Shown here: positions 1 to 63,067 of the stretch, piece after piece | Layout of the letters: each line of letters begins with the position of its first letter | How positions within the stretch are numbered: position 1 is the first letter of the stretch | From: a virus | Reading direction: 5' to 3' (one strand) | DNA: 63,067 nt | IMG/VR virus record: IMGVR_UViG_3300017963_000288 | Coordinates: 1-63,067 of that record | Translations under genes and position numbers: made by a program | Notes under the pieces: model-generated | The model's database searches: none | The model's input: the letters and a program-made list of their open reading frames with translations, nothing else | Told to the model about the DNA's origin: nothing

Positions 1-223
1 GTCAAAGGGGGGTTAGAGGGTGGTCAGAGGGTGCCGGAAGGAAGTCGATGGGGGCCAGAGGGAATCGACAGGGTGCCGGAATGGGTCGGGAAGGGAGCCA
101 GAGGGAGCCAGCGGGGAGTCGGAAGGAGCCAGAAGGAGTCACGGGGGAGCCGGGAGGTGCCAGAAGGAAGTCGATGGGTGCCAGAAGGAAGTCGATGGGA
201 GTCACGAGTGGTCGGGAGGGGGT
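1..223. repeat. 21-bp tandem repeat at the left edge
   Basis: The plus strand is strongly purine-rich and built of about ten diverged 21-bp units. Two neighbouring units near 160-200 (core ccagaaggaagtcgatggg) are almost identical. Read on the minus strand the units give seven-residue steps with proline second, such as APIDFLL twice in a row. The array runs off base 1, so its true length is unknown. A minus-strand frame starting with TTG at 226 stays open to the edge, but GAGGGG sits directly against the TTG without usable spacing, so I do not call a gene. Confidence 0.75.
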
Positions 224-262
224 CAACCCCTCGAAACCCCACGGAACCCCTTGAACCTCCGC

Positions 263-1165
263 CTACCCAATTTCGGACGCTCGCCATTGGCAAAGCCGTT
301 CCTTCGCCAGGACATCCGGACGCCAACCAGCCGCCGATAATCCCTCGTTCGCCGAAACGAAATACCGTTGGTCACATGGACGCCATGGGGCATACCCGTG
401 AATCGTCCCCCCTAGCGTCTCTACCGCGTCATGGAACGTCAGGGCATTGGCAATCCCGCCGCCCGTCACGTACTGCCCAGGCGTCAACCTGCCGTCCAGG
501 GCAAGAGAATAGGCCGCCAGGAGGTCGTCAACGTGCAAGAGGTCACGAACCTGATTTCCGTCCCCATAACACGTAATCGACCAGCCGTGGCGGATCGACC
601 GCCAGACGAACCCGATCCACCCCTGGTCAACAGTTCCTTGCTGTTCTTCGCCATAAATGCACGACTGGTGGAAGGCGTATCCACGGTCCGGCAGTAGATC
701 GGTGACATAGAGGGCTCCAGCCGCTTTGGCAATTCCATATGGCGTCCGTGGCGCAATCGGATGCCGATCCGTGATTGGTTCCTCATGTCCGATCAACTCG
801 CCGAATACCTTATTGGTGGACGCGATTAGGAATGGTCCCGAGCAATGATGCTTCGCCCATTCAATCAGCCGAACGGTGCCAACAGCGTTCGTACGGAAAT
901 CGGCCCACGGGGAGGTCATCGACCGGGTAACGGATACCTTGGCGGCGAGATGCAGGACGGCATCAACGGCAGGAAGATCAAAATCGTTGATATGATTGAT
1001 GTCCGCACGAATGAACTCGTGAGGCTCATCGTCGTTGATCGACGGCGGGGTCGCCGTAGGCCGTGACAGGTCATCTATTCCGATCAGTTGCCACCGCTCA
1101 CGATACCGTTCCCACGCAGCCCGCCCGATAAACCCCGCCGCCCCAGTAATCAATAGACGTTCCAT
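263..1165 (-). CDS. NAD-dependent sugar epimerase/dehydratase (extended SDR)
   Basis: A 300-residue extended short-chain dehydrogenase, the family that makes or interconverts nucleotide sugars in the cytoplasm. The Rossmann glycine motif is G8-x2-G11-x2-G14 (TGAAGFIG), an acidic Asp31-Asp32 follows strand 2, and the catalytic pair is Y143-x3-K147 after Ser116-Thr117. The STNKVFG stretch is typical of the CDP-paratose/tyvelose 2-epimerase branch, but the substrate is not certain. The start ATG overlaps the TGA of the upstream glycosyltransferase, so the two are translationally coupled. It probably supplies a sugar donor to the glycosyltransferases of this genome. Confidence 0.9.
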   Translation of the reverse strand: MERLLITGAAGFIGRAAWERYRERWQLIGIDDLSRPTATPPSINDDEPHEFIRADINHINDFDLPAVDAVLHLAAKVSVTRSMTSPWADFRTNAVGTVRLIEWAKHHCSGPFLIASTNKVFGELIGHEEPITDRHPIAPRTPYGIAKAAGALYVTDLLPDRGYAFHQSCIYGEEQQGTVDQGWIGFVWRSIRHGWSITCYGDGNQVRDLLHVDDLLAAYSLALDGRLTPGQYVTGGGIANALTFHDAVETLGGTIHGYAPWRPCDQRYFVSANEGLSAAGWRPDVLAKERLCQWRASEIG

Positions 1166-2547
1166 CAGTCAAACTCCACGAGTTGTTTCCCATTACGCAT
1201 GATGATCCTACCACCCATTTCCCGCAGAAGCCATAGCAACCGCACGGGAGGCATGGCTTGGTTGCCAAGGGCGATCCTGCCGTTGACCCGCATCGAGTTC
1301 ACCTTCCGCCGAATCTCGCTGACGGTCAATTCCGGATTCTCTATTGCGATCCTGCGCACACCATCCAACGCTTTTGGGTCTTGGATTACACCGGCCGAGC
1401 GGGGTTGTGATTCGATCAATTCAGCGTAACGCGAAGCCCACAGGTCTTGGTTATAATTCTCACGAACGTGCTCACTCAAGACCCGCCCCCACCTTTCCCG
1501 CTCACCTTGGTCTTTCAAGAGTCGCCGGACCATATCGTATTGCTGATCCTCTGTCTTGAACAGATAGGGGTAAGCGTTCTCCGCCCGCCCGGTGATTTCG
1601 GGAAACGTGATGCCATCCGGCGCCACAAGCGGCTGGCCCAACGCCATGGATTCAATCGCCGAGATGCAAAACGTTTCGTGGATCGAATTGGTTACATTCA
1701 GGTCACATTGCCGCAATCTGTCCAGATATTCGGCGTGGGTCTTGGAAAGGTGGATTTCCACGTATGGGCGGTTCCGGATTGCGGCGGCGTCCTTTGAGGT
1801 ATTCGACATATACCAGACGCGGAAAGGTGTGCCCTCGCCATATAGGCGATCAAACAGGGCGAATGTCTCTCGAAATTTCTTATACGCTTGTAGGCGATGA
1901 TTGTAGGCGACGATGGGGATTGTGTTCCCGGTTGGACGATAGGACAGGCTTCCGTCGAGGCATCCGTAATTGATTTTGACGGCCGTTTTCTCTATTGCCT
2001 TAGTCGCCATTGGCGACAACCAACGGCGGGCGTTGTCGAACAACATCCAGCGGCAATGGTCAGAATTGAACACATTAACATCCGCGCAGATTGAACTCAT
2101 CAATTGCGAAAGCATTAGGTTTGTCTGTCCGGTGTCACCATATTGCAGCGACGGGTGTATTACGTAGTTATGGGCGGCGATGACGCATGGCTTCCCCTGC
2201 GTCGTCGATTCTGACGGCTGGAAATGAGCGGCAATCTCCACGAGATTGCACCACACGACATCGAACGCCATCCTATCAAACAAGGCGTCATACCACACGC
2301 TATCAAACGTAATCGCGTTCCCACGCTTCCGGGGGTTGATACGCTGTGGCACCCGTGTCACAAATGACTGACGGAAGAATCCATCGTCTTGGTACTTGAA
2401 TCCGCTATGGGCATCAGGAAAGATGACGACGAAGTGCCAATCCGGCCTCGCCCGGTGCATGGCTTCAATCCATTGCGTATAGACGATATAGTTCGAGTCA
2501 CCATTCAACGCCTGTTTAGAATACATCGGCTGTACGAGGATAAACAT
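1165..2547 (-). CDS. glycosyltransferase, GT-B type
   Basis: About 460 residues. The C-terminal half carries the donor-site pattern of GT4-like enzymes (ISAIESMALGQPLVAPDG, a conserved Glu followed by a proline/glycine loop). After it comes an unrelated tail of about 70 residues with a helix-turn-helix-like charged segment. The ATG at 2547 lies one base after the TAA of the ParB-fold gene; an in-frame TTG 24 bases upstream is the weaker start. It is coupled to the epimerase behind it, so both probably act on one glycan. Confidence 0.85.
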   Translation of the reverse strand: MFILVQPMYSKQALNGDSNYIVYTQWIEAMHRARPDWHFVVIFPDAHSGFKYQDDGFFRQSFVTRVPQRINPRKRGNAITFDSVWYDALFDRMAFDVVWCNLVEIAAHFQPSESTTQGKPCVIAAHNYVIHPSLQYGDTGQTNLMLSQLMSSICADVNVFNSDHCRWMLFDNARRWLSPMATKAIEKTAVKINYGCLDGSLSYRPTGNTIPIVAYNHRLQAYKKFRETFALFDRLYGEGTPFRVWYMSNTSKDAAAIRNRPYVEIHLSKTHAEYLDRLRQCDLNVTNSIHETFCISAIESMALGQPLVAPDGITFPEITGRAENAYPYLFKTEDQQYDMVRRLLKDQGERERWGRVLSEHVRENYNQDLWASRYAELIESQPRSAGVIQDPKALDGVRRIAIENPELTVSEIRRKVNSMRVNGRIALGNQAMPPVRLLWLLREMGGRIIMRNGKQLVEFD

Positions 2548-2548
2548 C

Positions 2549-3142
2549 TTATGACCGTATCTTGTATTCAAGTCCGTGGGATTGGCAGAACGCAGTAAGA
2601 TCGCTTTTGATGGCCTCGTCGTTGGCCTGTTCTGCCGTAATGGGGATGGCGATCAATAATGGCGAATCACTGAACTGTTCGCCCTCGGCGAACCCGGCCG
2701 TCTCACTCAGATAGTCCACGTTCAACGTGTTTTCCGGCATGATCCGATCAAAGACGTGTTGAAGGTTATCCACGTCCGTATGGATGTCGGCAAGTAGGAG
2801 TGACAATGCCTTCTCGTCCATCTTCGCCAAACCAGCGATAGGATCAAGAGCCGCGAGGATTTTCTTTTCCTGTTCTTCGGTCCAGGAACCGACGAGTACC
2901 GGCATCCGACCATCGACCAAATGAGCCGGATCGACCGCCTTTCGTAGGTGGCCGTCGATCAATCTTCCCGTCCGCTCGTTGTAGAGTGCCGCCCCCGCCC
3001 AACCGACCTCCGTCAACAGCCCGTCCAATCCACTCGTCTGCTCCGATGGATGCAGCCGCCAATTCGCTGGGTTGTCGGCCAATTCTTCCGGCGTCCTCCA
3101 TTCCAACCGCAGAGGCAAAGTTGTCTCGCTATCATTGCTCAT
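2549..3142 (-). CDS. ParB/sulfiredoxin-fold protein
   Basis: About 197 residues. The N-terminal half has the ParB-fold layout: an ADNPANWRLHP strand, a variable region, and the glycine-histidine phosphate-binding motif LIDGHLRK, followed by PVLVGSWTEEQEK. Such domains in phages occur alone or beside methyltransferases and nucleases, and can bind or hydrolyse nucleotides. The start is set by GGAG nine bases before the ATG at 3142; longer frames lack this. It overlaps the upstream gene by 11 bases. It is one of three ParB-fold genes in the window, none closely alike. Confidence 0.75.
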   Translation of the reverse strand: MSNDSETTLPLRLEWRTPEELADNPANWRLHPSEQTSGLDGLLTEVGWAGAALYNERTGRLIDGHLRKAVDPAHLVDGRMPVLVGSWTEEQEKKILAALDPIAGLAKMDEKALSLLLADIHTDVDNLQHVFDRIMPENTLNVDYLSETAGFAEGEQFSDSPLLIAIPITAEQANDEAIKSDLTAFCQSHGLEYKIRS

Positions 3143-3725
3143 CGGTCGTTTCTCCATTTTTGCTTGGCGGCTTTCCATTGCCGCTACCGGGGGGGTATTG
3201 TGTCGACTCCTCGGCGGCCTGTTCTGCCGCCGCCCTTTCAATTGCCTCGTAAATGCCTTCTCTCGTCATCACGTTTGCCCGCTTCTCTTGCTCGATCTTG
3301 ACGACCATCTGCATGAGGTTCGTCGGTTGCGTCGTCTGTTTGGCGAGGATAGCCAACTCCTGCTTCTTTAGTAGCAGTTCAAGCAACCGAATCTTCTGTG
3401 CTCGCAATTGGACCGCCACCCGCAGCCCTGCCATCCGGATGCGATCTTCGTGCTTGTATGGAGCCCGCTGGCGTTCTTCCTTTGTCATCGCTTCCGTGAC
3501 TTGCTTTTGGGCTGCCGCCTCCATTGCAAGCTGTTCGGCGAATACGGCCGTATCAATCTGTTGCTTGTCTGACCCCCAATCGTTCCGCAAAGCCTGTTCC
3601 AGTAAACGAAGGTCGCCGCGCAACCGATGTAAGTCAGAGCCGAGGTCACTCGATCCAAAAGGTTCCCCTACCCCGGAATGGTCGGCTGCTTCCGGCTGCG
3701 ATTCGTCGTGTGGTTCGGTGGACAT
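3132..3725 (-). CDS. hypothetical helical phage protein
   Basis: About 197 residues, not recognised. The N-terminus is acidic and flexible, the middle (about 35-170) is predicted helical and rich in Gln, Arg and Glu (MTKEERQRAPYKHEDRIRMAGLRV begins a conserved-looking part), and the C-terminus is again flexible. The size and helix-rich layout would suit a small terminase subunit, with the HNH nuclease gene 2 kb away as weak support, but no motif proves this. The start is uncertain: no good ribosome site precedes 3725, and an upstream start at 3758 is possible. Confidence 0.6.
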   Translation of the reverse strand: MSTEPHDESQPEAADHSGVGEPFGSSDLGSDLHRLRGDLRLLEQALRNDWGSDKQQIDTAVFAEQLAMEAAAQKQVTEAMTKEERQRAPYKHEDRIRMAGLRVAVQLRAQKIRLLELLLKKQELAILAKQTTQPTNLMQMVVKIEQEKRANVMTREGIYEAIERAAAEQAAEESTQYPPGSGNGKPPSKNGETTDEQ

Positions 3726-3786
3726 AGAATTTATGGGGTGGCGGTGTCCAGAACGCACGCCAGAATACGCCGTCAGAACATCGGCG

Positions 3787-4197
3787 TCAATAGCTATCTT
3801 TTTCAGAACAGTACTTTTGGGTGGCAGGCACGATCACGACGTGACCATGAAGTCGCTTTGTTGCGAGGTTTCCATCTTCGGTGGTTGCAATAATCGAGTC
3901 CACCCCGTTCACAAAAAACCGCCCCAATCGCCGGACTGGGCGACCGACCTCACTTAGAACCACTTCAACCCAACCGTTCCGACCAGTAATCGCCCGCAGA
4001 ATCAAGCAGCGTGACACGTCGCGGCCGTCAAGTATGACCCGTGGCTCCATGACTACACCATCCGCTGCCGTTGTCTCACATGGGCATTTCGTCCAATCAT
4101 AGAACTCCGCCATGATGTCATTTCGTGGCCGAGGTATCGCCGTGACTGACACGTCCTCGCCGAAAACGACGCGGCGAATAATTTGTTTAGCCGTCAT
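3787..4197 (-). CDS. hypothetical protein
   Basis: 136 residues, not recognised. It has a Cys-Pro-Cys in TKCPCETT near residue 38 and a beta-rich middle. The start ATG overlaps the TGA of the zinc-ribbon gene upstream (ATGA), which supports both the start and the gene. It is part of the leftward operon that begins at the promoter near 5000. Confidence 0.6.
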   Translation of the reverse strand: MTAKQIIRRVVFGEDVSVTAIPRPRNDIMAEFYDWTKCPCETTAADGVVMEPRVILDGRDVSRCLILRAITGRNGWVEVVLSEVGRPVRRLGRFFVNGVDSIIATTEDGNLATKRLHGHVVIVPATQKYCSEKDSY

Positions 4198-4412
4198 GGC
4201 ATCACTTCCGCTGTCGGGGGGTTTGTCTGTCTATTCTTCCGGTGCATATTGATTGGCGGGCTATCGGGACAAAATACTAGCACATCCGTTCGATCAGCCC
4301 TTTCGCAATCGCCGCAATGCCAGATTGTTCGGCCACCGTCGACGCCGATTGCGTAGTTCCTGGAACCACACTTCGGGCAATTGACTTCAACGGGACACCG
4401 AGTTGTTTCCAT
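4194..4412 (-). CDS. small zinc-ribbon protein
   Basis: 72 residues with two cysteine knuckles, CPKC near residue 12 and CGDC near residue 33, spaced as in a treble-clef or ribbon zinc site. The chosen ATG (METTRCP) gives a compact protein that overlaps the upstream gene by 26 bases. Its role is unknown; such proteins in phages often bind DNA, RNA or a host polymerase. Confidence 0.65.
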   Translation of the reverse strand: METTRCPVEVNCPKCGSRNYAIGVDGGRTIWHCGDCERADRTDVLVFCPDSPPINMHRKNRQTNPPTAEVMP

Positions 4413-4725
4413 CTTCCATAAACCGCAAGAGGCGATCCACATAGACGCCATGGCCACCACCGTTTGCCAATTTCACCAAGGCGGCCCGCGTGTGGCATCG
4501 TTTGATGACTGTTCGAGGTTTTGGGTATCGCCGCCGTGAGGCCATATAACGAGCGCAGAACCGCTGATACCACTCGGCGTTTACAGACACCGTCACTCTG
4601 ACGTAGCCGCCATATCGCCCTCGAACCTTGGCTACCCCCAACCATCCTGCATCCAACTCTTCCAACATTCGTTTTGCGCTCTGGTGAACAAGAGCAGTCG
4701 TGGGTTGATTCATGGTGGCAATCAT
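4387..4725 (-). CDS. hypothetical basic protein
   Basis: 112 residues, rich in Arg and Lys (about pI 10 by eye), no family recognised. The ATG at 4725 overlaps the TGA of the upstream gene, so coupling favours this start over a second Met four codons in. Confidence 0.6.
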   Translation of the reverse strand: MIATMNQPTTALVHQSAKRMLEELDAGWLGVAKVRGRYGGYVRVTVSVNAEWYQRFCARYMASRRRYPKPRTVIKRCHTRAALVKLANGGGHGVYVDRLLRFMEDGNNSVSR

Positions 4726-4973
4726 CCCCCGCTAAAACCTCGCCGCTCATGCAACTCCCACCCCGCCATAAGGTATTGCTTCAACTCGCGTTCGGCGTCA
4801 GAATGACTGTGCGTTTTGCTAACGGTCGATTCCCACCCACCCCCTGCCGGTTTAGTCCGTCGGCGAAAGACTTGGACGAATCGCGGCGGCGCAACACTCG
4901 GCGAAGCCGCCATATGCAAACGCGCGGCAACCAAGGCGTCGTCGAAATCATCGAGTTGTAGCAATACCGGCAT
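4722..4973 (-). CDS. hypothetical small protein
   Basis: 83 residues, not recognised. It is the first gene after the promoter at 4996-5023, with only about 20 bases of leader. C-terminal part ERELKQYLMAGWELHERRGF looks helical. Confidence 0.55.
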   Translation of the reverse strand: MPVLLQLDDFDDALVAARLHMAASPSVAPPRFVQVFRRRTKPAGGGWESTVSKTHSHSDAERELKQYLMAGWELHERRGFSGG

Positions 4974-4995
4974 AGTCCAATTCCTATTTTACGAA

Positions 4996-5023
4996 ATTAT
5001 ACCGTATAACATCAACTCAGCAA
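4996..5023 (-). promoter_or_regulatory. sigma70-like promoter with palindromic operator
   Basis: On the minus strand: TTGCTG (5023-5018), 16-bp spacer, perfect TATAAT (5001-4996). A 13-bp inverted repeat, TTATAC-C-GTATAA (4997-5009), covers the -10. It lies between the terminator of the regulator gene and the operon 4973-263, so it likely drives that operon under repressor control; the adjacent Cro/CI-like protein is the obvious candidate. Confidence 0.65.
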
Positions 5024-5033
5024 GTCTCTACAC

Positions 5034-5065
5034 AAAAAAACCCCACTCCCACGAGGGGAATGGGG
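5034..5065 (-). terminator. intrinsic terminator after the regulator gene
   Basis: Minus strand: stem CCCCATTCCC paired with GGGAGTGGGG around a short loop, followed directly by seven T. It lies 18 bases after the stop of the Cro/CI-like gene and just upstream of the next promoter. Confidence 0.85.
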
Positions 5066-5083
5066 TAAGGCGAGGGATATTAG

Positions 5084-5308
5084 TCATTTCGGTTTGTCGG
5101 GGAGAAGGCGTCGTGGATTCACCCCCAAAAGAGCGGCGTACTCCGCCAGGGTCCAGGTCGGGATGTCCACGAAGCCCCGCTCGCGTCGGCACTGCACGAC
5201 GTTTCCGATACCCATCGCACACGCTAAGTCTACCTGACTCATTCCACGGCGTTCCCGCCATTTGCGGATCGCTCCGCCAACAGACTTCAACCAATCGGAT
5301 CGGTTCAT
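5084..5308 (-). CDS. Cro/CI-type helix-turn-helix regulator
   Basis: 74 residues. The HTH lies at about residues 11-60: IRKWRERRGMSQVDLACAMG followed by a recognition helix and a closing helix (LAEYAALLGV), the layout of XRE-family proteins. There is no extra domain, as in Cro-like repressors. AAAGGG eight bases before the ATG supports the start. It is the last gene of its operon, ending at a strong terminator, and lies 60 bp from a palindrome over the next promoter, which suggests that it represses that promoter. Confidence 0.85.
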   Translation of the reverse strand: MNRSDWLKSVGGAIRKWRERRGMSQVDLACAMGIGNVVQCRRERGFVDIPTWTLAEYAALLGVNPRRLLPDKPK

Positions 5309-5311
5309 TTG

Positions 5312-5719
5312 TTATACCCTTTCCGGTCGCCGTGGCCGTGGTAGAAACCCACGACGAAGGACGGCCAAACGCACCCACGACAGGTTTGCCCTATCTTGTT
5401 GCCACTTCAACCACAGTACATTCGCCAGCGTCAATCGCCCCCCGTGGGCCTCCCCGTGGCAGCCGGACACGTTGCCCGACCCACAGAGAACGATTAGGTT
5501 CGTTGCTTCATCCGAACGTCCCACCCCACCGATTATGTGATGTCGATTTCCTCCCTTTGCGCCACAACATTGGCAGCGAGAAAACCGCCACCCGATCAAC
5601 TCCAAGGCGTCAGTGTCTCGGATGGTTTTTGCGGGTGGAAAGTCCGCAGTCCGTTTCGGAAGATACAACCGATGGTCGGCAAAACAGATGCCTTGACCAT
5701 CTTCAAACCTCGCCAGCAT
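5312..5719 (-). CDS. HNH endonuclease
   Basis: About 135 residues. The HNH core is CQCCGAKGGNRHHIIGG, then an Asn in ATNLIVLC and a closing His in GCHGEAHGG, with the two C-x2-C pairs expected for a structural zinc. HNH proteins of this size nick or cut DNA with one metal ion; in phages they often help terminase at cos sites or act as free homing-type nucleases. GAGG six bases before the ATG at 5719 fixes the start; longer frames are arginine-rich shadow sequence. Confidence 0.85.
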   Translation of the reverse strand: MLARFEDGQGICFADHRLYLPKRTADFPPAKTIRDTDALELIGWRFSRCQCCGAKGGNRHHIIGGVGRSDEATNLIVLCGSGNVSGCHGEAHGGRLTLANVLWLKWQQDRANLSWVRLAVLRRGFLPRPRRPERV

Positions 5720-5951
5720 CGCTCGCCTCTTTCGTTCGGGCTTCCCATTCCTTGACGACCGCGACAAGATCGACAATGAACTTGCTCGCCATCTTGATGT
5801 CCGGAAGCACCATAAACCCGGTAGACGCGGGGTGTCCCTCGTGGCAATCTGCCACAAGATCGAATGAGATAAACGAGTCGTCGGGGTTATCCTCGTCCCA
5901 CCGGAGTTCCGGCAGACTCGCGACAATCGTCTGGTGTATGTGAATGTCCAT
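5703..5951 (-). CDS. hypothetical small protein
   Basis: 82 residues, acidic, not recognised. It has the strong ribosome site AGGAGG six bases before the ATG and overlaps the HNH gene by 17 bases. A terminator stands directly upstream, so its transcript either starts in this gap or reads through. Confidence 0.6.
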   Translation of the reverse strand: MDIHIHQTIVASLPELRWDEDNPDDSFISFDLVADCHEGHPASTGFMVLPDIKMASKFIVDLVAVVKEWEARTKEASDAGEV

Positions 5952-5964
5952 CTAAAACCTCCTG

Positions 5965-6012
5965 GTAAACAAAAACAAAAGGGGTCGCGCGGGCGTCTTT
6001 TCCCGCGCGACC
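5965..6012 (-). terminator. intrinsic terminator
   Basis: Perfect 11-bp stem (GGTCGCGCGGG and its complement, 5983-6012) with an 8-base loop, followed on the minus strand by CCTTTTGTTTTTGTTT. It ends the transcript of the gene at 6028-6483. Confidence 0.85.
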
Positions 6013-6027
6013 AACCACCCGGCTATT

Positions 6028-6483
6028 TCAGGGCCGTTCGTCGATCCGGAATGGTTTGAAAGGAGCAAGGCCGCGAAGCCTTGCGGCGAGCGTGGGACGG
6101 CCCATGACGCCCACTCCAGTATTGCTCGCCGATACTATGGCATGGCGCACGACATGCCTACCATGCGCCACCAGCCAACTGTGTTCATCGGCAATCGCAT
6201 TCTCGCGATCCCCATAACAACCCCATGTCGGGCCGTTGATGATGTTGATCCGCCAATCGCACCGCCAGCGGCGAGTCCATCCTGCAATATGGCTCTCGTC
6301 GGGCACGCATGCTCGCAATAGGCGAAATAGTACACGCAAGAGAAGGGACACCGGCTCGATGTGCGACAAGCGGATGCGAGCGCCGGAGCCGAGGGCGTTC
6401 TCAAGGGAGTCTAGTTCCCTCGACCCCAACCATTCGCACGACCCATCGCGTCGGATCGTAATTGCGATTTCAGTGGTAGACAC
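6028..6483 (-). CDS. hypothetical protein
   Basis: 151 residues, not recognised. It has a central hydrophobic stretch (VSLLLRVLFRLLRACV) that looks more like an amphipathic helix than a membrane span, and a Trp-rich part after it. It overlaps the DUF2997 gene by 14 bases and is followed by a terminator. Confidence 0.55.
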   Translation of the reverse strand: MSTTEIAITIRRDGSCEWLGSRELDSLENALGSGARIRLSHIEPVSLLLRVLFRLLRACVPDESHIAGWTRRWRCDWRINIINGPTWGCYGDRENAIADEHSWLVAHGRHVVRHAIVSASNTGVGVMGRPTLAARLRGLAPFKPFRIDERP

Positions 6484-6655
6484 GGTGCCCCTCCCCTCGC
6501 TCGTGATACTCGGGCGTCAGGCGATCCCCGTCCACAACACCAAGTGATTGCTCCAGCCCCTTCGTGAGGTCTTTGCATCCCTTTCCCTTGACTCCCTTTA
6601 CCTCGATTTCCGTCGCACCGTCTTGGGTGACTGTGATAATTACCTGCTGGCTCAT
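6470..6655 (-). CDS. DUF2997 family protein
   Basis: 61 residues matching the DUF2997 pattern: an N-terminal strand IITVTQDGATEIEVKGVKG, then G-x-x-C-x-D-L-T-K (GKGCKDLTK), a short helix ending ALG-like (SLGVV), and a final PEY. In cyanobacteria such genes sit beside DUF1257 (Ycf35) genes, as here. Function is unknown in the family; the sequence suggests a small alpha/beta partner protein. Confidence 0.8.
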   Translation of the reverse strand: MSQQVIITVTQDGATEIEVKGVKGKGCKDLTKGLEQSLGVVDGDRLTPEYHERGEGHRVYH

Positions 6656-6691
6656 ATCGTTTTTCTCCTGATTGTTTGTTGTTTGTGGTCG

Positions 6692-6886
6692 TCAATAATT
6701 ACTGGTTATATCTTCGAGCGTACCAGTAATTTCCTCAAGTTGCATTATGCAATCTTCAATCTGCTCGCCTTGCGCGGAGCAGCGGAAATTATCGGGGAGG
6801 TTTTCGAGGACTTCCAGTTCCTCCGCCAAGACCTCGTTCATGATGTCGAGCGCCTCACCGAGGCGCTTGCGGCGTGCTGCGTTCAT
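6692..6886 (-). CDS. small acidic helical protein
   Basis: 64 residues, almost all helix with many Glu and Leu: two helices joined by NLPDNFRCSAQGEQ. The pattern of a helix, N-[LM]-P-[DE]-x-[FL]-x-x-S-x-x-G-E, then a second helix, recurs in small proteins of many phages whose role is unknown. The ATG at 6886 has GGAG six bases upstream; the GTG two codons earlier is less likely. Confidence 0.65.
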   Translation of the reverse strand: MNAARRKRLGEALDIMNEVLAEELEVLENLPDNFRCSAQGEQIEDCIMQLEEITGTLEDITSNY

Positions 6887-6898
6887 TTTCACTCCCCC

Positions 6899-7297
6899 CT
6901 ATTTGTAGGCGACGAGTTGGAGTCGTCCATCGTCAAGCCGTTTCTCGCGGAAGCGAAACCCCTTGCGACTCAGCTTCTTCTTCGCGAGTGCCTTGACGTA
7001 GTTCTCGTTCAAGTGCTGCAACTGTGGGCCCAGCACCTTGTCGATTACGCGACCATAGCTGTCGTAGGCGAGCGTGTAGCCGTTCGTCTCTTTGTTATGG
7101 CTGTCCTTTGCCTGAACGACGCCGATTTCGTAGTTCGTTCCGGGTACTCTGATGACGTGCTCGCATGGCGATTTTCGACCGGACCAATACCGATGCTCTT
7201 TCAATCCGCGAACGAACTCACAGCCAAGCCCCCGAACGACCGACTCCAGCACGTTAAGGTCATTGACCTCCAGTTTGATTGATACTACATGACTCAC
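6899..7297 (-). CDS. DUF1257 (Ycf35-like) protein
   Basis: 132 residues from a GTG start fixed by AAAGGAG six bases upstream. The N-terminus SHVVSIKLEVNDLNVLESVV and the C-terminus QLQHLNENYVKALAKKKLSRKGF match the DUF1257/Ycf35 layout (MSHF-x-x-I-K-T start, late L-x-x-x-Y helix, basic end). The family is found in cyanobacteria and red-algal plastids with no firm function. Here it is next to DUF2997 and two genes from a Ycf46-like ATPase, repeating the bacterial context. Confidence 0.75.
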   Translation of the reverse strand: MSHVVSIKLEVNDLNVLESVVRGLGCEFVRGLKEHRYWSGRKSPCEHVIRVPGTNYEIGVVQAKDSHNKETNGYTLAYDSYGRVIDKVLGPQLQHLNENYVKALAKKKLSRKGFRFREKRLDDGRLQLVAYK

Positions 7298-7328
7298 GAT
7301 AGGCTCCTTTGTTCTAGTTTCAGTGTTA

Positions 7329-7334
7329 ATTATA
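7329..7334 (-). promoter_or_regulatory. possible promoter -10 before the DUF1257 gene
   Basis: A perfect TATAAT on the minus strand, preceded by GG and 32 bases before the GTG start. The best -35 match at 17 bp is poor (GGCACA), so this is a -10-driven guess. Confidence 0.35.
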
Positions 7335-7361
7335 CCATACCTTGCCCCGTTTGTGCCCGAT

Positions 7362-8261
7362 CTACTCATCATCCTCGAAACTGACGATCCTGCCGGGGCC
7401 ATCGGCCAAAAGCGTGTGCAATTGCTTGACGGCACCGTCCAGCGTTTCTTTGACCGAATCCCTGACGCCTCGGTTCGTTCGCAGGTCGTCCAGACTCTTG
7501 CCGTCCAGGGCCGAACGGATCGTATTGACGACGCTACCGAGGTCCTTGTCGTCCAGAATGTCGCGCTTATCAAATAAGGCTAACCACTCAAGGACTTTCC
7601 GCAATGTTCCCGGTTGCAGCGTTTGTCGGTGTCCGTTATCTTTCACGCCAAGAGCGTGCGCCAATTTCTCCGCGAGTCCGGCGATCCCTTCGCGAAGTGC
7701 AATCTTCGCCTCGTCGGCAAGGGCCGTCAACTCGACCTGTACTCTGTCGCGCTCTTTGGCGTAGAGGTATTCGCCGATCTGTGATGCGCCAGGCGTGGCC
7801 CATTGCGTGACTCGTTTCTCCACCCAGAACGCCCGCCGCAAGGCGCTCACGCTCGGGTAATCCGCCTCGTTGAACTGGTTCGCGAGTGCCGCCCTCGCAA
7901 TTTCCTTCTGGGCGGGATACACAACGAGAAACGCCTCGACGGCCTCTTGGTATTTTTCCTCATCCACCAATACGCGGTCGTATGCCTGTTCGAGCAAACT
8001 GATCGGAATCAAGTGCCGCCCCGTCTTGAATGGCCCATGCAATTCAAGGTCGCGCAGATATGAGCGACATGCGGAGGCGATCTTGCAGATGTACTTGTAC
8101 TCGGGCGACTCGACGATACGCTTGTTCAACCCGAGTTGCGACTTGTCCGCAGAAGTCTCGATTTCTGCCATGTCGCCGCGTCGATGGATTCCCGGCCGAT
8201 GGAAAACGACCTCCAGAATCACGGTGCCTTGTTCGAGTGCGTTGACTGTTGCGCTAGTCAT
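7362..8261 (-). CDS. unrecognised 299-residue protein with acidic C-terminal tail
   Basis: 299 residues, mainly helical. The N-terminal 35 residues form beta strands (TVILEVVFHRPGIHRRG); residues 40-220 are helical with heptad-like spacing. It lies between DUF1257 and the AAA+ ATPase, a position held in related phage loci by helical partner proteins of the ATPase (from memory, not checked). The last residues GRIVSFEDDE match the acidic tail found on three other proteins in this window. AAGGAG seven bases before the ATG gives the start. Confidence 0.7.
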   Translation of the reverse strand: MTSATVNALEQGTVILEVVFHRPGIHRRGDMAEIETSADKSQLGLNKRIVESPEYKYICKIASACRSYLRDLELHGPFKTGRHLIPISLLEQAYDRVLVDEEKYQEAVEAFLVVYPAQKEIARAALANQFNEADYPSVSALRRAFWVEKRVTQWATPGASQIGEYLYAKERDRVQVELTALADEAKIALREGIAGLAEKLAHALGVKDNGHRQTLQPGTLRKVLEWLALFDKRDILDDKDLGSVVNTIRSALDGKSLDDLRTNRGVRDSVKETLDGAVKQLHTLLADGPGRIVSFEDDE

Positions 8262-8314
8262 GATCTAACTCCTTGCAATTGGAAATGTGACGGATTCTCA
8301 GTCGATCCGCTCTA

Positions 8315-8340
8315 GGTAGCCGTGCTCACCCACGGCTACC
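8315..8340 (-). other. stable hairpin in the spacer after the AAA+ gene
   Basis: Perfect 10-bp stem (ggtagccgtg / cacggctacc) with a 6-base loop, 17 bases after the stop of the ATPase gene on the minus strand. No T-run follows, so it is more likely an RNA-processing or 3'-end protection hairpin than a full terminator. Confidence 0.6.
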
Positions 8341-8356
8341 CTGGCCGGATCGGCAA

Positions 8357-9895
8357 TCACTCCGGATCGGCAACGCGACGCCCTCGCCCCCGTTTCGGTT
8401 TCTCGTAGACGCCGGGTTTGCTTGCCGATAGGTATTTGCCAGCCGCTTCTTCACGCAGAGCGTTTATGGCTGTCGCCTCAATACGCCCCTGTGGAATCAC
8501 AAGCGGCGCGACCTCATCTAACGGCTTGTCGAACCGCCACGCCTTATCCACGCACCGCTGAATATTCCGCCCGACCCAACCATCGTCCATGCCATTCCTG
8601 ACGGTCCCTTTGACATCCTCGTATTTCTTGAGCCAGACGTCCCATATTGCGGATCGCTCTTTTGCGTCCGGCAGATCGAAAAAGAATGTGTCGGTGAACC
8701 GTGAACGCAACGCCGTATCCAGTCCACGGATACTGTTGCTCGTTGCGATCCATAGAGCGTTATCACTCCCAACGGCACTCACCACTTTCAACGCCGTGCG
8801 AAGATACCCGCCAGACCGTCCGACCAACTCGTGTTTCATCGCACCCATGTTGATCCGTATGACGAGCCGCCCGAACTCTGCGCCGACAGCTTTCGCAAAC
8901 GCCGACTTCCCACTCCCGGCGACGCCCAACAACATCAGACCATAAACGCCGTGGTCCTCCATGTAAGTTAGTGTCTCACCGAGTTGTTCGGCGTTGACTC
9001 CGCTTGTGTCACCCGTGTGACCAAGACCGGACTTTTCGATTTCATCCAACCACACAACAACCTCTGGTGGCTTGCGTCCGGTCATCAGTTGTCTTGCGTA
9101 CTCCTTTACGCTGTCGAGGCCACCCAGACTCTCGAACGTCTCGCCACCACGATAGACGGACAAGCCGCGAGTCTGTTCGATCAACGCCGTTTTCGTTTGC
9201 CACAAGTGAGCGATGTCAATGCCGTCCTTGCGGAGTGCCATCGCCGTGGCCTGTTCGGCCGAAAACGCCGGGAGCCCTCGAACCGCCTCAACGCTACGCA
9301 ACAGCGTATCCCTATCCATGATCGTGCGTTTAGACGTCCCCGTGCCCTTGCATTTTTCGCACTCCAGCCCCAGCGCAAGGCCAGTCCCGCCACACCCTCC
9401 ACACAGACTCGCGGACTGATCGAGTTTTGCGACGATTTCCGTCAGGTGTTCTGTGTCTGGTAACGGCTCGTCGAGAACAACGATGTCGTCCTTGAGCAGC
9501 GCAGGCAGATCAATCGTAGATTGAACGATGATAAGCATCCGGCGATCCAATTTCAGTTGATCGCGCAGATTCCAGACGGCCTGTTGTACGTGTGGGTTCC
9601 GCTCGAAAAACTCGCACCCGTTCAACATACATGCGATTCCACGCTCCGGCAATTCTCGCGAGCACCACATCAGAAATTCCACCGGCTCGGTGCAATCGTG
9701 CAAATCATCCGTGATGATTTCCTCGCCGCCCTCGTTGACGCCCACGACGCCGCGTACACAATCCCACATGACGATGGGGCCATTCTTCAATCCCTTCGCC
9801 AATTGTATCACGCATGCGCCGGGGTCCGGCGTTGTGATGGCGACAATTGGAACGGCCGCTTGGCGAGCAAGACTCAACTCTTTGACGAAATTCAT
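8357..9895 (-). CDS. Ycf46-like AAA+ ATPase with permuted Walker motifs
   Basis: 512 residues. Residues 1-155 match the degenerate N-terminal domain of Ycf46-like proteins (a VMWD strand near 44; FFERNPHVQQAVWNLRD near 96; a closing EPLP near 144). A DnaJ-like zinc knuckle (CGGCGGTG at 165, CEKCKGTG at 179) links it to the ATPase domain. That domain starts at GGLDSVKEY (258). Walker B (VVVWLDEIEKS, 279-289) comes BEFORE Walker A (GVAGSGKS, 324-331); sensor 1 (ATSN, 384-387) and the Arg finger region (RSRF, 397-400) follow in normal order. No hhhhDE occurs between Walker A and sensor 1. This is a natural circular permutation of strand 3 and its helix. AAGGAAG precedes the start. Likely a remodelling ATPase working with the DUF1257 and DUF2997 proteins. 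Confidence 0.9.
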   Translation of the reverse strand: MNFVKELSLARQAAVPIVAITTPDPGACVIQLAKGLKNGPIVMWDCVRGVVGVNEGGEEIITDDLHDCTEPVEFLMWCSRELPERGIACMLNGCEFFERNPHVQQAVWNLRDQLKLDRRMLIIVQSTIDLPALLKDDIVVLDEPLPDTEHLTEIVAKLDQSASLCGGCGGTGLALGLECEKCKGTGTSKRTIMDRDTLLRSVEAVRGLPAFSAEQATAMALRKDGIDIAHLWQTKTALIEQTRGLSVYRGGETFESLGGLDSVKEYARQLMTGRKPPEVVVWLDEIEKSGLGHTGDTSGVNAEQLGETLTYMEDHGVYGLMLLGVAGSGKSAFAKAVGAEFGRLVIRINMGAMKHELVGRSGGYLRTALKVVSAVGSDNALWIATSNSIRGLDTALRSRFTDTFFFDLPDAKERSAIWDVWLKKYEDVKGTVRNGMDDGWVGRNIQRCVDKAWRFDKPLDEVAPLVIPQGRIEATAINALREEAAGKYLSASKPGVYEKPKRGRGRRVADPE

Positions 9896-9940
9896 TTCTC
9901 ATCTTCCTTTCGTATCTCGGTTAGGTTGGTTGGGGTTGCG

Positions 9941-10189
9941 TTAATCGACTTCCCAACCATCGTTAACTAGTTCACTAAAACACTCGTACTTGATCGCTTC
10001 TGCCCCTTCCAGTTTGGCGTCGAAAATGTTGCACAATAGAACGTGGGGCTGCATTGCTAGAACGACGCCAATTTCTGCAATCACCCCAGATGGGTCGCGG
10101 CGTATCACGGGACATCGAGGCCAACTCGGCCAGACGTGCGGTGCCAATAGATACGCCAACGACTTCTTCCGGATCGTTGCCTTGTCCAT
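9941..10189 (-). CDS. hypothetical small protein
   Basis: 82 residues, not recognised; contains a Trp/Pro-rich stretch HVWPSWPRCPVIRRD. GGGGAG seven bases upstream of the ATG at 10189 chooses the start over a longer frame. Confidence 0.55.
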   Translation of the reverse strand: MDKATIRKKSLAYLLAPHVWPSWPRCPVIRRDPSGVIAEIGVVLAMQPHVLLCNIFDAKLEGAEAIKYECFSELVNDGWEVD

Positions 10190-10208
10190 GATTGACTCCC
10201 CTCTGCGT

Positions 10209-10550
10209 TTAGATTCGTCCTTTGGAATGTGGCAACACATAATGCACTCGCCGCGTGACACGCAGGGCAATTACGCCCCAGTCTGGTGGCACCCCATTCG
10301 TATTCACGCGGGCGACACCCACGAACCCATCGTCCCGCTCATAATAGACATCGCGATAGTGGCCGTGTTCCATAACGCCCACCACTACGCCGTGAAAGTG
10401 ATTGACGCGAAATTCTGGTTCGCGGTGGACTTCCATGATAACAATCTCGTCGTCGATCCCAACTTTGGGCTGGTAACTGTCCATCGGCAACAATCCCATT
10501 TCGCGACATTGGCGATTGATGACTTGCCGCCGCACCATTACGGGCAACAT
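10209..10550 (-). CDS. hypothetical protein
   Basis: 113 residues, beta-rich by eye (repeated V/I alternation from residue 30), with many His and Arg. GGGAG six bases before the ATG. Not recognised. Confidence 0.6.
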   Translation of the reverse strand: MLPVMVRRQVINRQCREMGLLPMDSYQPKVGIDDEIVIMEVHREPEFRVNHFHGVVVGVMEHGHYRDVYYERDDGFVGVARVNTNGVPPDWGVIALRVTRRVHYVLPHSKGRI

Positions 10551-10568
10551 AGCAGACTCCCTTCTTGT

Positions 10569-10772
10569 TTAGACTTTGTTGATCTTTCCCATATGGGCGA
10601 TGACTCGCCCCCGTTCCGTTTTACTCAAGTCGCGGAGTGGGTAAAGCGCCTCCAGCGCATATCCGCGAACCTCGTCCGCCGTCAATCGCGGGGGCCGTTC
10701 CTTGACCCCACGCCTTCCGAGTTGCCGCTGAACGTCCGGCGGCAGGTCGGCTACCCTAACGCCTTTTGCCAT
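10569..10772 (-). CDS. hypothetical small basic protein
   Basis: 67 residues, basic and helical (ADEVRGYALEALYPLRDLSKTER is its best-formed part, shortened here: ALEALYPLRDLSK). Ribosome site GGAG six bases upstream. The C-terminal half could be a DNA-binding helix pair, but no family is recognised. Confidence 0.6.
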   Translation of the reverse strand: MAKGVRVADLPPDVQRQLGRRGVKERPPRLTADEVRGYALEALYPLRDLSKTERGRVIAHMGKINKV

Positions 10773-10956
10773 AATTCACTCCTTCGCTTGTAAAGGTTTC
10801 TGGTTTGTCTATGTCGCGGAAGAACCGCGTCATCCCAACTCGGTCACTTTCGGCTTCGGCTCTACTCTTGTATGGGCCACAGTCAGGCTCGTTATCAGGT
10901 AGGCCGGTCACCCACCACGCACCGCCTCGCCAGATCGTTTCAAGGTCGACCGTCAT
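10756..10956 (-). CDS. hypothetical small protein
   Basis: 66 residues beginning MTVDLETIWRGG, compact and with two adjacent Trp. It overlaps the neighbours on both sides by 17 bases, as is usual in this operon. The start at 10956 has a G-rich site (GGGGGGA) upstream. Not recognised. Confidence 0.55.
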   Translation of the reverse strand: MTVDLETIWRGGAWWVTGLPDNEPDCGPYKSRAEAESDRVGMTRFFRDIDKPETFTSEGVNYGKRR

Positions 10957-11605
10957 CTTGTGTCCCCCCTGTTCCGCATTGTCCTCGTTGTAGGCCCGCA
11001 AGACCCCGACACGGCAACCGCTGCCGACACTGTTCGGCCAGTTCCACCACGAGCGGTTCGCTCGTCGTGGGCAGTTGCCAATCGTGGCTCCTTTCCCAGT
11101 CCACCTCCGGCCGGTTCTGCATCCAATAGAACACCCTGCCGCCACTGGTCTGCAATGTGAACGGTAAATGCCGCACCGGCAGCACCCAATTCGACAACGG
11201 CAAGTCTTTTTCCGGTCGTGAGGCCGCGTCAAGCGATAGATCGGCGAGGTAATAGGCGGTTTGAAGGATTAGGTGTCCGTTATATTTGGACCCGCTCCGC
11301 TCGTCGATCTGTACGATGTACGCCCCAGCGTCAGTCCACCTCGCGGCATCGGCTTCGCTCTTTGGCAGCTCCGCCTCGCGGTCGATCAATCGACACGCTG
11401 CGCCGTTGCAAGCGGCGTAAGCGCAGGGCACCGGCTCAGACCGGATGCCGAACAGGTCGAGAACGTGCATCGCTATCCTCGTCGACGCGATGCACGTCTC
11501 CCGAACCTTTGCACCCATCCCGACAAGCGTAGCCTCCCGCAAGTCGAAAGCCAAAGCCTCTAAGATGATCCGGTGCTTTTGTTTTTCACGCCGTAGGATA
11601 CTCAT
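10940..11605 (-). CDS. transglutaminase-like cysteine-fold protein (tentative)
   Basis: About 221 residues. It has an early Cys in ETCIAST, a pattern VLDLFGIRSEPVPC, a His in NGHLILQT and an Asp in YLADLSLD. This order (Cys, fold helix, His, Asp before a short strand) is that of transglutaminase-like proteins seen in actinobacteria and phages, in which a small target is modified or cleaved; the assignment rests on the order of residues, not on a strong motif. GGAGG six bases before the ATG at 11605 fixes the start. Confidence 0.55.
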   Translation of the reverse strand: MSILRREKQKHRIILEALAFDLREATLVGMGAKVRETCIASTRIAMHVLDLFGIRSEPVPCAYAACNGAACRLIDREAELPKSEADAARWTDAGAYIVQIDERSGSKYNGHLILQTAYYLADLSLDAASRPEKDLPLSNWVLPVRHLPFTLQTSGGRVFYWMQNRPEVDWERSHDWQLPTTSEPLVVELAEQCRQRLPCRGLAGLQRGQCGTGGTQDDGRP

Positions 11606-11657
11606 TGGGCCCTCCGTTAGTTCGGGGAATAGAATTCTCATGTGGGCTCTTGCTCGA

Positions 11658-11888
11658 TCAATACAACGACACTCGCCAGTATGCGCCGCAGCGTCGACAC
11701 CCGTGATCCAGATTTCCTGACTCCGGTCCACCGGAACTGCAATCCACGAGGTCGTGACCATGCAACGAGCACATCGCCGTGTTCCAAGCCGACTCCAAGG
11801 TGGCTTGGAACGTGGGAGAGTAGATGTCCCCGTGAAGGCGGAGCGGGTCGTCATCCCGCATTTCGGTGATTGTCAAGTTTGTGTGCAT
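11658..11888 (-). CDS. hypothetical small zinc-site protein
   Basis: 76 residues with Cys/His spacing that could bind one zinc: CSLHGHDLVDC in the middle and CRRCGAYW near the end. AAGGAG seven bases before the start. Not recognised. Confidence 0.55.
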   Translation of the reverse strand: MHTNLTITEMRDDDPLRLHGDIYSPTFQATLESAWNTAMCSLHGHDLVDCSSGGPESGNLDHGCRRCGAYWRVSLY

Positions 11889-11963
11889 CGCTAATCTCCT
11901 TGTGTGTTGTGGTTGGTTGTGGTTGCCCCACTCGCTAACCCTCGCTGTTTCTCGCGTCGCGGA

Positions 11964-12206
11964 TCACTTATGATCGACGACCTCCCGCGTCAAGACCTGG
12001 AGTACGAAGTGGTCTTGCCTCGCAACGAGAACAAGATCGTCAAGTACGCTCTCGATTGCATCGCGGTCATTCCGTCCTGTCACAACGCAGATGCGGTCAG
12101 TTATGGCCGCTATCGGGTTGTGGCTCGACCCTCCGATGTTTCGCCGCCGTTCATCGGCGACGATTTCATCAACGTTAGCCGTGTGGTTAAGGTTCGCGTC
12201 AACCAT
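11964..12206 (-). CDS. hypothetical protein, paralogue of the 13181-13564 gene
   Basis: 80 residues. The core NIGGSSHNPIAAITDRI, then V-x-GR-x-D, A-x-E, V-x-x-R-x-D, aligns with the C-terminal half of the 127-residue protein encoded at 13181-13564. The bases after the coding regions also share CGAGGGTTAGCG. This is an old within-genome duplication of unknown function. AAGGAG precedes the ATG. Confidence 0.65.
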   Translation of the reverse strand: MVDANLNHTANVDEIVADERRRNIGGSSHNPIAAITDRICVVTGRNDRDAIESVLDDLVLVARQDHFVLQVLTREVVDHK

Positions 12207-12254
12207 CGTTCACTCCTTGCTGGTTGGGGTTCGTTTGATTCATCGGCTCCGAGT

Positions 12255-12707
12255 CTATTTGTCATGCTTGTGCTTCCGACAGATTCGACGCTCGGTTCCT
12301 CGGATCACGGGGCCGTCAATCCCCGCCTCCTTGCAGACGCCGCAGATCATCCCGCTCGCGAACCATCCGCAGCACGCGCAATCGCGGTGCGTCTTGGGTT
12401 CTCGGCAGAGGCACTTGTCGTTCTTTTTCCGCGTCTTCGCTCGCTGCTTGTTTCGTTTGACTTCGGCAACCAGGGCGACCACCGCCTCTTTGCGCGTCAG
12501 AGTGCCGCCACGCCACACTTGACCATTGCGCAATCGCCACTCGTATGTCTCGCCACCGCCGCGCGAGGTCCGAACCGAACCGAGGGTGGCCGTTCGCCAC
12601 GCTCCGACCATCGGGGTCTTGCGTGTCCGAACCATGTAAGTGGTGGCCCCTTTCCAACTGTACCGATCCAGGTAGAGCGTCTTGCCATTTACTTTGATCG
12701 TCGCCAT
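12255..12707 (-). CDS. hypothetical protein with C-terminal cysteine cluster
   Basis: 150 residues. The first 80 are beta-rich; a basic linker (KRNKQRAKTRKKN) leads to a cysteine cluster CLCREPKTHRDCACCGWF and CGVC, which can hold one or two zinc ions. The layout suggests nucleic-acid binding, but no family is recognised. AAAAGGAG seven bases upstream of the ATG. Confidence 0.6.
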   Translation of the reverse strand: MATIKVNGKTLYLDRYSWKGATTYMVRTRKTPMVGAWRTATLGSVRTSRGGGETYEWRLRNGQVWRGGTLTRKEAVVALVAEVKRNKQRAKTRKKNDKCLCREPKTHRDCACCGWFASGMICGVCKEAGIDGPVIRGTERRICRKHKHDK

Positions 12708-12763
12708 CGTAATCTCCTTTTAGTTTTTTGGGGAACAAAAATAATACGAACGAACTCACTCAC

Positions 12764-13126
12764 TCAGAAGCCATAATGCTGCTCAGAGGGAAACGCCTCG
12801 GCAACAATCGCCTCACGCTCGGCAAAGGACAACCCCTCCACCCACTCCATTGCCTCGTCATCCTCCCCGTACATCGCAGGGAAGCCGGTAGCGAACCCGC
12901 AGCTCGTCACGCTATCGGCAACCTCATCCCCGCTCAACGTCACCCGCATCGTCGCCTCGACGCTCGGCTCCTTCGTGGGATACCCGGCTCGGGCCGCTGC
13001 GATTCCCTGCAAGGTATCGTATGCAATCGCGTCCCATGCCATGTGAAGGGCAGTTATCGCCCGCTCCCGCAAAGACCCAGAATGTCTCCGCCCTCTACAA
13101 CCTTTCGCCGCTCGTTTCAATTTCAT
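12764..13126 (-). CDS. hypothetical protein
   Basis: 120 residues with a basic N-terminus (MKLKRAAKGCRGRRH) and an acidic C-terminus. Not recognised. Start supported by AAGGAG seven bases upstream. Confidence 0.55.
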   Translation of the reverse strand: MKLKRAAKGCRGRRHSGSLRERAITALHMAWDAIAYDTLQGIAAARAGYPTKEPSVEATMRVTLSGDEVADSVTSCGFATGFPAMYGEDDEAMEWVEGLSFAEREAIVAEAFPSEQHYGF

Positions 13127-13180
13127 CGCTCAACTCCTTATTGGTTATGGATGATCGTGATTGTCTCGCCAACCCACCCG

Positions 13181-13564
13181 CTAACCCTCGATTTCCGCCC
13201 GCAGCATCTTGTAGGAATCGTCGTCCTCCCGGCACGTCGCGACGAGACATTCGACCGCTTGTTCCAGGGCGATGAAGTCAGTTCGGCCGGAATAAAGGCC
13301 GATCCGATGGGACAATTCAGCCGGGACGTTATGGCTCGACCCACCGACGTAGTTGACCCCATCGGTGGCAACCGCGTCGCCAGCCCAGTCTTCCTCGACG
13401 GTATACGTCTCGTCTGGGTCTTCGTCGTCTTCCTTGAGTTCAATCAGATCACAAACCGCTTCGTCGATTGCTTTCAACATCGGCTTGTACCGTTTCAGCG
13501 TCTCGTCGCTCCAGTTTTGAACCTCGACAAGTTGTGCCAGAATTGAGTCAAAGAACTTTCGCAT
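13181..13564 (-). CDS. hypothetical protein, paralogue of the 11964-12206 gene
   Basis: 127 residues: a helical N-terminal half and a C-terminal half with YVGGSSHNVPAELSHRI that matches the smaller paralogue. Several residues are kept in both: GGSSHN, RI, GR, D, A, E, R and D. Its leader is the 86-bp repeat shared with the gene at 14422-15117. Confidence 0.65.
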   Translation of the reverse strand: MRKFFDSILAQLVEVQNWSDETLKRYKPMLKAIDEAVCDLIELKEDDEDPDETYTVEEDWAGDAVATDGVNYVGGSSHNVPAELSHRIGLYSGRTDFIALEQAVECLVATCREDDDSYKMLRAEIEG

Positions 13565-13568
13565 CGCT

Positions 13569-13654
13569 AATCTCCTTTGTGCTTGACTGTTTGGCTGCTC
13601 GTCAGACCTGGCCCGCCACGGCCGGATGATGGGGCGAAACTCGCCCCATTTCGC
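13569..13654 (-). repeat. 86-bp leader repeat, copy 1
   Basis: This spacer is 93 percent identical by eye (6 differences in 86) to 15121-15206. It begins with a 9-bp stem (atggggcga / tcgccccat, 13629-13649), 8 bases after the stop of the upstream gene, and ends with the ribosome site of the downstream gene (AAAGGAG). One base pair near the stem end differs in a compensating way in the other copy. Confidence 0.85.
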
Positions 13655-13657
13655 TCT

Positions 13658-14305
13658 CTACCAAAACATGCCGAACCGCTCGACAATTCGGCTGACCCTC
13701 AAGCCCTCATCGTACTCTGCCGCGAGGATGACCTTCGCGATGTTCCGTACCGCTGCCCGTGAGCGGCGAGGGGAAGCGTAGTTGCGGCCGAGAATGATGT
13801 CAATTTCCTCGGCATATTCGCCACGACCGCAATGCTCGTCCTTCGTATAGACCGTGAACAATGGGCCATCGTTGAGTAAGTTTGTGCCCTGCGGCTTGCC
13901 CTGCCCGTCGAAAAACAGGATCGCCAAACAATACCCTCGCGGCGTATCGTGAACCTCAAGCCGTCGCGAACCCCCTCGCCGAAATGTCTTCGGTGCACCG
14001 TAGTCTGCCACTTTGCGGGACTTCCGGTTTGTATGTCGCTTCTGCCGCTTCTTCTGCCGTCTCGCTACGGCAACCTTTCCAACCGTAACGCCTTCCTCGT
14101 GCAGCGTCAGAACGAATCCCCTCGCCCGATACACCGTCCGTTCGGTATCATCCTTCGCTAAACCGAGGGTCCGCAGGATGTCCACGCGGGCTTGACGGGT
14201 GTGGCCATGGTCGTCAAAAGGATATGACAACCACCATGTTCTCGCCGCCGCGTTGTACCGCGTGACTCGGCATCCCAGTTTTCTCAGTCTCGTGATGACA
14301 TTCAC
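13658..14305 (-). CDS. hypothetical protein with basic linker
   Basis: 215 residues from a GTG start set by AAGGAG six bases upstream; the longer ATG frame would read through a hairpin spacer. A strongly basic stretch (RRQKKRQKRHTNRKSRK) lies near residue 85 between two folded parts. Not recognised; nucleic-acid binding is likely from charge alone. Confidence 0.6.
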   Translation of the reverse strand: MNVITRLRKLGCRVTRYNAAARTWWLSYPFDDHGHTRQARVDILRTLGLAKDDTERTVYRARGFVLTLHEEGVTVGKVAVARRQKKRQKRHTNRKSRKVADYGAPKTFRRGGSRRLEVHDTPRGYCLAILFFDGQGKPQGTNLLNDGPLFTVYTKDEHCGRGEYAEEIDIILGRNYASPRRSRAAVRNIAKVILAAEYDEGLRVSRIVERFGMFW

Positions 14306-14343
14306 AGTGAACTCCTTGTAAAGAAATGGATGTTGAAGAAATC

Positions 14344-14374
14344 GCCCAACCCGCCAGCGTTCGGTGGGCTGGGC
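14344..14374 (-). other. hairpin in the spacer after the 14422-15117 gene
   Basis: Stem of about 10 bp (gcccaacccgcc / ggtgggctgggc, with two wobble or mismatch steps) and a 7-base loop. On the minus strand it is followed by GATTTCTTC, so weak termination is possible. Confidence 0.45.
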
Positions 14375-14421
14375 ACGGCCGCCGTCGTCGAGGGCATTTC
14401 GCATTAAGCGAGAAGAGGTCA

Positions 14422-15117
14422 TTACCACTCGGTGTCGATCCGCTCACAAACCGCCTTCCATTGCGCCAGGATCGCCAGCGGGCCGTTGTAGTCCGCGTAT
14501 GACAACAACCCGGCGAGCGCCCGAACCTCGCACTCTGTTCGGAAGTTACTCATCACTGACGAACTTCCATGACGGTACGGCCGTTCCTGCAAGGCGGCCG
14601 TCATACGCTGTCGGCAAACCTCGCTCGCCGCTGCCGCTTCCGCCAATGAGCATTCTTCCTGCAAGACTGCCCGCACGGTTTGCAACACGTTGTAGTAAGT
14701 GTAGGCGCGTCGCCGTCCGGCGTTGAGTAAGATGTCGTCCATATGCCACACCAGATAGTCCACGATGCCTTCCGACGGAATCTGCGGCTCTTGCTCTTTG
14801 TCGAAACGCTCCAACCACTTCGCCAATCGCTTCCGGGTGAATTCGCCGTGGTCCTCCATGTCCTCGGTCCGCTTTTGTTCCCGTTGACCCGCCCCCATCG
14901 CAGGCCGCACTTCGCAAGCGGCGACTTTGTAACGCGCTGACCCATCATCGGTCACTCTGACCTCAAGACCGTTTGCGTAGATGTGGTCGATACGCAAGAC
15001 GGCTTGCGCCCGCAGTCCGGGGTTGGCATTGATCTCGTCTGGGGACACGTCCACCAGCATTCCGACCTCCAGCTCCGTTCCCTTCCAACCGTTGATCTTC
15101 TGAATCGTGGTCGCCAT
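14422..15117 (-). CDS. hypothetical protein
   Basis: 231 residues. The N-terminal 70 are beta-rich (LEVGMLVDVSPDEI, then a strand pair around YANGLEVRV); the rest is helical with DYLVWHMDDILLNAGRRRAY. Not recognised. The leader is the 86-bp repeat copy 2, with AAAGGAG upstream of the ATG. Confidence 0.6.
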   Translation of the reverse strand: MATTIQKINGWKGTELEVGMLVDVSPDEINANPGLRAQAVLRIDHIYANGLEVRVTDDGSARYKVAACEVRPAMGAGQREQKRTEDMEDHGEFTRKRLAKWLERFDKEQEPQIPSEGIVDYLVWHMDDILLNAGRRRAYTYYNVLQTVRAVLQEECSLAEAAAASEVCRQRMTAALQERPYRHGSSSVMSNFRTECEVRALAGLLSYADYNGPLAILAQWKAVCERIDTEW

Positions 15118-15120
15118 CGT

Positions 15121-15206
15121 AATCTCCTTTGTGCTTGACTATTTGGCTGCTCGTCAGACCCGGCCCGCCACGGCCGGATGACGGGGCGAAGCTTGCCCCG
15201 TTTCGC
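15121..15206 (-). repeat. 86-bp leader repeat, copy 2
   Basis: Second copy of the element at 13569-13654, again between the stop of one gene (15213) and the ribosome site of the next. Its stem spans 15181-15201; a T:A pair of copy 1 is C:G here, while one inner pair is lost (A opposite C on the minus strand). Confidence 0.85.
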
Positions 15207-15212
15207 ACCATA

Positions 15213-15524
15213 TTAGAGTCGGCAACTGCTGATGGCTTCAATCCGTTCCTTTTGTTTCTTCGCTTCCTTCGCGTCTCGAATCGACTTCCTTTCGCTCTCG
15301 ACCAACTCATATAGAATCTCGGACAGGTCGTCGAACCACTCGCTGTCCGTCTCGGCGATTCGCTTCTCGGTTTCCTCTGCCTCCATATAGGCCGAGAAAG
15401 CCATTTCCTCGAACGTCTCGGCCAATTCCGCCATCACGTCAAGTGCTCCGTCCGGCGTGTGCGTGTAATGGGCACCACGGGCGAGAAGACGAGCGAAGCC
15501 TTTTGCGGTGTAGGTTCTAGCCAT
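15213..15524 (-). CDS. hypothetical charged helical protein
   Basis: 103 residues, highly charged; the C-terminal half (ESERKSIRDAKEAKKQKER) is probably a single long helix. AAAGGAG before the ATG at 15524 fixes the start. First gene of the leftward run after the 600-bp gap. Confidence 0.6.
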   Translation of the reverse strand: MARTYTAKGFARLLARGAHYTHTPDGALDVMAELAETFEEMAFSAYMEAEETEKRIAETDSEWFDDLSEILYELVESERKSIRDAKEAKKQKERIEAISSCRL

Positions 15525-15578
15525 GATCGTAGCTCCTTTCAAAATGGTTAAGAAAAATCTGCGTAATCATCCGCAAGG

Positions 15579-15648
15579 TGGGTTATTGGGAATCGAACCC
15601 AACTCGAACGTCGCGGCGTCTCCGCCACGTGTCTTGCACCAGCACCCA
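15579..15648 (-). other. tRNA-like element (degenerate or mimic)
   Basis: On the minus strand a canonical T-arm is present: TTGGG, loop TTCGATT, CCCAA (15602-15586), followed by TAACCCA. A matching 5' strand TGGGTGC (15648-15642) pairs over five of seven positions. A 3-bp D-like arm (GTG/CAC) and a stem with a GAGA loop sit where D and anticodon arms should be, but no 7-base anticodon loop with T33 exists. So it is not a working tRNA as read; it may be a decayed tRNA, a tRNA mimic, or an old attachment remnant. Confidence 0.35.
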
Positions 15649-15730
15649 ACCGAAGAACTCCCATTCCGCCAATCCGGCCTTTCGCTTTCCCGAACGAGAG
15701 TCACTTCGATTCTTGTCGCGTCCCTGAGTC

Positions 15731-15976
15731 TTATGTCCGGCTCTGTGCCGACGCCTTTCCCCGACTCGCACCGTTATCGACGCTTACCATTACCTTCAAC
15801 GTCCGGTGGAGGGGGGCCAGCTTCGCAACGCACAACTCGGCGTGGGTCGATTTCTCTCCCCCTACCGCTCGTCGATTCGAGTTCGTTCGGACGTCTCGGC
15901 TTGTGGCCGGTTTCTCGACCTCGCTCACTTGGAGGTCATTGGTCGGACGTCCTACTTCGTGCTGTGCTTCGCTCAT
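15731..15976 (-). CDS. doubtful small ORF in the gap
   Basis: 81 residues beginning MSEAQHEVGRPTNDLQVSEV. No ribosome site, no family and an odd composition; it is the only passable frame in the gap 15525-16137. Kept as a possibility only. Confidence 0.2.
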   Translation of the reverse strand: MSEAQHEVGRPTNDLQVSEVEKPATSRDVRTNSNRRAVGGEKSTHAELCVAKLAPLHRTLKVMVSVDNGASRGKASAQSRT

Positions 15977-16021
15977 AAGAAGAATCGAAATGTAGAATGT
16001 GTTATTCCTCATATATTATAG

Positions 16022-16065
16022 ATTAGAAAATCGCCGTAATTCCGTCAAGGGGAATCCGGCGATTT
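16022..16065 (-). terminator. terminator after the YkgJ-like gene
   Basis: Long hairpin: outer stem of 9 bp (aaatcgccg / cggcgattt) and inner stem ATTCC/GGAAT, followed on the minus strand by TTTTCTAATC. It lies 72 bases after the stop of the 16138-16620 gene. Confidence 0.7.
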
Positions 16066-16137
16066 AGTGCGATTATCTGAAATTTTAAGTCATTATAAGC
16101 AAAGAACTTATGGCGACGAGCGGAAAATAATTGGAGA

Positions 16138-16620
16138 CTATGCCGGATTTTCCGGGGGTGACACCATGGCTATGGCGATTTTCCGTCCCAATTCAGGACG
16201 CCCCTGGCACAAGGCGAGCATGGCGACCTTCTTCTTCGTCTCTGGTGGCACCCCGCTGAAATCGCTTGACACGCCATCGACAAAAATCCGCGCCTTTATA
16301 CAACACCCGTCGCCGATCCCCAACAAGAGTTGCAGGGATGGGCAAACTTCCGCGAAGACACAAGTCGCTTCCCCATTTTTGTCGTAATCCAAGAGCGGGC
16401 ATGGCAGATCATAAGGCGAAACGCCAAGTTCTATCGCAATCGGGCAAACGACCGTGATACAACAGAATCCGCAACGTGTGCAATTGTTCGGAAAGGTCAC
16501 GCGACCCGCAGTACCCCCCGCCGAAAGTTTCCATTCCACAGGGGTTGATTGCATCGTTCGTCCAACTGCTGAATCGCCAGTTCCCGTTTCCGTCACCCTG
16601 CCGTTCGTTCCGTTTCCCAT
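16138..16620 (-). CDS. YkgJ-like Cys-cluster protein
   Basis: 160 residues. The metal site CTRCGFCC followed by VVCPIAIELG and a later CP and CC fits the YkgJ/CxxCxxCC family, small proteins thought to hold zinc or an iron-sulfur cluster. The first 40 residues are Gly/Thr-rich and probably flexible. AAAGGA eight bases before the ATG. Its own terminator follows. Confidence 0.75.
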   Translation of the reverse strand: MGNGTNGRVTETGTGDSAVGRTMQSTPVEWKLSAGGTAGRVTFPNNCTRCGFCCITVVCPIAIELGVSPYDLPCPLLDYDKNGEATCVFAEVCPSLQLLLGIGDGCCIKARIFVDGVSSDFSGVPPETKKKVAMLALCQGRPELGRKIAIAMVSPPENPA

Positions 16621-16938
16621 GATAGATTTCCTTTCGTTGTTTCGCGTTCAGTTCTGTTATAACCTGGCGTTTTGCCGCTCATATCACGCCCCCATCTTTC
16701 CTGTGACTAACAATCCCTAACCCCCGGCCCTTATAATTACGTTGGCGGCCAATTCCTACGGCGACAACCAACGTCGTCGAGGACCTTCCGTGATGGAACA
16801 CAGACTCCTTTTCCAGCGTGTCGGGATCACTCCGACGCTGTGGCGTTTGGGCTGTACGTGTGCCTTGGCCGCTTCCGGTGCCACCACGCCGTTTGCCAAT
16901 CTGGGCTATATTCGCCGAACCTAGTGTCAAGAACGGCT

Positions 16939-16953
16939 GAATTTCCGAAATTC
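16939..16953. promoter_or_regulatory. 15-bp palindrome, operator-like site 1
   Basis: GAATTTC-C-GAAATTC, a perfect 7-1-7 inverted repeat 12 bp upstream of the -35 at 16966. Thirteen of its bases (ATTTCCGAAATTC) recur at 17120-17132. Confidence 0.6.
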
Positions 16954-16965
16954 TTTTGCGATGGG

Positions 16966-16994
16966 CTTGTATCACGTATGATGCGAGTTATAAT
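16966..16994 (+). promoter_or_regulatory. promoter for the lone rightward epimerase gene
   Basis: TTGTAT (16966-16971), 17-bp spacer, perfect TATAAT (16989-16994), about 150 bp before the epimerase start. The gap 16621-17151 otherwise holds no supportable gene; an imperfect inverted repeat (cagcgtgtcgg / ccgacgctg, 16814-16840) is also present. Confidence 0.6.
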
Positions 16995-17026
16995 TCAAAA
17001 GACGCTCATGGTTCCTCGTGAGGTCG

Positions 17027-17062
17027 GGGGCGGTTCGGTGCCTACAAGTTTCTGACCGCCCC
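17027..17062 (+). other. leader hairpin upstream of the epimerase
   Basis: Perfect 8-bp stem ggggcggt / accgcccc with a 20-base loop, in the leader between the promoter at 16966 and the gene at 17152. No T-run follows. It could slow transcription or shield the leader. Confidence 0.45.
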
Positions 17063-17110
17063 ACTATTATATCGTCACCGAATCACCAAGGAAGGTCATC
17101 ACCTCTACGC

Positions 17111-17132
17111 GAATTTCTCATTTCCGAAATTC
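17111..17132. promoter_or_regulatory. inverted repeat, operator-like site 2
   Basis: GAATTTC, eight bases, GAAATTC, ending 19 bases before the start codon at 17152. It shares ATTTCCGAAATTC with site 1, so one protein could bind both and loop out the promoter. Confidence 0.55.
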
Positions 17133-17151
17133 AACGCCTTGGAACCATGAC

Positions 17152-18036
17152 ATGAAAGCAATCATTACCGGCGGCGCAGGATTCATCGGCCACCATTTAG
17201 TGACCTCTTTACTCGCCAGGGGCGATCAAGTCCTGGTTATTGATGACCTATCAACCGGGAGAGCCGATCCGACGATATACGGCCGCCTACTCGTTCACGA
17301 CATTACGATGCCGATCCGCCATGACCTCGAACAGTTCGCCGATGCGAGCGTTATGTTCCATCTTGCCGCCAAAGCGCGTGTACAGCCCAGCATAGCCGAT
17401 CCGATCTACTTCAATCAGACCAATGTCGTCGGCACCCTGCGAATGCTATGGTTGGCAAAAGAACTCGGCATTCGCCGTTTCGTATTCGCATCGAGTTCAT
17501 CCGTCTACGGCAATTGCAATACAATGCCATTGTCTGCCGAACAGACCAAACCTAACCCAATCTCCCCATACGGTCTACAAAAACTTATCGGCGAACAATA
17601 CTGCCGGTTATTCTCATCGCTATACGGCGTCGATACCGTCTGTTTGCGATTTTTCAACGTGTATGGCGATGGGATGTCTCACGGTCAATATGCGATGGTC
17701 ATCCAAAAGTTTCTTGACCAGCGCGAATTGGGAGAATTGTTGACGATCTATGGTGACGGAAGTCATCGGCGAGATTTCACTCATGTTAGTGACATCGTAC
17801 GCGCGGTCATCCTTGCCGGGGATCGCAAACGACCGTTCGAGGGCAAACCACTCAACGTCGGTCGCGGATCGAATGTCTCGGTTGCCGAGTTTGCCGCAAT
17901 GGTTGGCGGTCCAACTAGGTATCTTCCGGCAGTGCCCGAACCAGCCGAGACGCTTGCAGGGATCGCGACAACGAAGACGGAATTGAGTTGGGAGCCGGTG
18001 GTTGATCTTCAAACGTGGCTTGAGTCCACGGGATGA
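17152..18036 (+). CDS. NAD-dependent nucleotide-sugar epimerase
   Basis: 294 residues, extended SDR of the UDP-glucose/UDP-GlcNAc 4-epimerase type. Cofactor motif G7-x2-G10-x2-G13 (GGAGFIG), FASSSSVYG at 112-120, catalytic Y140-x3-K144, and RFFNVYGDG. It is shorter than full-length GalE (about 330), lacking part of the C-terminal domain. It is the only plus-strand gene in the leftward arm, with its own promoter and two operator-like repeats, so it behaves as a separately regulated cargo gene. Its 3' end runs 122 bp into the opposing zinc-ribbon gene. Confidence 0.9.
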   Translation: MKAIITGGAGFIGHHLVTSLLARGDQVLVIDDLSTGRADPTIYGRLLVHDITMPIRHDLEQFADASVMFHLAAKARVQPSIADPIYFNQTNVVGTLRMLWLAKELGIRRFVFASSSSVYGNCNTMPLSAEQTKPNPISPYGLQKLIGEQYCRLFSSLYGVDTVCLRFFNVYGDGMSHGQYAMVIQKFLDQRELGELLTIYGDGSHRRDFTHVSDIVRAVILAGDRKRPFEGKPLNVGRGSNVSVAEFAAMVGGPTRYLPAVPEPAETLAGIATTKTELSWEPVVDLQTWLESTG

Positions 18037-18133
18037 TCTTGTGACAATTCGGGCAGATGTAGGGTCGTGGCTTCCCTTTGCGTCGCGTAACGACGGTTCC
18101 TCGATGTTCGTGACACTCGGCTACCCAGATCAT
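17915..18133 (-). CDS. zinc-ribbon protein antisense to the epimerase end
   Basis: 72 residues with CHEHRGTV and CPNCHK, a likely zinc site. The ATG shares bases with the TGA of the upstream gene (ATGA), which supports a real coupled gene despite 122 bp of overlap with the opposing epimerase coding region. Confidence 0.55.
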   Translation of the reverse strand: MIWVAECHEHRGTVVTRRKGKPRPYICPNCHKIIPWTQATFEDQPPAPNSIPSSLSRSLQASRLVRALPEDT

Positions 18134-18333
18134 AGTATCGCTTTCAACAGGGCGTGGCGTTGAAAGTCATCGACAGACACCCCAAAAACCCGCGTCCAGT
18201 TTACACCGGACGCGGGCGGCTTTTCTACCCAACCCCGAGTCAACAACAACTGCACAAGTTGTTTGGGCTCCTTGGGTTTAGGTAACGTCGGCCCACTATG
18301 GACCGGCGAGATAATCGGCGGCAAGGAACTCAA
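18130..18333 (-). CDS. hypothetical small protein
   Basis: 67 residues, proline-rich first third, then a compact part GVNWTRVFGVSVDDFQRHALL. Overlaps the ParB-fold gene by 38 bases and the zinc-ribbon gene by 4. Not recognised. Confidence 0.55.
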   Translation of the reverse strand: MSSLPPIISPVHSGPTLPKPKEPKQLVQLLLTRGWVEKPPASGVNWTRVFGVSVDDFQRHALLKAIL

Positions 18334-18997
18334 CGCATCGCCCCTGGCTTATTTCGGGGCCATCGTCCGCATGCCGCTGCTTCATTCGCTGCAACGCTTG
18401 GTCGAAAATCTCCCGCTGTTCTTTGGTGACGCTAATTGGTCGCCCCATGGTGGGCCGCTCTGAATCGTCCGAGATTGGCCCCTGGACGCCCTGGCTGACC
18501 ATGGGGATGGATTGTCCTATTCGAGGTCTTGCTGCCGTTAGCGTGGACGAGGCGGGCTCTGACGGCAATTCTGGGGGGATTAGGTCGGCAATCAGTCCAT
18601 CTAATTGCCCATCGGTCCATCCAAGTCCAGACAACGACACGCCTTCGCTCTGGAGCCGGTCGAGGATGTCGGACAATTCCGGCATATTCCAGGACGCTAG
18701 TTCTGCCGTTCGATTCAATGTCACAGCTAGAGCATCGGCCTCTATTTCGCTCACTTCCAAGAATACGACGCGGCAGAACGGCCATTTTAGCTCACGCATG
18801 GCCGCGTAGCGACCACAGCCATGAATGATCGTCTTATCGGCTTTGCGTACGAGGATCGGCTCTGGTTGGCCGAACGTCCGCAGGCTCTCTTTGATCGCGG
18901 CGATATTTTCTGCCGAGTGCTTGCGCGGGTTCTGCTCGGGCAGCGACAATTCGCGCAGGGCCACTTGCTCGATCTTTAGGTTCTGACCGCGAGCCAT
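18296..18997 (-). CDS. ParB-like N-terminal domain protein
   Basis: 233 residues. N-terminal ParB core: LREL..PEQNPRKHS, then IKESLRTFGQPEPILVR, then the phosphate-binding motif IHGCGRYAAM (G-x-x-R-x-x-A), then a helix LNRTAELASWNMPELSDIL. This is the classic ParB/RepB/Spo0J order without the centre-binding HTH, as in phage proteins often found with methyltransferases. The start ATG lies one base after the stop of the DUF1353 gene; GAAGGGAT precedes it. Confidence 0.85.
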   Translation of the reverse strand: MARGQNLKIEQVALRELSLPEQNPRKHSAENIAAIKESLRTFGQPEPILVRKADKTIIHGCGRYAAMRELKWPFCRVVFLEVSEIEADALAVTLNRTAELASWNMPELSDILDRLQSEGVSLSGLGWTDGQLDGLIADLIPPELPSEPASSTLTAARPRIGQSIPMVSQGVQGPISDDSERPTMGRPISVTKEQREIFDQALQRMKQRHADDGPEISQGRCVEFLAADYLAGP

Positions 18998-18998
18998 A

Positions 18999-19457
18999 TC
19001 ATCCCTTCGAGCCGTTCGACTTCCATGCGCTGACCGATCCGAACAAGCGGACGGCCATCCACATGCACCAGCGGCGCCACAACGGTACGCCGAGGCGGTG
19101 CATCGCATCGCGAAAGATCGCATCAGCCAGCCATCGCGAGCACCACGGAACCGCAATGGAGTAGAGGTAATCGTGAAGCACGGCCGCTCGATTCCATTTG
19201 CCGGAGGGCGGGAAGATCGACCACAGCGGGATACCGAGGTAGTGTGTCCATCGTGGGATACGACGGAGAATCCAATTCGGCAGCGACCCTACGCCGATCC
19301 AACGAGGTACGCTCGCAAAGTCGGTGATGAATCCGGCTGGCACGGTCAGCGTGTGGCCGGGGAAGACTTCGTATTCCAGCGGCTCCAATAATTTCCAACG
19401 CTGCCGACCATCGACAACATCGTATTCTTCAAGTCGCAGCTTTCCGCTGAACTTCAC
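18999..19457 (-). CDS. DUF1353 family phage protein
   Basis: 152 residues with the family hallmark FITDFASVPR (about 43-52), then FPPSGKWNRAAVLHDYLY and a late helix FRDAMHRLGV. DUF1353 proteins are common in phage structural and lysis regions; their function is not settled, though a zinc peptidase-like role has been proposed. The start overlaps the stop of the upstream reading frame (ATGA). Confidence 0.85.
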   Translation of the reverse strand: MKFSGKLRLEEYDVVDGRQRWKLLEPLEYEVFPGHTLTVPAGFITDFASVPRWIGVGSLPNWILRRIPRWTHYLGIPLWSIFPPSGKWNRAAVLHDYLYSIAVPWCSRWLADAIFRDAMHRLGVPLWRRWCMWMAVRLFGSVSAWKSNGSKG

Positions 19458-19772
19458 GTTGTAGTCTCCGCTTGTGTAGAGCCTTTCGCGAAAGGTTTTT
19501 CTTGCGGCCGGATTGTCGGTGCCCCTTCACTCGCCGTCTGCGTCTCATCGCCGCCACCGCCTCCATTGGGAAAAGACCCGGCGACGAGCAGGGGGATAGC
19601 TGCGCCGCCGGGCGTCAAGGGATGCGTCTTGCCTCCGCAGGGAAGCGTCTTCTTTGGTGCCGCTGACTGGGGGATTGCGGTAACAACGGCCACCCGCGCA
19701 TTGCGCCGCTGACCATCGCGGAGACAAGAGGGCAGATAGCCCAACGACAATAAACAGCACGACCGTTCGCAT
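19454..19772 (-). CDS. signal-peptide protein with an apparent frameshift
   Basis: The ATG at 19772 (AAGGAG six bases upstream) opens a clear signal peptide, MRTVVLFIVVGLSALLS, with a cut expected near AAQ. In that frame the sequence soon becomes arginine-rich and unnatural. The overlapping frame from about residue 36 (QSAAPKKTLPCGGKT, then a Gly/Pro-rich part ending AKGSTQAETTT) looks protein-like and ends in an ATGA with the DUF1353 gene. The two join at a run of five C (AATCCCCCAG on the minus strand). A single secreted protein of about 105 residues is most likely, made by a sequencing error in the run or by real frameshifting; an overlapping gene pair of spanin type is the other option. 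Confidence 0.55.
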
Positions 19773-19993
19773 CACCCACTCCTTGCAATAGGGTCATCTG
19801 GTTCGACGTGGACGCCATTCAGCTTGAGGATAAACACGTCCCTGCCTTGTTCAGGCACTCGCTCGACTCGCAAGCCGTCGCTGCGCAACGCGCCGCGAAG
19901 TTCCGCTAACAACCGGCGAGCATCACAAGCCGCCGCCTTTGCTTCGTTCGCCGCTGCAATCACAGCGGCCCTTGCTGGTCCTACTCGCATCAT
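19772..19993 (-). CDS. hypothetical small protein
   Basis: 73 residues: an Ala-rich helix followed by a strand pair (VERVPEQGRDVFILKLNGVHV). It is coupled on both sides, overlapping the papain-like gene (stop TGA inside ATGATG) and the signal-peptide gene (TGATG). Not recognised. Confidence 0.55.
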   Translation of the reverse strand: MMRVGPARAAVIAAANEAKAAACDARRLLAELRGALRSDGLRVERVPEQGRDVFILKLNGVHVEPDDPIARSG

Positions 19994-20847
19994 GCCACCG
20001 TAATCAGACTCGGGGGAAGATGGAAACCTTGGAGGTTGGGGTGCCAGATAGAGGTCGCGGCGTAGACGCCATAGCCGAGCAATCTGCTCGACAGGGTATC
20101 ATAGCCGTAGCCGTCATCACCCCAATCGCCCCAACTATTCTGATACATGACGTACCACCGCCCGTTTCGCCAGACGAGGGCAACGGCGCAGATTGCGTGA
20201 CCGCTCCGGCCATAGCTGACCGGAATATCAAGCAACAGACAAGTGGCGAATTGCTCAACGGTGGTCAACTTCACATACTCGGCGATTCGGAATTGCTTGG
20301 CGATCTCCTGCCAACCGTCCGGTCGCGGGTTGCTCCGTTGTGAAAACCCCACATCTTTCAGGACGAGCGAACCGAACCGCGCGCGGTTCGCTGGGGTATC
20401 GCTGGGGATGAATCCCACATCGCGAGCCTTGGTGAGATTGCAAGACAAACTCGATCCGCTCCCGCTCGATGACCCGCAAAGCTGGTAGAGCGACATCGGC
20501 GAAAACGACACCCAAAAGGACCGGCCGAACGTCTTGACGAGGACATACTCGTATCCTCGCGTCTGATCGTTGCTGGTACACGACCCCTCGCCGTCCTGGT
20601 CTTTCGTGGGAAGCTCAAGGCTGCGCAAGCTGTACCCTTGCTTTGCGTCGAAAACCTCCTTCCAGTCGTCCTCGGCGATGACGTTAATGCCCGAGGCGGA
20701 GAATGGGGTTGCGGCGATAATCTCGTCCCTCGCCGCTTCGGTTTCTTCGATGCAACCGAGCATCCGGCCACAGTCTTTGGCCGACTTAACAAAGTCAACG
20801 TCGATCCACTCCGGCTTCAACTCTTGCGGTATTGCGCCAGCTACCAT
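19990..20847 (-). CDS. papain-like (C1) cysteine peptidase
   Basis: 285 residues. The papain catalytic set is complete: Gln84 of the oxyanion hole, nucleophile Cys90 in GEGSC, His217 in GRSGHAIC, and Asn237 in QNSWGDWGDDGYG. No signal peptide is seen, though the genes around it encode secreted proteins. C1 peptidases are rare in phages; possible roles are cleavage of a host surface protein at lysis or entry, or a virion-carried protease. The short N-terminal part (1-75) could be a propeptide. Confidence 0.85.
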   Translation of the reverse strand: MVAGAIPQELKPEWIDVDFVKSAKDCGRMLGCIEETEAARDEIIAATPFSASGINVIAEDDWKEVFDAKQGYSLRSLELPTKDQDGEGSCTSNDQTRGYEYVLVKTFGRSFWVSFSPMSLYQLCGSSSGSGSSLSCNLTKARDVGFIPSDTPANRARFGSLVLKDVGFSQRSNPRPDGWQEIAKQFRIAEYVKLTTVEQFATCLLLDIPVSYGRSGHAICAVALVWRNGRWYVMYQNSWGDWGDDGYGYDTLSSRLLGYGVYAATSIWHPNLQGFHLPPSLITVA

Positions 20848-20851
20848 CGCA

Positions 20852-21601
20852 TCAGCCTCCGAACTCTGCGACCTTGGCCTTGAGGTCTGGGATTGTCGAC
20901 GGGCTCGGGCCGTGCCACAGGATTCGGTGGGGCGGCTCGTTCTCGATCAGAAACAAGGTCGGGGTGGGGTCGTCGTTTCGTCGCTTCGCCTGATAGGGCG
21001 CATACGCCGACTGCTTCGCATCGTCGTCCGCATCCTTTATCACATGCTCCCTGAATAGCCCCCCCTTCTGCTCGGCTCGCAGCCGAGTGAAAAACGTCGC
21101 CCACCCAGCCGCCACCAAGGGATCGGCCGTCGAGTCCGGCGTCTGCTCCCGCAGGAAAAGGAGGTAGCGGGGGCCCTTCTCTGGAATCGGTGGCACCGGA
21201 GGGTCCGGCTCAGGTACCTCCCCGACCTGGATCGCACGAAACGCCACAGGCAAGACCGCTTTCGTCTTGTCAGTCCGGTCAATCGCAAAGACGAACGTCA
21301 CGCCGGGCTCGGCCGGTGCCGTCACTTCGGCTTCGATTGTCACTTGGAATCCATCGGGCACGATCCGCATACGAAGTTCAACCCCGAGCAATTCGTTTTC
21401 ATGCTGAACCTGAACCTTCCGGACCTCATTCACGATGTCGGCAATCGTGCTCGTCTCGGTCAGGTCGAACGTCGCGCCGTCAATCTCGACCAAAAAGGTT
21501 TCTCGCGGGGCCACCTTATCGGGGCCACGGATCGAAAGGGCCGCGTGAAGTGTGGAGGCAATCGCCAACACAACAAGCACCGCTAAGACAAGGCGTTTCA
21601 T
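20852..21601 (-). CDS. secreted protein with thioredoxin-like C-terminal part (tentative)
   Basis: 249 residues with a signal peptide (MKRLVLAVLVVLAIASTLHA). Residues 25-125 form a beta-rich domain; a Pro-rich linker (EPDPPVPPIPEKG) leads to a C-terminal domain with GPRYLLFLREQ and TPTLFLIENEPP, strands placed as in thioredoxin-like folds but without the CxxC. The plan is like many planctomycete secreted proteins. GGAG before the ATG. Confidence 0.65.
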   Translation of the reverse strand: MKRLVLAVLVVLAIASTLHAALSIRGPDKVAPRETFLVEIDGATFDLTETSTIADIVNEVRKVQVQHENELLGVELRMRIVPDGFQVTIEAEVTAPAEPGVTFVFAIDRTDKTKAVLPVAFRAIQVGEVPEPDPPVPPIPEKGPRYLLFLREQTPDSTADPLVAAGWATFFTRLRAEQKGGLFREHVIKDADDDAKQSAYAPYQAKRRNDDPTPTLFLIENEPPHRILWHGPSPSTIPDLKAKVAEFGG

Positions 21602-21631
21602 GGCTTGCTCCGTTAGTGTGAAACGGTACGA

Positions 21632-22066
21632 TCAAGCGACAAGCACAAACACACCGGGCGGCGCGGCTGCAATAATCGGCGGCTGCGCGGTATCGACGAA
21701 GAGTGGCAAAAACTTGAGGATCAATTCAAGAAGTCGCTCGATGAAATCAAGCAGCGCATCCCAGTTAATTGCCGCCGCTTCTTCTTGAAATGCTTTTGGG
21801 TTCTCGTTAGTCAATACTGTGAGAACCTGCGCGGAGGCGACGGCCGGATCATCCGACAGCTCCCCTTTCTTCTTGAGGTCAATCGCTATGCGTCGCACGT
21901 TCCGAAACGTCACGCCGAGCTTGCGTCGCTGGCGTCTTGTGAGTGACCCTACGTCATCGTCATCGGTTGTCACTACGGGCTTGTCGTCCACCGTGATTGT
22001 ATCGGCCGCATAGAGTGGCGATGTCAAGAACACGAAGCAGAGCAGAAGAATGAGCAGTCGCTTCAT
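21632..22066 (-). CDS. small secreted or membrane-attached protein
   Basis: 144 residues from the ATG at 22066 (AAAGGAG upstream). Signal peptide MKRLLILLLCFVFLTSPLYA, an acidic stretch TTDDDDV, a basic helix, and a hydrophobic C-terminal helix LLDFIERLLELILKFLPLFV that could lie on or cross a membrane. First gene after the promoter at 22110-22137. Role unknown; an anti-holin or host-envelope role is possible. Confidence 0.65.
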   Translation of the reverse strand: MKRLLILLLCFVFLTSPLYAADTITVDDKPVVTTDDDDVGSLTRRQRRKLGVTFRNVRRIAIDLKKKGELSDDPAVASAQVLTVLTNENPKAFQEEAAAINWDALLDFIERLLELILKFLPLFVDTAQPPIIAAAPPGVFVLVA

Positions 22067-22109
22067 GGCGAGGCTCCTTTCGCTGATTGGAGGGGGTTGC
22101 TTTCTCGTA

Positions 22110-22137
22110 TTTCTACCATGGCTAGCTTGCGTGTCAA
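22110..22137 (-). promoter_or_regulatory. strong sigma70-like promoter, leftward
   Basis: Minus strand: perfect TTGACA (22137-22132), 16-bp spacer, TAGAAA (22115-22110), 44 bases before the ATG at 22066. It probably drives the secreted-protein/peptidase operon 22066-17915. Confidence 0.7.
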
Positions 22138-22243
22138 GACCAAGCTGATTGACCCCGATAAGCTGGACGGCTCGTAGGGAGAACAGGGGGGCATCGTTAG
22201 GTATTTCGTCGCCGTCAAAATCGTTGGTTTTGTCGCTGGTTAT

Positions 22244-22270
22244 TTGACCAAATCGGTCCAGAGGTATAAT
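22244..22270 (+). promoter_or_regulatory. strong promoter for the rightward early block
   Basis: TTGACC (22244-22249), 15-bp spacer, perfect TATAAT (22265-22270), 100 bases before the ParB-fold start. Back to back with the leftward promoter, 107 bp away. Confidence 0.7.
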
Positions 22271-22309
22271 TGAGCGCATGGCTATGGCCACAAAATCACC
22301 CCCCCCGTT

Positions 22310-22344
22310 GGGGCAAACAACGTGATAATTTATCAGGTTGCCCC
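22310..22344 (+). promoter_or_regulatory. leader hairpin before the ParB-fold gene
   Basis: Outer stem GGGGCAA/TTGCCCC and inner inverted repeat GATAA/TTATC. It lies in the leader downstream of the -10 and ends 26 bases before the start codon. It may be an operator for the encoded HTH protein or an RNA control element. Confidence 0.45.
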
Positions 22345-22369
22345 GCCAATCACGAAGGAGTACGGACGC

Positions 22370-23341
22370 ATGAGTATCAAAAATGTACGGATCGACCGGA
22401 TTGAAGTTGACCTCTCCGTTTTGCCTCGCTGCAACGAGAACGACCCACTGATTACGGAATACGCCAACCTACGCCGAGTCGGTATTGAGTTTCCACCAAT
22501 CGTGATCTTCCGCGACGCCGATGGTGTGCATTGGCTGGCCGATGGTCACAAGCGGCTTATGGCAGAACGGACCTTGGAAAACAACGTAATACGTGCATCC
22601 GTCCGGAAGGGTGACCAGAGTCGTGCCCGCTGGTTCGCGGCTGGAGCCAACAGCGAACACGGGCAGCGAATGACCACCGCCGATTGCAGACAGGCGATTC
22701 AGAATTGTCTCAACGACAAAACGCTTGCCGATAAGAGTGACGCCGTGATTGCCGATCACATCGGTTGTAGTAGATCGACGGTTCAAAAGGTCCGCCACAC
22801 GTTAGAAAAACAAGGTACCATTCAAAAGGTCGAGAAACGCACGGGCAAAGATGGGCGCACGCGAGCATCGAGTTCACCACAACCAACCACGGCCCGCCAG
22901 GGTCGCCCCTCTACTGCCAAAACACAAGTCATAAAGGCGAAAGAATTGAAGGACGAACTCGGGCAGGAGTGTCCCGAGTTTCTTCGGCAAATCATCGCCG
23001 ACACACAAGACATCAAACGGCTGCTGACGGAGCACGCGGCGATCTATCAGCGATGGGAACAATTTGCGAGTTTGAAGAGTGGGGCGGGGCAAGGGTTGCA
23101 TGTTCGGTCCATGATCGACGTTGGGAAGGAAGAACGGCTCGCGGCACAGAATGGCATGTTCTATTGTCGCTGCCCAAATTGTTGGGATAAGGCCACACGA
23201 CCCACGAAATGCCTTTGCGGTGGCAAAGGTAAGGGCGAAAAAAAATACGTCGATCCAAAAGGTGAAAAACACGACAAAGCCCCCGGTTGGTTGACGCGAG
23301 AAGAATACCACGCATACCTGTCACACACACGAGGGGCATGA
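22370..23341 (+). CDS. ParB-fold regulator with HTH and Cys-rich C-terminus
   Basis: 323 residues. ParB-like core at 20-100 (PPIVIFRDADGVHWLADGH; GHKRLMA is the phosphate-binding motif). Residues 115-150 form an HTH (ADHIGCSRSTVQKVRHTLEK). A Pro/Thr linker leads to a C-terminal zinc part with CRCPNCW and CLCGG. First gene of the early block, right behind its promoter, so it is a good candidate for the early regulator or partition-like protein. AAGGAG nine bases before the ATG chosen. Confidence 0.8.
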   Translation: MSIKNVRIDRIEVDLSVLPRCNENDPLITEYANLRRVGIEFPPIVIFRDADGVHWLADGHKRLMAERTLENNVIRASVRKGDQSRARWFAAGANSEHGQRMTTADCRQAIQNCLNDKTLADKSDAVIADHIGCSRSTVQKVRHTLEKQGTIQKVEKRTGKDGRTRASSSPQPTTARQGRPSTAKTQVIKAKELKDELGQECPEFLRQIIADTQDIKRLLTEHAAIYQRWEQFASLKSGAGQGLHVRSMIDVGKEERLAAQNGMFYCRCPNCWDKATRPTKCLCGGKGKGEKKYVDPKGEKHDKAPGWLTREEYHAYLSHTRGA

Positions 23342-23404
23342 CGTACAATCCAGATATCGTCTACTCCATTAACTATCTACAACCCGCCAAACAAAGGAAT
23401 TATA

Positions 23405-23695
23405 ATGCCTTGCCCGACCTGTGACCATACAATGCACAAGATCGCAACCGTGAACATCCGAGACTCCCTGTTTTGGTGTCCGCGTTGTGGAACGATCAAA
23501 AACTCCACCATACGAAGCGGTGCCGACCTGAATGTGCCGAAACTGCCGTCCAGAGCATCACAACTGTGTGAATCAGCCGAGGCGGCCCTGGCAATACTCC
23601 GATTCCACCATCACACAACGACAGCGGATAGCCTATCGCGAGACATCCGAACGGTGCTTGAATCCTGCCGCTGCATAACAAGTGGTGAGGCGTAG
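23405..23695 (+). CDS. zinc-ribbon protein
   Basis: 96 residues: CPTC at 3-6 and CPRC at about 25-28 make a zinc ribbon, followed by a helical part. AAAGGA before the ATG. Possible nucleic-acid binder; family not recognised. Confidence 0.65.
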   Translation: MPCPTCDHTMHKIATVNIRDSLFWCPRCGTIKNSTIRSGADLNVPKLPSRASQLCESAEAALAILRFHHHTTTADSLSRDIRTVLESCRCITSGEA

Positions 23696-23723
23696 AATCA
23701 ACCCCGACAGAGGAGTAGAAATC

Positions 23724-23918
23724 ATGCGGTGCGACAGGTGCGGTGAGGCAAGCGGCGCGTTTACGATGTCGCGTTTTAATACCGAGATGATCTGCCTGCA
23801 ATGCGAAGAAAAGGAGCAGGCGCATCCCGAATACAAGAGAGCCTGCGAAGTCGAGCACGCGCAAGTGATAGCGGGCAACTACAATTATCCGGGTATCGGC
23901 AAGCCGGAGGACTTATGA
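23724..23918 (+). CDS. small phage zinc-finger protein
   Basis: 64 residues: MRCDRCGEASGAFTMSRFNTE, CLQC, then EEKEQAHPEYKRACEVE and the end YNYPGIGKPED. The order C-x2-C, TMS-x-FNTE-x-IC-x2-C, HP-x-Y, GIG-x-P is a recurrent small protein in phages of many hosts, of unknown role. GAGGAG eight bases before the ATG. Confidence 0.8.
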   Translation: MRCDRCGEASGAFTMSRFNTEMICLQCEEKEQAHPEYKRACEVEHAQVIAGNYNYPGIGKPEDL

Positions 23919-25786
23919 CTCTGCGACAATATCAGCGCGACGCAATGATGGCGGTCATTGCAGACATTCAGTCAAAGGAACGTACACTTGTCTCCATGCC
24001 AACCGGCGTAGGCAAGACGGTGTTGGGTGCGGCACTTGCCGACTGGTGGGGCGAGAACGCCCATCGTTTCGGCATGTCGGCTCGCGTCCTTTGGTTGGCA
24101 CACAGGGACGAGCTGGTCTGGCAAGCGGCGAGAGCGCTTGAACTCGCGACCGGCGAGGAAGTTGCGGTGGAGAAATCCGATTCGCGAGCGAGAGCGACAG
24201 CGGCAATGTTCGACCGGCGCATCGTGGTTGGGAGCGTCCAGACATTGTTTCAAGAGGACCGTCGTGATAGCTTTGGACACGACGAGTTCGGCCTGATTGT
24301 AGCGGACGAGGCTCATCACTACGTTGCTCCCGCTTTTCGCGACGTAATTGACTATTTTCACGCAGCCAAGACGGTTGGATTGACGGCGACAACGGATCGA
24401 CACGACCAGATTAGTCTGGGTCAGTTGTTCGAGGGATGCGCGTACCACTATGACGTGATGCAGGCAATCGAGGACGGCTGGCTCTGCCGATTGCGCCAGG
24501 AGTACGTTGAGGTGGAGGGCCTTGATTGGTCTTCGGCCCGCAAGAGCAGCACGGGCGACTTGTCGGCAACGGACATAGACCGGATCATAAACGAAGAAAC
24601 GGTGCTCCACAAGATCGTGGTGCCTTGCGTTCGCTTGGCTGGTGATCGTCCGACTCTCGTCTTTACCCCGAGCGTCGCGACCGCGAAGGCGATAGCCGCG
24701 ATCATCCCACGCTACACAAAGGCGGGAGCGGCTGCGATCTGCGGGGACACCCCGGAGGATGAACGCCGCCGATTGGTCGATCAATACAAAGAGGGGCATT
24801 TCCAGTTTCTTGTCAACTGTATGGTCTTGACCGAGGGGTTCGATGCCCCAGCGACGGCCTGTATCGTGATGGCAAGGCCAACGAACTCTCGGACGCTCTA
24901 TGCACAGGCAATCGGCCGAGGTTTGCGCGGTGGGCACCGCTGCCCGATTCCTGGCAAGAAGGATTGTCTGATAGTCGATCTTGTCGGAGCATCGCTCAAG
25001 CACCAACTCTGCACGTCCTCTGACATACTGACGGGCAACTTTCACGAGGTCGTGCAAGAGGCCGCAAGGGGCATGCTCCGCGAGCCGCGCGAAGATGACG
25101 AGGAATCCCCTGATGTTGTCAATGCGGTCTTGGCAGCGATTGCCAACGAGGAACAGCTACGCCGGGAGCGACGCAAGAAACTGATTGCAGAGGCGAAACT
25201 CAAGCGGACAGCAGTAGACCCGTTCGGCGTCCTCGCGATGCCGGAAGTCGATCTGCCGGAGCCGGGTTTCTGGGGCGATGAATTTGTAACAGAGAAGGCA
25301 AAGGCCACGCTCGAACAAGCAGGAGTGAATACCAAGGGATTGACGCGGCTTGAGGGTGAGCGATTGGTTCGGGAGTTACGAAGGCGGGCCGAGTGTGGTA
25401 TATGCACATTCAAACAGGCGAGGCACTTGCGAGCGTGGGGTTTCGATCCGTCTATGAGTTTGATTCAAGCGAACGTGATTATCAGTAAACAATTTGCTCG
25501 GCGGAGTCGAGCGTACATTCAACCGGAGGACGCAAAGCGAAAGCACTACGCGAAGAAGCGGGGGCAAATGGTCACATACGAGGAATTGGCTTGGACGCCT
25601 ATGTGGTCGCTTGGCGAGGGCATCGAGTGTGTCGTCTGTCGCGATGGGGGCGAGCCGGTCAATCACAGAACAACCAAGCGAACGCATTTCAAGCATGGGC
25701 GAGTGGATGGAAACCTCGTCACGCTAGTAGACGACCGTGGATGGACGATCCAAACAACGGTAGATAAAGTGGACAGACTAAAATGA
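23915..25786 (+). CDS. SF2 DEAH-box helicase
   Basis: 623 residues. Q-motif-like RQYQRDAM at 4-11, Walker A PTGVGKT (29-35), DEAH at 130-133, motif III TATT (157-160), and C-terminal helicase motifs around RPTLVFTPS, LTEGFDAPA and QAIGRGLR. After residue 450 an unusual C-terminal extension carries CGICTFKQARHL and a basic end. It resembles RAD25/UvsW-type translocases used by phages in replication and recombination. Coupled (ATGA) to the zinc-finger gene before it and the WGR gene after it. Confidence 0.93.
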   Translation: MTLRQYQRDAMMAVIADIQSKERTLVSMPTGVGKTVLGAALADWWGENAHRFGMSARVLWLAHRDELVWQAARALELATGEEVAVEKSDSRARATAAMFDRRIVVGSVQTLFQEDRRDSFGHDEFGLIVADEAHHYVAPAFRDVIDYFHAAKTVGLTATTDRHDQISLGQLFEGCAYHYDVMQAIEDGWLCRLRQEYVEVEGLDWSSARKSSTGDLSATDIDRIINEETVLHKIVVPCVRLAGDRPTLVFTPSVATAKAIAAIIPRYTKAGAAAICGDTPEDERRRLVDQYKEGHFQFLVNCMVLTEGFDAPATACIVMARPTNSRTLYAQAIGRGLRGGHRCPIPGKKDCLIVDLVGASLKHQLCTSSDILTGNFHEVVQEAARGMLREPREDDEESPDVVNAVLAAIANEEQLRRERRKKLIAEAKLKRTAVDPFGVLAMPEVDLPEPGFWGDEFVTEKAKATLEQAGVNTKGLTRLEGERLVRELRRRAECGICTFKQARHLRAWGFDPSMSLIQANVIISKQFARRSRAYIQPEDAKRKHYAKKRGQMVTYEELAWTPMWSLGEGIECVVCRDGGEPVNHRTTKRTHFKHGRVDGNLVTLVDDRGWTIQTTVDKVDRLK

Positions 25787-26193
25787 GCGCAACAACACAT
25801 ATGCGAAGACGGTTTGAGTTTGTCGGCAACGGCAGCAGCAAGTTTTGGCAGGTTGAGGTTGTCGATCAAACACCGGGCGATTGTCGCCTCGTGATTGGGT
25901 GGGGGCGAATCGGCGCTCGTGGACAGGAGAAGGTATTTGCCTTCCGTTCGCACCGTCAGGCCACATCGGAAGCGGAACGTCGCATTATTGGAAAGCTGCG
26001 GAAGGGCTACCAAGAGGTAACGTCTGGTCGGACGTTTTCGAGCGGCGAACGCACTCGCCATCCTCAGATGGAACAAACAGTAGGTGCGGCAATTAAGCTG
26101 CCAGAAACGACAAGAGCGAAAGTCGCACGCCGGGAGCAAGGCCGCAAACCTACAACCGTCGTGCGTCAAATTGTTTTTGACGAGGATGAGTAA
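25783..26193 (+). CDS. WGR-domain protein with acidic C-terminal tail
   Basis: 136 residues. Residues 8-85 are a WGR domain: FEFVGNGSSKFWQVEVVD, then LVIGWGRIGARGQ and the closing FRSHRQATSEAERRI helix. In PARPs and related bacterial proteins this fold binds DNA ends or ribonucleic acid. A flexible 50-residue stretch follows, ending VRQIVFDEDE, the tail shared with three other proteins here. Coupled by ATGA to the helicase, so they likely act together on DNA. Confidence 0.88.
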   Translation: MSATTHMRRRFEFVGNGSSKFWQVEVVDQTPGDCRLVIGWGRIGARGQEKVFAFRSHRQATSEAERRIIGKLRKGYQEVTSGRTFSSGERTRHPQMEQTVGAAIKLPETTRAKVARREQGRKPTTVVRQIVFDEDE

Positions 26194-26216
26194 TAGAAGC
26201 CGCCGAAGGGGGAGTG

Positions 26217-26366
26217 ATGCGAATAAAAATACGTTTGATATTCGCATGGTACGATCTGTGGGTTGGCGTGTTCATCGACACTCGGAAGCGGCGATTGTAC
26301 GTGTTTCCGCTGCCGTGTTTTGGGCTGGTGATTTCGTTAGCCACTAAAGCGGCAAAGGAGGAGTGA
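26217..26366 (+). CDS. 49-residue phage protein (FAWYDLWVG family)
   Basis: 49 residues: MRIKIRLIFAWYDLWVGVFI, then D-T-R-K-R-R-L-Y-V-F-P-L-P and a hydrophobic strand. The order FAWYD-x-WVG, D-x2-x-R-x-LY, P-x-P is a widespread small phage protein that I recognise by pattern; its role is unknown. GGGGGAGTG precedes the ATG. The last codons K-A-A-K-E-E-stop are the coupling cassette that starts the next gene. Confidence 0.8.
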   Translation: MRIKIRLIFAWYDLWVGVFIDTRKRRLYVFPLPCFGLVISLATKAAKEE

Positions 26367-26668
26367 TGACGCTAGTTGAGCAGTTGCGGTGGGCATCTAT
26401 TGGTGAGTATGCCATGCCCACGCGAGCGACTTGCAGCAAAGCCGCTGATGCCATTGAGCGGTTGGAAGCCGAGAACGCGAAACTGCGGGAAACCGTGCAA
26501 TTCATTTGCCAACAACTCCAGATGCACTCACCCAAAATGGACGGGTCGCATAGCTGGCGATGGCGAGGTGGATGGCCGATGTCGGCGGTGCGTGCCGCTA
26601 CGGCGAATGAGGCGATAGTGAGGGCCATGTACTTAGTACGTGAAGCCGAACAGGCAAAGGAGGAGTGA
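26366..26668 (+). CDS. hypothetical coiled-coil protein
   Basis: 100 residues. DAIERLEAENAKLRETVQF is a short coiled coil; the remainder is unrecognised. The start lies inside the TGATG of the previous gene with GGAGGAG upstream. It ends AEQAKEE, the coupling cassette. Confidence 0.65.
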   Translation: MTLVEQLRWASIGEYAMPTRATCSKAADAIERLEAENAKLRETVQFICQQLQMHSPKMDGSHSWRWRGGWPMSAVRAATANEAIVRAMYLVREAEQAKEE

Positions 26669-27051
26669 TGATGAGCGAACTGGCGGAACGATTGAAAATC
26701 CATAAGGCTCCCGCAGACGCCATTGCTGCCGTCGCCGAACTAGAGGCCGAGGTGAAACGCCGCGCCGCCGAGCTTGCAGCGTGCGAAGCAACACTCGTCG
26801 CCGAAAATGACCATTTTACATTTCGCCTTGCCGCCCTGGAAATCGAGAACGTGAAGTTGCGCGAGATAGCCGACGCCCTTCTCGCGCGACAATATGACCT
26901 CGTTAGACTAAGGGCAGACGGTCGCGCGGCTTTCCTGGAGTGCGTTTTGTGCGGTGCGACACACCCGGACGAGCCGGGCGCATTCTTCGTTTTCCGTCAC
27001 GCGAACGATTGCCCGGTCACACTAGCCGCCGAACAGGCAAAGGAGGAGTGA
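26668..27051 (+). CDS. hypothetical coiled-coil protein with Cys pair
   Basis: 127 residues. Helical from 15 to 85 (AAVAELEAEVKRRAAELAAC and IENVKLREIADALLA), then CVLCGATHPDEPGAFFVFRHANDC, which could bind a zinc. It ends AAEQAKEE with TGATG to the next gene. Confidence 0.65.
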   Translation: MMSELAERLKIHKAPADAIAAVAELEAEVKRRAAELAACEATLVAENDHFTFRLAALEIENVKLREIADALLARQYDLVRLRADGRAAFLECVLCGATHPDEPGAFFVFRHANDCPVTLAAEQAKEE

Positions 27052-27053
27052 TG
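27027..27053 (+). promoter_or_regulatory. repeated translational coupling cassette (one of four)
   Basis: The segment gccgaacaggcaaaggagga followed by gtgatg encodes A-E-Q-A-K-E-E-stop for one gene, supplies a near-perfect ribosome site (AAAGGAGG) and gives the overlapping TGATG for the next. The other copies are at about 26345-26368 (shorter: gcggcaaaggaggagtgatg), 26646-26670 and 27311-27338 (last one ends gagtgag, with no coupled gene). Confidence 0.85.
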
Positions 27054-27338
27054 AGCGAACGCAGCCTAGACGGCACCCGCTGCCGCCACTGCAACTATTT
27101 TCCATGTCGTTGCAGGGAGATTGTGGATTCTTTGCCTAAGACAAAAGACGGGGTGCCGATTTGGATTGGTGACACTGTCTGGATTCTCGGCGAGGATCGG
27201 CAAATCGACAAGATCGTGATAACCGGCATCCTTATGACGGTGGGCTTAATGCGGCTAGAAAACGCCGAGGACATTGACGCATACCCCGAGTGGGCATACT
27301 CCACCAGCGAAGCCGCCGAACAGGCAAAGGAGGAGTGA
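27051..27338 (+). CDS. hypothetical protein with Cys-rich N-terminus
   Basis: 95 residues: CRHCNYFPCRC (11-21) may bind zinc; the rest is a small beta-rich domain (PIWIGDTVWILGEDRQI). Ends EAAEQAKEE, the last copy of the coupling cassette. Confidence 0.65.
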   Translation: MSERSLDGTRCRHCNYFPCRCREIVDSLPKTKDGVPIWIGDTVWILGEDRQIDKIVITGILMTVGLMRLENAEDIDAYPEWAYSTSEAAEQAKEE

Positions 27339-27372
27339 GTGGTGGACGAGGGGGGAAGGTATAATAAGAACT

Positions 27373-28188
27373 ATGAGTGACCAAATTGACCATCTATCGA
27401 CAACGCAACTCCTAATGTTGGCACGTTGTCCACATCAATGGAAGCGACGGTACGCGGATGGTGATCGCCGCCCTCCCGGTATTGCACTTCTCGTCGGTGG
27501 TAGTGCCCATCGTGGCTACGAAATAGCCATGGAACACAAGTTGACCCACCATACCGATTTGCGGGCAACTGACGTAGTTGATGCGGCTGTGGCGGCGTTC
27601 GACTCACACCGCACACAAGAGGACATCACATTCACGGCAGACGAGGCGGCTCGCGGGTCACGGATTGTTATTGCGGAAACGCGGGATCGCATTGCGGCAC
27701 TCACGCACTTCTGGTCACTAAACGTCCAGCCAGATTATCAACCAATGTCCGTGGAACAGGAATGGCGGATTTTGCTGCCAAAGCTAGGGACGGCACTTGT
27801 TGGCGTTACCGACATGGTTACGGTCAACCGGGAAGTCGTGGACTGGAAAACTGGCAAGCGGCGAATATCACGCAGAGAATGTGATACCTCCCTGCAATTG
27901 ACCGCCTACGCGTTTGCGTTCCATAAAGCCTATGGTGAGCCACCCGTAAACGTCCGATTTGAGCAATTGGCGGAAGTCGAGGCGGCGACCCAGCGATATA
28001 ACCTTGTGTCGGTAAGATCGTGGCGTGACTATACGTGCCTTCTTGCTCGCTGTGAACAGGCGGTGCGGCTTATCCGAACAGGCATTTTTCCACCGGGCCT
28101 ACCGGGCCAATGGTGGTGTTCCCAAAAATGGTGCGGATACGCATCTACGTGCCCGTACTACAACCCAGAACGAGACAGGGAGACATGA
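27373..28188 (+). CDS. PD-(D/E)XK nuclease (Cas4/RecB-like)
   Basis: 271 residues. Catalytic signs: GVTD (Asp147), VVDWKTGK (Asp157 and Lys159), Q-x3-YA (175-180). A Cys near residue 19 and a C-terminal set CSQKWC...CPYY fit a four-Cys iron-sulfur site, as in Cas4 and AddB-type nucleases. Followed directly by RecT, so it is likely the exonuclease partner that makes single strands for annealing. The start is preceded by a weak site; an ATG at 27373 is the first sensible one. Confidence 0.88.
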   Translation: MSDQIDHLSTTQLLMLARCPHQWKRRYADGDRRPPGIALLVGGSAHRGYEIAMEHKLTHHTDLRATDVVDAAVAAFDSHRTQEDITFTADEAARGSRIVIAETRDRIAALTHFWSLNVQPDYQPMSVEQEWRILLPKLGTALVGVTDMVTVNREVVDWKTGKRRISRRECDTSLQLTAYAFAFHKAYGEPPVNVRFEQLAEVEAATQRYNLVSVRSWRDYTCLLARCEQAVRLIRTGIFPPGLPGQWWCSQKWCGYASTCPYYNPERDRET

Positions 28189-28979
28189 TGAGTAAAGCGC
28201 AAGCCCCACAAGAACGCGAAGTGGAAAAGGTCGGCGTGAGTTCGGATCGTCTACACGCGGCGGTTTCCGAAATCAAAGGGCGGCTGTCAGAGGTCGCACC
28301 ACATGGCTATGACATTCAGCGACTTGAAGATATGACGGTGCAAGTCGTGCGAACGGGTTACAATCTATCAAAATGTTCCATGCGATCACTCCAGGGGGCA
28401 CTATTCCATTGCGCGAGACTCGGACTCTACCCTGGTGACCGACAACAGTGTTTTCTGTTGGCCCGCAACCTCAAAAACGGTGGATACGTTGTTCAATTTC
28501 AAATGGGCTACCAGGGGTATCTCGAATTGGCTCGGCGTTCCGGTGAAATCGAGAAGATCGAGGCTCGCGTCGTTCACGAAAACGACGACTTCGCGTGGGA
28601 ATATGGCACATCTCCATTTATACGGCATGTCGGCAACCTCAACCCAACAGAGGAAAAGTTCAAGGCATGCTATGCCGTCGCTAAACTGTCTGGAGTCGAC
28701 GAGAAGCAATTCGTGGTGATGGTGCCATACGAAATCGCGAAGATTCGTTCGTGCGCCATAATGAATGCGCAATCTCCGTGGATCAAGTGGGAGGCGTCCA
28801 TGTGGCGGAAATCCGCCATCATTCAACTTTGTAAATTGCTCCCGACCAGCACCGAACTGGCTTATGCCATATCTCGTGACCAAGAGGCCGATGCAGGCAT
28901 CACGCAGCCCAACCCGTTGGCGAATCGGGACGATCATCGCGACACACCAGAGGACATACTAAATGACGACTCCGAGTAG
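28185..28979 (+). CDS. RecT-type single-strand annealing protein
   Basis: 264 residues. RecT hallmarks: LQGALFHCARLGLYPG, then GYQGYLELARRSG and a late VPYEI motif, with a basic and aromatic core. RecT family proteins anneal single strands in phage recombination. Coupled to the nuclease (ATGA) and overlapping the next gene by 17 bases. The C-terminus is acidic (DILNDDSE) but lacks the phenylalanine of the shared tail. Confidence 0.92.
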   Translation: MMSKAQAPQEREVEKVGVSSDRLHAAVSEIKGRLSEVAPHGYDIQRLEDMTVQVVRTGYNLSKCSMRSLQGALFHCARLGLYPGDRQQCFLLARNLKNGGYVVQFQMGYQGYLELARRSGEIEKIEARVVHENDDFAWEYGTSPFIRHVGNLNPTEEKFKACYAVAKLSGVDEKQFVVMVPYEIAKIRSCAIMNAQSPWIKWEASMWRKSAIIQLCKLLPTSTELAYAISRDQEADAGITQPNPLANRDDHRDTPEDILNDDSE

Positions 28980-29235
28980 ACAATTCTCGTCGTGCGGTCC
29001 CGTATTGGTCGCCACATCGTTTGGTATCTTCTCTGGTGAGCGGCTGGGTGGTGCTCTCGACGGACAAGAAGTTTTGGTTTTGCAGTTCGTCGGTGCCGAT
29101 GGGCAGACTGACAGCGAACTTGTGACGGCAGAACAGGCGAAGGGTATTGTAACGCACATTCTGGAGGCTCTTTGTGTATCATCAAACCATAAACAATGGG
29201 CAGCCACTTTGTTGGCAGCCGGAAAGGAAGGGTGA
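28963..29235 (+). CDS. hypothetical small protein
   Basis: 90 residues, not recognised; an alpha/beta pattern with strand EVLVLQFVG and helix AKGIVTHILEAL. Sits between RecT and the next tail-bearing gene, so a recombination accessory role is possible. Confidence 0.6.
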   Translation: MTTPSRQFSSCGPVLVATSFGIFSGERLGGALDGQEVLVLQFVGADGQTDSELVTAEQAKGIVTHILEALCVSSNHKQWAATLLAAGKEG

Positions 29236-29239
29236 TAGT

Positions 29240-29755
29240 ATGGCGATATTACGAGGCGATGGGGAATTGACTCCCGACGAATTTCTGGCGATACAGATTC
29301 TCGGCAGGGAGTCATACAAACACCGCAGTCGCGTGACACCTGGACGAGCGAAACCAATAGACATCCTTTTGCGAATTCAGGGCACACTGACTGTCGGTGA
29401 GCCGGGGGTAACGCACAGCAAAAAGTCGCCAAATGCAGTTAGGGTACTTGCGTACCTACTCGAAACGCTCTCGCCCGATGCAGCGGATGCAATCAACAAT
29501 GCTATCCTCGACTTGCCCGCTGCGGAAGACAGTGACACCCTACCGACCGACATCACCGAGGGGTATGTGGCGAGAGCAAAAACATTGATTTCACGGATCA
29601 CACCAACGACGACCGGCCACCGCAACGGCGCGACGAGCGGCAACTTCAATATCGGCCTCGTCGACCAGGACGCCCTCGAACAATCCGTCAGCGTGGCCGT
29701 CAGAGAATCGACACGGACGATCCGCTTTGACGAAGACGAACAAGTCACGGAGTAA
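29240..29755 (+). CDS. unrecognised protein with acidic C-terminal tail
   Basis: 171 residues, not recognised. The first 70 include GRAKPIDILLRIQGTLTVGE, a strand-rich part; residues 75-130 are helical; the last 25 are flexible and end TRTIRFDEDE plus four more residues, a variant of the tail on three other proteins in this window. Its place between RecT and RusA makes a DNA-binding accessory (single-strand binding type) the leading guess. GGAAGGG before the ATG. Confidence 0.65.
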   Translation: MAILRGDGELTPDEFLAIQILGRESYKHRSRVTPGRAKPIDILLRIQGTLTVGEPGVTHSKKSPNAVRVLAYLLETLSPDAADAINNAILDLPAAEDSDTLPTDITEGYVARAKTLISRITPTTTGHRNGATSGNFNIGLVDQDALEQSVSVAVRESTRTIRFDEDEQVTE

Positions 29756-29763
29756 TCACCAGC

Positions 29764-30156
29764 ATGAAGATACTCAAGATCGTCGTGCCCGGTGTACCGA
29801 TGGCAAAACCACGGATGACTCGCCGCGACAAGTGGCGTTTGCGACCATGCGTGGCGAGGTACCGTGAGTTCGCTGATCGTGTTCGTAAGGCAGTTGGGCC
29901 TCGCATTATCGAGCCAACAAAGGTGTTGCGGCTTGATTGGCTCGCGACATTTACACCACCGAAACGATGGTCCAAAAAAGACCGCGAAGCGGCAATTGGC
30001 ACTATCCATCGCCAAAGGCCGGATCGCGACAACCTCGACAAGGCGGTTCTTGACTGTCTATTTAGTCGTGGTGACGAGGCAATCGGGTACGGCACTATCT
30101 GCAAACGGTGGGCATGGGTCGCTGAATTGGTAATTACAATCTCGCTGGAGGAATAA
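29764..30156 (+). CDS. rusA: RusA-family Holliday junction resolvase
   Basis: 130 residues. Typical start MKILKIVVPGVPMAKPRMTR (about 1-20), then FTPPKRWSKK, and the catalytic stretch RPDRDNLDKAVLDCL (Asp87, 89, 92, 97). RusA cuts four-way DNA junctions; together with RecT and the nuclease it makes a complete phage recombination kit. Ends the early block. Confidence 0.93.
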   Translation: MKILKIVVPGVPMAKPRMTRRDKWRLRPCVARYREFADRVRKAVGPRIIEPTKVLRLDWLATFTPPKRWSKKDREAAIGTIHRQRPDRDNLDKAVLDCLFSRGDEAIGYGTICKRWAWVAELVITISLEE

Positions 30157-30159
30157 CGT

Positions 30160-30900
30160 ATGCAATGGGCCACAGGACTGACGACTGCCCCCCGTGGTAC
30201 ACCGGAGTACCACGCTCGCCTCTTACTGCACACAATCAACAGCGTTCAGAAGGCCGGTTGGTATGACATCACCGTGTTCGCCGAACCGGAAAGTTGTGTA
30301 TCTACTTTGCCGGACGGCGTTGCGTTACACCAGAACACCAAACGCCTTGGGTCATGGCCGAACTTCCTGCATGCGCTCGCAATACTCCAATCGGATTCGC
30401 CGAGTGCTGACTTGTATGTAATCTTTCAAGACGACATCTGGGTCGCCAAAGGATGTCGCGAATGGCTAGATCGCGAACTCAAGGTTGGTCATCCATCACG
30501 ATTGGCCGAAACGAACGATTACATCCTGAGCCTCTACACATCGCATGCAACGCGATTGCCGTCGTTGGTGGGCTGGTTCGCCGCAACGGGGCGATATCGT
30601 GACCCAGTGGCTCGTGAACTCCTGGACCCGAATTGGTTTGGCGTCGGGGCTTGTGCGATTGCTTTGCCGCGTGCGAGGGTAATTGATCTTCTTCGCAACC
30701 CACCAGGGCTTGGCTGTTTGACGAAAACCGATTATCACCTATCTGAGTTTTGCATCGACAACGACGTGTTGTGGCTCCAGCACTTGCCGTCACTCGTGTC
30801 TCACAGAGGCAAGGTATCCACATTGGGTCAAAAATGGTCATTGGCGAGGCAAGAGCGGGCATGGATTTCCGACTTGACAATTAGCGAGGGTGAGCGATAA
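30160..30900 (+). CDS. GT-A glycosyltransferase (Q-D-D type)
   Basis: 246 residues. First gene of the glycan island. Strand-loop pattern RLLLHTINSVQKAGW, GSWPNFLHAL and the metal-binding QDD (90-92, VIFQDDIW) match small GT-A enzymes found in phages and planctomycetes. A conserved late histidine region (LVSHRGK) follows. Donor sugar unknown. GGAGG eight bases before the ATG; a 110-bp gap after it has a weak hairpin (gaagga / tccttc, 30939-30957) and no gene. Confidence 0.8.
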   Translation: MQWATGLTTAPRGTPEYHARLLLHTINSVQKAGWYDITVFAEPESCVSTLPDGVALHQNTKRLGSWPNFLHALAILQSDSPSADLYVIFQDDIWVAKGCREWLDRELKVGHPSRLAETNDYILSLYTSHATRLPSLVGWFAATGRYRDPVARELLDPNWFGVGACAIALPRARVIDLLRNPPGLGCLTKTDYHLSEFCIDNDVLWLQHLPSLVSHRGKVSTLGQKWSLARQERAWISDLTISEGER

Positions 30901-31010
30901 TACCCCCCGGTTGTCCTGCCCCAATTGATCCATCGTGAAGGAACCAGTCTCCTTCCTGCCGCGCACGAATAACGGAGGTTCACACTTGACCTCGCCAGCG
31001 GAATGAAACC

Positions 31011-31682
31011 ATGCCCACCGCGAGTGCTATCATCCTGTCATACGCTCGGGTGAACAACCTGTCGTCGATCCTCGACTCGTTGCTCATCCTGCCGTTCCTG
31101 GACGATATCGTCGTCTGGCACAATGGCCCTCGCCGATTAACGCTCGCTGACATTGGTGTGGTGGATTCCGCATCACGAGTCGTGCTTGTGAATTGCCAAG
31201 AGAACAAATATACCTGGGGGAGATTCTGTGCCTGCCAGATTGTGAAACATCGGGCTGTCCTGACACAGGATGACGACGTACTCGTTAAGAATTGGCCCGA
31301 TATTTTCGCGGCATGGAAACCGGAATCGGTGGCCGCCGCATTGCGGATCGGCCATTTGCGACAAGATTCGAGGTATCACTGGGGGCAATCACATGAAGTT
31401 CTGTTGGGTTGGGGCTCGGTCTTTGACAGCCGTATGGTGTCGGCTATATTTCAATCATATATAGATCACTACGGGCGTGACCACGTACTGTACCGCAAGG
31501 CGGATCGACTGTTCACAATCCTACACAACCGCCCCCATTCCATATTGAAGGCGAATTTCGTCGAACTGGAAGGCGCGAACGACGTAGCCGTCGCATTGTA
31601 TGCCCGTGACGATCACGAACGGCTTACTCATATTGCAAGGCGTCGTGCGCTGGCGTTATTGGGGATAACGTATGCAGACTGA
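31011..31682 (+). CDS. GT-A glycosyltransferase, tandem paralogue 1
   Basis: 223 residues. Nucleotide-binding SAIILSYARVNNLSSIL, metal site QDDD (86-89), acceptor-side YHWGQSHEVLLGWGSVF, and GANDVAVALYARDDH at the end. Paralogous to the next gene, with which it overlaps by 11 bases; the two likely act on related steps of one glycan. Confidence 0.83.
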   Translation: MPTASAIILSYARVNNLSSILDSLLILPFLDDIVVWHNGPRRLTLADIGVVDSASRVVLVNCQENKYTWGRFCACQIVKHRAVLTQDDDVLVKNWPDIFAAWKPESVAAALRIGHLRQDSRYHWGQSHEVLLGWGSVFDSRMVSAIFQSYIDHYGRDHVLYRKADRLFTILHNRPHSILKANFVELEGANDVAVALYARDDHERLTHIARRRALALLGITYAD

Positions 31683-32328
31683 CCCGAAGGCTTCCGCCGT
31701 CTTGTTGTCGTTTGATCGCTTATGCAATCTGCGTGAGATTGTTGATTCATTGCTCGCACAACCGTTCGTCGGCGAAGTTGTCGTTTGGAATAACAACCCC
31801 AACGAAAACTTGTCATGGCTCATCGCCGACCGCGTGAGCGTATGGTCTGCCGGTTATAACCTGTATACATGGGCACGGTTCGTTGCGGCAATGTATTGTG
31901 CGAAGAATGATTGGATTGTAACGCAAGATGACGACTATGTGCTCGGCAATTGGGAAGACATCTGGCAGTCGCGAGATGCGTCGAGGATCGCCACCGCATT
32001 AGACACAACTCATCGGAACATCCACGACAAACAGAACCGATGGGGTCATCGCCATGAAGTTCTTTTGGGGTGGGGTTCGGTTTTTCATCGGTCGTTAATC
32101 CCGGTCGCCCTACACCCATATATTGCAACCTATGGGATCGACCAACCTTTGTTGCGTAAGGCGGATCGTATTTTTTCTATCATGCTTCGCTGCGAACATG
32201 CAATCATCCCAGCAATGGAACAGCGGCTAGTTGGGTGCGCTGGCAATATGGCATTGTACCGGCGACCGGACCACGCCAACCTAACGCGAATCGCTCGTGA
32301 CAGAGCATTGGATTTGACTGACACATGA
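31672..32328 (+). CDS. GT-A glycosyltransferase, tandem paralogue 2
   Basis: 218 residues, aligned along its length with the previous protein: SAVLLSFDRLCNLREIV, QDDD (85-88), RWGHRHEVLLGWGSVF, GNMALYRRPDH. The gap pattern shows divergence by substitution, so this is an old duplication. Confidence 0.83.
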   Translation: MQTDPKASAVLLSFDRLCNLREIVDSLLAQPFVGEVVVWNNNPNENLSWLIADRVSVWSAGYNLYTWARFVAAMYCAKNDWIVTQDDDYVLGNWEDIWQSRDASRIATALDTTHRNIHDKQNRWGHRHEVLLGWGSVFHRSLIPVALHPYIATYGIDQPLLRKADRIFSIMLRCEHAIIPAMEQRLVGCAGNMALYRRPDHANLTRIARDRALDLTDT

Positions 32329-32339
32329 AGGATCGACCT

Positions 32340-34382
32340 ATGCGATTGCTATTCGATTTTGCCGAGTTGGAGCGAGTTCGCCCTCGCGACATTGCCAAGA
32401 TCACCATGTACGCCCTTATTGCCCAAAACCTGGGTCACGAAGTATTTGTACACGACAACGGCGGCGCACTAGCGAGGATGGATCATACACGATCTATGCC
32501 GACACTTGCCGTCTCGTTGCCCACCAAATCGCTCACGCCGTGGCAGAACCAAGAGCCGGACGTGTACCTATCCACTGATGTAGGGTTGCGGGAGCGTGGA
32601 CTGATTGATCGTTCGTGGCGTAGAGACACACCGACAATTATTCTCGGACTCCGACATCAGACCAAAAAGAATGAGGAACGAATACTCGCCTGTGTGGACC
32701 TGCTCGTCACAGTCAAACATTCATTAGATCACCCACGTATATTGAGCGTCAAACATTGCGTGAGTCAGCGGGTATTGGAAACGCTAGTTGAAGACGGACT
32801 ATTCGAGGCTTATATGACGGATGACCTCGACGCGATACGTAAAGCATACCCCGCCGAGGGTGAGCGGCGGCTCGCGGGATTCATCGGCTATGACGATTAC
32901 AACCGTCGTGAGCGCATAGCCAGATTGCCACCATGGGTCGATTGTCGGTGGTTCAAAGATGACAGTGTGGCTGGCGGGTATCTTCCTACCCGTGATTATC
33001 TACGATGGTTGGCGGGGTGTAAGGCAGCCGTGGATATGCCGGGACAGCACCCAAAAACCTACCGTTTTACAGAAGCGGTGATGCTTGGCGTGCCCGTAAT
33101 TTGCGTTCCAGGAGTACAGGCATGTACGGTCCCGGTCACAATTGCCAACGCAATCACCTTGCGATTTTGGGCCGATCTGAATCGCCTCGACCGGCTAATG
33201 GGCAATTGTGAGACAATCCGGACTTGTGCGGATTACGCCTACCGTGAGGCGTGGTCGTTGAGAGCCCAAACGAGACTGATGCTAGAGTGGATTTGTCATA
33301 CCGGGACGCGAACCCCGCCCCCGCGTACCGTTCGTGGTGCAAACCTCAAAGCAGATGACTTGGACGCGGAACTCGGGCCATGTAGCGTGGACTATTCACC
33401 CGTCATGGAACCGACTGTGCGCATATCGCACGAGGCGAGATTCAAGGTGCTCGCAATCATCGACGAATACGGGTGGGCTTATCACAATCGGGCGATTGCG
33501 TTGAAGAAATACGCCCCAAAAGATTGGCTATTCACGATCCAGCCATGGCGCGACGTGCGATGGACAAAAGTTACTCGCGCATACGACTTGATTTACCTAC
33601 TCGACTATGCCCAAACTGAGACGGCACGACATCACATCACGGAGCATCATAGCAAGGTGCCTTTGGTTGTTTCCTACAACGCCGATATTCATCGCCGCCA
33701 AGATTGGTGGCCTCGCGTGTGCCATTGGGCGGATTGGGTAGTATGTGTGAATCGGCAACGATGGCTTCACCGTGGCGGCTGCAACAACTGTTGTGCGATC
33801 AGTAATGGAGTGGACCTCACGACATTTCAGCCCATGGTGCCGATAAACGAAAGGCCACACCGCATATTGTGGTGTGGCTCGATTCACGCAAGCGGTGACA
33901 AGGGACACACGGACATCCTACCCACACTAGAACGTACCGCGAACGCGGCTGGATTTATGACGGACTTTCGTTTGATCGGCAACGAGGGCGTGAAGCGTTT
34001 TTCACCAGCCGAACAAGCGGCATGGTACAATACGGGCTCGTATATCTTATGTGCGAGTGCGAGCGAGGGAACGGCAAACACGATCACGGAAGGCGTCGCA
34101 TGTGGGTGCATTGCGGTCAGTACGCCTGTTGGTAATATCGTCGAGTGGGGAAAGAGTCGCACCGATTGCGTAATCGTTCCACGCTCACCGGGCAAGTTAC
34201 AATGGGGGCTTGGTATCGCACGCGCACAACGCGATGACATGGGGCGTCGCAGCCTACACGCGATTCAACGCTGGAATTGGGAGGATAGGTCGCAGTATTA
34301 CTACGCCGTATTCAAAAAACTGATGAAAGGTGAGCCAGTTCGTCCCTTTGTATACTCCGATTGCCAACCGGGGGACATCTAA
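32340..34382 (+). CDS. two-domain glycosyltransferase (GT-B/GT-B)
   Basis: 680 residues, twice the normal length. The N-terminal half (1-350) is GT-B-like with FIGYDDYNRR and YLRWLAGCKAAVDMPGQHP, and resembles the protein at 47013-48008. The C-terminal half is GT4-like with ISNGVDLTTF, GNEGVKRFSPAEQ and the E-x7-E donor motif SEGTANTITEGVACGC. The linker near 355-385 is Pro/Arg-rich. A start at 32340 has AAGGA six bases upstream; one at 32325 overlaps the previous stop (ATGA) but lacks it. Possibly a bifunctional enzyme that adds two sugars in turn. Confidence 0.83.
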   Translation: MRLLFDFAELERVRPRDIAKITMYALIAQNLGHEVFVHDNGGALARMDHTRSMPTLAVSLPTKSLTPWQNQEPDVYLSTDVGLRERGLIDRSWRRDTPTIILGLRHQTKKNEERILACVDLLVTVKHSLDHPRILSVKHCVSQRVLETLVEDGLFEAYMTDDLDAIRKAYPAEGERRLAGFIGYDDYNRRERIARLPPWVDCRWFKDDSVAGGYLPTRDYLRWLAGCKAAVDMPGQHPKTYRFTEAVMLGVPVICVPGVQACTVPVTIANAITLRFWADLNRLDRLMGNCETIRTCADYAYREAWSLRAQTRLMLEWICHTGTRTPPPRTVRGANLKADDLDAELGPCSVDYSPVMEPTVRISHEARFKVLAIIDEYGWAYHNRAIALKKYAPKDWLFTIQPWRDVRWTKVTRAYDLIYLLDYAQTETARHHITEHHSKVPLVVSYNADIHRRQDWWPRVCHWADWVVCVNRQRWLHRGGCNNCCAISNGVDLTTFQPMVPINERPHRILWCGSIHASGDKGHTDILPTLERTANAAGFMTDFRLIGNEGVKRFSPAEQAAWYNTGSYILCASASEGTANTITEGVACGCIAVSTPVGNIVEWGKSRTDCVIVPRSPGKLQWGLGIARAQRDDMGRRSLHAIQRWNWEDRSQYYYAVFKKLMKGEPVRPFVYSDCQPGDI

Positions 34383-34993
34383 TGACTCATGCCCTTTATA
34401 TTTGGATACCCCGAAACGGCGGCACATCAATTCACACGCGAATGTCCGAAGCATCCTTTGTCCGGCTCAAGCCGTTCGGCCGCGAATACCATTACGACAA
34501 ATGTCATTTTACAATGATAGGCCACCACACATTGGAGGACGCATTGGCTGCTGGCATACTGAAACAGCAACGAGTTGTAATCGCAACAATACGCAACCCG
34601 TGGAGCCGCATGGTGTCCCTGTATCGGTATTGGCGAGGTCGTCTCGGAGGTCGACTGACATTCAAGGACTTCGTTAACCTTGCAATTGATGACCCACAAG
34701 GCACAACGCCGATCAAAGGCGTCGTGAGCGTTGGTCACGCATCTCCGCAATATGATTGGATAACGATAAACGGCGAAATTCCACGCAACCTATCGTTGAT
34801 CCGCTTTGAAATGATACAGGCAGGTTGGCACACGGTGTCGGAAGCTATCGGGATCACCTGGAAGGGGCTTAGTCGTCAAAACGCTTCTGGGGAACCAGAG
34901 GACTATCGCGTTTATTATGACGACGCAACCCTTGCTGCAATTGCGCAGCGTTATGATCGCGACATCACAATTGGAGGTTATACCTTTGAATGA
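34382..34993 (+). CDS. sulfotransferase (PAPS-dependent type)
   Basis: 203 residues. 5'-phosphosulfate loop PRNGGTS (10-16), 3'-phosphate site RNPWSRMVSLYRY (71-83), and RFEMI in the late part. This is the small carbohydrate sulfotransferase pattern. It would move sulfate from PAPS to a hydroxyl of the glycan built here. Starts in TAATG after the two-domain GT and ends overlapping a membrane protein gene. Confidence 0.85.
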   Translation: MTHALYIWIPRNGGTSIHTRMSEASFVRLKPFGREYHYDKCHFTMIGHHTLEDALAAGILKQQRVVIATIRNPWSRMVSLYRYWRGRLGGRLTFKDFVNLAIDDPQGTTPIKGVVSVGHASPQYDWITINGEIPRNLSLIRFEMIQAGWHTVSEAIGITWKGLSRQNASGEPEDYRVYYDDATLAAIAQRYDRDITIGGYTFE

Positions 34994-35342
34994 CAGGTCA
35001 TTGTTCTATCGTGCCGCCGCCGCCGCTTGTCGTGAGACGGGACGACCAACCGCTGCGGACGAACTTGCGGCGATGGCAGCTCATGCAGAATCGCCATCAC
35101 AAATGGCCCCAACAGAAGTTACGTTTGACCGCAGCTCTGGAGAATTGACGTTCTCTATATCCTGCCCTGATTGTGGCGAGGATTTTGTCGGTGCTATCAT
35201 TCTTCCCGTTCATGAGTGGCAATCGTTAATCGGCCACCCGCTTTGCACATTTTGGTACAATCATGGGCCAAAGATTTTACTCACCCTCATTCCTTGGTTT
35301 CTCTTACTCATTATGGTGATAATATGTCGACTCCTTCCTTGA
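34986..35342 (+). CDS. tail-anchored small membrane protein
   Basis: 118 residues from a TTG start fixed by GGAGG seven bases upstream and an 8-base overlap with the sulfotransferase end. N-terminal helical part, a Cys pair CPDCGEDFVG that could hold zinc, then one C-terminal membrane span (LLTLIPWFLLLIMVIICRLL). A cytoplasmic domain with a single tail anchor could place glycan enzymes at the membrane. Confidence 0.6.
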   Translation: MNDRSLFYRAAAAACRETGRPTAADELAAMAAHAESPSQMAPTEVTFDRSSGELTFSISCPDCGEDFVGAIILPVHEWQSLIGHPLCTFWYNHGPKILLTLIPWFLLLIMVIICRLLP

Positions 35343-36028
35343 AAGCCACCGATGCAGCTTGGCAACGAGAATATGATCGCCTAATGCGTGACCCATATCT
35401 CGCCAGAAAATACGACCGTGAGCGGCGGCTGCGGGAACATTTGCATTATCTCCAGCGATATGCAAAGGAAGTATTCGCCAAACCGCTCCCCAGTACACGC
35501 ATTGTCGATGTGGGGTGTGGTGCTGGGGAAACGCTTGAATGGGCTCGCGTTTTTGGATGGAACGCCGTTGGTGTCGAGGCTCCGAGTGGCGAGGGTGGCA
35601 TGGGCGAGGGTTATTGGCGGCTATCACAACTATTGCATGAGCGACAAAAACTAACCGTGCTCTATTGTGGCTGGAGAAATTACATCAAAAAGGAGTGCCA
35701 CGCGGCCGCCTTCTTCAACTTCCGTGGGTCGTGGGCACAGAGCTACGCGGACTTTCTCGACGGCCCACCACACCACGTCCACCACGATTGCCACCGTCAA
35801 GCGTGGCGATGGGGTGTTGAACTACAAGAGGCATGGCGGTTGGCGTTTGATTACATGGCATCCGTGCTGGTTCCTGGTGGGCATATCTTGATTGCCGCAA
35901 ACGACACCGGGGGTTCCACTTGTCGGGCACGATATAATAAAGAAATGCAAACCTCCGCCACCGCCGCAGGGCTGAAACTGGTGCGGGAGGAAAACAAAGG
36001 GCTATTGTTGAAATGGGTAAAGCCTTGA
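35324..36028 (+). CDS. class I SAM-dependent methyltransferase
   Basis: 234 residues. SAM motif I VDVGCGAGETLEW (about 58-70), an acidic GVEAPSG after strand 2, and a late VLVPGGHILIAAND. Target unknown; likely methylates a sugar of this island's glycan or a small precursor. Overlaps the previous gene by 19 bases. Confidence 0.83.
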   Translation: MSTPSLKATDAAWQREYDRLMRDPYLARKYDRERRLREHLHYLQRYAKEVFAKPLPSTRIVDVGCGAGETLEWARVFGWNAVGVEAPSGEGGMGEGYWRLSQLLHERQKLTVLYCGWRNYIKKECHAAAFFNFRGSWAQSYADFLDGPPHHVHHDCHRQAWRWGVELQEAWRLAFDYMASVLVPGGHILIAANDTGGSTCRARYNKEMQTSATAAGLKLVREENKGLLLKWVKP

Positions 36029-36056
36029 AATCATGGTTGTACGACGGAGATTGACG

Positions 36057-36638
36057 ATGGGTAAGCGATCTGAACCAGGACTTGTTGCCAATGGGCGCGG
36101 GATTTTTGTTCACAATCCACGGGCGGCCGGATCATCGCTTGCCGCCGCTCTCGGCTGTTGGGATTCGCACGACACCGCGTGGGAACTCCGCAAGCGATAT
36201 GGCTTTTCACGATGGTCTAAGGCGTTCACGTTCGGCATCGTCCGTCATCCGTGGATTCGTGCCGTTTCCTGGTTTGTCTGGAATCACGGTTGCGCGTCGC
36301 CTCGTGACTTTCGCGAGTGGGTGGCCACAGGATGTCCGGAGTCATGGAACCACTTCAATTGGACGGGGCGGCCGATCAATCCATTGTGTCAGGTTCAACA
36401 CTTCGCCGCCGAGGGGGGCATCATCGTCGATCACATTGCTCGGTTCGAGTCATTAGATGATGAAATTGAAACGATCTGCGGCGTATTAGACATCCCATTG
36501 GTCACGCTGCCCCACATCGGTGCGGCGACATCGACTGTTTGGCAAGAGTTCTACGATGACCGGAGTCGCGATGCAATTGCCAGATTGGACCGTTGGGCGA
36601 TCAAGAAGTTTGGCTACGAGTTCGAGGAACCAAGGTGA
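36057..36638 (+). CDS. sulfotransferase, second copy
   Basis: 193 residues. 5' loop NPRAAGSS (20-27), 3' site RHPWIRAVSWF (63-73), and RFESLDDEIETIC. GGAG seven bases before the ATG at 36057. Only distantly similar to the first sulfotransferase, so the two probably differ in position of transfer. Confidence 0.83.
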   Translation: MGKRSEPGLVANGRGIFVHNPRAAGSSLAAALGCWDSHDTAWELRKRYGFSRWSKAFTFGIVRHPWIRAVSWFVWNHGCASPRDFREWVATGCPESWNHFNWTGRPINPLCQVQHFAAEGGIIVDHIARFESLDDEIETICGVLDIPLVTLPHIGAATSTVWQEFYDDRSRDAIARLDRWAIKKFGYEFEEPR

Positions 36639-37390
36639 TGAAAGTATCTGTCTTGATGCCAGTATACAATCACACCGCATATCTGCGGCGAGCAATTGAG
36701 TCGATTGCGAATCAAACCTACGAGAATGTCGAACTTCTTATATGGGACGATGGCTCGACTGAGGATGTATATGGGGTAGTTCGTTCCTGTAAATCCGCCC
36801 CAATTGGTTATTGGCGCAGTAATGAGAACTTAGGATTGACGGTCTGTCTCAATAAACTGCTTGACCGTGCGACGGGTGACTTTTTTGCTCGCCAGGATTC
36901 CGATGACTGGAGCGACCCGTCGCGCATTGCAGAACAAGTTAAGTTATGGCAACCTGGAGTCGGGCTAGTTACGACTTATGCTTGGGCGGTTGATTCTCAT
37001 AACCGAAGAATGGCGAACACCTACCTTGATGACATCGCACAACCGAAACACCTGAATGACCTCCACCGGCATAACGTACTTGTGGACGCCACGGCACTTA
37101 TACCCCGTGATGTGTTTGCGAGGATCGGATATTACGACGAACGGTTATACATCGGCCAATCCTACAATTATCACATGAGGATCGCGAGGGCCGGTTATAC
37201 TATTCGCGTTGTCCCTCACGCTTTGTATTGCGTCCGTAAACACCCACTTCAAGTGCGCCACCGCAAGCGCGGCCAATTGACGCTGGACGGTGAACGGTGT
37301 AACGCTGCGTGCCGTAAATGGGCGAAAATGAATACGATCATTACGTTACCTCTACACCGACAATACCGTGCGTCTGAAAGGACCAACTGA
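36638..37390 (+). CDS. family 2 glycosyltransferase (GT2)
   Basis: 250 residues. Classic GT2: VSVLMPVYNHTAYLRRAI, WDDGSTED, then RQDSDDWS (DxDD at 87-90), and an end with YNYHMRIAR. Starts by TGATG after the sulfotransferase. Cytosolic or membrane-associated enzyme adding a sugar to a growing chain. Confidence 0.9.
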   Translation: MKVSVLMPVYNHTAYLRRAIESIANQTYENVELLIWDDGSTEDVYGVVRSCKSAPIGYWRSNENLGLTVCLNKLLDRATGDFFARQDSDDWSDPSRIAEQVKLWQPGVGLVTTYAWAVDSHNRRMANTYLDDIAQPKHLNDLHRHNVLVDATALIPRDVFARIGYYDERLYIGQSYNYHMRIARAGYTIRVVPHALYCVRKHPLQVRHRKRGQLTLDGERCNAACRKWAKMNTIITLPLHRQYRASERTN

Positions 37391-38220
37391 TGCTTACACT
37401 GATTGCGAGGTATTGGAATGAGGTCGATTGGTTGGAAGCCAGTTTACGGCAGGTCGAACTATGGAATGCGGACAAGATTTTTCTTTGTGAGGGGTGTTGG
37501 GATGCGTCCAAACCATGCCACTCGACCGACGACACACTATGGCGTCTATACGAATGGGCGGAGCACTACGAACGCCAACGGCGAGATTCATGGGGTGTTG
37601 CCATCGTCAACGTCTGCCGTGACTTCTCCAACCCGCGCCACAATCAAGCGGCCACATCCCAGTGGTGTATGGACGCAGCCCAATGTCGGCCCGGCGACTG
37701 GATCGTTATCGTGGACGCAGATTTATTCCTGCCGGAAAGCGCAATCAGAATGATGCGCCACGACATCGCAAACAACCCACCATGGGCACGGTACGAAATC
37801 TCAATTCACCATTTCTGCACACCCTCCCTGGAACGGGCACAACTTGGCGTCAATCGCCAGCCACTCGTCCCATACAAGGTTCTGCCGGGAGCGACGTGGA
37901 TTCCGACCAACCATCTGGCGTTGGACGGCAACCAATACGAATTGATACCAGATCGCGTTCCAACGCGACGGCTCCTTGACTGCTGCGCGAATGGTCTTTG
38001 CGCATGCCACTACGAGATGCAACATGATGCGAGCCGCCTGACATCGCGATATAGTATCGGCGACCGCAAAACTCCAGACGAGGCGGGACGGTTGGCTTCT
38101 ATGACTCCTTTTTCATGTACCCACCCAAAATACGTCATAAACGCCACCACGCCACTCGATCACCACCTAGCGAAGGATGTCACCAATGGGCGAACATCGC
38201 CATGCGAAGATTGTTCGTGA
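37390..38220 (+). CDS. glycosyltransferase-like protein (D-A-D motif)
   Basis: 276 residues. GT-A layout with IARYWNEVDWLEA and metal motif VDADLF (109-111); a histidine-rich region IHHFC and YEMQHD follows. Starts in TGATG. Distant from the other GT-A enzymes here. Confidence 0.78.
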   Translation: MLTLIARYWNEVDWLEASLRQVELWNADKIFLCEGCWDASKPCHSTDDTLWRLYEWAEHYERQRRDSWGVAIVNVCRDFSNPRHNQAATSQWCMDAAQCRPGDWIVIVDADLFLPESAIRMMRHDIANNPPWARYEISIHHFCTPSLERAQLGVNRQPLVPYKVLPGATWIPTNHLALDGNQYELIPDRVPTRRLLDCCANGLCACHYEMQHDASRLTSRYSIGDRKTPDEAGRLASMTPFSCTHPKYVINATTPLDHHLAKDVTNGRTSPCEDCS

Positions 38221-38773
38221 GTTACTGCGTAACCGTCTTGAACGCGGGCGATGCGCCGAAATCGGTGTCTGGTCGGGCCGGACGGCAGACATCCTACTCG
38301 GCAGCCTTCAATCGTTGAAGACATATTACGCAATCGACCCTTATCTCGCATATCCCGATTACTTATCACAGGCACACGATAATCTCGGCGAGTGCCCACA
38401 AGCGTACTTGAATGATATGTATCGCCGAACGTGGTCACGGCTGACTCGCAAATATGGCAAGCGACTTATTTTTCTAAGGCACGAAACGTCTGTCGTGTCT
38501 GGGGCTACCATGATCCCGCGAGAATCGCTAGACCTTGTGTTTATAGACGGCAATCATTCACCGCCTTACGTCGAGTTTGATGTCACCGCCGCCGAGTTAT
38601 GGGTGCGGCAAGGCGGTATAATATGTGGACATGATTGGGGTCGCGTTCATCGCACGGTTCGTTTGGCACTCAAACAATTGGGTTATTCTGACATCGACGA
38701 TCACAAGCACAATACGTGGTGGGTCGAAAAGGTGAGGTCAGCTTCATGCCACGCAACAAGCAATCAATCGTAG
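38186..38773 (+). CDS. class I methyltransferase (Methyltransf_24-like)
   Basis: 195 residues. EIGVWSGRTADILL is motif I, VFIDGNHSPPYVEFDV holds the metal-binding Asp and His typical of catechol-type methyltransferases, and GGIICGHDWG closes it. Such enzymes methylate sugar hydroxyls in the cytoplasm. The ATG at 38186 has AAGGA nine bases upstream, inside the previous coding region. Confidence 0.8.
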   Translation: MGEHRHAKIVRELLRNRLERGRCAEIGVWSGRTADILLGSLQSLKTYYAIDPYLAYPDYLSQAHDNLGECPQAYLNDMYRRTWSRLTRKYGKRLIFLRHETSVVSGATMIPRESLDLVFIDGNHSPPYVEFDVTAAELWVRQGGIICGHDWGRVHRTVRLALKQLGYSDIDDHKHNTWWVEKVRSASCHATSNQS

Positions 38774-39477
38774 AACGGGTAACGCAAGGGTTCGGCGACG
38801 TTATCGGTGAGTTTGAATCCCGCGTGTTGCCTATCCCATTTCTACCAAGGGGTATCTTGACGTCCGAGGCGTTTGCCGTCTGTGCTGCCGCTCGGTTGTT
38901 GGGGGTGTCGGCGATAATTGAAACAGGTGTCTACGAGGGGCGATCCTCGTTATTCTGGCGGCGATGGTTCAATCCGGCGTGGAGTATCGACAACTCATGG
39001 CGGGCAGATTGCACGGAGCGCATCAAGAATACACATATCACAATGATAGACGGTTATGCCGAACACGAACTTGTGCCCTTGGTTGCGTCGGTCGGCAACG
39101 TGTGTGTGTTTATTGACGGCCCAAAAGGTCAATCGGCGATTGATCTTGCCCAGCGTTGTCTTTCACACCGAAATGTGGCGTTTGTCGCAATCCACGATAT
39201 GCACCGTGACGAAGTGACCGGCGATACTCTAAATGAGGCTCGCCTCGCTCTTGCGGCGACACCACTTTGGCCCACGTGGTTTACGGATAACCAACAATTC
39301 GTAGATCACTTTGCGTACCTGGACTACGACTATATCGGCAGACTGGATGAACATCAAAACCTACGTTGGTTCCCCGGTTGCTACCGCAATGCCGATGGTT
39401 TGCGAGTCCGGCATCTCGGCAGTTATGGGCCGACAGTTGGTTTTTTGTTTCATGACGAATGGGGAACAGACGAATGA
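38746..39477 (+). CDS. methyltransferase-fold protein (CmcI-like)
   Basis: 243 residues. AIIETGVYEGRSSLFW and VCVFIDGPKGQSAID are motif I and the metal-site strand; FVAIHDMHRDE supplies the His. It is paralogous to the protein at 46141-46833 (both carry IDGPKG or LDGPKG and IHD). GAGG eight bases before the ATG. Confidence 0.73.
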   Translation: MPRNKQSIVERVTQGFGDVIGEFESRVLPIPFLPRGILTSEAFAVCAAARLLGVSAIIETGVYEGRSSLFWRRWFNPAWSIDNSWRADCTERIKNTHITMIDGYAEHELVPLVASVGNVCVFIDGPKGQSAIDLAQRCLSHRNVAFVAIHDMHRDEVTGDTLNEARLALAATPLWPTWFTDNQQFVDHFAYLDYDYIGRLDEHQNLRWFPGCYRNADGLRVRHLGSYGPTVGFLFHDEWGTDE

Positions 39478-40676
39478 CTGCGCGAACGGCCAGTATCCTG
39501 AAAGACAACCTGGACCTACTGATGATTTCACAGGGCGAACGTGCGTGGCCACTTGGTTGTGTTGATATAGTCAATTACGCTCGCTGCCTCGGATGGAACG
39601 CACTCGCCGTAAGGATTGAAACTGCGGCGAGCCTATGGCTCCTACAAATATCACCGCCTCGGATAATCGGCTTGAGTCTCGACACGTCGCAAGCGGGCGC
39701 TGCGGAGGATATCGTCAGGGAGATTCGCCAATTATGGCCCGGCGCAAAACTTGTTTTCGGTGGTCGCCACATTCAACGAGAAACGCTGGACGAGCCGCTG
39801 ATGCAACTGGCCGACCATCTCGTCGTCGGCGCTGGTGAATATCCGATCCTCGACCTTTTGATGGGTGAATCCGACGAACGGTGCTTGTATGGCAAACCAT
39901 TCGAGATGGCAGATTACGCGACCTTACCCATGCCGTCTGAAAGACAACATAAAGACGCCTTGGGTGGAACGGCACATGTCATGTTCAGCCGAGGATGTCC
40001 CTTTCGCTGTTTCTTCTGTGAAGATAGTCGCCATTCTGTCGTGCGTAAACACCCATCTGTTGCCGTTGACTACATCCGCCAAGTTGTCGGGTGGTCAAAA
40101 TCACGAAGGGTATTCGTTTATGATGACGTACTCACAGCCGACAAGCCATGGCTTCATTCGTTCGCGGATCGAATGTCTACGTTTTCGGATGGTATTGAAC
40201 TTGAAGTATTCGCGCACGCGGCCACACTAACCGAGGAAAAACTTTCCTGGTTGCGGCAGGCTGGCGTAGTGCGGGTGAATGTCGGCGCGGAGTCCGGCGA
40301 CGATCATGTGTTGGCGACGAACCGCAAAGGCGTTACTGTAGCCAAATTGCGAGAAATCCACAGGCTGTTTAGTGGTGGCGGATCACCACAACTGCATTGC
40401 ACATGGTTGCTTGGGTTAGCTGGAGACACGAGGGATAGCATGCGGGCAACAATTTCGTTGGCGAATGAAATTGGGACAGACGATAATCCATGGTTCGGGT
40501 TTGCTGTTCCATACCCCGGCACGGAGTTTTATCGCAGCGCCGCTGATTATGGTATGATCCGCACAGATGTTCCTTATCACCGCTGGACGAACGAGGAGCC
40601 GGTGTTTATTCCGCACGGACTCGTGGAGCGCGACTTGCGAGAAGCGATGTCACTCGCTAGGTCATCTGTATTCTAA
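39474..40676 (+). CDS. radical SAM enzyme with B12-binding-like N-terminus
   Basis: 400 residues. N-terminal 1-140 is a Rossmann-like part in the place of a cobalamin domain but lacks the D-x-H-x-x-G ligand. The cluster motif is C175-x3-C179-x2-C182 (SRGCPFRCFFCED), then YDDVLTADKPW, GAESG and PYPGTEFY. Family members install methyl groups at unreactive carbons, oxidise sugars, or thiomethylate. Starts ATGA in the previous gene. The inert carbon chemistry in a phage glycan island is unusual. Confidence 0.9.
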   Translation: MTARTASILKDNLDLLMISQGERAWPLGCVDIVNYARCLGWNALAVRIETAASLWLLQISPPRIIGLSLDTSQAGAAEDIVREIRQLWPGAKLVFGGRHIQRETLDEPLMQLADHLVVGAGEYPILDLLMGESDERCLYGKPFEMADYATLPMPSERQHKDALGGTAHVMFSRGCPFRCFFCEDSRHSVVRKHPSVAVDYIRQVVGWSKSRRVFVYDDVLTADKPWLHSFADRMSTFSDGIELEVFAHAATLTEEKLSWLRQAGVVRVNVGAESGDDHVLATNRKGVTVAKLREIHRLFSGGGSPQLHCTWLLGLAGDTRDSMRATISLANEIGTDDNPWFGFAVPYPGTEFYRSAADYGMIRTDVPYHRWTNEEPVFIPHGLVERDLREAMSLARSSVF

Positions 40677-40690
40677 ACAGGGATGGCAAT

Positions 40691-41566
40691 ATGCCATACA
40701 ACGAAGACCCCAAGTGGCAGAGAGTTACACACAGTTATCCTTGTCCTATCTGTAAGAAGCCCGACTGGTGTTGCGTGCGTGGCGATGGCAAAGCTGCCTA
40801 TTGCATGCGGGTAGAGAGCGGACAACCTGTAACGACTGGTGGTTGGGTACACGATCTCACCACACCACTGGCGGCGTCGGATCGACCACCGCCACAACCA
40901 AAAAAAGAGCGGCTGCCAGACCGGGAACTAAACAAACGATTCGCACCATTAGCTCACAATCTCCACCGCCACAACACGAAAGCCGTCGAGCGATTGGCGG
41001 ATCAATTGGGGGTTGCGCGCTGGGCATTGGATGTTATCGGAGTTGGCTATGGAAATGTGGGCGGTTGGTGTTGGACGTTCCCAGAGCGCAATCACCATGG
41101 TCAAGTTATCGGGATCAATCGGCGGTTTCCCAATGGGAAAAAGTTTGCCGTCAAACATTCCGGGCGAGGACTGACGTACTGTGATGATTGGCAAAGTTAT
41201 GCCGGGCCGATCTTCGTCGTAGAGGGCGGGACGGATGTTGCGGCGTGTCTAACATTAGGACTATGCACAATCGGGCGACTGTCTTGTTCTGGTGGGATAA
41301 AATATCTCACACCGATGCTATCACCAATGCGGGATCGACGCATACTCATTATGGGTGAACGCGACGCCAAAGCGGACGGCAGGTGGCCCGGCAAACAAGG
41401 AGCAAAATCAATATGGGCGTCACTGCGTAAGTCACTTCGTCGCCACATAGAATGGCACTTGCCACCGGACAACGCAAAAGATATGAGGGATTGGTTGAAC
41501 TCGCAGAAACTCGATGTTAATGATCGCGACGCCTGTTTCGCTATCGGCAGACAGTTGTTTAGATAA
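40691..41566 (+). CDS. Toprim/primase-like protein
   Basis: 291 residues. Zinc site C18-x2-C21 with C27/28 and C38; Toprim fold from about residue 170 with E178 in VVEGGTDVAACL and an acidic ILIMGERDAK (219-227). It has the size of a helicase-free primase or a regulatory primase-like protein. Its place inside the glycan operon, away from the replication genes, is odd, though it may be made early by the same promoter. Confidence 0.8.
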   Translation: MPYNEDPKWQRVTHSYPCPICKKPDWCCVRGDGKAAYCMRVESGQPVTTGGWVHDLTTPLAASDRPPPQPKKERLPDRELNKRFAPLAHNLHRHNTKAVERLADQLGVARWALDVIGVGYGNVGGWCWTFPERNHHGQVIGINRRFPNGKKFAVKHSGRGLTYCDDWQSYAGPIFVVEGGTDVAACLTLGLCTIGRLSCSGGIKYLTPMLSPMRDRRILIMGERDAKADGRWPGKQGAKSIWASLRKSLRRHIEWHLPPDNAKDMRDWLNSQKLDVNDRDACFAIGRQLFR

Positions 41567-41603
41567 CCACGGGGCATACTCATTTGCATGAAAGGTTTGA
41601 ATT

Positions 41604-41984
41604 ATGTCACGCGACACACTTGTGGTGGAAGCTTTGAGGGACGTGCGAACGACGATTCAAGGTCTGGAGCGACAACTTACAAGTGCGACCGGCACATTGG
41701 CTCGCTGGTTGTACCTTATCAGCGCATTCACTTCCACAAGACGTTCACCGCAGGCGTGGGCGGCGCTGATCGGTATTGAAATTATTGAGCCGGATGGTTG
41801 GCATCAGGATGACAAACAACTGGATATACCAATATCGTTTTCGGAGTTTTTCTTGCGAACCACCAACTCAACAATCAGGATATTGACAGACCAGCGTGGC
41901 GTGTTTGTGTACACGGACGTAGACCCAACAGCATATGACTTCTTCGTGGACGAAGGGGTGACAACGGATTCACCAGCAGTATAA
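41604..41984 (+). CDS. hypothetical protein
   Basis: 126 residues: helical N-terminal 40 residues (VVEALRDVRTTIQGLERQL), then a beta-rich part. AAAGG nine bases before the ATG. Not recognised. Confidence 0.6.
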   Translation: MSRDTLVVEALRDVRTTIQGLERQLTSATGTLARWLYLISAFTSTRRSPQAWAALIGIEIIEPDGWHQDDKQLDIPISFSEFFLRTTNSTIRILTDQRGVFVYTDVDPTAYDFFVDEGVTTDSPAV

Positions 41985-42081
41985 CAGTATGGTGCGACGG
42001 GAAGGATATACCTTCACGATTGGATGTAGGCAATCACCATTTTTAGTCAACGCAAACCTATTGTGTAGAGGATGGCCAATC

Positions 42082-42846
42082 ATGACCGGACGACCGAATA
42101 GTCGATTTTTGTCTACGCGGGACTTTCAGAATCAACACTTCCTGGCGACCGCCAATGCTATCAGTATGTTCTATGCACACAAGATGCGCGGCAAGCGTCA
42201 TACCTCGCATGCCAAACGGCCGGATGATGTGAAGATTCACTGGAGCCGTGAGTGGGAATATCCGTGGGCGTGTGATGTGGCCGATCTTGACAATCTCGAC
42301 GCGGACAGTTCGTTGCTTGACGTTGGGTGCGGCGGTTCCCCACTATTGCCATATATCCAACGCCGTCACCATACAAAACGGTTTCGTGTGTGGGGGCTGG
42401 ACGCAGACCTGTTTTCCGAAACGTGGAACGCACCGGAAGCGCACAAGTATCCGCATGATGAGTATTGTACGCTCCGTCACTTCTGGATTCCGCCGCAATT
42501 ATTTCTTGACGACGTACCCAATTACGTCACCGGCAGCATGCTGGCCCTACCGTTTCGCGACGGGTGGTTTGATCGCGTATTCTGTATATCGGTTCTCGAA
42601 CATCTCGACCAAGAAGAAATGAACCAATCGTTGCGGGAAGTTCGCCGCGTCCTTAGACCTGGAGGGTTGTTTATTGTCACTGTCGATGTGGGCGGCGACC
42701 ATTGCCGCCAGATCGCTCCATTGGAGTTTTTGACAGCCGCCGCCTTGCCGTTATATGGGGAGGCTGATTTTACGCTGCCACCGAGCGGCGACGTGAACGG
42801 CGAGTATAATGTCTTGGGTATCGTCTTTCACAAACCGGAGAAGTGA
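42082..42846 (+). CDS. class I SAM-dependent methyltransferase
   Basis: 254 residues. LLDVGCGGSPLLPYI motif I, then VLEHLDQEEMNQSLREVRRV and RPGGLFIVTVDVGG. Typical of small-molecule O- or N-methyltransferases (UbiE/Coq5-like). The ATG at 42082 (MTGRPNS) has GAGGA upstream; an earlier start is possible. Its stop TGA overlaps the GTG of the next gene. Confidence 0.85.
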   Translation: MTGRPNSRFLSTRDFQNQHFLATANAISMFYAHKMRGKRHTSHAKRPDDVKIHWSREWEYPWACDVADLDNLDADSSLLDVGCGGSPLLPYIQRRHHTKRFRVWGLDADLFSETWNAPEAHKYPHDEYCTLRHFWIPPQLFLDDVPNYVTGSMLALPFRDGWFDRVFCISVLEHLDQEEMNQSLREVRRVLRPGGLFIVTVDVGGDHCRQIAPLEFLTAAALPLYGEADFTLPPSGDVNGEYNVLGIVFHKPEK

Positions 42847-43661
42847 CTGTGGTACAATTTATAACAGCCGTATCCGGCGAGCGATACGAGCCACTAGCGT
42901 CCGTATTGCTCCAAAGTATTCGTGAACACCACCCATGTGCACCCGTCATTGTTGTCTACAACAACGTGTCGGCAGAGTGGATCGCTGGCGTAGAACAACG
43001 GATGCCACGAGCGATTTTGTTGCGAGACACGATGACATTACCCCGTGACCCAATCGACCGTATCCCACTCAAGTTGCGAGCATGGCGTATCGCATGTTTT
43101 GCCATGCACAAGGAACACGACGCGATCTTCTTGGATGCAGACATGGCACTCGTTCGCAATATACAATGGGATGGCAGCGAGCGTTCATGGGATATTGGGT
43201 TCACCTACAAAACGCATGCCTGTGAAGGACTGAAGTGGCCCCTCAACACAGGCATAATTATTTCACGATTACCCTCCGTCGCCACTCAGCGGTTCCTTCG
43301 CCATTGGCTTACGCGGGTGAACCAGAAATTGTATTCCTTGTCATTACGAAAACAGGCCATAAGTTTGTGGGGCGCAGCGGACCAAGCCGCACTCGGCGAC
43401 ATACTAGGTACGCGGCTGCGATCTAATTATGAGTCAATTATTTCGTATCGTGGAATGAGGTTCCATGGGTTTCCGTGCTATATTTTGAATCAAACAATAT
43501 GTGAACCAATCAACGAAGAAACTCAGATAATCCATTACAAGGGGTCGTGGCATCCAATCCTTTTGAGTGGCGGAGACTGGAGCCCTGGACGACCGAAGGA
43601 AGGTTGTTATGAGCAATATCAACTTTGGTTGAATTATCGTAGCCATTGGCAGGAAGGTTAA
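42843..43661 (+). CDS. glycosyltransferase (GT8-like, D-A-D motif)
   Basis: 272 residues from a GTG start (GTGA overlap). IFLDADMALVRN holds the D-x-D motif (98-100), and NTGIIISRLPSVATQ, then HYKGSWHP at the end, match GT8-type retaining enzymes. Donor sugar unknown. Confidence 0.83.
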   Translation: MTVVQFITAVSGERYEPLASVLLQSIREHHPCAPVIVVYNNVSAEWIAGVEQRMPRAILLRDTMTLPRDPIDRIPLKLRAWRIACFAMHKEHDAIFLDADMALVRNIQWDGSERSWDIGFTYKTHACEGLKWPLNTGIIISRLPSVATQRFLRHWLTRVNQKLYSLSLRKQAISLWGAADQAALGDILGTRLRSNYESIISYRGMRFHGFPCYILNQTICEPINEETQIIHYKGSWHPILLSGGDWSPGRPKEGCYEQYQLWLNYRSHWQEG

Positions 43662-43663
43662 GT

Positions 43664-44446
43664 ATGACGATCAGTGGAACAAAAGAGTGGAGCGTCAAGA
43701 GTGTCAATTGTCATAACGGATGTAAGTACAAGTGTCGTTATTGCTACGCCCGTGCCGAAGCAATGCGATACAAGCGGATCACCAATCCGGACGAGTGGGG
43801 CAACGAGTATTGTTCGCTCCGCAGTCGTGATGTGCGACGGAGGCACCACAATTACGGGGGCACGGTCATGTTTCCAACCACGCATGACATCTGGCCGGAA
43901 ATCATAGAACCATGCCTTACGGTTATTGGCAATCTGCTCGACGCCGGTAATATGGTTTTGGTTGTTTCTAAGCCCAACCGGCAATGCGTCGAGGCTATGT
44001 GCCAGGAGTTCGACAGTTACCATAACAGTATCCTTTTTCGCTTCACAATTGGAGCGACAGACAATGACCTGTTGCGTTATTGGGAACCTAACGCTCCGAA
44101 CTTCGACGAGCGGCTTGATTGCTTGAAGTACGCGGCCTCGCTGGATTACAGGACGAGCGTGAGTGCCGAGCCGCTTCTTGATGTCGAGAATGTCGCGGCA
44201 TTGTGGGATGCGGTAGCTCCGTTCGCAACCGATTCTATCTGGATCGGCAAGATGAATCGCGTCAGGCAAAGGGTTTTGCCGGGCACGTCCGAGGAAGCGA
44301 TTGAAGCAATCGAGCGGGGGCAGACGGACGAGGCGGTGCAAGCGGTCTACGAGCAGTTTCGCGATCACCCGCTTGCAAGATGGAAGGAGAGCTACAAGGC
44401 GGTCCTTGGGCTTACGTTAGCAATCAAACCGGGGGAGGATAAATAA
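43664..44446 (+). CDS. radical SAM enzyme (spore-photolyase-like group)
   Basis: 260 residues. C20-x3-C24-x2-C27 (GCKYKCRYCYAR), then an SPL-like GNLLDAGNMVLVVSKPNR and the paired IGAT strand. The last 55 residues (from GTSEEAIEA) are repeated in the chimeric gene at 44996-45205. Substrate unknown; it may act on a sugar, a nucleotide or DNA. Confidence 0.85.
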   Translation: MTISGTKEWSVKSVNCHNGCKYKCRYCYARAEAMRYKRITNPDEWGNEYCSLRSRDVRRRHHNYGGTVMFPTTHDIWPEIIEPCLTVIGNLLDAGNMVLVVSKPNRQCVEAMCQEFDSYHNSILFRFTIGATDNDLLRYWEPNAPNFDERLDCLKYAASLDYRTSVSAEPLLDVENVAALWDAVAPFATDSIWIGKMNRVRQRVLPGTSEEAIEAIERGQTDEAVQAVYEQFRDHPLARWKESYKAVLGLTLAIKPGEDK

Positions 44447-44710
44447 ATGAGTTTGCATGAAACTGTTGAGTGCGATGCGCTAGCACCGCTGATTAACGCT
44501 ATCGCGAGCGCACTTGCAAATCACCACGGCGAGAACGCGAAGGACTACTGGGAATGTTTCACAGATGGAATTGTGTTTGGCGATCTTATGCAACGGTCTT
44601 ACGAGCGCGGTGGACTCGTTACTGTGACTGAGTTTGTCGTGCAGACCGTCAAGGACCTCAATTCTGGCACGTCCAGCTTGCCGTCACGAAGACCGTTTCG
44701 CTGCAATTAA
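44447..44710 (+). CDS. 87-residue hypothetical protein, copy A
   Basis: 87 residues, helical, ending SGTSSLPSRRPFRCN. Paralogous along its length to the gene at 45205-45468, sharing NHHGEN/DYHGED, VTxF/VEAF and SG-x-SSL-x-SRRP. GGAGG eight bases before the ATG. It belongs to the duplicated 759-bp unit. Confidence 0.7.
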   Translation: MSLHETVECDALAPLINAIASALANHHGENAKDYWECFTDGIVFGDLMQRSYERGGLVTVTEFVVQTVKDLNSGTSSLPSRRPFRCN

Positions 44711-44732
44711 CACAAGCAAAGAGGCATCTAAT

Positions 44733-45023
44733 ATGGTACCGTGTTCGTTCCCAGAATCAAACGGCGTGCTCGACCCACCGGAGGGCGTGACGCTTGATGA
44801 TTGCGGCGTTCTGTCTGTGTGCTTTACGCATTTCGACGATGAGAAGCGAACGCCTGTAACCATCGCGTGCTGGAAGCTGACGGCTGGTGAGCTGGAAACC
44901 TTGAAGAAGACCGGCCGAATCTGGGTGGGCGGTCGCGGTCACACAATGCAGCCGCTTTTCCTTACTGCGGACAATCCCTTTCAGGAGGACGGACAATGCC
45001 AGCAACCCACAGCATCTTCTTGA
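44733..45023 (+). CDS. hypothetical small protein
   Basis: 96 residues, beta-rich; not recognised. GAGG eight bases before the ATG. Present only once: it has no partner in the second duplicated unit. Overlaps the chimeric gene start by 28 bases. Confidence 0.6.
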   Translation: MVPCSFPESNGVLDPPEGVTLDDCGVLSVCFTHFDDEKRTPVTIACWKLTAGELETLKKTGRIWVGGRGHTMQPLFLTADNPFQEDGQCQQPTASS

Positions 45024-45205
45024 TCGGTTGCGTGAACGGAGGCACGTCCGAAGAAGCTATCGTGGCGATTGAACGAGTGCAGACGGATGAAGTGGTTCAT
45101 CGAGTCTACTCGCAATTCCGTGACCAACCGCTGGTACGATGGAAAGATAGTTACAAACAAGTATTGGGGATACAATTGGCTACACAACCTGGGGGGGATC
45201 AGTAA
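44996..45205 (+). pseudogene. chimeric gene: sulfotransferase start joined to radical SAM end
   Basis: 69 residues. Residues 1-18 (MPATHSIFLIGCVNGGTS) match the start of the sulfotransferase at 45485 (MPQQPSIFLMGCVNGGTS). Residues 19-69 match the last 51 of the radical SAM protein (EEAIVAIERVQTDEVVHRVY against EEAIEAIERGQTDEAVQAVY). The junction falls at GGCACGTCC, a string shared by both parents. The frame is open and has AGGAGG upstream, so it may still be translated, but it cannot do either parent's job. Confidence 0.85.
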
Positions 45206-45468
45206 TGTTGATTCCAAAGAAACACATAAAGTGGTATTCGCGTCTCCTTACGATCTTCGGGACGGCGATGGCGGATTATCATGGCGAGGATCGCGAAACA
45301 TACGGCAAAGCCTTTATGGATGGGGCCGCGACCGCAGAATCTATATTGGCACTCTTAGCTCGTTCGGGCAGCATCGCGACAGTTGAAGCCTTCGTTGCCA
45401 AAAAAATCGAGGAATTACAATCTGGTGTGTCATCCTTGAAGTCACGGCGGCCGTATAAAGAGAACTGA
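45205..45468 (+). CDS. 87-residue hypothetical protein, copy B
   Basis: 87 residues, ending SGVSSLKSRRPYKEN. Second copy of the gene at 44447-44710, shifted 758 bp; about two fifths of the residues agree by eye. Starts in TAATG after the chimera. Function unknown. Confidence 0.7.
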   Translation: MLIPKKHIKWYSRLLTIFGTAMADYHGEDRETYGKAFMDGAATAESILALLARSGSIATVEAFVAKKIEELQSGVSSLKSRRPYKEN

Positions 45469-45484
45469 TTGAACGGAGGGCAAT

Positions 45485-46153
45485 ATGCCACAACAACCGA
45501 GTATTTTTCTTATGGGTTGCGTGAATGGAGGCACGTCAATCATCGCCAAACTATATCAGACTCTCGGTTGGCACTACAACGAGAGTCACGAACACCACCG
45601 CAAGTTCATGGAAGTCGAGGCGGCGAATATCGCTACTGTTCGTCTTCGTAACGAAATGGACGGGTTGCCACGACGCCCCCCATCTCCAGCGGCGGCGATC
45701 AAACTCTTTGCCGAGTGGTTCGCATCTACAAACCACCCGACCATCTGCAAGGATCATCGTTTTTCGTTTTGTATGGATCGACTCTCGCGAAGCATCCTAG
45801 ACACCGAACCGAACGCAGCGCTCGTGTGGCTAAAAAAGGACATTACTAGTATTGCGGCGTCGATCCGTCGTCGACGAGGTGATAAGGGCTGGTGGTGGAA
45901 CCGCAGCCCAGAAAAATGGATCGCGGCGGCGGCGGAACAATATCAGCTATGGCCCGGCCAGAAATGGGTTGTGCAATACGAGAGCGTGCGTTCAACCATC
46001 GGGAAACAACCAAGGGATTTTCTACTAGAACTAGGGATTGAACTCTGGGTTGATCCCACACTACAATGCGTCCTTGACGCACAATCGCTATTCGACGTAA
46101 CTCGTGGCAAAAAAGGCAACCCACATCAGGGAAAAGACGGATGGCAGTATTGA
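45485..46153 (+). CDS. sulfotransferase-family protein, third copy
   Basis: 222 residues. N-terminal loop MGCVNGGTS (10-18) replaces the usual 5'-phosphosulfate site, and KDITSIAASI replaces the Arg of the 3' site by Lys. DHRFSF and an LW-rich end follow. This is the parent whose start was copied into the chimera. Either a divergent sulfotransferase or a kinase-like P-loop relative. GGAGGG before the ATG. Confidence 0.7.
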   Translation: MPQQPSIFLMGCVNGGTSIIAKLYQTLGWHYNESHEHHRKFMEVEAANIATVRLRNEMDGLPRRPPSPAAAIKLFAEWFASTNHPTICKDHRFSFCMDRLSRSILDTEPNAALVWLKKDITSIAASIRRRRGDKGWWWNRSPEKWIAAAAEQYQLWPGQKWVVQYESVRSTIGKQPRDFLLELGIELWVDPTLQCVLDAQSLFDVTRGKKGNPHQGKDGWQY

Positions 46154-46833
46154 GTCCATACGAAGTGGCAGCCAAATGGGTTGACCTCTTTCGTGAGAGA
46201 ACGTCAGACATCATGCCACAACACAGTGGTATCCTTCCGAGTGAAATGCTACTCTTTGTTTCACAGTGTCTTGAGCGCGGCGTGCCACACGTTATTGAGT
46301 CAGGGCGGCTGCGAGGTTATAGCACAGAAGTTCTAGCGAAATTCAAGGATTTCTGGCATGTCACCAGCATCGAAAAGCGGCCGGATCGCCCAACCGATCA
46401 ACGCCTAGCGGCAAGATACAAACACGTCATGCTCTTATGTGGCGACGGCGTTCGTCTTGTGCGGGATTCCTTGACGTCACACCCTCGTTCCGGCATTTTG
46501 CTCGACGGTCCAAAGGGACTTGCCGGGCTCAAGCTGTTTTGGAATATCCGCAGGAACGCAACTGTCGTTGGGATTCACGACTTGTACCCACAAGGGACGC
46601 TGGACGACGACATGCGGATGATCTTGGCAATCTGCGGCGTCCGGGTGGCAGGTGGCAATCTCGCTCGCATTCTCGCAAACCAAATACCGGGAGCATACTT
46701 CTCGGATGCCCTGGTATTTGTGCGGGAGTTCGGTGACCTGGACGCCACAACGCTCACCCATATCGGCCATACGCACAAAACACTCTTGCCTTGTTCTTCC
46801 GTCTTGGGTATGTTTGACGGCCGAGTAAGATAA
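46141..46833 (+). CDS. methyltransferase-fold protein, paralogue of the 38746 gene
   Basis: 230 residues. VIESGRLRGYSTEVL and GILLDGPKGLAGLKLFW are the nucleotide-binding and metal-site strands; VGIHDLYPQG follows. Missing the usual E/D of motif I, so it may be inactive or bind another nucleotide. Overlaps the sulfotransferase by 13 bases. Confidence 0.68.
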   Translation: MAVLSPYEVAAKWVDLFRERTSDIMPQHSGILPSEMLLFVSQCLERGVPHVIESGRLRGYSTEVLAKFKDFWHVTSIEKRPDRPTDQRLAARYKHVMLLCGDGVRLVRDSLTSHPRSGILLDGPKGLAGLKLFWNIRRNATVVGIHDLYPQGTLDDDMRMILAICGVRVAGGNLARILANQIPGAYFSDALVFVREFGDLDATTLTHIGHTHKTLLPCSSVLGMFDGRVR

Positions 46834-46852
46834 CCCATTGGAGGAAATTGGC

Positions 46853-47134
46853 ATGCCGAGCTATACATTTGACGTCAAAGGGACTAAACATACAGTCCAC
46901 GGCAACCGGGCACAAATCAACAGCGTCAAAGCCCTTGTTGCCGACCGTGATTCTCTGCAACGGAAACTCACGCAATCAGCGAGGGTCCGGATACCACCAA
47001 AGGGTTCATGTGATGAAATTAGCAATCAACCTCAAGATATTTCGGGGGGGGTATCCGCGACAACGAAAGACGAGGCGACTGGTTTACCTCGCCGCCATCG
47101 CCAAGCGGATGGGCCACGACGTTCGGATACATAG
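46853..47134 (+). CDS. hypothetical small protein, overlapping the next gene
   Basis: 93 residues. The first 45 (SYTFDVKGTKHTVHGNRAQI) look natural; the last 40 are shadow-like and overlap the next gene by 122 bases in another frame. GGAGGA eight bases before the ATG. The real C-terminus may have been lost by a frameshift. Confidence 0.5.
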   Translation: MPSYTFDVKGTKHTVHGNRAQINSVKALVADRDSLQRKLTQSARVRIPPKGSCDEISNQPQDISGGVSATTKDEATGLPRRHRQADGPRRSDT

Positions 47135-48008
47135 CCCGAACGGACATTCACGATATGATTTTTCCTCGCTGATTGATGGTATCCCTATTGATCGGGGTAA
47201 AGTGGCCGTCCAACCGGACGTGTATTTCTGTTCGCACCCAACATTGCTCAAGCATTATGGGCAAGTGCCAAAGGGATGCAAGATCGTCGCATGGAAAGAG
47301 ACGCTGCGGATATTGGACGATAAAGTATTGGCGGAGCGTGCCGACCTGATTGTTGGTTACGTCTGGCAACCGAAGGATTGGACTTTCCGCAACGTCAGAG
47401 TATCACCAAACCATCTATCTGAAGTCCAGCACAAGTATCTTCAAGTTCCGTGGCTTTGCCACGACCGCGTGCTTGACACGATCCACAAGGCCAAACTGAC
47501 GCCCGCATATCTCGACGATGACCTGGAGCCAATACGGGCGAAATGGGGATCAACAGAAAAGAAACGCAAGGTTGGGTTCATCGGCCAGTTGATCCCCCAT
47601 CGCAGCCGAGTTATGGCGAAGGTAGAGGCGGCTTTCGGTTGTGAAATCAAACAATGGGCCGGGGGTCATCATCCGTCCCTGCCGCCCGGTCAATATCTCC
47701 GCTGGCTGACCGAGTGTGACTTGAATCTCAACCTAGAGGGTGACACGTGGGGCTGCTCCCGATTGTCTGAATGTGCCATGATGGGGGCGGCGTTCGTTCA
47801 GTGCCGCCCAGAACGCCTCGCCTACGCCCCACCAATCTCGTCCGAGAATGCCATCCTCTGCCGTGATTGGACGGAAAGGGATATAATACTCGCCGGGATC
47901 GAACGTGCGTCAGACGTTGCGGAGGGGGCGACCAGAGCATATCTGGAGGGTTGGTCGCTCCGTGGACAGATTCTCCAGGTTTTCCACCGTTTAGGGGGGG
48001 GCGTATAA
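47013..48008 (+). CDS. glycosyltransferase, GT-B type
   Basis: 331 residues. Weakly related to the N-terminal half of the 680-residue protein at 32340: VGFIGQLIPHRSRV and YLRWLTECDLNLNLEG pair with FIGYDDYNRR and YLRWLAGCKAAVDM. Late RLSECAMMGAAFVQCRP is the donor-site region. AAAGGG before the ATG at 47013. Confidence 0.78.
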   Translation: MKLAINLKIFRGGYPRQRKTRRLVYLAAIAKRMGHDVRIHSPNGHSRYDFSSLIDGIPIDRGKVAVQPDVYFCSHPTLLKHYGQVPKGCKIVAWKETLRILDDKVLAERADLIVGYVWQPKDWTFRNVRVSPNHLSEVQHKYLQVPWLCHDRVLDTIHKAKLTPAYLDDDLEPIRAKWGSTEKKRKVGFIGQLIPHRSRVMAKVEAAFGCEIKQWAGGHHPSLPPGQYLRWLTECDLNLNLEGDTWGCSRLSECAMMGAAFVQCRPERLAYAPPISSENAILCRDWTERDIILAGIERASDVAEGATRAYLEGWSLRGQILQVFHRLGGGV

Positions 48009-49012
48009 TGCCGGTTATTCGCGTCGTTTTCGACGTACCGAAGTGGACTTGGCACCACCGAGCGATGGACCTCGCCACCTTCGCGCCCCCAGAGTACACG
48101 GTCCATACGCACAAGGAATCAACGTTCTTGAATCACTTGAAGGACCCGGGTTTCGTATCTGGTGTCGATGCTGTGTTTTTCATGGGTTGGGCCAGTTGTC
48201 CGATCCAACGCATCAGAAAAGCGGGCTGCAAGCGGCTCGTATCTTTAGTGACTTCGGCCGGACCCGCTTACCGCGCCGTGAACGATGGAGATTGGAACAC
48301 CTGGATCGTCACGGGCAGTCGCAATTACGCAAACGCCCACACAAAACTCCCACGATACGATGCTATAATTGTCGTCAATCGCTTCCTTGCCGATGCCTGC
48401 CGAAATCACACAACGCGACCAATTTATTTGATCCCAAGTGGCGTGAATACTGATGCGTATTCGCCATCGCCAAGCGGTCGCGAACAGCACAATGGCTTTC
48501 GCGTCGGCTGGTGCGCCAACATCAACGGCACACACACCGTCAAAGGATACAAGGAAATACTCGAACCACTAATTGCGGAAACGCCGGAATGGAAGTGGTG
48601 CGTCAATACGCGGAACCATCGTCGCGCATGGACGCGAGAACAAATGGTAGACTGGTATCGCACATTGGACGCCTTTGTGTGTACGTCGATTTGTGAAGGG
48701 ACGCCCTCGCCGGTTTTTGAAGCTGCATCCTGTGGTGTGCCGATAGTCTCAACAGACGTTGGGTGCGTGAGGGATTGGCAATTGCCCCATGACCTACACT
48801 TGATTGCGCCCGCCTATCAGAACGCAAAACAAGCGGGCGTCTCCCGCGAACACCTACGAGCGTCCCTGTCCGCCATTGCAAACATGCCACCCGCCGAGCG
48901 AACGCTGTTGGGATTCGAGTTGCGTTCGAGCGTCTGTAAACTGTTTGACTACCGCGTTATATCCCCGCGCACAATGGAGGCGTTATGTCAGACAAACGGA
49001 AGCGAGCGTTGA
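48008..49012 (+). CDS. GT4-like glycosyltransferase, tandem copy 1 of 3
   Basis: 334 residues. Donor motif CEGTPSPVFEAASCGVPIV (E-x7-E), preceded by VGWCANINGTHTVKGYKEIL and KWCVNTRNHRRAW. Starts in TAATG. The three tandem enzymes share WYR-x-x-D-x-F, EG-x-P, EAA-x-CG and STD-[VI]-G. Confidence 0.88.
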   Translation: MPVIRVVFDVPKWTWHHRAMDLATFAPPEYTVHTHKESTFLNHLKDPGFVSGVDAVFFMGWASCPIQRIRKAGCKRLVSLVTSAGPAYRAVNDGDWNTWIVTGSRNYANAHTKLPRYDAIIVVNRFLADACRNHTTRPIYLIPSGVNTDAYSPSPSGREQHNGFRVGWCANINGTHTVKGYKEILEPLIAETPEWKWCVNTRNHRRAWTREQMVDWYRTLDAFVCTSICEGTPSPVFEAASCGVPIVSTDVGCVRDWQLPHDLHLIAPAYQNAKQAGVSREHLRASLSAIANMPPAERTLLGFELRSSVCKLFDYRVISPRTMEALCQTNGSER

Positions 49013-49995
49013 TCCTGTATGATGTTCCCGGTTGGGCACAGCATCGTTTCGCGTGTGGTATTCGCTCACATGCGCCGGACTGGTGCGAAGTTGACGTCGG
49101 CATCGCTGGTGAATATCTCAACGGTGGCATCGACGCGGACCGTATCGCACAATATGACGGTGTCCTTGCTCCATTATTCGCAATGTATCGGCGTTCGGGA
49201 GTGCGGCGACTCGTCGGTTTGTTAGCCAGCCACGCGTTGATGTTCTCGCGATATGACAAAGACGATTGGCGAACACTCGGCGTCACAAAGGACCGCCATC
49301 GCCGGCACGCCGCGAATGTACTACAAAACGTCGACGGGGCAATCGCCAGAAATCGCGAGTTGCGATTCTCATTGTCGGAATATCACGACCATATCGTAAC
49401 GATCCCTGTCGGTGTTGACCTTTCGGTTTTCAATAACACCGGCCGTCATTATAGCAAATCGGGGGAGCCTTTGCGTATTGGGTGGTGCGGTAATAAGGCA
49501 TGCAAGTTAGATCGAAACTTCAAGGGGTACGAGCGAATCCTCCAGCCGCTAATGCGCAGGACGGGAGGGCGTTACGAATGGCATGTGAACACCAACTCCC
49601 ATAAAGAGGCGATCCCACCAGAGGGAATGGCGAAATGGTATCGGGCGTGTGATGTGTTCATCACGACGGCATCGGCAGAGGGGACGCCAAACCCGGCCTA
49701 CGAGGCGGCCGCTTGTGGCTGTTGCGTTATCTCAACGGACGTCGGTGGCATTACAGACTGGGTTGCCATGCGATCACTCGCACAGATCGTCCCGACGTAC
49801 CGAAATAAAGAGGAAGCGGCCGTTACGATCCGTGCGTTTGAACAATTACTGCATGGCTTTGACAAGAAGCGTGAACTTGTCGAACAAGCGGGGGGTATAC
49901 TTGCTCATGATGTTGGTCGGCGATATTCTTATCGCGTTCTCGCCCCCGGTATACTCCAGTTTGTCACACTGCACGAAGGCAAGCAGCGACCGTGA
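48985..49995 (+). CDS. GT4-like glycosyltransferase, tandem copy 2 of 3
   Basis: 336 residues. WCGNKACKLDRNFKGYERIL, WHVNTNSHKEAIPPEGMAKW, then AEGTPNPAYEAAACGC. GGAGG directly before GCGTT and the ATG. N-terminus VPGWAQHRFACGIRSHAPDW matches copy 3, so copies 2 and 3 are the closer pair. Confidence 0.88.
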   Translation: MSDKRKRALILYDVPGWAQHRFACGIRSHAPDWCEVDVGIAGEYLNGGIDADRIAQYDGVLAPLFAMYRRSGVRRLVGLLASHALMFSRYDKDDWRTLGVTKDRHRRHAANVLQNVDGAIARNRELRFSLSEYHDHIVTIPVGVDLSVFNNTGRHYSKSGEPLRIGWCGNKACKLDRNFKGYERILQPLMRRTGGRYEWHVNTNSHKEAIPPEGMAKWYRACDVFITTASAEGTPNPAYEAAACGCCVISTDVGGITDWVAMRSLAQIVPTYRNKEEAAVTIRAFEQLLHGFDKKRELVEQAGGILAHDVGRRYSYRVLAPGILQFVTLHEGKQRP

Positions 49996-51011
49996 AAGTC
50001 CTGTTGATTTACGACCTCGACGGATGGGCTTTCCACCATATCGCATGTGGGCTACAAAGCTATGCGCCGGATTGGGTTGACGTTACCATCGCGTCGCACG
50101 AAGAATACTATGCCGACATCAGGGAACACAAACCGCGGGTGACAGCCTACGACGCTATACTTGCGATTTCACTCTGTACGGCACGCCCACGACTCCCTAA
50201 ACCGATCTGGATTGGGTTCGCCTGCCATTGCGGATTCAGTTATGACACGGAAACGCTCTACGATTTCCGGACCCTTGGCGTCAATCCTCGTCGATGCCGC
50301 AAAGCGGCATGGGCTTATGTGACGAATGAAGTGGACTGGATTTTCGCATGCAATTCACAAGTCGCAAACGCCTTTCGTGCATATGCTCCGCAGCGGGTAT
50401 CACTCCTGCCGCAGGGCATAGACACTGATTTGTTTACGCCCCGCCGCTGGCGCGAGCCTAAAACGGTACTTACAGCCGGGTGGTGTGGACAACCGGCACC
50501 GTGCAAGGGTCGCTCTCAAGTTTTGCGACCCCTGATAACCGCCCTCGGCCCCTCGTGGCGATGGCGGATCAATTCGAGAACGCATGGCACGGCTCTTAGT
50601 CCAGCGGAAATGGTAAAATGGTATCGCAATCTGGACTTGTTCGTCTGTACTAGCACGAGTGAAGGTGGCCCACTAACTCCGTTCGAGGCTGCGTCGTGTG
50701 GCGTCCCGGTCTTGTCAACGGACATCGGTAGCGTTCGTGATTGGAATCTCATCCACGATGTCGGCCTCATTCTGCCGGAATACAAGAACCACCGTGACGC
50801 AAAACGTGTCGTCACACTGGCGGTCGGCATCATGAACCATTGGCGACCAACCAGAGAATTATCTGAAACATTCCGGACGGACATCGTAGAATCGCGGTCA
50901 TGGAAAACCTTAGCTGCGCGATGGTTCGACGAAATAAAGAACGTCGTGGAACGTAAGCCGACGCTTCCTTGTGGGTTTGCCAAGGAATTGCGACGATTGA
51001 AAGTCAAATAA
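49992..51011 (+). CDS. GT4-like glycosyltransferase, tandem copy 3 of 3
   Basis: 339 residues from a GTG start (GTGA overlap). WCGQPAPCKGRSQVLRPL, EMVKWYRNLDLFV, SEGGPLTPFEAASCGVPVL. The start LIYDLDGWAFHHIACGLQSY aligns with copy 2. Confidence 0.88.
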   Translation: MKVLLIYDLDGWAFHHIACGLQSYAPDWVDVTIASHEEYYADIREHKPRVTAYDAILAISLCTARPRLPKPIWIGFACHCGFSYDTETLYDFRTLGVNPRRCRKAAWAYVTNEVDWIFACNSQVANAFRAYAPQRVSLLPQGIDTDLFTPRRWREPKTVLTAGWCGQPAPCKGRSQVLRPLITALGPSWRWRINSRTHGTALSPAEMVKWYRNLDLFVCTSTSEGGPLTPFEAASCGVPVLSTDIGSVRDWNLIHDVGLILPEYKNHRDAKRVVTLAVGIMNHWRPTRELSETFRTDIVESRSWKTLAARWFDEIKNVVERKPTLPCGFAKELRRLKVK

Positions 51012-51050
51012 ATAGCAACTGCGGTAAATGTCTTCACGAAAGGGTTGATG

Positions 51051-52019
51051 ATGAATCTTTTGGTGCTTTTCCCGCGTCAATTATGGACGCGAAAGCAGAG
51101 TCCAGTTCGCCGCCATGCGATTCTCGCTCTACAAAGGCACGACGATACAACCGTCAAGATCAGTGGGCAGGGGTGGCCCGACTGGCGGCATGACATCGAC
51201 GGGGGCTCGGTTGCGATGATCGAGCAACTGATGCCGGATGCCGATGCTGTTTTCTGGTACAAGCCGCTCGGGACCAGAGGAATCCCACCGCTGGATGATT
51301 CGCGAGCCGTAAGGGATCGGTGGTTGACGGTGGAATCCTTCAACGAGTGCTGGTGGCCGGACAATCGGGCAGAGCGTGAAGCGACGGAAGCGGGCACGTC
51401 GCTGGTGATCTGCCACCACGCAAACGACAAGCCGCAGTTTCGGACCTTACCGACGGTTCACATTCCGCATTGCGCCGAAAAGTCGATCTTCGCCAGGGCC
51501 GCGAAGCCTTGGAAGAAACGCGACATTGACGTTCTGCTTTGCGGAGTTCAGAGCCCAAGCATCTACCCACTTCGGGCTCGATGGTTGGAATTGTACCGCG
51601 CAAACAAACTGCCGGGACACGCAGTCCATTATGAGCGGCCGCCATACCGCGCGAAAGACCTCAATAAGTGCGACGAGTTGGTAGCCGAATACGCAACCAT
51701 GCTCGGCCGATCTAAGATTATCCTCGGTTGCACGTCGCGCTACAAATATCCGCTTGCGAGGTTTCCAGAAGCAGCGATGGCGGGTGCCGTCCATGTCAGC
51801 GATACGCCGGAGCAGGCCCCGGTTGGATACGATAAGATGATCTGCCCGGTCGATCCAGCCATGCCGGAAGCGATGCTCATCGAGACGGTGGTCGCGGCCC
51901 TGGATCAAGCCGCCTCGATGCAACCACAAGAGGTCGCAATGGAGTTGTTTACGCAGGAATGTTACGCGAGCCGTTTCCTCGGAGCAATAGATCGGTCACT
52001 CGCACAAGGGCCGCGATGA
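51051..52019 (+). CDS. glycosyltransferase-like protein
   Basis: 322 residues. The C-terminal third has the conserved GT-B pattern FPEAAMAGAVHVSDTPEQAPVG preceded by a strand LLCGVQSPSIYPLR. Likely the last glycosyltransferase of the island. AAAGGG lies six bases before the ATG at 51051. Confidence 0.75.
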   Translation: MNLLVLFPRQLWTRKQSPVRRHAILALQRHDDTTVKISGQGWPDWRHDIDGGSVAMIEQLMPDADAVFWYKPLGTRGIPPLDDSRAVRDRWLTVESFNECWWPDNRAEREATEAGTSLVICHHANDKPQFRTLPTVHIPHCAEKSIFARAAKPWKKRDIDVLLCGVQSPSIYPLRARWLELYRANKLPGHAVHYERPPYRAKDLNKCDELVAEYATMLGRSKIILGCTSRYKYPLARFPEAAMAGAVHVSDTPEQAPVGYDKMICPVDPAMPEAMLIETVVAALDQAASMQPQEVAMELFTQECYASRFLGAIDRSLAQGPR

Positions 52020-52564
52020 TGGTTACAAGACGCTCTGGCAGGACTGGCGAGATCGCTATTGACGGGCTCGCTGTTGCGCCCATTCACTCATGGCAGATCA
52101 AGCACGATGTCCCGACATTCGACGCGCACGCCCAAGAGAATTGGTCAACATTCTCATTCCAAAGAGGCCGCACGACTATTACCTGCGAGTTTCTTGTGCC
52201 AACTGCCGTCCTGAGTCAGTTCTGTGATGTCTGCGCACCGGGTGTTGTGGTTGACGTGCGATTGTATTGCTCAGACCAGAGTGACTACCATGGGGCATAT
52301 CGGGTCACAGATATTGAGGTTGAGGTTCAGGAACCGCCAGCACATCAGCGCGTGATATTGACTCTCGGTGAATCGCCGTCGATGACTTTGCCGCTCGGTA
52401 CGCCACTTGAGAGTTCCATTGTTTCCGTGCCGTCGAACGTCGCTTCTGTGTTACATGACGCTCTTTCCTCGGCGATGGCATCACAGCCACAACCGAAACC
52501 GAAACCGAAACCGAAACCGAAACCGAAGTTCACTCGGCAGATTGTGTTTGACGATGATGAGTAA
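52016..52564 (+). CDS. beta-rich phage protein with PK linker and acidic tail
   Basis: 182 residues. Residues 1-135 form a beta-rich domain (EIAIDGLAVAPIHSWQI and later FLVPTAVLSQF) like phage structural or adaptor modules. Residues 155-175 are a rigid repeat QPQPKPKPKPKPKPKF coded by ccgaaa units, leading to TRQIVFDDDE, the shared tail. The ATG lies in ATGATG over the stop of the previous gene. It is the last gene of the rightward run. Confidence 0.7.
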   Translation: MMVTRRSGRTGEIAIDGLAVAPIHSWQIKHDVPTFDAHAQENWSTFSFQRGRTTITCEFLVPTAVLSQFCDVCAPGVVVDVRLYCSDQSDYHGAYRVTDIEVEVQEPPAHQRVILTLGESPSMTLPLGTPLESSIVSVPSNVASVLHDALSSAMASQPQPKPKPKPKPKPKFTRQIVFDDDE

Positions 52565-52850
52565 GCCACGCCTCACACCCCGCAGGAAATCGGCCCTTCC
52601 AGCCGACCAAAGCCCAGAACCAGAAGTGGCGAGTTGAGCACCCTCGGTTCATCTTGGCGCAATTGCCGCTGGTGAAATGCTCGCAATCCTGGCAGATCGT
52701 GAACCGCCGCTCAATTTCCGGCATGTCGTAGAGCGTCTTCCCCGCCTCGACGGCTTCGGCTGCGCGGTATAGCGTCACGTCGCTGTACCGCGCTCCGCCG
52801 CTGAGAACCTCCGCCCGGTGACGAAGAAACCGTCGAGTTGAGTCATTCAT
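52530..52850 (-). CDS. hypothetical protein with Cys motif
   Basis: 106 residues. CQDCEHFTSGNCAKMNRGC (near 53-71) could bind zinc or an iron-sulfur cluster; similar small proteins end the tail gene runs of several planctomycete phages as I remember them. It converges on the rightward gene and overlaps its end by 35 bases. The start is coupled (ATGA). Confidence 0.6.
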   Translation of the reverse strand: MNDSTRRFLRHRAEVLSGGARYSDVTLYRAAEAVEAGKTLYDMPEIERRFTICQDCEHFTSGNCAKMNRGCSTRHFWFWALVGWKGRFPAGCEAWLTHHRQTQSAE

Positions 52851-53449
52851 GTCGCTGTAATGGTACAGGTAGCGGAGGAAAAGTCACACGCCGTCATGGT
52901 ATCGGTCAGCGGATCGTATGTCAGTGTTTCGTCGCTCAAACTACAATCGGGCTTACTAGCCCATTCTTTGTAGAAATCGACGGTGGTCGTTGCGCAATGC
53001 TCGCTGTAAAGCGCGGCCTGGACAAAGACGCCATAATTCCCCAGAAGCGTATACCAGAGAACCTGGACCAGATAGCTTTGCGCGCCGCACCCGCCTCCGC
53101 AATCGTGTCCGGGGGTATCATAATCGCCTGCGCCGGGACCGGGGAAGTACATAAGACAGTTATTGACTGGTTCATCTGTACTAGGGATGCAAGGAAAGGT
53201 GTCATTCCAATAGCCGGTGCAATAAGCGGCAGTTCCGCACGTTCCGTTCGCAACACCTGAAAACGTCACATTGTAGCCGTCAGGCATCCCGCCAGTACAG
53301 TAATCACAAGGCGGCCCACCCTCACAACAGCACGGGTAGCCGTAGCCATACTCGCGAAAGATTGGAAGCCGTCGCCGGTCGCGACGTGGCCGGAAATCGA
53401 GCGGATCGCCGGGCTTCCATAATGTCTTGTCTGGCGTCCATAGAGTCAT
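52847..53449 (-). CDS. cysteine-rich tail-tip protein
   Basis: 200 residues with about 20 Cys. Strings such as YPCCCEGGPPCDYC and NVTFSGVANGTCGTAAYC repeat a fold common in planctomycete and phage tail proteins (VTFSG-x-x-x-x-C). Disulfide-linked, extracellular-type protein, probably at the tail tip or as a receptor binder. Coupled (ATGA) on both sides. Confidence 0.68.
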   Translation of the reverse strand: MTLWTPDKTLWKPGDPLDFRPRRDRRRLPIFREYGYGYPCCCEGGPPCDYCTGGMPDGYNVTFSGVANGTCGTAAYCTGYWNDTFPCIPSTDEPVNNCLMYFPGPGAGDYDTPGHDCGGGCGAQSYLVQVLWYTLLGNYGVFVQAALYSEHCATTTVDFYKEWASKPDCSLSDETLTYDPLTDTMTACDFSSATCTITAT

Positions 53450-54402
53450 GCCGGGCAGGGACCAACGAACGTGTCCCAGTCCTCCTGTTCATCATTCCAG
53501 CCGAGAATCACAACAGCGTTATTGTCAAGTTCGCCGTCGGCCTGATTATTTGCCTCCGTTGGAGCGGTCCCGTCCGAACTCATAAAGAGTGCGGTGTCCA
53601 CCGGCTGCATGATAGTCACATTGTCGATATTGTAGGTCGCATCTGTATCGGCAACCCCACCGGCCTCGTTTACTAGGGCTCGGATCATCGTGGCGTGTGG
53701 TTGCAGTTTTTCAATCTCCCAAAGTTGGGAGTCGCCGAAATACCGAGCGCGGCCTCGCGACCCAGCGCACACCCCAGCGTTCCTCGCACGGCCACGAAAC
53801 TCAGAGTGACGATCATAAACCTCGAACTCGATGTTCGTGTTTGGCGTGAGGGTGCCTGACAAATCTTCAAGTAGGTAGGCCGTCGCTTGCCCCCCTGGCG
53901 CAAGCGTATCCTTCAACTCGAACCGCCACACACTCAAAGGCGGAGCGAGTGATTCCCAGCGGCCCGATTGGCGAGATAAACCGGCAATTATTCGGTCATT
54001 GTTTCCACATCGCGCAATCCCGATGCCGATGCCATCATCGTTGCGAAAACAATTGGGTAGATAGATCGTCGGTGCATGGTCCGTAAATTCTTGGTAGGTA
54101 TATTCCGTTGGGTGGTAGCGGACAACTCGACAATTCTCAACCCATGGGACATCCGGTTCTGACGCACTACCAGCGGTGCGAGTTGGGTCGGGCCATTGCA
54201 CCGCCTCAGTCAACTCGAATGTGGCGACGCGCGAATAACCAGACCCTTTGACTGTAATTCCACCGGGACCGGCGCCGACAGTAATACCGCCCGCCCCCGT
54301 CGCCTTGCTTGCCATTTCGGCTTGCGACATGGCATCATTCATGCCGCTGGCTGATGTTTCGGACCACCGCTGTCCACGGTGGAATCGCGGCAGCTTCTTC
54401 AT
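53446..54402 (-). CDS. tail protein (central fibre or tip)
   Basis: 318 residues. N-terminal 60 residues are Gly/Ala-rich (GAGGITVGAGPGGITV), then a beta-rich body with LPPLSVWRFELKDTLAPGGQATA, a string I recall from tail proteins of planctomycete phages. Likely structural by position. Confidence 0.65.
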   Translation of the reverse strand: MKKLPRFHRGQRWSETSASGMNDAMSQAEMASKATGAGGITVGAGPGGITVKGSGYSRVATFELTEAVQWPDPTRTAGSASEPDVPWVENCRVVRYHPTEYTYQEFTDHAPTIYLPNCFRNDDGIGIGIARCGNNDRIIAGLSRQSGRWESLAPPLSVWRFELKDTLAPGGQATAYLLEDLSGTLTPNTNIEFEVYDRHSEFRGRARNAGVCAGSRGRARYFGDSQLWEIEKLQPHATMIRALVNEAGGVADTDATYNIDNVTIMQPVDTALFMSSDGTAPTEANNQADGELDNNAVVILGWNDEQEDWDTFVGPCPA

Positions 54403-54404
54403 TG

Positions 54405-55259
54405 TTACTCCGCAATAGCGGCAAAGTTGAACAGTTCCGTCAAGTCCTCGGCGGGATAGACTTGCGTTTCGCCTGTCTCTGCGTTTTCAATTCGCTGCCA
54501 TGGCACGGCCGCGCCGGGACGGTAGAAGTGGTTCCAACCGATCCCACTCGTGAGAACCCCGCCATCTTTATAGGAAATGTTTTTCTCTATAAACTCGTAA
54601 TGAATCGTATAGATCGGCCACCCATCCGTGTCATACACCCTATTTGACCCATACCCGGCGAACATGATCGTCTCCGCCACGCAACCAAAAATGGTGGCGT
54701 TGTTTGTACAACCGATCAGTTTGTGCATTGCAGCGAATGGTGGCTCTACGACGTTATCCCATGTCAGACGATGCGTTGTCGTCGGAATCTTAATACCGAC
54801 TTCCACATTATCCGGTAGCGGGTCTTTCGGCGCGGTCGCCCAAACGAACCCATGACTGGGTATCGTCATCATTTCGACGGACGATTCCATGTCATGCGTT
54901 AGGTAAGTGCCAGCGGGCGTATCAGGGTCGGTGTCGTCCTGGCCATTCGCCTCAAGTAATTTGCCTGTGTATGTTAGGATCGCTTTGCGGAACTCATAAA
55001 CGGTTCCGCTTACGGGTGGTTTTTCCGGTTCCCAATGGTCGAAATTCAGGCCGGTTAGTATCATCCAATTGTGTTCCGGGTGACGAACCTTCTGCGTGAT
55101 ACGGAACCCTTGCCCGGCGACGAAGGTCGCACCAAGTAAATCCTCCATTAAGTTCTGTATGTCACTACCTGCAATCTTGATTTCACGAGTCGCTGTGGCG
55201 GCGCCACCGTTCCATGTTGGGCCAGTTCGCCGCAACTCGTCAAGTATGGTCGCCGTCAT
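54405..55259 (-). CDS. tail protein downstream of tape measure
   Basis: 284 residues, beta-rich; position right after the tape measure suggests a distal tail or baseplate-hub protein. No motif certain. Gap to the next gene is two bases. Confidence 0.6.
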   Translation of the reverse strand: MTATILDELRRTGPTWNGGAATATREIKIAGSDIQNLMEDLLGATFVAGQGFRITQKVRHPEHNWMILTGLNFDHWEPEKPPVSGTVYEFRKAILTYTGKLLEANGQDDTDPDTPAGTYLTHDMESSVEMMTIPSHGFVWATAPKDPLPDNVEVGIKIPTTTHRLTWDNVVEPPFAAMHKLIGCTNNATIFGCVAETIMFAGYGSNRVYDTDGWPIYTIHYEFIEKNISYKDGGVLTSGIGWNHFYRPGAAVPWQRIENAETGETQVYPAEDLTELFNFAAIAE

Positions 55260-55265
55260 ATCGTG

Positions 55266-57491
55266 CTACTCCTGCATGCCGCTAGATTCGGTAGCGGTGT
55301 TTTTCGCAATCGCCTTGAGCATATCGAGTTTTCTTGCGTCGGCAGTCTGTGCTTCTTTGGCGAGACGCAACTTCTCTTTGTCACGGGTTTCCGCAGCGGG
55401 AGGAACGAGATTCGTCTGGATCGCACGCGAGAACTCTTGCAGACCGGAAAACCCAACTTGACGAGCGCTGCCTGTTGTTGACTCCATTGCTTGGATAGAT
55501 TTGTCTCGCGTTGCCATGCGTCTCTGAATCGCCGCCATTTCTGCCTTGTCGAACTCGGATAACATAGGTTGTTCGGCGTAATGTTCAGCGAACGCACGAT
55601 CCATAGTTGCACCGAAGCCACCTCGTTTCGCCGCACGACGCCTTTCAATATAGGCGGCTTGTTGACTCGCACGCAACGCCTGTTTCTGGTCTGCGGACAT
55701 CGCCGGGGCTTTGTGGGTTTGACCCGACGTGTAGTTCGTGGCGAACGGATACTCCGGTGTACCTGTACCACCGAATTGCGACCGTAAATCGCGATTCACG
55801 CGACCCAACTCGCGATCAACCATCGTTAATTCTTTGCGAGCTTCCTTTTTCATCGACTCCCTGATATTGCCGCCAATCTTTTCCGGCGTGTTCCAATAGA
55901 ATGCCAGTTGTTCTTTCGCACTCGGCCCTTCTGACTCGTATCGCTTAACTTTAAGTTCAGCGAGCCGCTTGCGTTTGCCGAGTTCCGCACGTAGATTCAT
56001 CATGTTGTTGAATCGTTTTTTCACTTTCTCTGGATCGTCGGGGTCACTTTCCTTTTGTGCTGCCTTGCGTAACCGCTCTAACTTGATCTGTTCTTTCGTC
56101 GCCTTGTTTAGGCCGAGCATTGCGCTGATGTTGTCTTTCAAGACATCGACGAAATCTCGCCCGGTCAGTTTGGCTTCTACCCACGCACCACCCAACGCCG
56201 TCACGGCGGCCGTTAATGCGATGACAGCCACAACCGCCGGGTTAATCGACGCGCCGCCCAAAAGCCCAATCAATACTTTCATTACTGCCGCCACTTTTGG
56301 CATGGCGATCAATAACAGCAATACCTTTCCGGTCAACGCTGCGGTACTTAACGCATTACGGACAGAAGCCTCGTCCCACGCGGCCAGTCCACGAGCCCAC
56401 TCTTGGACCCATTTCACGACACCACGCAACGCTGGAATCATCATTTCGCCGAACGTAATCGCGGCGCTTTCGACCGCTGACTTCATTATGATGAACTGGC
56501 CTTGTAGGGTATTGAGTTGTGTTTCAGCAATCCGCTTCGCCGTCCCACCAGCATCCCGCAGCGATGACTCGAACCGTTTGATTTGTGAGCCACCTTGCTC
56601 CATCAAAGCCATAAAGCCAGATACGGCGCGAATACCGGCAATCTGGCCGATGGCGGCGTTTTTCTCGACCTCACCCATGTTTTCGGTAGCGGCTGTCACC
56701 TCGTCGATAATGTCGCCGAGATGTTTCAGTTTACCCGTTGAATCCTTGACATCCACACCCAGCGCTTTGAGTTGGTCACCGACAGCACCGGGCTGAATCT
56801 GCAATCGCAGGAGCATATTACGCAAGGCCGTTCCGGCCATCTGCCCTTGAATGCCGGCGTTTGACATCACTTGAATCGCTGCCGTCAGTTCTTCAATGTC
56901 TTTTCCGGAAGATTTACCGATTGGCCCAACGTATTTCATCGCATCGCCGAGCATCACGAGGTCTGTGTTCGACGTAGTAAACGCTTTTGTTAACACGTCC
57001 ACTGTATGCGTGAGGTCTTTTGCTTCGATCCCCATTCCGGCCATGATTTTTGCGGTGATGTCGGCCGCTTGTGCGACATCCATCTGTCCGGCTGCGGCGA
57101 GGTCGAGCGTGGCGGGCATCGCCGTCATAATCTTGTCTGACTTGAAACCAGCCAAAGCGAAGAACCCCATCGCCTGTGATGCCTGCCGTGCCGTGTAGAC
57201 GGTTGTTGCCCCAAGTTCCTTCGCTTGCGCCGACATGGCGTCGAACGCCGACCCTGTTTCACCAGTCAGCGCCTTGACCCGCGCCATGCCTTGCTCGAAG
57301 CCAGCGGCCACCTTTGCGATGGCTCCGAAACCGGCCGTACCGAGCAATAGGGCGATCTTCGCCTTGTTCGCCACGACCTGCATCTTCTGGATTCCGGTTG
57401 TGAAATGCGCATGTACCGACGCCATGCCAGCCTTGAATCCTTTTTGGTCGACGAAGATATAAGCGAACGCCTCGCCCAGTTTGATTGGCAT
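55266..57491 (-). CDS. tail tape measure protein
   Basis: 741 residues. TP901/PhageMin_Tail-like N-terminal region (AQAADITAKIMAGMGIEA, GKSSGKDIEELTAAIQVMSN) and helix-rich remainder; membrane-like helices near 395-445 (LLLLIAMPKVAAVMKVLIGLL). At about 0.15 nm per residue the tail would be near 110 nm, as in siphoviruses. GGAGG seven bases before the ATG. Confidence 0.93.
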   Translation of the reverse strand: MPIKLGEAFAYIFVDQKGFKAGMASVHAHFTTGIQKMQVVANKAKIALLLGTAGFGAIAKVAAGFEQGMARVKALTGETGSAFDAMSAQAKELGATTVYTARQASQAMGFFALAGFKSDKIMTAMPATLDLAAAGQMDVAQAADITAKIMAGMGIEAKDLTHTVDVLTKAFTTSNTDLVMLGDAMKYVGPIGKSSGKDIEELTAAIQVMSNAGIQGQMAGTALRNMLLRLQIQPGAVGDQLKALGVDVKDSTGKLKHLGDIIDEVTAATENMGEVEKNAAIGQIAGIRAVSGFMALMEQGGSQIKRFESSLRDAGGTAKRIAETQLNTLQGQFIIMKSAVESAAITFGEMMIPALRGVVKWVQEWARGLAAWDEASVRNALSTAALTGKVLLLLIAMPKVAAVMKVLIGLLGGASINPAVVAVIALTAAVTALGGAWVEAKLTGRDFVDVLKDNISAMLGLNKATKEQIKLERLRKAAQKESDPDDPEKVKKRFNNMMNLRAELGKRKRLAELKVKRYESEGPSAKEQLAFYWNTPEKIGGNIRESMKKEARKELTMVDRELGRVNRDLRSQFGGTGTPEYPFATNYTSGQTHKAPAMSADQKQALRASQQAAYIERRRAAKRGGFGATMDRAFAEHYAEQPMLSEFDKAEMAAIQRRMATRDKSIQAMESTTGSARQVGFSGLQEFSRAIQTNLVPPAAETRDKEKLRLAKEAQTADARKLDMLKAIAKNTATESSGMQE

Positions 57492-57504
57492 GCTTATCCT
57501 CCAG

Positions 57505-57747
57505 TTATGGCTTCTTGCGATTCCCTTTCCGTCGTCGCTTTTTCAACCACTTGCGCTTCAGTTCCGCCCATTCACTACCACCAACAACCCGCACACCAGG
57601 ACCAAGGTCTTTTTCCTCGGCCAAGTACGTGCGTATCTGGTACAGTGTCATCTTGCCGACTTGTGCGGCCGTGAACCCGTAATCTTCGCCCAACCGTCTT
57701 AGGATTCGCCGCCAGGGGAAGGCTCGCTCGTCGTCTGGCCCTCCCCC
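57505..57747 (-). CDS. tail assembly chaperone T-domain (made by -1 frameshift)
   Basis: The frame -1 to the G gene reads GGGGPDDERAFPWRRILRRL, then GEDYGFTAAQVGKMTLYQIR and a basic end. The PW-x-R-I-L...MTLYQIR pattern is that of the T part of tail chaperones. It has no own start with a ribosome site; the ATG at 57693 lies inside it. It is expected as a fusion to the G gene. Confidence 0.75.
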   Translation of the reverse strand, partial: GGGPDDERAFPWRRILRRLGEDYGFTAAQVGKMTLYQIRTYLAEEKDLGPGVRVVGGSEWAELKRKWLKKRRRKGNRKKP

Positions 57748-58319
57748 GCCGTCGAGGGCGGCAAGTTCGGGCCAGTCGAGTTTCCCAAGCCATCCTCACC
57801 GGACGGGCGTCCGAGGTCCGCCTGTATTCGATCAACGAGCAAAGATTCTGCCGCGTCCGCCGCCTCTTGCCCCGTTAACGTCGTGTTTTTCATCACGCTT
57901 TTCAGTACGCCCTCGAACTCGGTCATTATATCGGCCAAGAGCGTTTCCGGCGTAATGGTCTTACATGAACCGAGTGGATTCTCACTGTCATAGTCGGGAT
58001 CGTTGTGCCGCAATTGGACCCACGCCACATAGGCCATCCCTCGCAACGAGTCCATCCAATCGCTCAACTCTTGTCGCGTGATTGACTTCGCATGACACCG
58101 CTGTGCCATTGCGACTTCAAGTATTTGTTTCACGACAACGGGATCATCGCCAACTAAGGCGAGCATTTCCTTTGCCGCAACGAGTGGATTTTCTCGCAAC
58201 GACAATAGATGGTCCTCGAACTCCGCATAATGCTCCGCAATGCGGGGCCGCACCGTGTAATCCTTGCCAGCCAAACCAATCTTTGTTGGCGAGGCAAACG
58301 CGCGGTGTGCACCGTCCAT
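57699..58319 (-). CDS. tail assembly chaperone G-domain
   Basis: 206 residues, between tail tube and tape measure, where lambda-type G/GT chaperones lie. Helical; flexible C-terminus (GEGQTTSEPSPGGES). GGAGGAAGG before the ATG. Confidence 0.8.
   Translation of the reverse strand: MDGAHRAFASPTKIGLAGKDYTVRPRIAEHYAEFEDHLLSLRENPLVAAKEMLALVGDDPVVVKQILEVAMAQRCHAKSITRQELSDWMDSLRGMAYVAWVQLRHNDPDYDSENPLGSCKTITPETLLADIMTEFEGVLKSVMKNTTLTGQEAADAAESLLVDRIQADLGRPSGEDGLGNSTGPNLPPSTAGEGQTTSEPSPGGES
57715..57749 (-). other. candidate -1 frameshift region
   Basis: In the G frame the end reads ACG GCG GGG GAG GGC, a five-G run (57743-57747), and GAG CCT TCC CCT (57715-57726). Slipping back one base at either moves ribosomes into the T frame. 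Which site is used is not clear. Confidence 0.55.
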
Positions 58320-58364
58320 TGTTCCTTCCTCCGGGGTTTAGGTAGTATGGTCGAGGAATCGAAC

Positions 58365-58766
58365 TTACGACGGGTCGGTGATTGTTCCGTGCGATTGCCA
58401 ACTTGCGGTCCAACGCAACGGATCCCCTGATGCGGCATCGACCGAAACCTGGAAGTCGGTGATTTCGGCGTTTAGGGTATAGAACCGTGCATCGCCTCCC
58501 GTGACAGTCGAAAGGTACAGTTCCAGATCGTAATTCGTGCCCACGGCGAGTTCGTCCTCGGCCGGGTCATCAAAATCGTAAGGGCCTTCCATTGTGCCGG
58601 TCGCTCCGATGGCACCAGTAGACGAATACTTGTAACCACCGCTTCCGAACGTGGGAAAATGACCGCTGTCTGCCGCCAGTGTCATATCCCATTTGTCTGC
58701 ATAGGCCAACACGTTCGCGCCAGCCTTGACGCGGCCATATTTGCCGGTCCTATAATCGTTTGACAT
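58365..58766 (-). CDS. major tail tube protein
   Basis: 133 residues, beta-rich with a Gly-rich middle (SGGYKYSSTGAIGATGTMEG) and a last strand pair RWTASWQSHGTITD. Position before the chaperone and size match tail tube proteins. A strong terminator stands just upstream, so its transcript either reads through or starts in the gap. Confidence 0.75.
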   Translation of the reverse strand: MSNDYRTGKYGRVKAGANVLAYADKWDMTLAADSGHFPTFGSGGYKYSSTGAIGATGTMEGPYDFDDPAEDELAVGTNYDLELYLSTVTGGDARFYTLNAEITDFQVSVDAASGDPLRWTASWQSHGTITDPS

Positions 58767-58777
58767 TCTCCACCTCC

Positions 58778-58812
58778 AAAAAAAAGGACCTGCTCCGTTT
58801 GGAGTCAGGTCC
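58778..58812 (-). terminator. strong intrinsic terminator inside the tail operon
   Basis: Minus strand: GGACCTG-A-CTCC, loop AAAC, GGAG-CAGGTCC (11 bp with one bulge), then eight T. It lies between the 58857 gene and the tail-tube gene. Confidence 0.88.
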
Positions 58813-58856
58813 AGTTGCTCTGGTACCCAAGCACAAGGGTCTGCGGTACTTTGGTG

Positions 58857-59432
58857 TTATGCGACGCCAGCGATTATGATGTCATACTCGATGTCGCCGC
58901 CGCTCGCTACGGAGCCATCCCACAAAATCTGTAGAATGTCCCCGGTTCCAGCCGTCACTTTAACGCCGTCCACGGGGGCCGTCAAGACGAATAACCCACC
59001 CGAACGGAGTCGCACTTCTGCCCCTGCGGTGTCATTCAGCCATTTTTGCCATGCGTTCGACGACGCCCCACCGATGAGTAAATCCTGTCCAGCCGCCGTA
59101 GTCCACGAGTCATCAGTACTACCATCGTTGCCAGCAGCCGGTAGGCCCTTGTTCTCAACGATGAGCGCCTTGACGGTCACGAAGGTAAGCGCGTTGCCAT
59201 AGATGTCCGTCAATCCACCTGACAAATCGAGTTGATCCGTCCCTGTATTGGAAGTCAGTGTGCGGCGATCCCGAAACAGGATGTCGTTTTGGTTCGCCCC
59301 CTTCCCTTGCGCCAGCGCCATTAGATATTGATATTCTCCACTGTCGGACGGTGTGCTTAACCCTGCATCGGTCGTGTCGTCATGGGTCCAATGAAACCTG
59401 AAATTAAGCCGATCCGATAACGTGGTACTCAT
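58857..59432 (-). CDS. hypothetical structural protein
   Basis: 191 residues, beta-rich, with Ser/Thr/Asp/Gly-rich N-terminal part. Coupled to the previous gene by ATGA. Position between tail completion and tube proteins suggests a head-tail or tail structural role. Confidence 0.55.
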   Translation of the reverse strand: MSTTLSDRLNFRFHWTHDDTTDAGLSTPSDSGEYQYLMALAQGKGANQNDILFRDRRTLTSNTGTDQLDLSGGLTDIYGNALTFVTVKALIVENKGLPAAGNDGSTDDSWTTAAGQDLLIGGASSNAWQKWLNDTAGAEVRLRSGGLFVLTAPVDGVKVTAGTGDILQILWDGSVASGGDIEYDIIIAGVA

Positions 59433-59830
59433 GGTCTGGCCTCCGAATATCCGTATTTGTAATCAATCTCGCACCACCACAACCCAACTTCCGTTTCGTC
59501 ATAACGGGTGGCTTGTTCTTCCAATAAATAGACGTTAATATTGTCAACGCTCAAGTCTTTTTCGCAATCCTTGAACACATCCACGATATCGTCGCGTAGG
59601 CTTTTCGCGAGTTCCTGCGTCGTCGTGTCCACAACGAACGTAAACAGCCCCTCGTGAAATCTCACACCGAACGCATCTCGCGTTTTCTCATCCTCTAAGA
59701 CCTTCAAAACACAAAAGGGTTTATCTTCGCCTTTTTTTGCATGTCCCTGGAATAGTTCACTGAACCCATCGGTGCTCAATTGCGAATCGGCATCGAACCG
59801 CGTTTTGATCGTCTCGAAAAATGTAGCCAT
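59429..59830 (-). CDS. tail completion/terminator-like protein
   Basis: 133 residues. VDTTTQELAKSLRDDIVDVF and NVYLLEEQATRYDETEVGLW resemble the DUF3168/tail-terminator fold, which caps the tail tube. Position fits. Coupled by ATGA to the next gene. Confidence 0.65.
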   Translation of the reverse strand: MATFFETIKTRFDADSQLSTDGFSELFQGHAKKGEDKPFCVLKVLEDEKTRDAFGVRFHEGLFTFVVDTTTQELAKSLRDDIVDVFKDCEKDLSVDNINVYLLEEQATRYDETEVGLWWCEIDYKYGYSEARP

Positions 59831-59843
59831 CCATATACCCTCA

Positions 59844-60464
59844 TTAGACGACGCGCATTCTAGTTTGTGCTGGTCGACAAATCAACGCCATAAGTCGCTG
59901 GCGGTTCCGCTGCACGGTACGGAAAATATATGGGCGAGGTTTCGTGCCGGGGTGACGCACTCGCCTTGCAAACACCCAATGTGACCGAGCCACAAAGCGG
60001 CCCGTAACGGCATCCCGGTCACGACGTTGTGTTCTCCCACCACGACGGAATGATGTTTGCCCGCCACGGGCGACACCGAAAACAAGAAACCTTTTTCGTC
60101 GCGGTACAATCGTATGGGCTTTAGTTCCTTTTTCCAGACCGGCACCGTACTTGAGCGTTGTGCCGACCTCACCAAGCATACGTTCCCTGTGTACTTGCCC
60201 ATAGATCGACTGCCGCAACTTGCCTGTGTCCGCTCGCGGTGGCTGGCCCGGCTTGCTGTGCTCAAATCGCATCGGTGGCCCAACGCCAGGTCCAGGACTT
60301 CTCGCACCGCTCCCGACGCGACTACTCTTGCTGATAACTAAGACGATCCGCTTGCGGCAATATGACGTCGCCAAGCGAAGGCCCTTCACGAGGTCCGCTT
60401 GCATTTGCGCAGACACGCGATGGCCATACCACTGAATCCTCGCTCGTCCGGTCTGTGGTAGCAT
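59844..60464 (-). CDS. HK97 gp10-like head-tail protein
   Basis: 206 residues; DTGKLRQSIYGQVHRE, GTTLKYGAGLEKGTKAHTI and the basic C-terminal half (RHPGTKPRPYIFRTV) are gp10-like. It joins tail to connector. ATG at 60464 follows the TAA of the previous gene by one base. Confidence 0.83.
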   Translation of the reverse strand: MLPQTGRARIQWYGHRVSAQMQADLVKGLRLATSYCRKRIVLVISKSSRVGSGARSPGPGVGPPMRFEHSKPGQPPRADTGKLRQSIYGQVHRERMLGEVGTTLKYGAGLEKGTKAHTIVPRRKRFLVFGVARGGQTSFRRGGRTQRRDRDAVTGRFVARSHWVFARRVRHPGTKPRPYIFRTVQRNRQRLMALICRPAQTRMRVV

Positions 60465-60465
60465 A

Positions 60466-60801
60466 TTATTGGTCCCGGTCTTTTTCGAGCGCGTAGACTT
60501 TCCATAATCGCCCCGCCTCGTCGGTGTTGATCGCCCTCGCGTCAACCTCGAACGTCCGTGTACCAAATATGACCTCGTCCCCCTGTTCCAACCCCGGATC
60601 GTGGTCATAATACAAAACGTGGCTTATTTCTGTCTCGAATTGAGTCGAGACGAGTCGGTCATTCGTGCTGGCTGGTTGGATAAAACAGGTGTGCGTATTG
60701 CCTTGCGTCTGTGACGGAGATAGGCTGCCAGCCGTGCCAGTCGTTTCGGACTGCGTGTTGTGAACGACGGTGTGGCGAGAACACAGTGACGAAAGGCTCA
60801 T
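60466..60801 (-). CDS. head-tail joining protein
   Basis: 111 residues. DPGLEQGDEVIFGTRTFEV is the barrel part typical of phage head-tail joining (gp15/gp16-like) proteins. Starts in TAATG over the stop of the connector gene. Confidence 0.73.
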   Translation of the reverse strand: MSLSSLCSRHTVVHNTQSETTGTAGSLSPSQTQGNTHTCFIQPASTNDRLVSTQFETEISHVLYYDHDPGLEQGDEVIFGTRTFEVDARAINTDEAGRLWKVYALEKDRDQ

Positions 60802-61544
60802 TATATAAACCTCGCATATGTGATGAACGGGCGCAGTAACTTCTTGGATCGCTTAGGCAATTCCTGCGCGATGCCACCAGCGTATTTTACGGAATAATCG
60901 CCCAACTTTTCAGACACGATGTCACCCGCATCGACCCCATGTTGTGCGAACACCGCCTGCATCGCATAGAGCGTAGCCAATTTCACATTTGCCGCAATAC
61001 CAGCCTCGCGGTTGGTGGAATCGTAAGTCAATTCCGCTTGAGTGAATCCTGCCGTATAGACCACCTTCACGGTACGTGGGAATGAGGGCCAGAATGACCC
61101 GCGACGTATTAGCTTGCCGGAAATGGACAGGCCGGATTCCAGTTCGTCAATCTGATAATCGGTTCCCGCCACCAGATTGCTACCAGAAAAATCCGTCGAG
61201 CCCTGGCCACCATAGGCTCCTTCGTCCACGTTGACGCTCGTGATACTTCGTACCGGCCGTTCTGGCAACCACAGTGACTCCGATTCAAGCGACCGACCAG
61301 CCGATACAGAAACAGCCTTATCGCCACTAACATCCCATGAACGGACGGACGTCGCCGGATTGCCCCGCCGCCGTTGTGGGAGATAATGCGTGTAGGTTTT
61401 TTGTGGTTCCAGATTGCACCCGCAATACGCCTTGATGCTCCGCTCCACCATCGGCTGAATCATGGCGATCAACGCAGCCTCGGCGTCTGTGAGCGTACTG
61501 CCTTTGCCGAGCCAGACGGCAATCTCGCCGGGATCAAGTATCAT
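60801..61544 (-). CDS. head-tail connector protein (gp6-like)
   Basis: 247 residues. N-terminal helical part LTDAEAALIAMIQPMVERSI plus a long insertion with strands, then VKLATLYAMQAVFAQHG. Matches the gp6/QLRG-type connector, though it is longer than usual (about 100-200), because of the beta-rich insertion at about 60-160. Confidence 0.73.
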   Translation of the reverse strand: MILDPGEIAVWLGKGSTLTDAEAALIAMIQPMVERSIKAYCGCNLEPQKTYTHYLPQRRRGNPATSVRSWDVSGDKAVSVSAGRSLESESLWLPERPVRSITSVNVDEGAYGGQGSTDFSGSNLVAGTDYQIDELESGLSISGKLIRRGSFWPSFPRTVKVVYTAGFTQAELTYDSTNREAGIAANVKLATLYAMQAVFAQHGVDAGDIVSEKLGDYSVKYAGGIAQELPKRSKKLLRPFITYARFI

Positions 61545-61551
61545 GCAGCAC

Positions 61552-61932
61552 CTATGTCTTTCCTACGTCGCCACCAGCACCCGGCAGAAACGTAATTACG
61601 CCTTTTTCAAACGACTTGATCGCATCCGTTGGGTACGTTTCACTTTCGTCAACCAGTAAGACCTCGGCGGAATAAACGCCGTAAAGGTCGGCGGTGTCAT
61701 CTTGGCCGAACCGAATCGTGACTTCGTTTGAACCAACAGAGGCTGTAATGAAACTGCCGCCAGACAACCTAGCTACGCTGTCGATGTCCAGAACAGGTGT
61801 CCCATGATTGCGGGACAGTTTACATCGCACCACATCGCCTGTTGCGACATTCACGGCCGTGGAGCCATCGTCCTCATAAAGGCTTACAGTGAAGTCGATA
61901 GTCCGGCCAGCGACAATTGTTTCTTCAAACAT
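61552..61932 (-). CDS. hypothetical structural protein
   Basis: 126 residues, immunoglobulin-like strands (TIDFTVSLYEDDGSTAVNV, DLYGVYSAEVLLVDES). Start at 61932 has GAGGG; 61953 is an alternative. Position suggests a capsid decoration or connector accessory protein. Confidence 0.58.
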   Translation of the reverse strand: MFEETIVAGRTIDFTVSLYEDDGSTAVNVATGDVVRCKLSRNHGTPVLDIDSVARLSGGSFITASVGSNEVTIRFGQDDTADLYGVYSAEVLLVDESETYPTDAIKSFEKGVITFLPGAGGDVGKT

Positions 61933-61939
61933 AATTCCC

Positions 61940-62263
61940 TCAGTCGTCGTCATAAGACACGAAAGCGAACCCCTTGAACAGCCCACCAGACGTAGTAAGC
62001 ACTAACCCTTGGCCACTTTCGGTTTTGAGGTTGAATTGTGGGTTGTCCGCTGGCCCAATCTCGAATGGTCCTGCATCGGCAAGCACCTGCATTGGGCCAG
62101 TCAGGTTTGTACCGTCCGATTCTTCAATCATAATACTCCCGTTTGCAGAGAGCGTGCCGAATAGCCGATGCAATGTGCATTTCTTACTGTCCACCGCCGC
62201 CCTTAGTGTCGTAGAACCAGCGGCCTGTTGGTCGATCTGCACCTGTTCGTAAACTCGTCCCAT
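61940..62263 (-). CDS. hypothetical beta-rich structural protein
   Basis: 107 residues, beta-rich (VQIDQQAAGSTTLRAAV, then NPQFNLKTESGQGLVLTTSG) ending FVSYDDD. The end has an acidic run but no clear match to the shared tail. GGAG eight bases before the ATG. Confidence 0.58.
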   Translation of the reverse strand: MGRVYEQVQIDQQAAGSTTLRAAVDSKKCTLHRLFGTLSANGSIMIEESDGTNLTGPMQVLADAGPFEIGPADNPQFNLKTESGQGLVLTTSGGLFKGFAFVSYDDD

Positions 62264-62274
62264 GATCTGCACTC

Positions 62275-62736
62275 CTATCGTGAAAAGATTACGCCGCCAG
62301 GGCCACCCCTGGCAAGACCGATTTCAGCGGGGCCACCGACTGCCGTAGCAATTCCAGCGGGGCCGATCCGGGTCAAATCAACCCCAGCGGGGCCGATCCG
62401 GGTCAAACCGACCCCACCAGGGCCATTTTGAGCAAGGATTGTGCCACCAGGGCCGGTATATGCCACGGAAATGCCGCCAGGGCCGTCTCTCGTCACGCCT
62501 AAGGCGGCTGGGCCGGCAATTGTGATGGATATACCACCAGGGCCATCTTGCGTCAGGGTGACGCCTCCAGACCCCTCACGACTCACACTGATATTGCCAG
62601 GATCGTCACGTAGCCAGTCGGTGTCGCCTGGGTCACGCCGTTCGCCCACTGGCTCGACCAGCATGGTGGCCCACTCGTCCACCGTCATACTGGCCCATTG
62701 GTCGACCGTCAGCGTTGTCCAATAGAGCTGCGTCAC
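62275..62736 (-). CDS. protein with 9-residue GP[AG]G repeats
   Basis: 153 residues from a GTG start (GTGA overlap). Residues 1-30 contain a duplicated TVD[QE]WA[ST]M. The rest is a run of about ten 9-residue units G-P-[AG]-G-[VI]-x-L-T-R, such as RIGPAGVDL twice in a row. This should form a beta-solenoid or a collagen-like rod. Position suggests capsid decoration or a stabilising rod. Confidence 0.75.
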   Translation of the reverse strand: MTQLYWTTLTVDQWASMTVDEWATMLVEPVGERRDPGDTDWLRDDPGNISVSREGSGGVTLTQDGPGGISITIAGPAALGVTRDGPGGISVAYTGPGGTILAQNGPGGVGLTRIGPAGVDLTRIGPAGIATAVGGPAEIGLARGGPGGVIFSR

Positions 62737-63056
62737 TTCTTTTCCGGCTCCGGTTGTTTGGGCTCGTCTTTGGCCTCGACCTCAATCTCCGGTGCGTTGT
62801 AGACACGGTCCATCAAAGGATAGTGGGCACGGCCCAACCCTAGCTCCGGTACGATCTTGTCCAGGGCTTTGGTGATTGTTTCGTAGTCGCGTTTGTCTAC
62901 CAGAACTTCTTGCCCGCTCTTTTCGATTGTGTCTGCCAAGATTCCACTGACAATCAATTCCTTCGGTGACAGTTTGAGTCCAGGATGGGTAATCAGGTTC
63001 GCCAGCGTTTGCCGAACTTTGATCTTTTCGACCGGACCCTCCACACCGGGAGGCAC
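62733..63056 (-). CDS. hypothetical protein, probably cut by the window edge
   Basis: 107 residues shown from a GTG at 63056 without a clear ribosome site; no stop lies between it and the edge, so the true start is likely outside. Charged and helical with a Pro/Lys/Glu-rich end (EPKQPEPEKK). Unrecognised. Confidence 0.55.
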   Translation of the reverse strand: MPPGVEGPVEKIKVRQTLANLITHPGLKLSPKELIVSGILADTIEKSGQEVLVDKRDYETITKALDKIVPELGLGRAHYPLMDRVYNAPEIEVEAKDEPKQPEPEKK

Positions 63057-63067
63057 GTAGTCTCGCA

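Follow-up and report, generated by a model that had tools for sequence, protein, structure and literature searches.

Few protein machines have been studied as thoroughly as the AAA motors, and to our knowledge the known ones share one common order of core elements. Reordered motifs are found in another class of P-loop NTPases, the circularly permuted GTPases of the YjeQ/YlqF type. The Ycf46 AAA ATPase occurs in cyanobacteria and in red algal plastids, where it has long been retained, and a few phage proteins also bear its name, for instance in Pseudomonas phage SM1. Cyanobacteria also possess a cluster of DUF2997, ycf35 (DUF1257) and the ferredoxin gene fed7 (PMC4284462), and in red algal plastids ycf34, ycf35, ycf46 and the heme oxygenase gene pbsA were lost in parallel with habitat, which was tied to iron (PMC5940233). 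Viral AAA motors with dedicated partner genes are known from the MoxR-vWA pairs of phages and of the archaeal Acidianus two-tailed virus (ATV) (PMC7824862). Searches of the open-access literature on DUF3150, on the DUF1257/DUF2997 pair and on permuted AAA proteins yielded no description of the arrangement reported here.

The window analyzed here is a viral DNA of 63,067 nucleotides (IMGVR_UViG_3300017963_000288), taken at its full length. Adjacent DUF2997 and DUF1257 genes are common to its module and the cyanobacterial cluster, but the module adds an adjoining ATPase gene and a DUF3150-type gene, and no ferredoxin gene lies beside it. The ATPase shares the tandem architecture and the N domain with Ycf46, while its Walker B block lies ahead of Walker A, in contrast to the canonical relatives, which align to profile phrog_8638 over the whole length. 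The fold and the catalytic residues of its second AAA domain resemble those of p97/Cdc48, Vps4 and spastin; however, the block order of the core differs and the first domain is degenerate. It is of the classical, p97/Vps4-like type and thus of a different AAA family than the MoxR proteins. Unlike the YjeQ/YlqF-type GTPases, it exchanges two internal blocks and keeps both ends in place.

The gene set in the window

The initial annotation had proposed four consecutive genes, and all four ORFs were present on the minus strand, each preceded by a plausible Shine-Dalgarno sequence. They encode a Ycf46-type ATPase of 512 amino acids (8357-9895), a helical protein of 299 amino acids (7362-8261), a DUF1257/Ycf35 relative of 132 amino acids with a GTG start (6899-7297) and a DUF2997 protein of 61 amino acids (6470-6655). 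The genes are adjacent but not strictly consecutive, since an ORF of 66 amino acids on the same strand (6692-6892; phrog_4068, function unknown) separates the DUF1257 gene from the DUF2997 gene. This ORF had no homologues among the other loci. The conserved unit extends downstream beyond the four genes into a fifth, p6 (6028-6483, minus strand, 151 amino acids), which had been overlooked, as had the permuted AAA core. The GTG start of p6 overlaps the DUF2997 stop codon. The protein contains an SHVEP motif and has homologues in 77 loci, among them gp99 of phage Tunturi_3, and searches of Pfam and PHROG gave no family match.

The DUF2997 protein was identified directly by Pfam (PF11211, E 4.2e-16, 59 bits against a cut-off of 24.1). 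The window gene includes a column of the family alignment in which 115 of 153 rows carry Cys and 35 carry His. Direct Pfam assignment failed for the DUF1257 gene (zero matches) and for the helical protein (no DUF3150 match), and held-out iterated profiles were used instead. A DUF1257 profile grown from the Pfam-positive Tunturi_3 gp102 alone, with the window gene excluded from training, recovered this gene with E-values of 2.2e-17 to 2e-26, while none of 9,689 reversed decoys scored under 1e-4. Seventeen of its 27 aligned family members matched Pfam DUF1257. The structural model of the protein (pLDDT 89.6) gave no convincing fold match with Foldseek or VIA-align (best Z 5.9), nor was a convincing match found among PDB sequences. 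The helical protein proved to be a relative of DUF3150: its family member L030:7693-8577 exceeded the curated DUF3150 cut-off, and a single-sequence HMM of L030 matched the window protein in one pass (E 9.5e-18). A helical-family gene of Ca. Manganitrophus also passed the cut-off, and the family was present in 152 loci.

Exchange of the Walker blocks in the ATPase

The ATPase contains a Pfam AAA match that exceeds the cut-off (PF00004, 42 bits), and its AlphaFold model (pLDDT 90.9, pTM 0.85) best matched phage proteins named Ycf46, as the initial annotation had anticipated; among viral structure models all of the top three matches carried this name. The model aligned with p97 D1+D2 over 401 residues (Z 18.1, 5.8 Å) and with Vps4 or p97 D2 alone over about 200 residues (Z about 16, 2.8-3.4 Å). 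Computation thus showed a tandem AAA protein with a degenerate N-terminal AAA-like domain and a second AAA domain, which is the architecture of the Ycf46 family. In NCBIfam the only match was a weak one to IteA, over the shared AAA part. A Cys-rich, DnaJ-like insert was dropped as the defining feature of the ATPase because among permuted proteins it is restricted to the window and locus L004; it also sets these two members apart from Ycf46.

In the second domain the order of the core is reversed. The N domain (residues 1-277) is followed by the Walker B block (beta3-alpha3, residues 278-316, VVVWLDEIEK; 8951-9064, minus strand), then by the Walker A block (beta1-alpha1-beta2-alpha2, residues 317-377, GVAGSGKS; 8768-8941, minus strand; Pfam AAA positions 1-53) and by the sensor 1, Arg-finger and lid region (residues 378-512). 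Against phrog_8638 the protein matched in four reordered pieces, namely the N part, 365-404, 307-364 and 407-557, and gave no full-length collinear match to this canonical profile. The identical four-piece order was obtained with 12 of 12 permuted ATPases, none of which had the standard AAA order (beta1 Walker A-beta2-beta3 Walker B-beta4), whereas seven of seven canonical relatives gave essentially one full-length match. The ATPase is therefore a permuted and not a standard AAA protein.

An artefact of assembly, frameshift or alignment as the source of this order is virtually inconceivable and is already refuted by these matches and by the distribution of the exchange. It was found in 128 loci of phages and bacterial MAGs, from isolates as well as metagenomes, with a single constant boundary and a spacing of 44 residues in 86 of them, and it occurs in the isolated phage Tunturi_3. 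The classical residues of Walker A, Walker B, sensor 1 (Asn) and the Arg finger were present and conserved, D284, E285, G324, G327, K330, N387 and R399 being invariant across 34 divergent permuted sequences. Judging from sequence, strand order and model confidence, the nucleotide site would probably close in the permuted core.

The permuted ATPases formed a single clade (support 100), and the one origin was recovered by trees built both with and without the swapped columns. The exchange may have arisen once, in an ancestor already carrying the module, by tandem duplication of the A-B unit to A-B-A-B and loss of the outer A and the outer B. We infer rather than observe this route, because the duplicated A-B-A-B intermediate was absent among the 128 permuted proteins. 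A functional clade with a broken order offers a test of the connections needed for folding and for the coupling of ATP hydrolysis to motion.

Linkage in phages, plasmids and bacteria

Linkage was counted in the 90 permuted-ATPase loci with enough flanking sequence, taking neighbors within about 6 kb. DUF1257, DUF2997 and DUF3150-type genes were each present in 86 of the 90 loci, and all three together in 83. A sample of Planctomycetota collected by DUF2997 first gave DUF1257 as an adjoining gene in 32 of 35 cases and a Ycf46-type ATPase in 31 of 35. NCBI-annotated plasmids of several phyla carry the same linkage: the order AAA-DUF1257-DUF2997-DUF3150 is annotated on a Ca. Manganitrophus plasmid, and DUF1257, DUF2997 and AAA genes lie within 3.4 to 3.8 kb on plasmids of Geminocystis and Pseudanabaena. 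Scans of viral contigs and of genome contigs with single sequences detected no relatives. The families are indeed known from cyanobacteria and plastids but are not limited to them; as phages, plasmids, probable mobile elements and the chromosomes of many phyla carry them too, the initial description as a phage version of a cyanobacterial module was too narrow.

It is very improbable that this proximity merely reflects a clustering habit of small mobile genes whose four products do not work together. Gene order and position do differ among loci, the helical-protein gene and DUF1257 being found either upstream or downstream, and 29 of 32 canonical viral ATPases occurred without either of the DUF genes. 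The cyanophage DUF2997 loci checked for an ATPase had only DUF1257 as a partner, with no annotated ATPase nearby and ferredoxin-annotated genes a few kb away (the "ferredoxin" of P-SSM2 matched no Pfam family). Nevertheless, linkage in 83 of 90 viral and bacterial loci despite the reshuffled order speaks for selection acting on the genes as a set, and the DUF2997-first sampling gave the linkage independently. The earlier proposal that the proteins form one machine is thus well supported in so far as the genes travel together; the linkage shows a common process, not a physical complex. It turns DUF1257/Ycf35, DUF2997 and DUF3150, all of unknown function, and Ycf46 into one testable system.

Possible function of the module

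On balance it is somewhat likely that the genes encode one ATP-driven protein-remodelling machine of the unfoldase or chaperone type with dedicated partners. The ATPase would assemble into a ring of six subunits whose pore loops (xLVGxS), powered by ATP hydrolysis, would pull a target. DUF2997, DUF1257 and the DUF3150-type protein could serve it as dedicated adaptors or cofactors, this role being a guess for DUF1257 because its predicted fold lacks a clear match. We regard it as reasonably likely that a catalytically intact permuted AAA family, derived from one ancient internal permutation, runs an undescribed multi-gene remodelling system common to phages, plasmids and bacteria, and that plastid Ycf46 and Ycf35 belong to the same general machinery. 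Such a widespread and undescribed gene set offers a handle on plastid and bacterial genes of long-unknown function, and genetics is feasible as isolate phages and plasmids carry the system.

The ATPase and its helical partner could instead help to fold or assemble phage structures such as the tail, for which the MoxR-vWA pair of ATV is a precedent (PMC7824862). The window, which belongs to a tailed phage, encodes a tape-measure protein as well as head-tail adaptors, and on a Treponema plasmid a Ycf46-type ATPase is flanked by a 4Fe-4S protein and a phage baseplate assembly protein V. A role in virion assembly is nonetheless quite unlikely: no virion genes were seen around the copies of the module that lie on plasmids or on contigs of Planctomycetota and Bryobacterales, and DUF1257 and DUF2997 act outside phages too, in plastids and cyanobacteria. 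No vWA partner was among the Pfam and PHROG matches beside the ATPase or in the neighbor clusters, although a divergent vWA could escape these searches.

A conflict module, serving to shield its phage or element from the host's immunity or from competing elements or to disable complexes of the host, would fit the carriers, which are phages, plasmids and probable integrated elements, as well as the Geminocystis copy adjoining RloB, zeta toxin and DUF4007 genes and the Pseudanabaena copy adjoining Hsp70/GrpE. This is also unlikely, if a little less so, as PADLOC gave no specific defence-system match but only generic AAA matches (IetA, TRIP13), and the chromosomal and plastid copies of DUF1257 and Ycf46 suggest housekeeping roles. 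The membrane-remodelling or counter-defence function initially considered found no direct support.

For the remodelling machine favored here, an iron-sulfur or radical/redox protein complex may, more tentatively, be the target. Such a target is suggested by the radical-SAM (Fer4_12) or ferredoxin genes that recur beside DUF1257/DUF2997, together with the Cys/His column of DUF2997. The cyanobacterial cluster with fed7 and the iron-related gene losses of red algal plastids point the same way. Neither gene adjoins the module in the window, and only three of 84 viral permuted loci have one beside it, so the iron-sulfur link may be confined to the cellular versions. In the bacterial permuted loci a radical-SAM gene was present in 27 of 45 (Fer4_12, E 2e-28), and this neighbor recurred on plasmids of Treponema, Paenarthrobacter and Bacillus.

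Gene layout and family assignment in the window

The window, a 63,067-base virus record that also encodes a tape-measure protein and head-tail adaptors, carries six minus-strand ORFs, each preceded by a plausible ribosome-binding site. In transcription order these are the ATPase (9895-8357), a helical protein of 299 aa (8261-7362), the 132-aa DUF1257 protein (7297-6899), a 66-aa ORF (6892-6692; phrog_4068), DUF2997 (6655-6470) and the 151-aa protein p6 with an SHVEP motif (6483-6028). The module genes had been described as consecutive in the initial annotation; they share strand and cluster, but the 66-aa ORF, for which the other module loci yielded no homologue, sits between DUF1257 and DUF2997.

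The DUF2997 gene was assigned directly by Pfam (59 bits against a cut-off of 24), as had been proposed. Although the direct Pfam scan gave no match for the proposed DUF1257 gene, this assignment also held: the gene was recovered at E values of 2.2e-17 to 2e-26 by profiles grown from the Pfam-positive gp102 of the Tunturiibacter phage Tunturi_3, with the window gene excluded from all training. None of 9,689 reversed ORFs passed 1e-4. By the same logic, the helical protein is placed in the DUF3150 family. No match to p6 was obtained in Pfam and PHROG scans; this uncharacterised protein is the fifth module member, with homologues in 77 loci. Elsewhere in the window (263-1165, 1165-2571, 17152-18036 and 48985-51011) lie two nucleotide-sugar epimerase-type and three glycosyltransferase-type genes, possibly a phage glycosylation set.

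Exchanged Walker blocks in the ATPase

In the window ATPase, Walker B (VVVWLDEIEK, aa 279-288) lies 45 residues ahead of Walker A (GVAGSGKS, aa 324). The protein matched PHROG profile phrog_8638 in four pieces, in the profile order 13-288, 365-404, 307-364 and 407-557. This order, with near-constant boundaries, was found in all 12 permuted proteins tested, while canonical relatives gave an essentially single collinear match (7/7). A motif scan classed 128 loci as permuted, 50 as canonical and 18 as unassigned; the plasmid proteins and that of Mycobacterium phage Catdawg had the canonical order. The spacing from Walker B to Walker A was 44 in 86 of the 128 permuted loci, and that from Walker A to Walker B was 55 in 49 of the 50 canonical ones. 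GxxGAAKS replaced GxxGxGKS as Walker A in 56/128 permuted ATPases, the Lys and Ser/Thr being preset by the search motif.

An AlphaFold model built with 34 aligned sequences (mean pLDDT 90.9, pTM 0.85) showed the elements of the second domain in the order beta3 (279-283), alpha3 (300-315), beta1 (318-324), alpha1, beta2, alpha2 (358-376), beta4 (380-386) and beta5 (402-406). Over its full length the model aligned with both p97 AAA domains at Z 18.1 (401 residues, rmsd 5.8); for the second domain, the alignments to Vps4 and to p97 D2 covered about 200 residues at Z about 16 and rmsd 2.8-3.4. The best three viral structure matches were all named Ycf46. We infer that the active site closes in three dimensions despite the exchange.

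In a tree for which the Walker A and Walker B blocks were aligned separately, one branch (support 100) separated all 42 sampled permuted proteins, and the grouping was also recovered with the swapped columns omitted. Nearest to the permuted clade, in a midpoint-rooted drawing that does not fix the true root, was a Planctomycetota type with the same five genes; the module is therefore probably older than the permutation. For DUF3150, the DUF1257/DUF2997 pair and permuted AAA proteins, a search of 5.4 million open-access papers turned up no account of either the permutation or the module. The window protein is thus read as a permuted Ycf46-type AAA ATPase within a conserved multi-gene system.

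Linkage of the module genes

ATPase relatives were gathered from annotated phages (one, Tunturi_3), IMG/VR and GTDB genomes, and 9,689 ORFs flanking about 200 ATPases were searched with iterated profiles. DUF1257 was found in 150 loci, DUF2997 in 149, DUF3150-type genes in 152 and p6 in 77. Of the permuted loci, 90 had at least 3 kb of upstream and 4.5 kb of downstream sequence; each of the first three families was present in 86 of these and all three in 83. To avoid the circularity of ATPase-first sampling, a second sampling was started from DUF2997 in 199 Planctomycetota genomes. DUF1257 adjoined DUF2997 in 32 of the 35 loci fetched, a Ycf46-type ATPase did so in 31, and 11 carried the complete five-gene set.

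Independent NCBI annotation gave AAA-DUF1257-DUF2997-DUF3150 on a Ca. Manganitrophus plasmid. On plasmids of Geminocystis and Pseudanabaena the same annotation put DUF1257, DUF2997 and AAA, with intervening genes, inside a span of 3.4 to 3.8 kb, and on Planktothrix and Bacillus plasmids it showed DUF2997 and DUF1257 with AAA. The expected co-occurrence of the three families elsewhere was borne out by the permuted loci, the DUF2997-first sample and the plasmids alike. On the Pseudanabaena plasmid (L243 583-6527) GrpE and Hsp70 genes immediately precede DUF1257, and DUF2997 and the ATPase follow downstream.

DUF2997 and DUF1257 also lie side by side in cyanophages P-SSM2 (L237 5989-6565) and P-SSM7 (L238 5977-6526), labelled only as hypothetical. 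Both DUF1257 genes and the P-SSM2 DUF2997 scored far over the Pfam cut-offs; the P-SSM7 DUF2997 was identified by tblastn. Genes labelled as ferredoxin occur a few kb from the pair. Bryobacterales genomes carry multiple permuted modules each (loci L057, L064, L068 and others), with helicase, SSB-like and methyltransferase-like genes nearby, which is suggestive of integrated mobile elements.

Function of the module

The conserved catalytic residues, the p97/Vps4-like fold and the gene linkage argue for a putative ATP-driven protein remodeller with dedicated partners. Virion assembly, for which there is a precedent (PMC7824862), is a possible function, and so is a role in conflict. The DUF1257 model was predicted with confidence (pLDDT 89.6) and gave no clear match to known folds in the structure comparison.

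Around the putative remodeller an iron-sulfur or redox theme recurs, weakly on the phages themselves: of the permuted loci, 27 of the 45 bacterial ones carry a radical-SAM (Fer4_12) gene and 3 of the 84 viral ones do. On plasmids of Treponema, Paenarthrobacter and Bacillus such a gene again lies near the ATPase. The DUF2997 family has a Cys/His column. In cyanobacteria the ferredoxin gene fed7 adjoins ycf35 and DUF2997 (PMC4284462), and in red algal plastids ycf34, ycf35, ycf46 and heme oxygenase were lost in parallel, tracking habitat (PMC5940233). The Treponema succinifaciens plasmid (L242 4096-8320) carries, in sequence, a 4Fe-4S radical-SAM gene, the Ycf46-type ATPase and a phage baseplate assembly protein V gene.

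Follow-up and report, generated by a model that had tools for sequence, protein, structure and literature searches.

A shared C-terminal tail of unrelated phage proteins as a probable docking motif for an AAA+ ATPase module

In the IMG/VR record IMGVR_UViG_3300017963_000288 (positions 1 to 63,067), four non-homologous proteins were found to have a C-terminal end of the form R-x-[IV]-x-F-[DE]n. The whole stretch that was analysed, 63,067 nt in length and with 88 genes counted, is referred to below as the window. The same tail labels the proteins of an ATPase module together with their DNA-binding helpers in about 80 further phages, and it therefore has the look of an address tag, specific to phages, for docking to a single common partner. 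The reading proposed here is that this conserved C-terminal motif probably recruits client proteins to a phage-encoded AAA+ module.

Tail-bearing proteins of the window

The positions of the carriers, their tails and the module genes are given in Table 1. A six-frame scan of the window with the pattern [IVLM]xF[DE]2-4 gave six occurrences, of which four are exactly the ends of the four proteins. The pattern R.[IV].F[DE]3 was found within the last 14 residues in 4 of the 88 genes, versus a mean of 0.001 in shuffled sequences and 0.0004 expected from composition. Thus, the statement of the preliminary description that four proteins without other likeness end in nearly the same peptide was borne out, and the flexible linkers noted there in front of the tails are indeed predicted to be disordered. 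The tail codons differ and the flanking DNA is unrelated among the four carrier genes, so the likeness lies in the peptide and not in a copied DNA segment.

Table 1. Tail carriers, tails and module genes in the window
Feature	Position (bp)	Strand	Evidence and remarks
DUF2997 core protein, without tail, candidate receptor	6470–6655	−	Pfam DUF2997, 4.2e-16
DUF1257/Ycf35-like core protein, without tail, candidate receptor	6899–7297	−	Clustering and HMM; homologue of G007 40274–40726
Protein P0004 with predicted DUF3150 fold, main and universal carrier of the tail; partners the AAA+ ATPase	7362–8261	−	299 aa; end ...GPGRIVSFEDDE
Tail RIVSFEDDE of P0004 (residues 291–299, R291 invariant)	7365–7391	−	Alignment; pLDDT <50
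AAA+ ATPase P0010, tandem p97/Cdc48-like, Walker B before Walker A	8357–9895	−	Pfam AAA, 1.3e-10
Degenerate ATPase tail RRVADPE, R506	8360–8380	−	R506 0.99 conserved in 80 homologues
WGR-domain protein, tail carrier	25783–26193	+	Pfam WGR, E 1.4e-16; end ...VVRQIVFDEDE
Tail RQIVFDEDE of the WGR protein	26164–26190	+	Translation; six-frame scan
Protein without family assignment, flanked by RecT and RusA genes, tail carrier	29240–29755	+	Translation, neighbours, tailed homologues; end ...STRTIRFDEDEQVTE
Tail RTIRFDEDE, followed by QVTE, of the 29240 protein	29714–29740	+	Translation; six-frame scan
Protein without family assignment, PKPK linker, encoded where the glycan cassette meets the virion genes, tail carrier	52016–52564	+	Translation; G001 homologue; end ...PKPKFTRQIVFDDDE
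Tail RQIVFDDDE of the 52016 protein	52535–52561	+	Overlaps antisense ORF 52530–52778

The WGR protein was recognised by the Pfam model with 60.8 bits at a cut-off of 22. For P0004, no match was found in Pfam or PHROG by sequence, its profile revealed no PDB relative, and there was no significant fold match in the PDB. The top match of its predicted structure among viral models (BFVD) in a Foldseek search was annotated as DUF3150 (E 3e-14, TM 0.77 over 300 columns). Judging by the structural model, P0004 has the DUF3150 fold, though a Pfam sequence match is absent. Its gene is located on the minus strand, which corrects the earlier description.

Alignment of P0004 with 43 DUF3150-like homologues (16–53% identical to it) revealed that R291 of the tail is the sole invariant column. 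In the predicted structure, the tail segment follows a body with a pLDDT of about 94; a low-pLDDT segment with an invariant arginine behind an ordered body is the signature of a linear motif. Practically all homologues of this gene retain the tail, and divergent versions were found in some family members, e.g., TRLYGDD in L097. Two homologues of the 29240 protein (G011 and G012, 36–37% identity) were found, both of them tailed, with the ends TRLITFDDDEKKATA in G011 and TRAIMLSEE in the other. The single homologue of the 52016 protein (L012, G001; 33% identity) retains the tail as well. Note that this tail overlaps an ORF on the opposite strand that is itself conserved in G001, so the conservation of the 52016 tail is no independent evidence. 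No homology was detectable between the 52016 protein and the PKPK-linker protein of G011, and a common family is therefore not claimed. Tailed WGR proteins were found in two other phages with the module, namely L080 (by Pfam) and L077 (by motif only). The loss of the tail in homologues had been named beforehand as a refutation of the idea; instead, the tail was kept in the homologues of the 7362, 29240 and 52016 genes and on WGR proteins elsewhere. These comparisons indicate that the tail is under selection at the protein level.

A degenerate DNA pattern (tail plus stop) was scanned across the entire viral contig collection (2.9 million contigs). Just two of the nine matches to this strict pattern were genuine ends of long ORFs, and both belonged to homologues of window carriers. 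One (L012) ends in TRQIVFDDEE, and its contig is colinear with the right third of the window; the other (L016) is 32% identical to the 7362 protein and ends in ARVISFDEEE. Scans of the viral contigs for close relatives with P0004, P0002, P0001 or RecT alone gave no matches. The family was opened up by the tail DNA pattern together with the ATPase profile; profile searches revealed further 7362 homologues and 80 loci with a neighbouring ATPase. A narrow DNA tail pattern matched 29 times in 54 phages with the module, versus 5 times for the reversed control.

The four-gene module and its clients

The module comprises a p97-like AAA+ ATPase and DUF3150-like, DUF1257-like and DUF2997 proteins. HMM searches found all four genes together in 76 of the 82 phage loci, and the loci that departed from this were mostly short or truncated. 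P0004 homologues were present in 78 of 84 loci. In a scan of genome contigs of bacterial and MAG assemblies, the ATPase occurred in only 12 loci, and PADLOC returned just weak partial matches to it. The ATPase has the Walker A, Walker B and sensor residues of an AAA+ protein (G324, G327, K330, E285 and N387 are invariant in 80 sequences), and in a Foldseek search the model of the L125 homologue resembled Cdc48/p97-like tandem AAA proteins (E 4.5e-9). Its Walker B motif (284–288) precedes Walker A (324–331), an order that is invariant across the 80 homologues and departs from the canonical A-then-B arrangement. The 6470–6655 protein scored 59 bits with the DUF2997 model (cut-off 24.1). The 6899–7297 protein was tied to DUF1257 by HMM clustering only; it had no match to the Pfam DUF1257 model, and a relative reached 15.4 bits against a cut-off of 22.2.

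The ATPase itself bears a weaker version of the tail. Behind a variable linker, the C-terminal arginine is 0.99 conserved in 80 ATPases, and their ends contain R-x-hydrophobic-x-hydrophobic in 44 cases versus 3.1 expected. The tail is essentially absent from DUF1257 and DUF2997 (1 of about 139 members). Among the 2324 other genes of the loci, counted with the ATPase and the DUF3150-like protein left out, a very strict form of the tail was found 10 times versus 0.05–0.3 expected. SWIM-type proteins, which were detected by the motif C.C..[WYF]...C.H, end in R-x-[IVFL] with or without a hydrophobic residue at +4 in all nine cases from viral loci (short variant R-x-[IL]-R), and three more with such ends were found in bacterial MAG contigs; they contain the Cys/His pattern, with sub-threshold Pfam SWIM scores (E 0.02–0.08). 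A YqaJ recombinase carries the tail in L084, the phage of L085 has at least eight matches to the tail pattern in two clusters, and the isolated phage Tunturi_3 has tails on gp96 (DRKFHLEGEEF) and gp131 (VRKIRLDNE). Other common gene families had no tail or at most one. WGR is a rare client, because one match above threshold was found across 50 phages with the module. The carriers thus include DNA-end- or nucleic-acid-binding types (WGR, SWIM) and a protein of the ATPase module; a DNA-end binder (WGR) and an ATPase-module partner had been proposed from the window.

The tails of the ATPase and of the DUF3150-like protein are more alike within one genome than across genomes (similarity 4.99 versus 1.50 in shuffled pairs, p<2e-4). 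The two proteins are non-homologous. The signal persisted in 21 loci in which all ATPases are <45% identical (5.10 versus 0.74) and in shuffles within GC bins. Relatedness and base composition were reduced as causes by this thinning and by the GC-matched shuffles, with relatedness handled through the identity limit. A far-linker control showed no co-variation; the five residues just before the arginine (−5 to −1) show weak co-variation of their own, and shared drift may therefore account for some of the signal. The simplest cause of the co-variation would be one partner that reads both tails and drifts with them.

Alternative explanations and known systems

The best-surviving alternative, which we consider unlikely, is that the AAA+ ATPase itself recognises the tail as a degron- or unfoldase-like tag and would thread or remodel the tailed proteins. 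The ATPase accompanies the tails in practically all loci, its fold resembles tandem p97/Cdc48 unfoldases, and the carrier C-termini are predicted to be unstructured, all of which would suit such a tag. However, a tail on the ATPase itself would be odd for a substrate mark, the most universal carrier is the obligate partner of the ATPase, kept in nearly all loci, and the module contains no recognisable dedicated protease.

A tag that loads proteins into the virion or brings them to the assembly site is less probable still. The location of some carriers in or close to late gene regions (the 52016 carrier beside the virion block and a 149-aa carrier beside a 2077-aa protein in G028) is consistent with it, whereas most carriers are located in early or replication-type regions, adjoining RecT, RusA, a helicase or the ATPase module.

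The preliminary description had compared the tail with that of SSB proteins. The acidic C-terminal tip of bacterial SSB, placed on a disordered linker, is used for docking (e.g., PMC7145534). Like this tip, the phage tail is a short, acidic, aromatic-containing C-terminal peptide with hydrophobic residues that follows a flexible linker, and some carriers are DNA-related. Nevertheless, an SSB-like hub tail recruiting DNA-repair enzymes is very improbable. In SSB the acidic residues come first and Pro-Phe last, and here the order is reversed: the invariant arginine and hydrophobic residues are followed by acidic residues, and the peptide ends in D/E. SSB is one carrier with many receptors; here there are many carriers. 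By Pfam, none of the window carriers has an OB fold, and their ends lack the SSB-tail sequence. Moreover, G051 encodes an SSB with the canonical tail (DDDMDVPF) whose neighbour bears the new one. The resemblance is therefore functional only.

That there is no common partner at all, the tails being due to chance, a copied DNA segment or an overlapping gene (as the antisense ORF at the 52016 tail, conserved in G001, might suggest), is scarcely credible and is refuted for the whole set by tail retention in diverged homologues from about 80 phages, the invariance of R291 and the chance statistics (about 0.001 expected). As separate origins of the tail, a copied DNA element was ruled out for the four window genes by their differing codons and unrelated flanks, and chance by the shuffle and composition expectations together with the excess of strict tails in other genes.

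Several known systems share features with the proposed docking of carriers on one partner. In clamp-binding motifs and encapsulin cargo-loading peptides, unrelated clients share one motif for one hub; the motif differs from the phage tail, and a non-exhaustive search gave no sign of a sliding clamp or an encapsulin shell as the hub of the phage system. The docking motif of eukaryotic PP1, RVxF, has the form [RK]-x-[VI]-x-F with nearby acidic residues. As a peptide it is strikingly like the phage tail, but this is an analogy only, and the phage system has no known link to a PP1-type phosphatase. Two further comparisons concern the module. DUF2997 and Ycf35 (DUF1257) form a gene pair in cyanobacteria, as in the Synechocystis cluster duf2997-ycf35-fed7 (PMC4284462). 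The same two small families are adjacent in the phages; however, the cyanobacterial pair lies beside a ferredoxin gene, and the phage pair accompanies a permuted AAA+ ATPase, a DUF3150-fold protein and tails. Jumbo phages encode MoxR-vWA chaperone pairs with a proposed role in virion assembly (PMC7824862), which likewise combine a phage-encoded AAA+ protein with a dedicated partner. That AAA+ protein belongs to another family, no vWA domain was recognised here, and no shared tail is described there. A literature search, with most subscription papers outside its scope, yielded no description of the module or the motif and no function for the module. Thus, the motif, module and clients are without a described counterpart in the literature searched, and the principle of peptide docking itself is familiar.

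Proposed recruitment by the tail and its significance

It is likely that the tail carriers bind a common partner, which is the best explanation because the tails co-vary within genomes. To this extent the single hub proposed earlier stands; a hub protein as such was not found. AlphaFold modeling of a four-component chain of L125 (P0004, ATPase, DUF1257 and DUF2997, built by reading through three stops of in-frame genes, with a thin alignment of 41 rows, few of them for the ATPase) led to a model in which parts fold, both tails are unstructured and no docking is seen.

In the proposed mechanism, the tail would act as a C-terminal short linear motif, R-x-[I/V/F]-x-[F/L]-[D/E]n, which docks its carriers at one common site of a phage-encoded AAA+ machine. 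The core of the machine would be formed by the tandem p97-like ATPase, the DUF3150-fold protein, the DUF1257/Ycf35-like protein and DUF2997. We lean towards a receptor inside the module, which would most likely be DUF1257, DUF2997 or a site on, or formed with, the assembled ring. DUF1257 and DUF2997 are always present yet almost never tailed and are thus the best receptor candidates. Accessory clients, which vary by phage (WGR, SWIM zinc-finger, YqaJ recombinase and small proteins), would plug in via the tail. As the clients bear the same tail, the phage could attach various effectors, nucleic-acid-binding ones among them, to the machine. Since clients are often of nucleic-acid-binding types, phage DNA or nucleoprotein may be the target of the machine, and a role in remodelling it is put forward tentatively.

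It is fairly probable that the module is an AAA+ machine of tailed phages without prior description, the parts and interchangeable clients of which are addressed by a shared C-terminal code. This code would drift between phages, be matched within each of them and so amount to a private recruitment language.

The wiring of many proteins to a single hub by shared linear motifs is typical of eukaryotic cells, of which it is a hallmark, and is rarely seen in phages. Here, one conserved arginine and ten residues would provide a simple handle on a widespread four-gene module, and the tail would predict which phage proteins work together. The system can be tested in an isolated phage–host pair, namely Tunturi_3 on Tunturiibacter psychrotolerans X5P2. 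If the proposal is true, a phage may swap in new effector domains, such as WGR, SWIM or recombinases, by adding a ten-residue tail.

Motif order in the AAA+ ATPase and layout of its gene module

In the AAA+ ATPase of the window, the Walker B block (VVWLDEIEK...) precedes the Walker A block (GVAGSGKS), which is followed by sensor 1. Since the same Walker B-first order recurs in an alignment of 80 phage ATPase homologues, the AAA domain looks internally permuted. In another phage locus that carries the four-gene ATPase module (L125:9005-12040), all four genes share a single reading frame, with nothing but stop codons and short gaps between them, and could therefore be modelled as one chain.

Selected features of the window
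Feature	Position	Strand	Remarks
AAA+ ATPase	8357-9895	-	Walker B 9032-9058; Walker A 8903-8926
Small cysteine-rich ORF	52530-52778	-	antisense to the tail-coding end of 52016-52564 (+)

C-terminal peptides and ParB-like genes

The antisense overlap between the cysteine-rich ORF and the tail-coding end of gene 52016-52564, one of those with the acidic C-terminal tail, is retained in the related phage G001. A second C-terminal peptide common to several proteins of the window genome, AEQAKEE, ends three successive small genes (26366-26668, 26668-27051 and 27051-27338, +) whose sequences are otherwise different. Three ParB-like genes are located on this one phage fragment, namely 18296-18997 (-), 22370-23341 (+) and 2549-3178 (-), the latter called ParB-like by eye only.

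Glycan-type gene block and chimeric gene

A unidirectional block of about 22 kb (30160-52019, +) contains glycosyltransferase-, sulfotransferase-, methyltransferase- and radical-SAM-like genes, including a tandem duplication of glycosyltransferase genes at 48008-51011. In the small gene 44996-45205 (+), the beginning of sulfotransferase-like gene 45485-46153 is fused to the end of gene 43664-44446; the first part exists in G001 as an intact gene (255-926). This chimera, noted in the stretch 43664-45205, suggests recent recombination.

What the first reader, a model, noticed from the sequence alone, without database searches (positions are those of the whole stretch)
30160..52019. 22-kb glycan island with sulfotransferases and radical SAM enzymes
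About twelve glycosyltransferase genes, three sulfotransferases (34382, 36057, 45485), five methyltransferase-fold genes, two radical SAM enzymes and one tail-anchored protein are coupled in one rightward run, fed by two epimerases elsewhere in the window. No Wzx-type flippase, Wzy polymerase or ligase is visible. The pathway therefore most likely ends on a cytoplasmic target: virion protein, phage DNA, or a lipid carrier. Sulfation plus methylation of a phage-made glycan would be new to my knowledge.
Basis: partly seen in the sequence, partly recalled or inferred. Interest (0 to 1): 0.8.

Follow-up and report, generated by a model that had tools for sequence, protein, structure and literature searches.

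The report
Phage-encoded sulfated-glycan assembly island
An uncultivated tailed phage, probably infecting Planctomycetota, carries a 22-kb block of sugar-linking, sulfating and methylating genes that recurs beside the tail genes of distant relatives with a fixed backbone and swapped extra genes; it most likely decorates the phage particle, although the target is unproven.

Summary
The island is real: a nearly gap-free rightward run (20 of 26 junctions at most 25 nt) with about twelve glycosyltransferases, three sulfotransferases (one over Pfam's cut-off, one weaker family match, one by predicted fold only), five methyltransferases and a B12-type radical SAM protein related to the sugar enzyme AprD4. 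A primase-like gene (40691) and the second radical SAM gene (43664) look like passengers. New here: related islands occur in seven other IMG/VR lineages, beside the tail module wherever the contig shows both. Backbone order is kept with G013 and G015 (tau 0.91, 0.93) but not with G002; about half of each island is unique cargo. Between lineages the island is inverted as a block relative to the tail. Seven genes shared with the closest relative are intact and conserved. No flippase, polymerase or other multi-span protein was seen, even in a near-complete 93-kb relative. No thymidylate-synthase homologue was found; the TET test was inconclusive. Tail genes point to Planctomycetota hosts. Best reading: a cytosolic, cassette-built, sulfated and methylated glycan placed on a virion protein, working like a flagellin glycosylation island. 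The acceptor is inferred, not shown. Solitary phage sulfotransferases are already known.

The parts
30160..30900 (+). backbone gene, putative GT-A glycosyltransferase; tail-side end gene of the island in G013, G015, G002
   Evidence: no Pfam hit; homologues 31-33% in G013, G015, G002, G813; invariant QDD in 4 of 4 aligned
31011..31682 (+). glycosyltransferase GT64/GT2-like, tandem copy 1
   Evidence: PF09258 2.2e-5 over cut-off; homologues 45-48% in G013, G015
31672..32328 (+). glycosyltransferase, tandem copy 2
   Evidence: 44% identical to 31011; PF00535 0.0023 below cut-off
32325..34382 (+). fusion of two GT-B-like glycosyltransferase halves
   Evidence: PF13692 7.6e-6, 0.3 bits below cut-off; N-half aligns with 47013, C-half with 48008/48985/49992
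34382..34993 (+). sulfotransferase
   Evidence: phrog_3347 2.1e-6, PF03567 0.023 below cut-off; 32% homologue in G015
34917..35342 (+). tail-anchored protein, the only island protein with a clear membrane segment; found in no other island
   Evidence: hydropathy 2.61 at residue 119; 1 of 7 islands
35324..36028 (+). backbone SAM methyltransferase
   Evidence: PF13489 9.5e-7 over cut-off; homologues 40-51% in 4 relatives
36057..36638 (+). sulfotransferase
   Evidence: PF03567 5.7e-5 over cut-off, phrog_3347 2.4e-10; homologues in G013, G015, G002
36638..37390 (+). glycosyltransferase GT2, cargo
   Evidence: PF00535 1.4e-24; 1 of 7 islands
37390..38220 (+). possible glycosyltransferase, cargo
   Evidence: PF13704 0.04 only; no solved relative
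38177..38773 (+). SAM methyltransferase
   Evidence: PF13578 1.8e-12
38746..39477 (+). O-methyltransferase-like, paralogue of 46141
   Evidence: profile A10 matches solved O-methyltransferases 8.6e-4; alignment
39474..40676 (+). B12-binding radical SAM enzyme
   Evidence: PF04055 5.8e-14 over cut-off, PF02310 just below; best solved relative AprD4 6fd2 2e-13
40691..41566 (+). primase-like gene, probable passenger
   Evidence: phrog_239 1.1e-6; homologues outside islands in G013 and G011
41989..42846 (+). SAM methyltransferase, cargo
   Evidence: PF08241 9.7e-16
42843..43661 (+). possible GT8-like glycosyltransferase, cargo
   Evidence: no Pfam hit; glycogenin E 1.2
43664..44446 (+). radical SAM protein, probable passenger
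   Evidence: PF04055 8.7e-7; 54% homologue outside the island in G002
45485..46153 (+). sulfotransferase-fold protein
   Evidence: model best matches tyrosylprotein sulfotransferases, Z 11.2; homologues 61% in G001, 36% in G015
46141..46833 (+). O-methyltransferase-like
   Evidence: profile A10; 47% homologue in G001
47013..48008 (+). backbone GT-B glycosyltransferase
   Evidence: model matches GT-B enzymes, best 6.1e-8; 6 of 7 islands
48008..49012 (+). backbone GT4 glycosyltransferase
   Evidence: PF13692 6e-9; 7 of 7 islands
48985..49995 (+). GT4 glycosyltransferase
   Evidence: PF00534 5e-11
49992..51011 (+). GT4 glycosyltransferase; the junction before it is where G001 carries a radical SAM cassette
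   Evidence: PF00534 1.9e-11
51048..52019 (+). backbone glycosyltransferase, end gene of the island
   Evidence: PF13524 8.9e-4 below cut-off; 73% in G001, 41% in G013 whose copy passes
53446..62272 (-). tail module next to the island, including tape measure 55266-57491
   Evidence: tape measure by tblastn; same module beside islands in relatives
263..1165 (-). NAD-dependent epimerase/dehydratase, possible sugar supplier
   Evidence: PF01370 9.5e-37
1165..2571 (-). GT4 glycosyltransferase outside the island
   Evidence: PF00534 2.4e-11
17152..18036 (+). NAD-dependent epimerase/dehydratase, possible sugar supplier
   Evidence: PF01370 6.8e-56

Best explanation
The island is a phage-encoded, cytosolic glycan-assembly locus. 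A fixed backbone of glycosyltransferases (30160, 31011, 32325, 47013, 48008, 51048) and one methyltransferase (35324) builds a chain; sulfotransferases, further methyltransferases and a B12 radical SAM enzyme, much of it swapped between relatives as cassettes, finish it. Sulfate donor (PAPS) and most nucleotide sugars come from the host. The finished or growing glycan is most likely attached in the cytosol to a virion protein, with the neighbouring tail proteins as first candidates. Cassette turnover would change the surface chemistry of the particle between otherwise similar phages, as flagellin glycosylation islands and O-antigen loci do for bacteria. SHOWN by sequence: enzyme families, backbone order in two relatives, cassette turnover, conservation, lack of membrane export genes, neighbourhood to the tail genes. 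INFERRED: that the product is one glycan, that it is sulfated, and that a virion protein is the acceptor.
For: Family and fold assignments. Island beside the tail module in G000, G001, G002, G013, G015/G011, and the first island gene also at the cut end of L067. Backbone order kept: 10 reciprocal best hits with G013, tau 0.91; 8 with G015, tau 0.93. Cargo without a window-island match: 16 of 28 genes in G013, 10 of 18 in G015, 17 of 27 in G002. G013 and G015 cargo is sugar chemistry too: GDP-mannose 4,6-dehydratase 1.5e-101, DegT aminotransferase 9.4e-71, PIG-L deacetylase 1.4e-15, Sulfotransfer_3 6e-8, FkbM methyltransferase. Seven genes shared with G001 intact, second-position change 0.14-0.37 against third-position 0.49-0.68; dN/dS about 0.12 and 0.16 in the two genes where dS could be estimated. 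No protein with 4 or more membrane segments in G013, G011, G002, G015. No APS kinase in 9 of 9 records, so PAPS must come from the host (control rang in 12 of 14).
Against: No acceptor protein or initiating transferase was identified. Orientation to the tail genes is not constant: co-directional in G013, G015 and G011, convergent in the window and G001, mixed in G002, so late co-expression with the tail is not a general rule; in the window the run follows the replication genes. Order is not kept with G002 (8 pairs, tau 0.21, p 0.55). G013 and G015 carry a DNA N6/N4-methylase and, in G013, a helicase inside the island. G013 and G015 resemble each other (71-79% in shared backbone genes), so their colinearity is not two independent tests.
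Confidence: 0.5

Rival explanations
1. The enzymes decorate a host envelope polysaccharide or a lipid-linked precursor on the cytosolic face, changing the host surface to block competing phages or hide the infected cell.
For: O-antigen-like backbone plus cassette architecture; GDP-sugar genes in G013; one tail-anchored protein in the window; distant tail-gene relatives sit in a planctomycete chromosome, so some of the wider lineage may be temperate.
Against: No flippase, polymerase, phosphoglycosyltransferase or multi-span protein in four records, one near-complete; the tail-anchored gene is in 1 of 7 islands; no integrase was seen among the families assigned to the window, but not every gene was scanned.
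Confidence: 0.2
2. The island builds a hypermodified DNA base: a base is hydroxylated, then glycosylated, sulfated and methylated.
For: Iyer 2013 is cited in print for glycosyltransferase- and sulfotransferase-based DNA modification in phages (passage in PMC10829341; the paper itself not held). DNA methylase and helicase in G013's island; primase-like gene inside the window's island. The one isolate phage matching a relative's sulfotransferase, DLP_6, has it among replication genes.
Against: No thymidylate-synthase homologue in 10 of 10 records (control rang in 9 of 14). The methylase/helicase pair is in 1 of 7 islands by tblastn, though G015 holds a differently related methylase-like gene (by eye). 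Twelve glycosyltransferases are many for a base. The TET/JBP search is inconclusive.
Confidence: 0.15
3. The run is a chance accumulation of mobile auxiliary genes with no single product.
For: Two passengers inside the run; about half of the genes lack a match in each relative; no order kept with G002.
Against: Backbone present in every island whose contig covers that part, order kept with two relatives, purifying selection, cargo of one biochemical theme.
Confidence: 0.1

Closest known systems
Mycobacteriophage virion glycosylation genes (three tandem glycosyltransferases after an O-methyltransferase; Freeman et al. 2023)
   Same: Phage-encoded cytosolic glycosyltransferases with a methyltransferase; the enzymes are reported to modify capsid and tail tube proteins (passage in PMC11600133; the primary paper was not held).
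   Different: Here about twelve transferases, three sulfotransferases, a radical SAM enzyme, cassette turnover; acceptor unknown; no sequence match of 49992, 34382 or 31011 in 50,697 phage records.
Bacterial flagellin glycosylation islands
   Same: Variable sets of glycosyltransferase, methyltransferase and sugar-synthesis genes beside the gene of the surface filament; such islands are in print (search listing and abstract starts only, e.g. PMC5109656, PMC7874193).
   Different: Phage-borne, beside tail genes; sulfotransferases present; no flagellin or known flagellin transferase looked for or found.
Solitary phage sulfotransferases (phrog_3347; OM43 phages; Stenotrophomonas phage DLP_6)
   Same: Same enzyme class; 36057 and 34382 match phrog_3347.
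   Different: Elsewhere read as single auxiliary genes of unclear function (PMC10580990 passage); DLP_6 has its copy alone among replication genes; here three in one glycan locus.
Phage DNA hypermodification loci (T-even type, TET/JBP type)
   Same: Glycosyltransferases with further tailoring enzymes.
   Different: No thymidylate-synthase homologue; TET not settled.

Membership tests
PAPS sulfotransferase (36057) | family profile over curated cut-off | tested here: met
   PF03567 23.8 bits against cut-off 22; phrog_3347 2.4e-10
PAPS sulfotransferase (34382) | family profile over curated cut-off | tested here: not met
   PF03567 15.3 bits against 22, though phrog_3347 2.1e-6 and PAPS-site-like motifs by eye (motifs recalled)
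PAPS sulfotransferase (45485) | sulfotransferase fold | tested here: inconclusive
   best matches are tyrosylprotein sulfotransferases, Z 11.2, rmsd 4.4 over 188 residues, kinases up to 9.5; model pLDDT 72 from 3 sequences
phage virion glycosylation locus | glycan on virion protein | not testable with these tools
   no sample or mass spectra
phage virion glycosylation locus | soluble glycosyltransferases without export machinery | tested here: met
   no multi-span proteins in four records; crude hydropathy scan with one positive control
phage virion glycosylation locus | neighbourhood to structural genes, kept in relatives | tested here: met
   G000, G001, G002, G013, G015/G011; orientation varies
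DNA hypermodification locus | thymidylate-synthase-like hydroxymethylase | tested here: not met
   0 of 10 records, control rang in 9 of 14; most records are fragments, G013 near-complete
DNA hypermodification locus | TET/JBP dioxygenase | tested here: inconclusive
   0 of 10 records, but no control rang; 1 weak hit under cut-off in 294 Planctomycetota genomes
O-antigen / serotype-conversion locus | flippase, polymerase or lipid-carrier membrane enzymes | tested here: not met
flagellin-type glycosylation island | dedicated flagellin transferase or flagellin acceptor | not tested
   analogy of layout only

The most novel reading that the evidence does not exclude
A lineage of phages, probably of Planctomycetota, coats its particles with a large, sulfated and methylated glycan assembled by a tail-linked island whose cassettes are exchanged like those of O-antigen loci: a phage surface serotype system, with sulfated virion glycans not described before in the papers I could search.
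Probability: 0.3. Interest if true: 0.85.

Novelty: new variant of a known kind. Interest (0 to 1): 0.62.

Why it matters
If the glycan is on the particle, phages would have surface serotypes set by exchangeable gene cassettes, with negative charge from sulfate, affecting adsorption, environmental sorption and recognition. It would give a function to phage sulfotransferases, which a 2023 paper calls unclear (PMC10580990 passage). It also links a phage lineage to Planctomycetota, and it makes a clear test possible because the backbone is defined.

Tried and rejected
Sulfotransfer_1 (PF00685) search of the window: no match. Megablast of the island against phage records: no match. tblastn of 49992, 34382 and 31011 against phage records: no match; one G015 sulfotransferase matched a single isolate, DLP_6, one G013 sulfotransferase none. 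Single-protein scans of IMG/VR with 36033 and 8360 found no relative; alignment-based scans did. Solved structures by sequence: the 36057/34382 profile gave only heparan sulfate 2-O-sulfotransferase at E 0.42-0.48, the 45485 profile nothing. Promoter and terminator scans of 34000-53600 were at chance level (18 against 16.0 expected; 17 against 20.0), so operon structure rests on gene spacing only.

The host assignment was tested with a control: tail profile A7 in 4 of 392 genomes of the Planctomycetota centre's phylum and in 1 of 398 of the phylum of a Gammaproteobacteria-labelled MAG, so the signal is not exclusive. Island transferases (profile A1) in nine host-type genomes gave only short, weak domain matches, 7 of 9, so the islands have no evident chromosomal source there.

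The second radical SAM gene as part of the pathway: set aside, because its homologue in G002 lies outside the island. A fold or family that was not listed is not excluded.

Counts exclude duplicates: G011 overlaps G015, G007 resembles G006, L012 and L064 belong with G013, L060-L062 with G001, L058-L059 with the window. NCBIfam was asked about 9 window proteins and 1 of G013; not all non-island genes were scanned by any library.
Full report
OBSERVATION. The window is a complete IMG/VR virus record of 63,067 bases, a linear fragment, without tRNA genes. The run 30160-52019 on the + strand is 97% coding, with 20 of 26 junctions at most 25 nt and 15 overlaps. Three of the twelve glycosyltransferases rest on weak or no evidence; one of three sulfotransferases rests on a predicted fold. 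The B12 radical SAM protein 39474 has the apramycin enzyme AprD4 as best solved relative (2e-13) and HpnJ and AprD4 as best NCBIfam models, far below their cut-offs, so it may act on a sugar, but its reaction is unknown.

EXPANSION WITHIN THE ISLAND. 31011 and 31672 are tandem copies, 44% identical. The three GT4 genes 48008, 48985 and 49992 are 32% identical to each other's reference and to the C-half of 32325 (25%); the N-half of 32325 aligns with 47013 (29%). The island thus grew partly by duplication.

RELATIVES. Alignment-based scans of IMG/VR found related islands and related tail modules. The tail proteins of the closest relative, G001, are 66-85% identical to the window's and its right island half 46-74%. 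More distant are G013, G015/G011 (tape measure 52-54%), G002 (42%), and the island fragments of G812 and G813. L006/L007 (G006/G007) hold a tail-gene homologue (33%), two GT4 genes and a sulfotransferase match. G013 is near-complete: contig L064 runs from its last genes straight into its first.

ISLAND SYNTENY. In G013, G015 and G011 tail genes are followed on the same strand by homologues of 30160, 31011 and the C-half of 32325, and in G013 and G015 by 35324 and sulfotransferase homologues; in G013 by 47013, 48008 and 51048 homologues and then replication genes on the other strand. In the window the order reads replication, 30160 to 51048, then tail on the other strand. So the block is inverted relative to the tail. 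Reciprocal best hits are collinear with G013 (10, tau 0.91, p 3e-5) and G015 (8, tau 0.93, p 4e-4), not with G002 (8, tau 0.21, p 0.55). G013 and G015 are related to each other, so the two tests are not independent.

BACKBONE AND CARGO. Of seven islands compared, homologues of 48008, 48985, 49992 and 32325 occur in 7, of 47013 and 51048 in 6, of 30160, 31011 and 35324 in 5, of 36057 in 4. G001 and G812 begin inside the island and G015 ends inside it, so some absences are only missing sequence. Genes without a window-island match: 16 of 28 (G013), 10 of 18 (G015), 17 of 27 (G002). They include a GDP-mannose 4,6-dehydratase, a DegT aminotransferase, a PIG-L deacetylase, another sulfotransferase and an FkbM methyltransferase. 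Between the homologues of 48985 and 49992, G001 carries a 3.3-kb block with a B12 radical SAM gene and a gene related to a glycosyltransferase-like ORF; its three genes have G013 matches (39-50%) and the window has an overlap junction there. This is a cassette difference between close relatives.

SELECTION. All seven island genes shared with G001 are free of stops; third codon positions differ 1.7 to 3.5 times as often as second ones; dN/dS is about 0.12 (47013) and 0.16 (51048), the two where dS could be estimated.

SULFOTRANSFERASE SPREAD. phrog_3347 matches 6 of 16 records including the window and 1 of 5 further records, weakly (G812); PF03567 matches 5 of 16. G001, without a match to either, carries a 61% homologue of 45485. 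All 9 records searched lack APS kinase, so PAPS would come from the host.

TARGET. A hydropathy scan found no protein with four or more membrane segments in G013 (93 predicted proteins), G011 (36), G002 (65) and G015 (32); a permease control gave 10. In the window only the tape measure reaches four windows and only 34917 has a clear anchor in the island. This speaks against a lipid-linked export pathway of the phage's own. Thymidylate-synthase homologues are absent in 10 of 10 records. TET/JBP is unsettled. Adjacency to tail genes in several lineages then makes a virion protein the likeliest acceptor, by analogy with mycobacteriophages, where glycosyltransferases beside an O-methyltransferase are reported to modify capsid and tail tube (passage in PMC11600133; primary paper not held). 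The opposite orientation in the window, next to replication genes, is the main fact against late co-expression.

HOST. The tape-measure profile found 12 loci in prokaryote genomes, 6 titled as Planctomycetota, Gemmatales, Phycisphaerales or Planctomycetaceae, the others labelled Vicinamibacteraceae (3, one isolate), Gammaproteobacteria, Bacillota and unnamed bacterium. Tail profile A7 matched 4 of 392 genomes of the Phycisphaerales centre's phylum, one inside a 4.81-Mb contig (G191), against 1 of 398 in a control phylum. Around it lies a compact phage-like cluster, about 496.6-509.4 kb, with homologues of tail genes (28-30%) and of the window's ParB-like gene (43%), flanked by ordinary chromosomal genes. 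No island lies there. Planctomycetota is therefore likely, not proven.

LITERATURE. Ten paper searches in a CC-licensed library found no description of a phage island combining sulfotransferases with many glycosyltransferases; six exact phrases for phage sulfotransferases gave nothing. Passages read: PMC10580990 (two OM43 phage genomes with a sulfotransferase, function unclear), PMC8290583 (sulfotransferase as a previously reported auxiliary gene), PMC11600133, PMC13313380, PMC10434257, PMC10829341. Most subscription papers are not in that library.

VERDICT. A real, conserved and modular phage glycan island with sulfotransferases; a new variant of phage glycosylation loci. Virion protein is the likeliest target at about one in two.

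Noticed in passing
L036:1668-4820 (G013 77668-80823): One 1051-residue protein joins a prohead serine protease domain (PF04586) and an AAA ATPase domain (PF00004), an unusual pairing next to the capsid gene.
   Followed up: no
L032:9298-10242 (G013), - strand: A protein with a prepilin-type N-terminal motif (PF07963) sits between tail module and island on the opposite strand.
   Followed up: partly
G191:C1 about 496600-509430 (L093-L094): Compact phage-like head-tail cluster in a 4.81-Mb planctomycete contig; might be a prophage remnant or a gene-transfer-agent-like element.
   Followed up: partly
window 44447-44710 and 45205-45468: Two 87-residue ORFs look like diverged copies of each other with the same end (...SLxSRRPxxxN), by eye.
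   Followed up: no
window 8357-9895: AAA ATPase found in one isolate phage, Tunturiibacter phage Tunturi_3, 32% over 97%; homologue 46% in G013.
   Followed up: no
window 43664-44446 and L041:16481-17281: Radical SAM protein with weak likeness to radical SAM mobile pair protein B (4.2e-5); in G002 it lies near a ParB-like gene.
   Followed up: partly
L033:2212-2844 (G013 21212-21844): A further sulfotransferase type (Sulfotransfer_3, 6e-8) in a relative's island.
   Followed up: partly
L004, L005: Other large phage contigs pair GT4 genes with an epimerase homologue, so sugar genes may be clustered in further phage groups.
   Followed up: no
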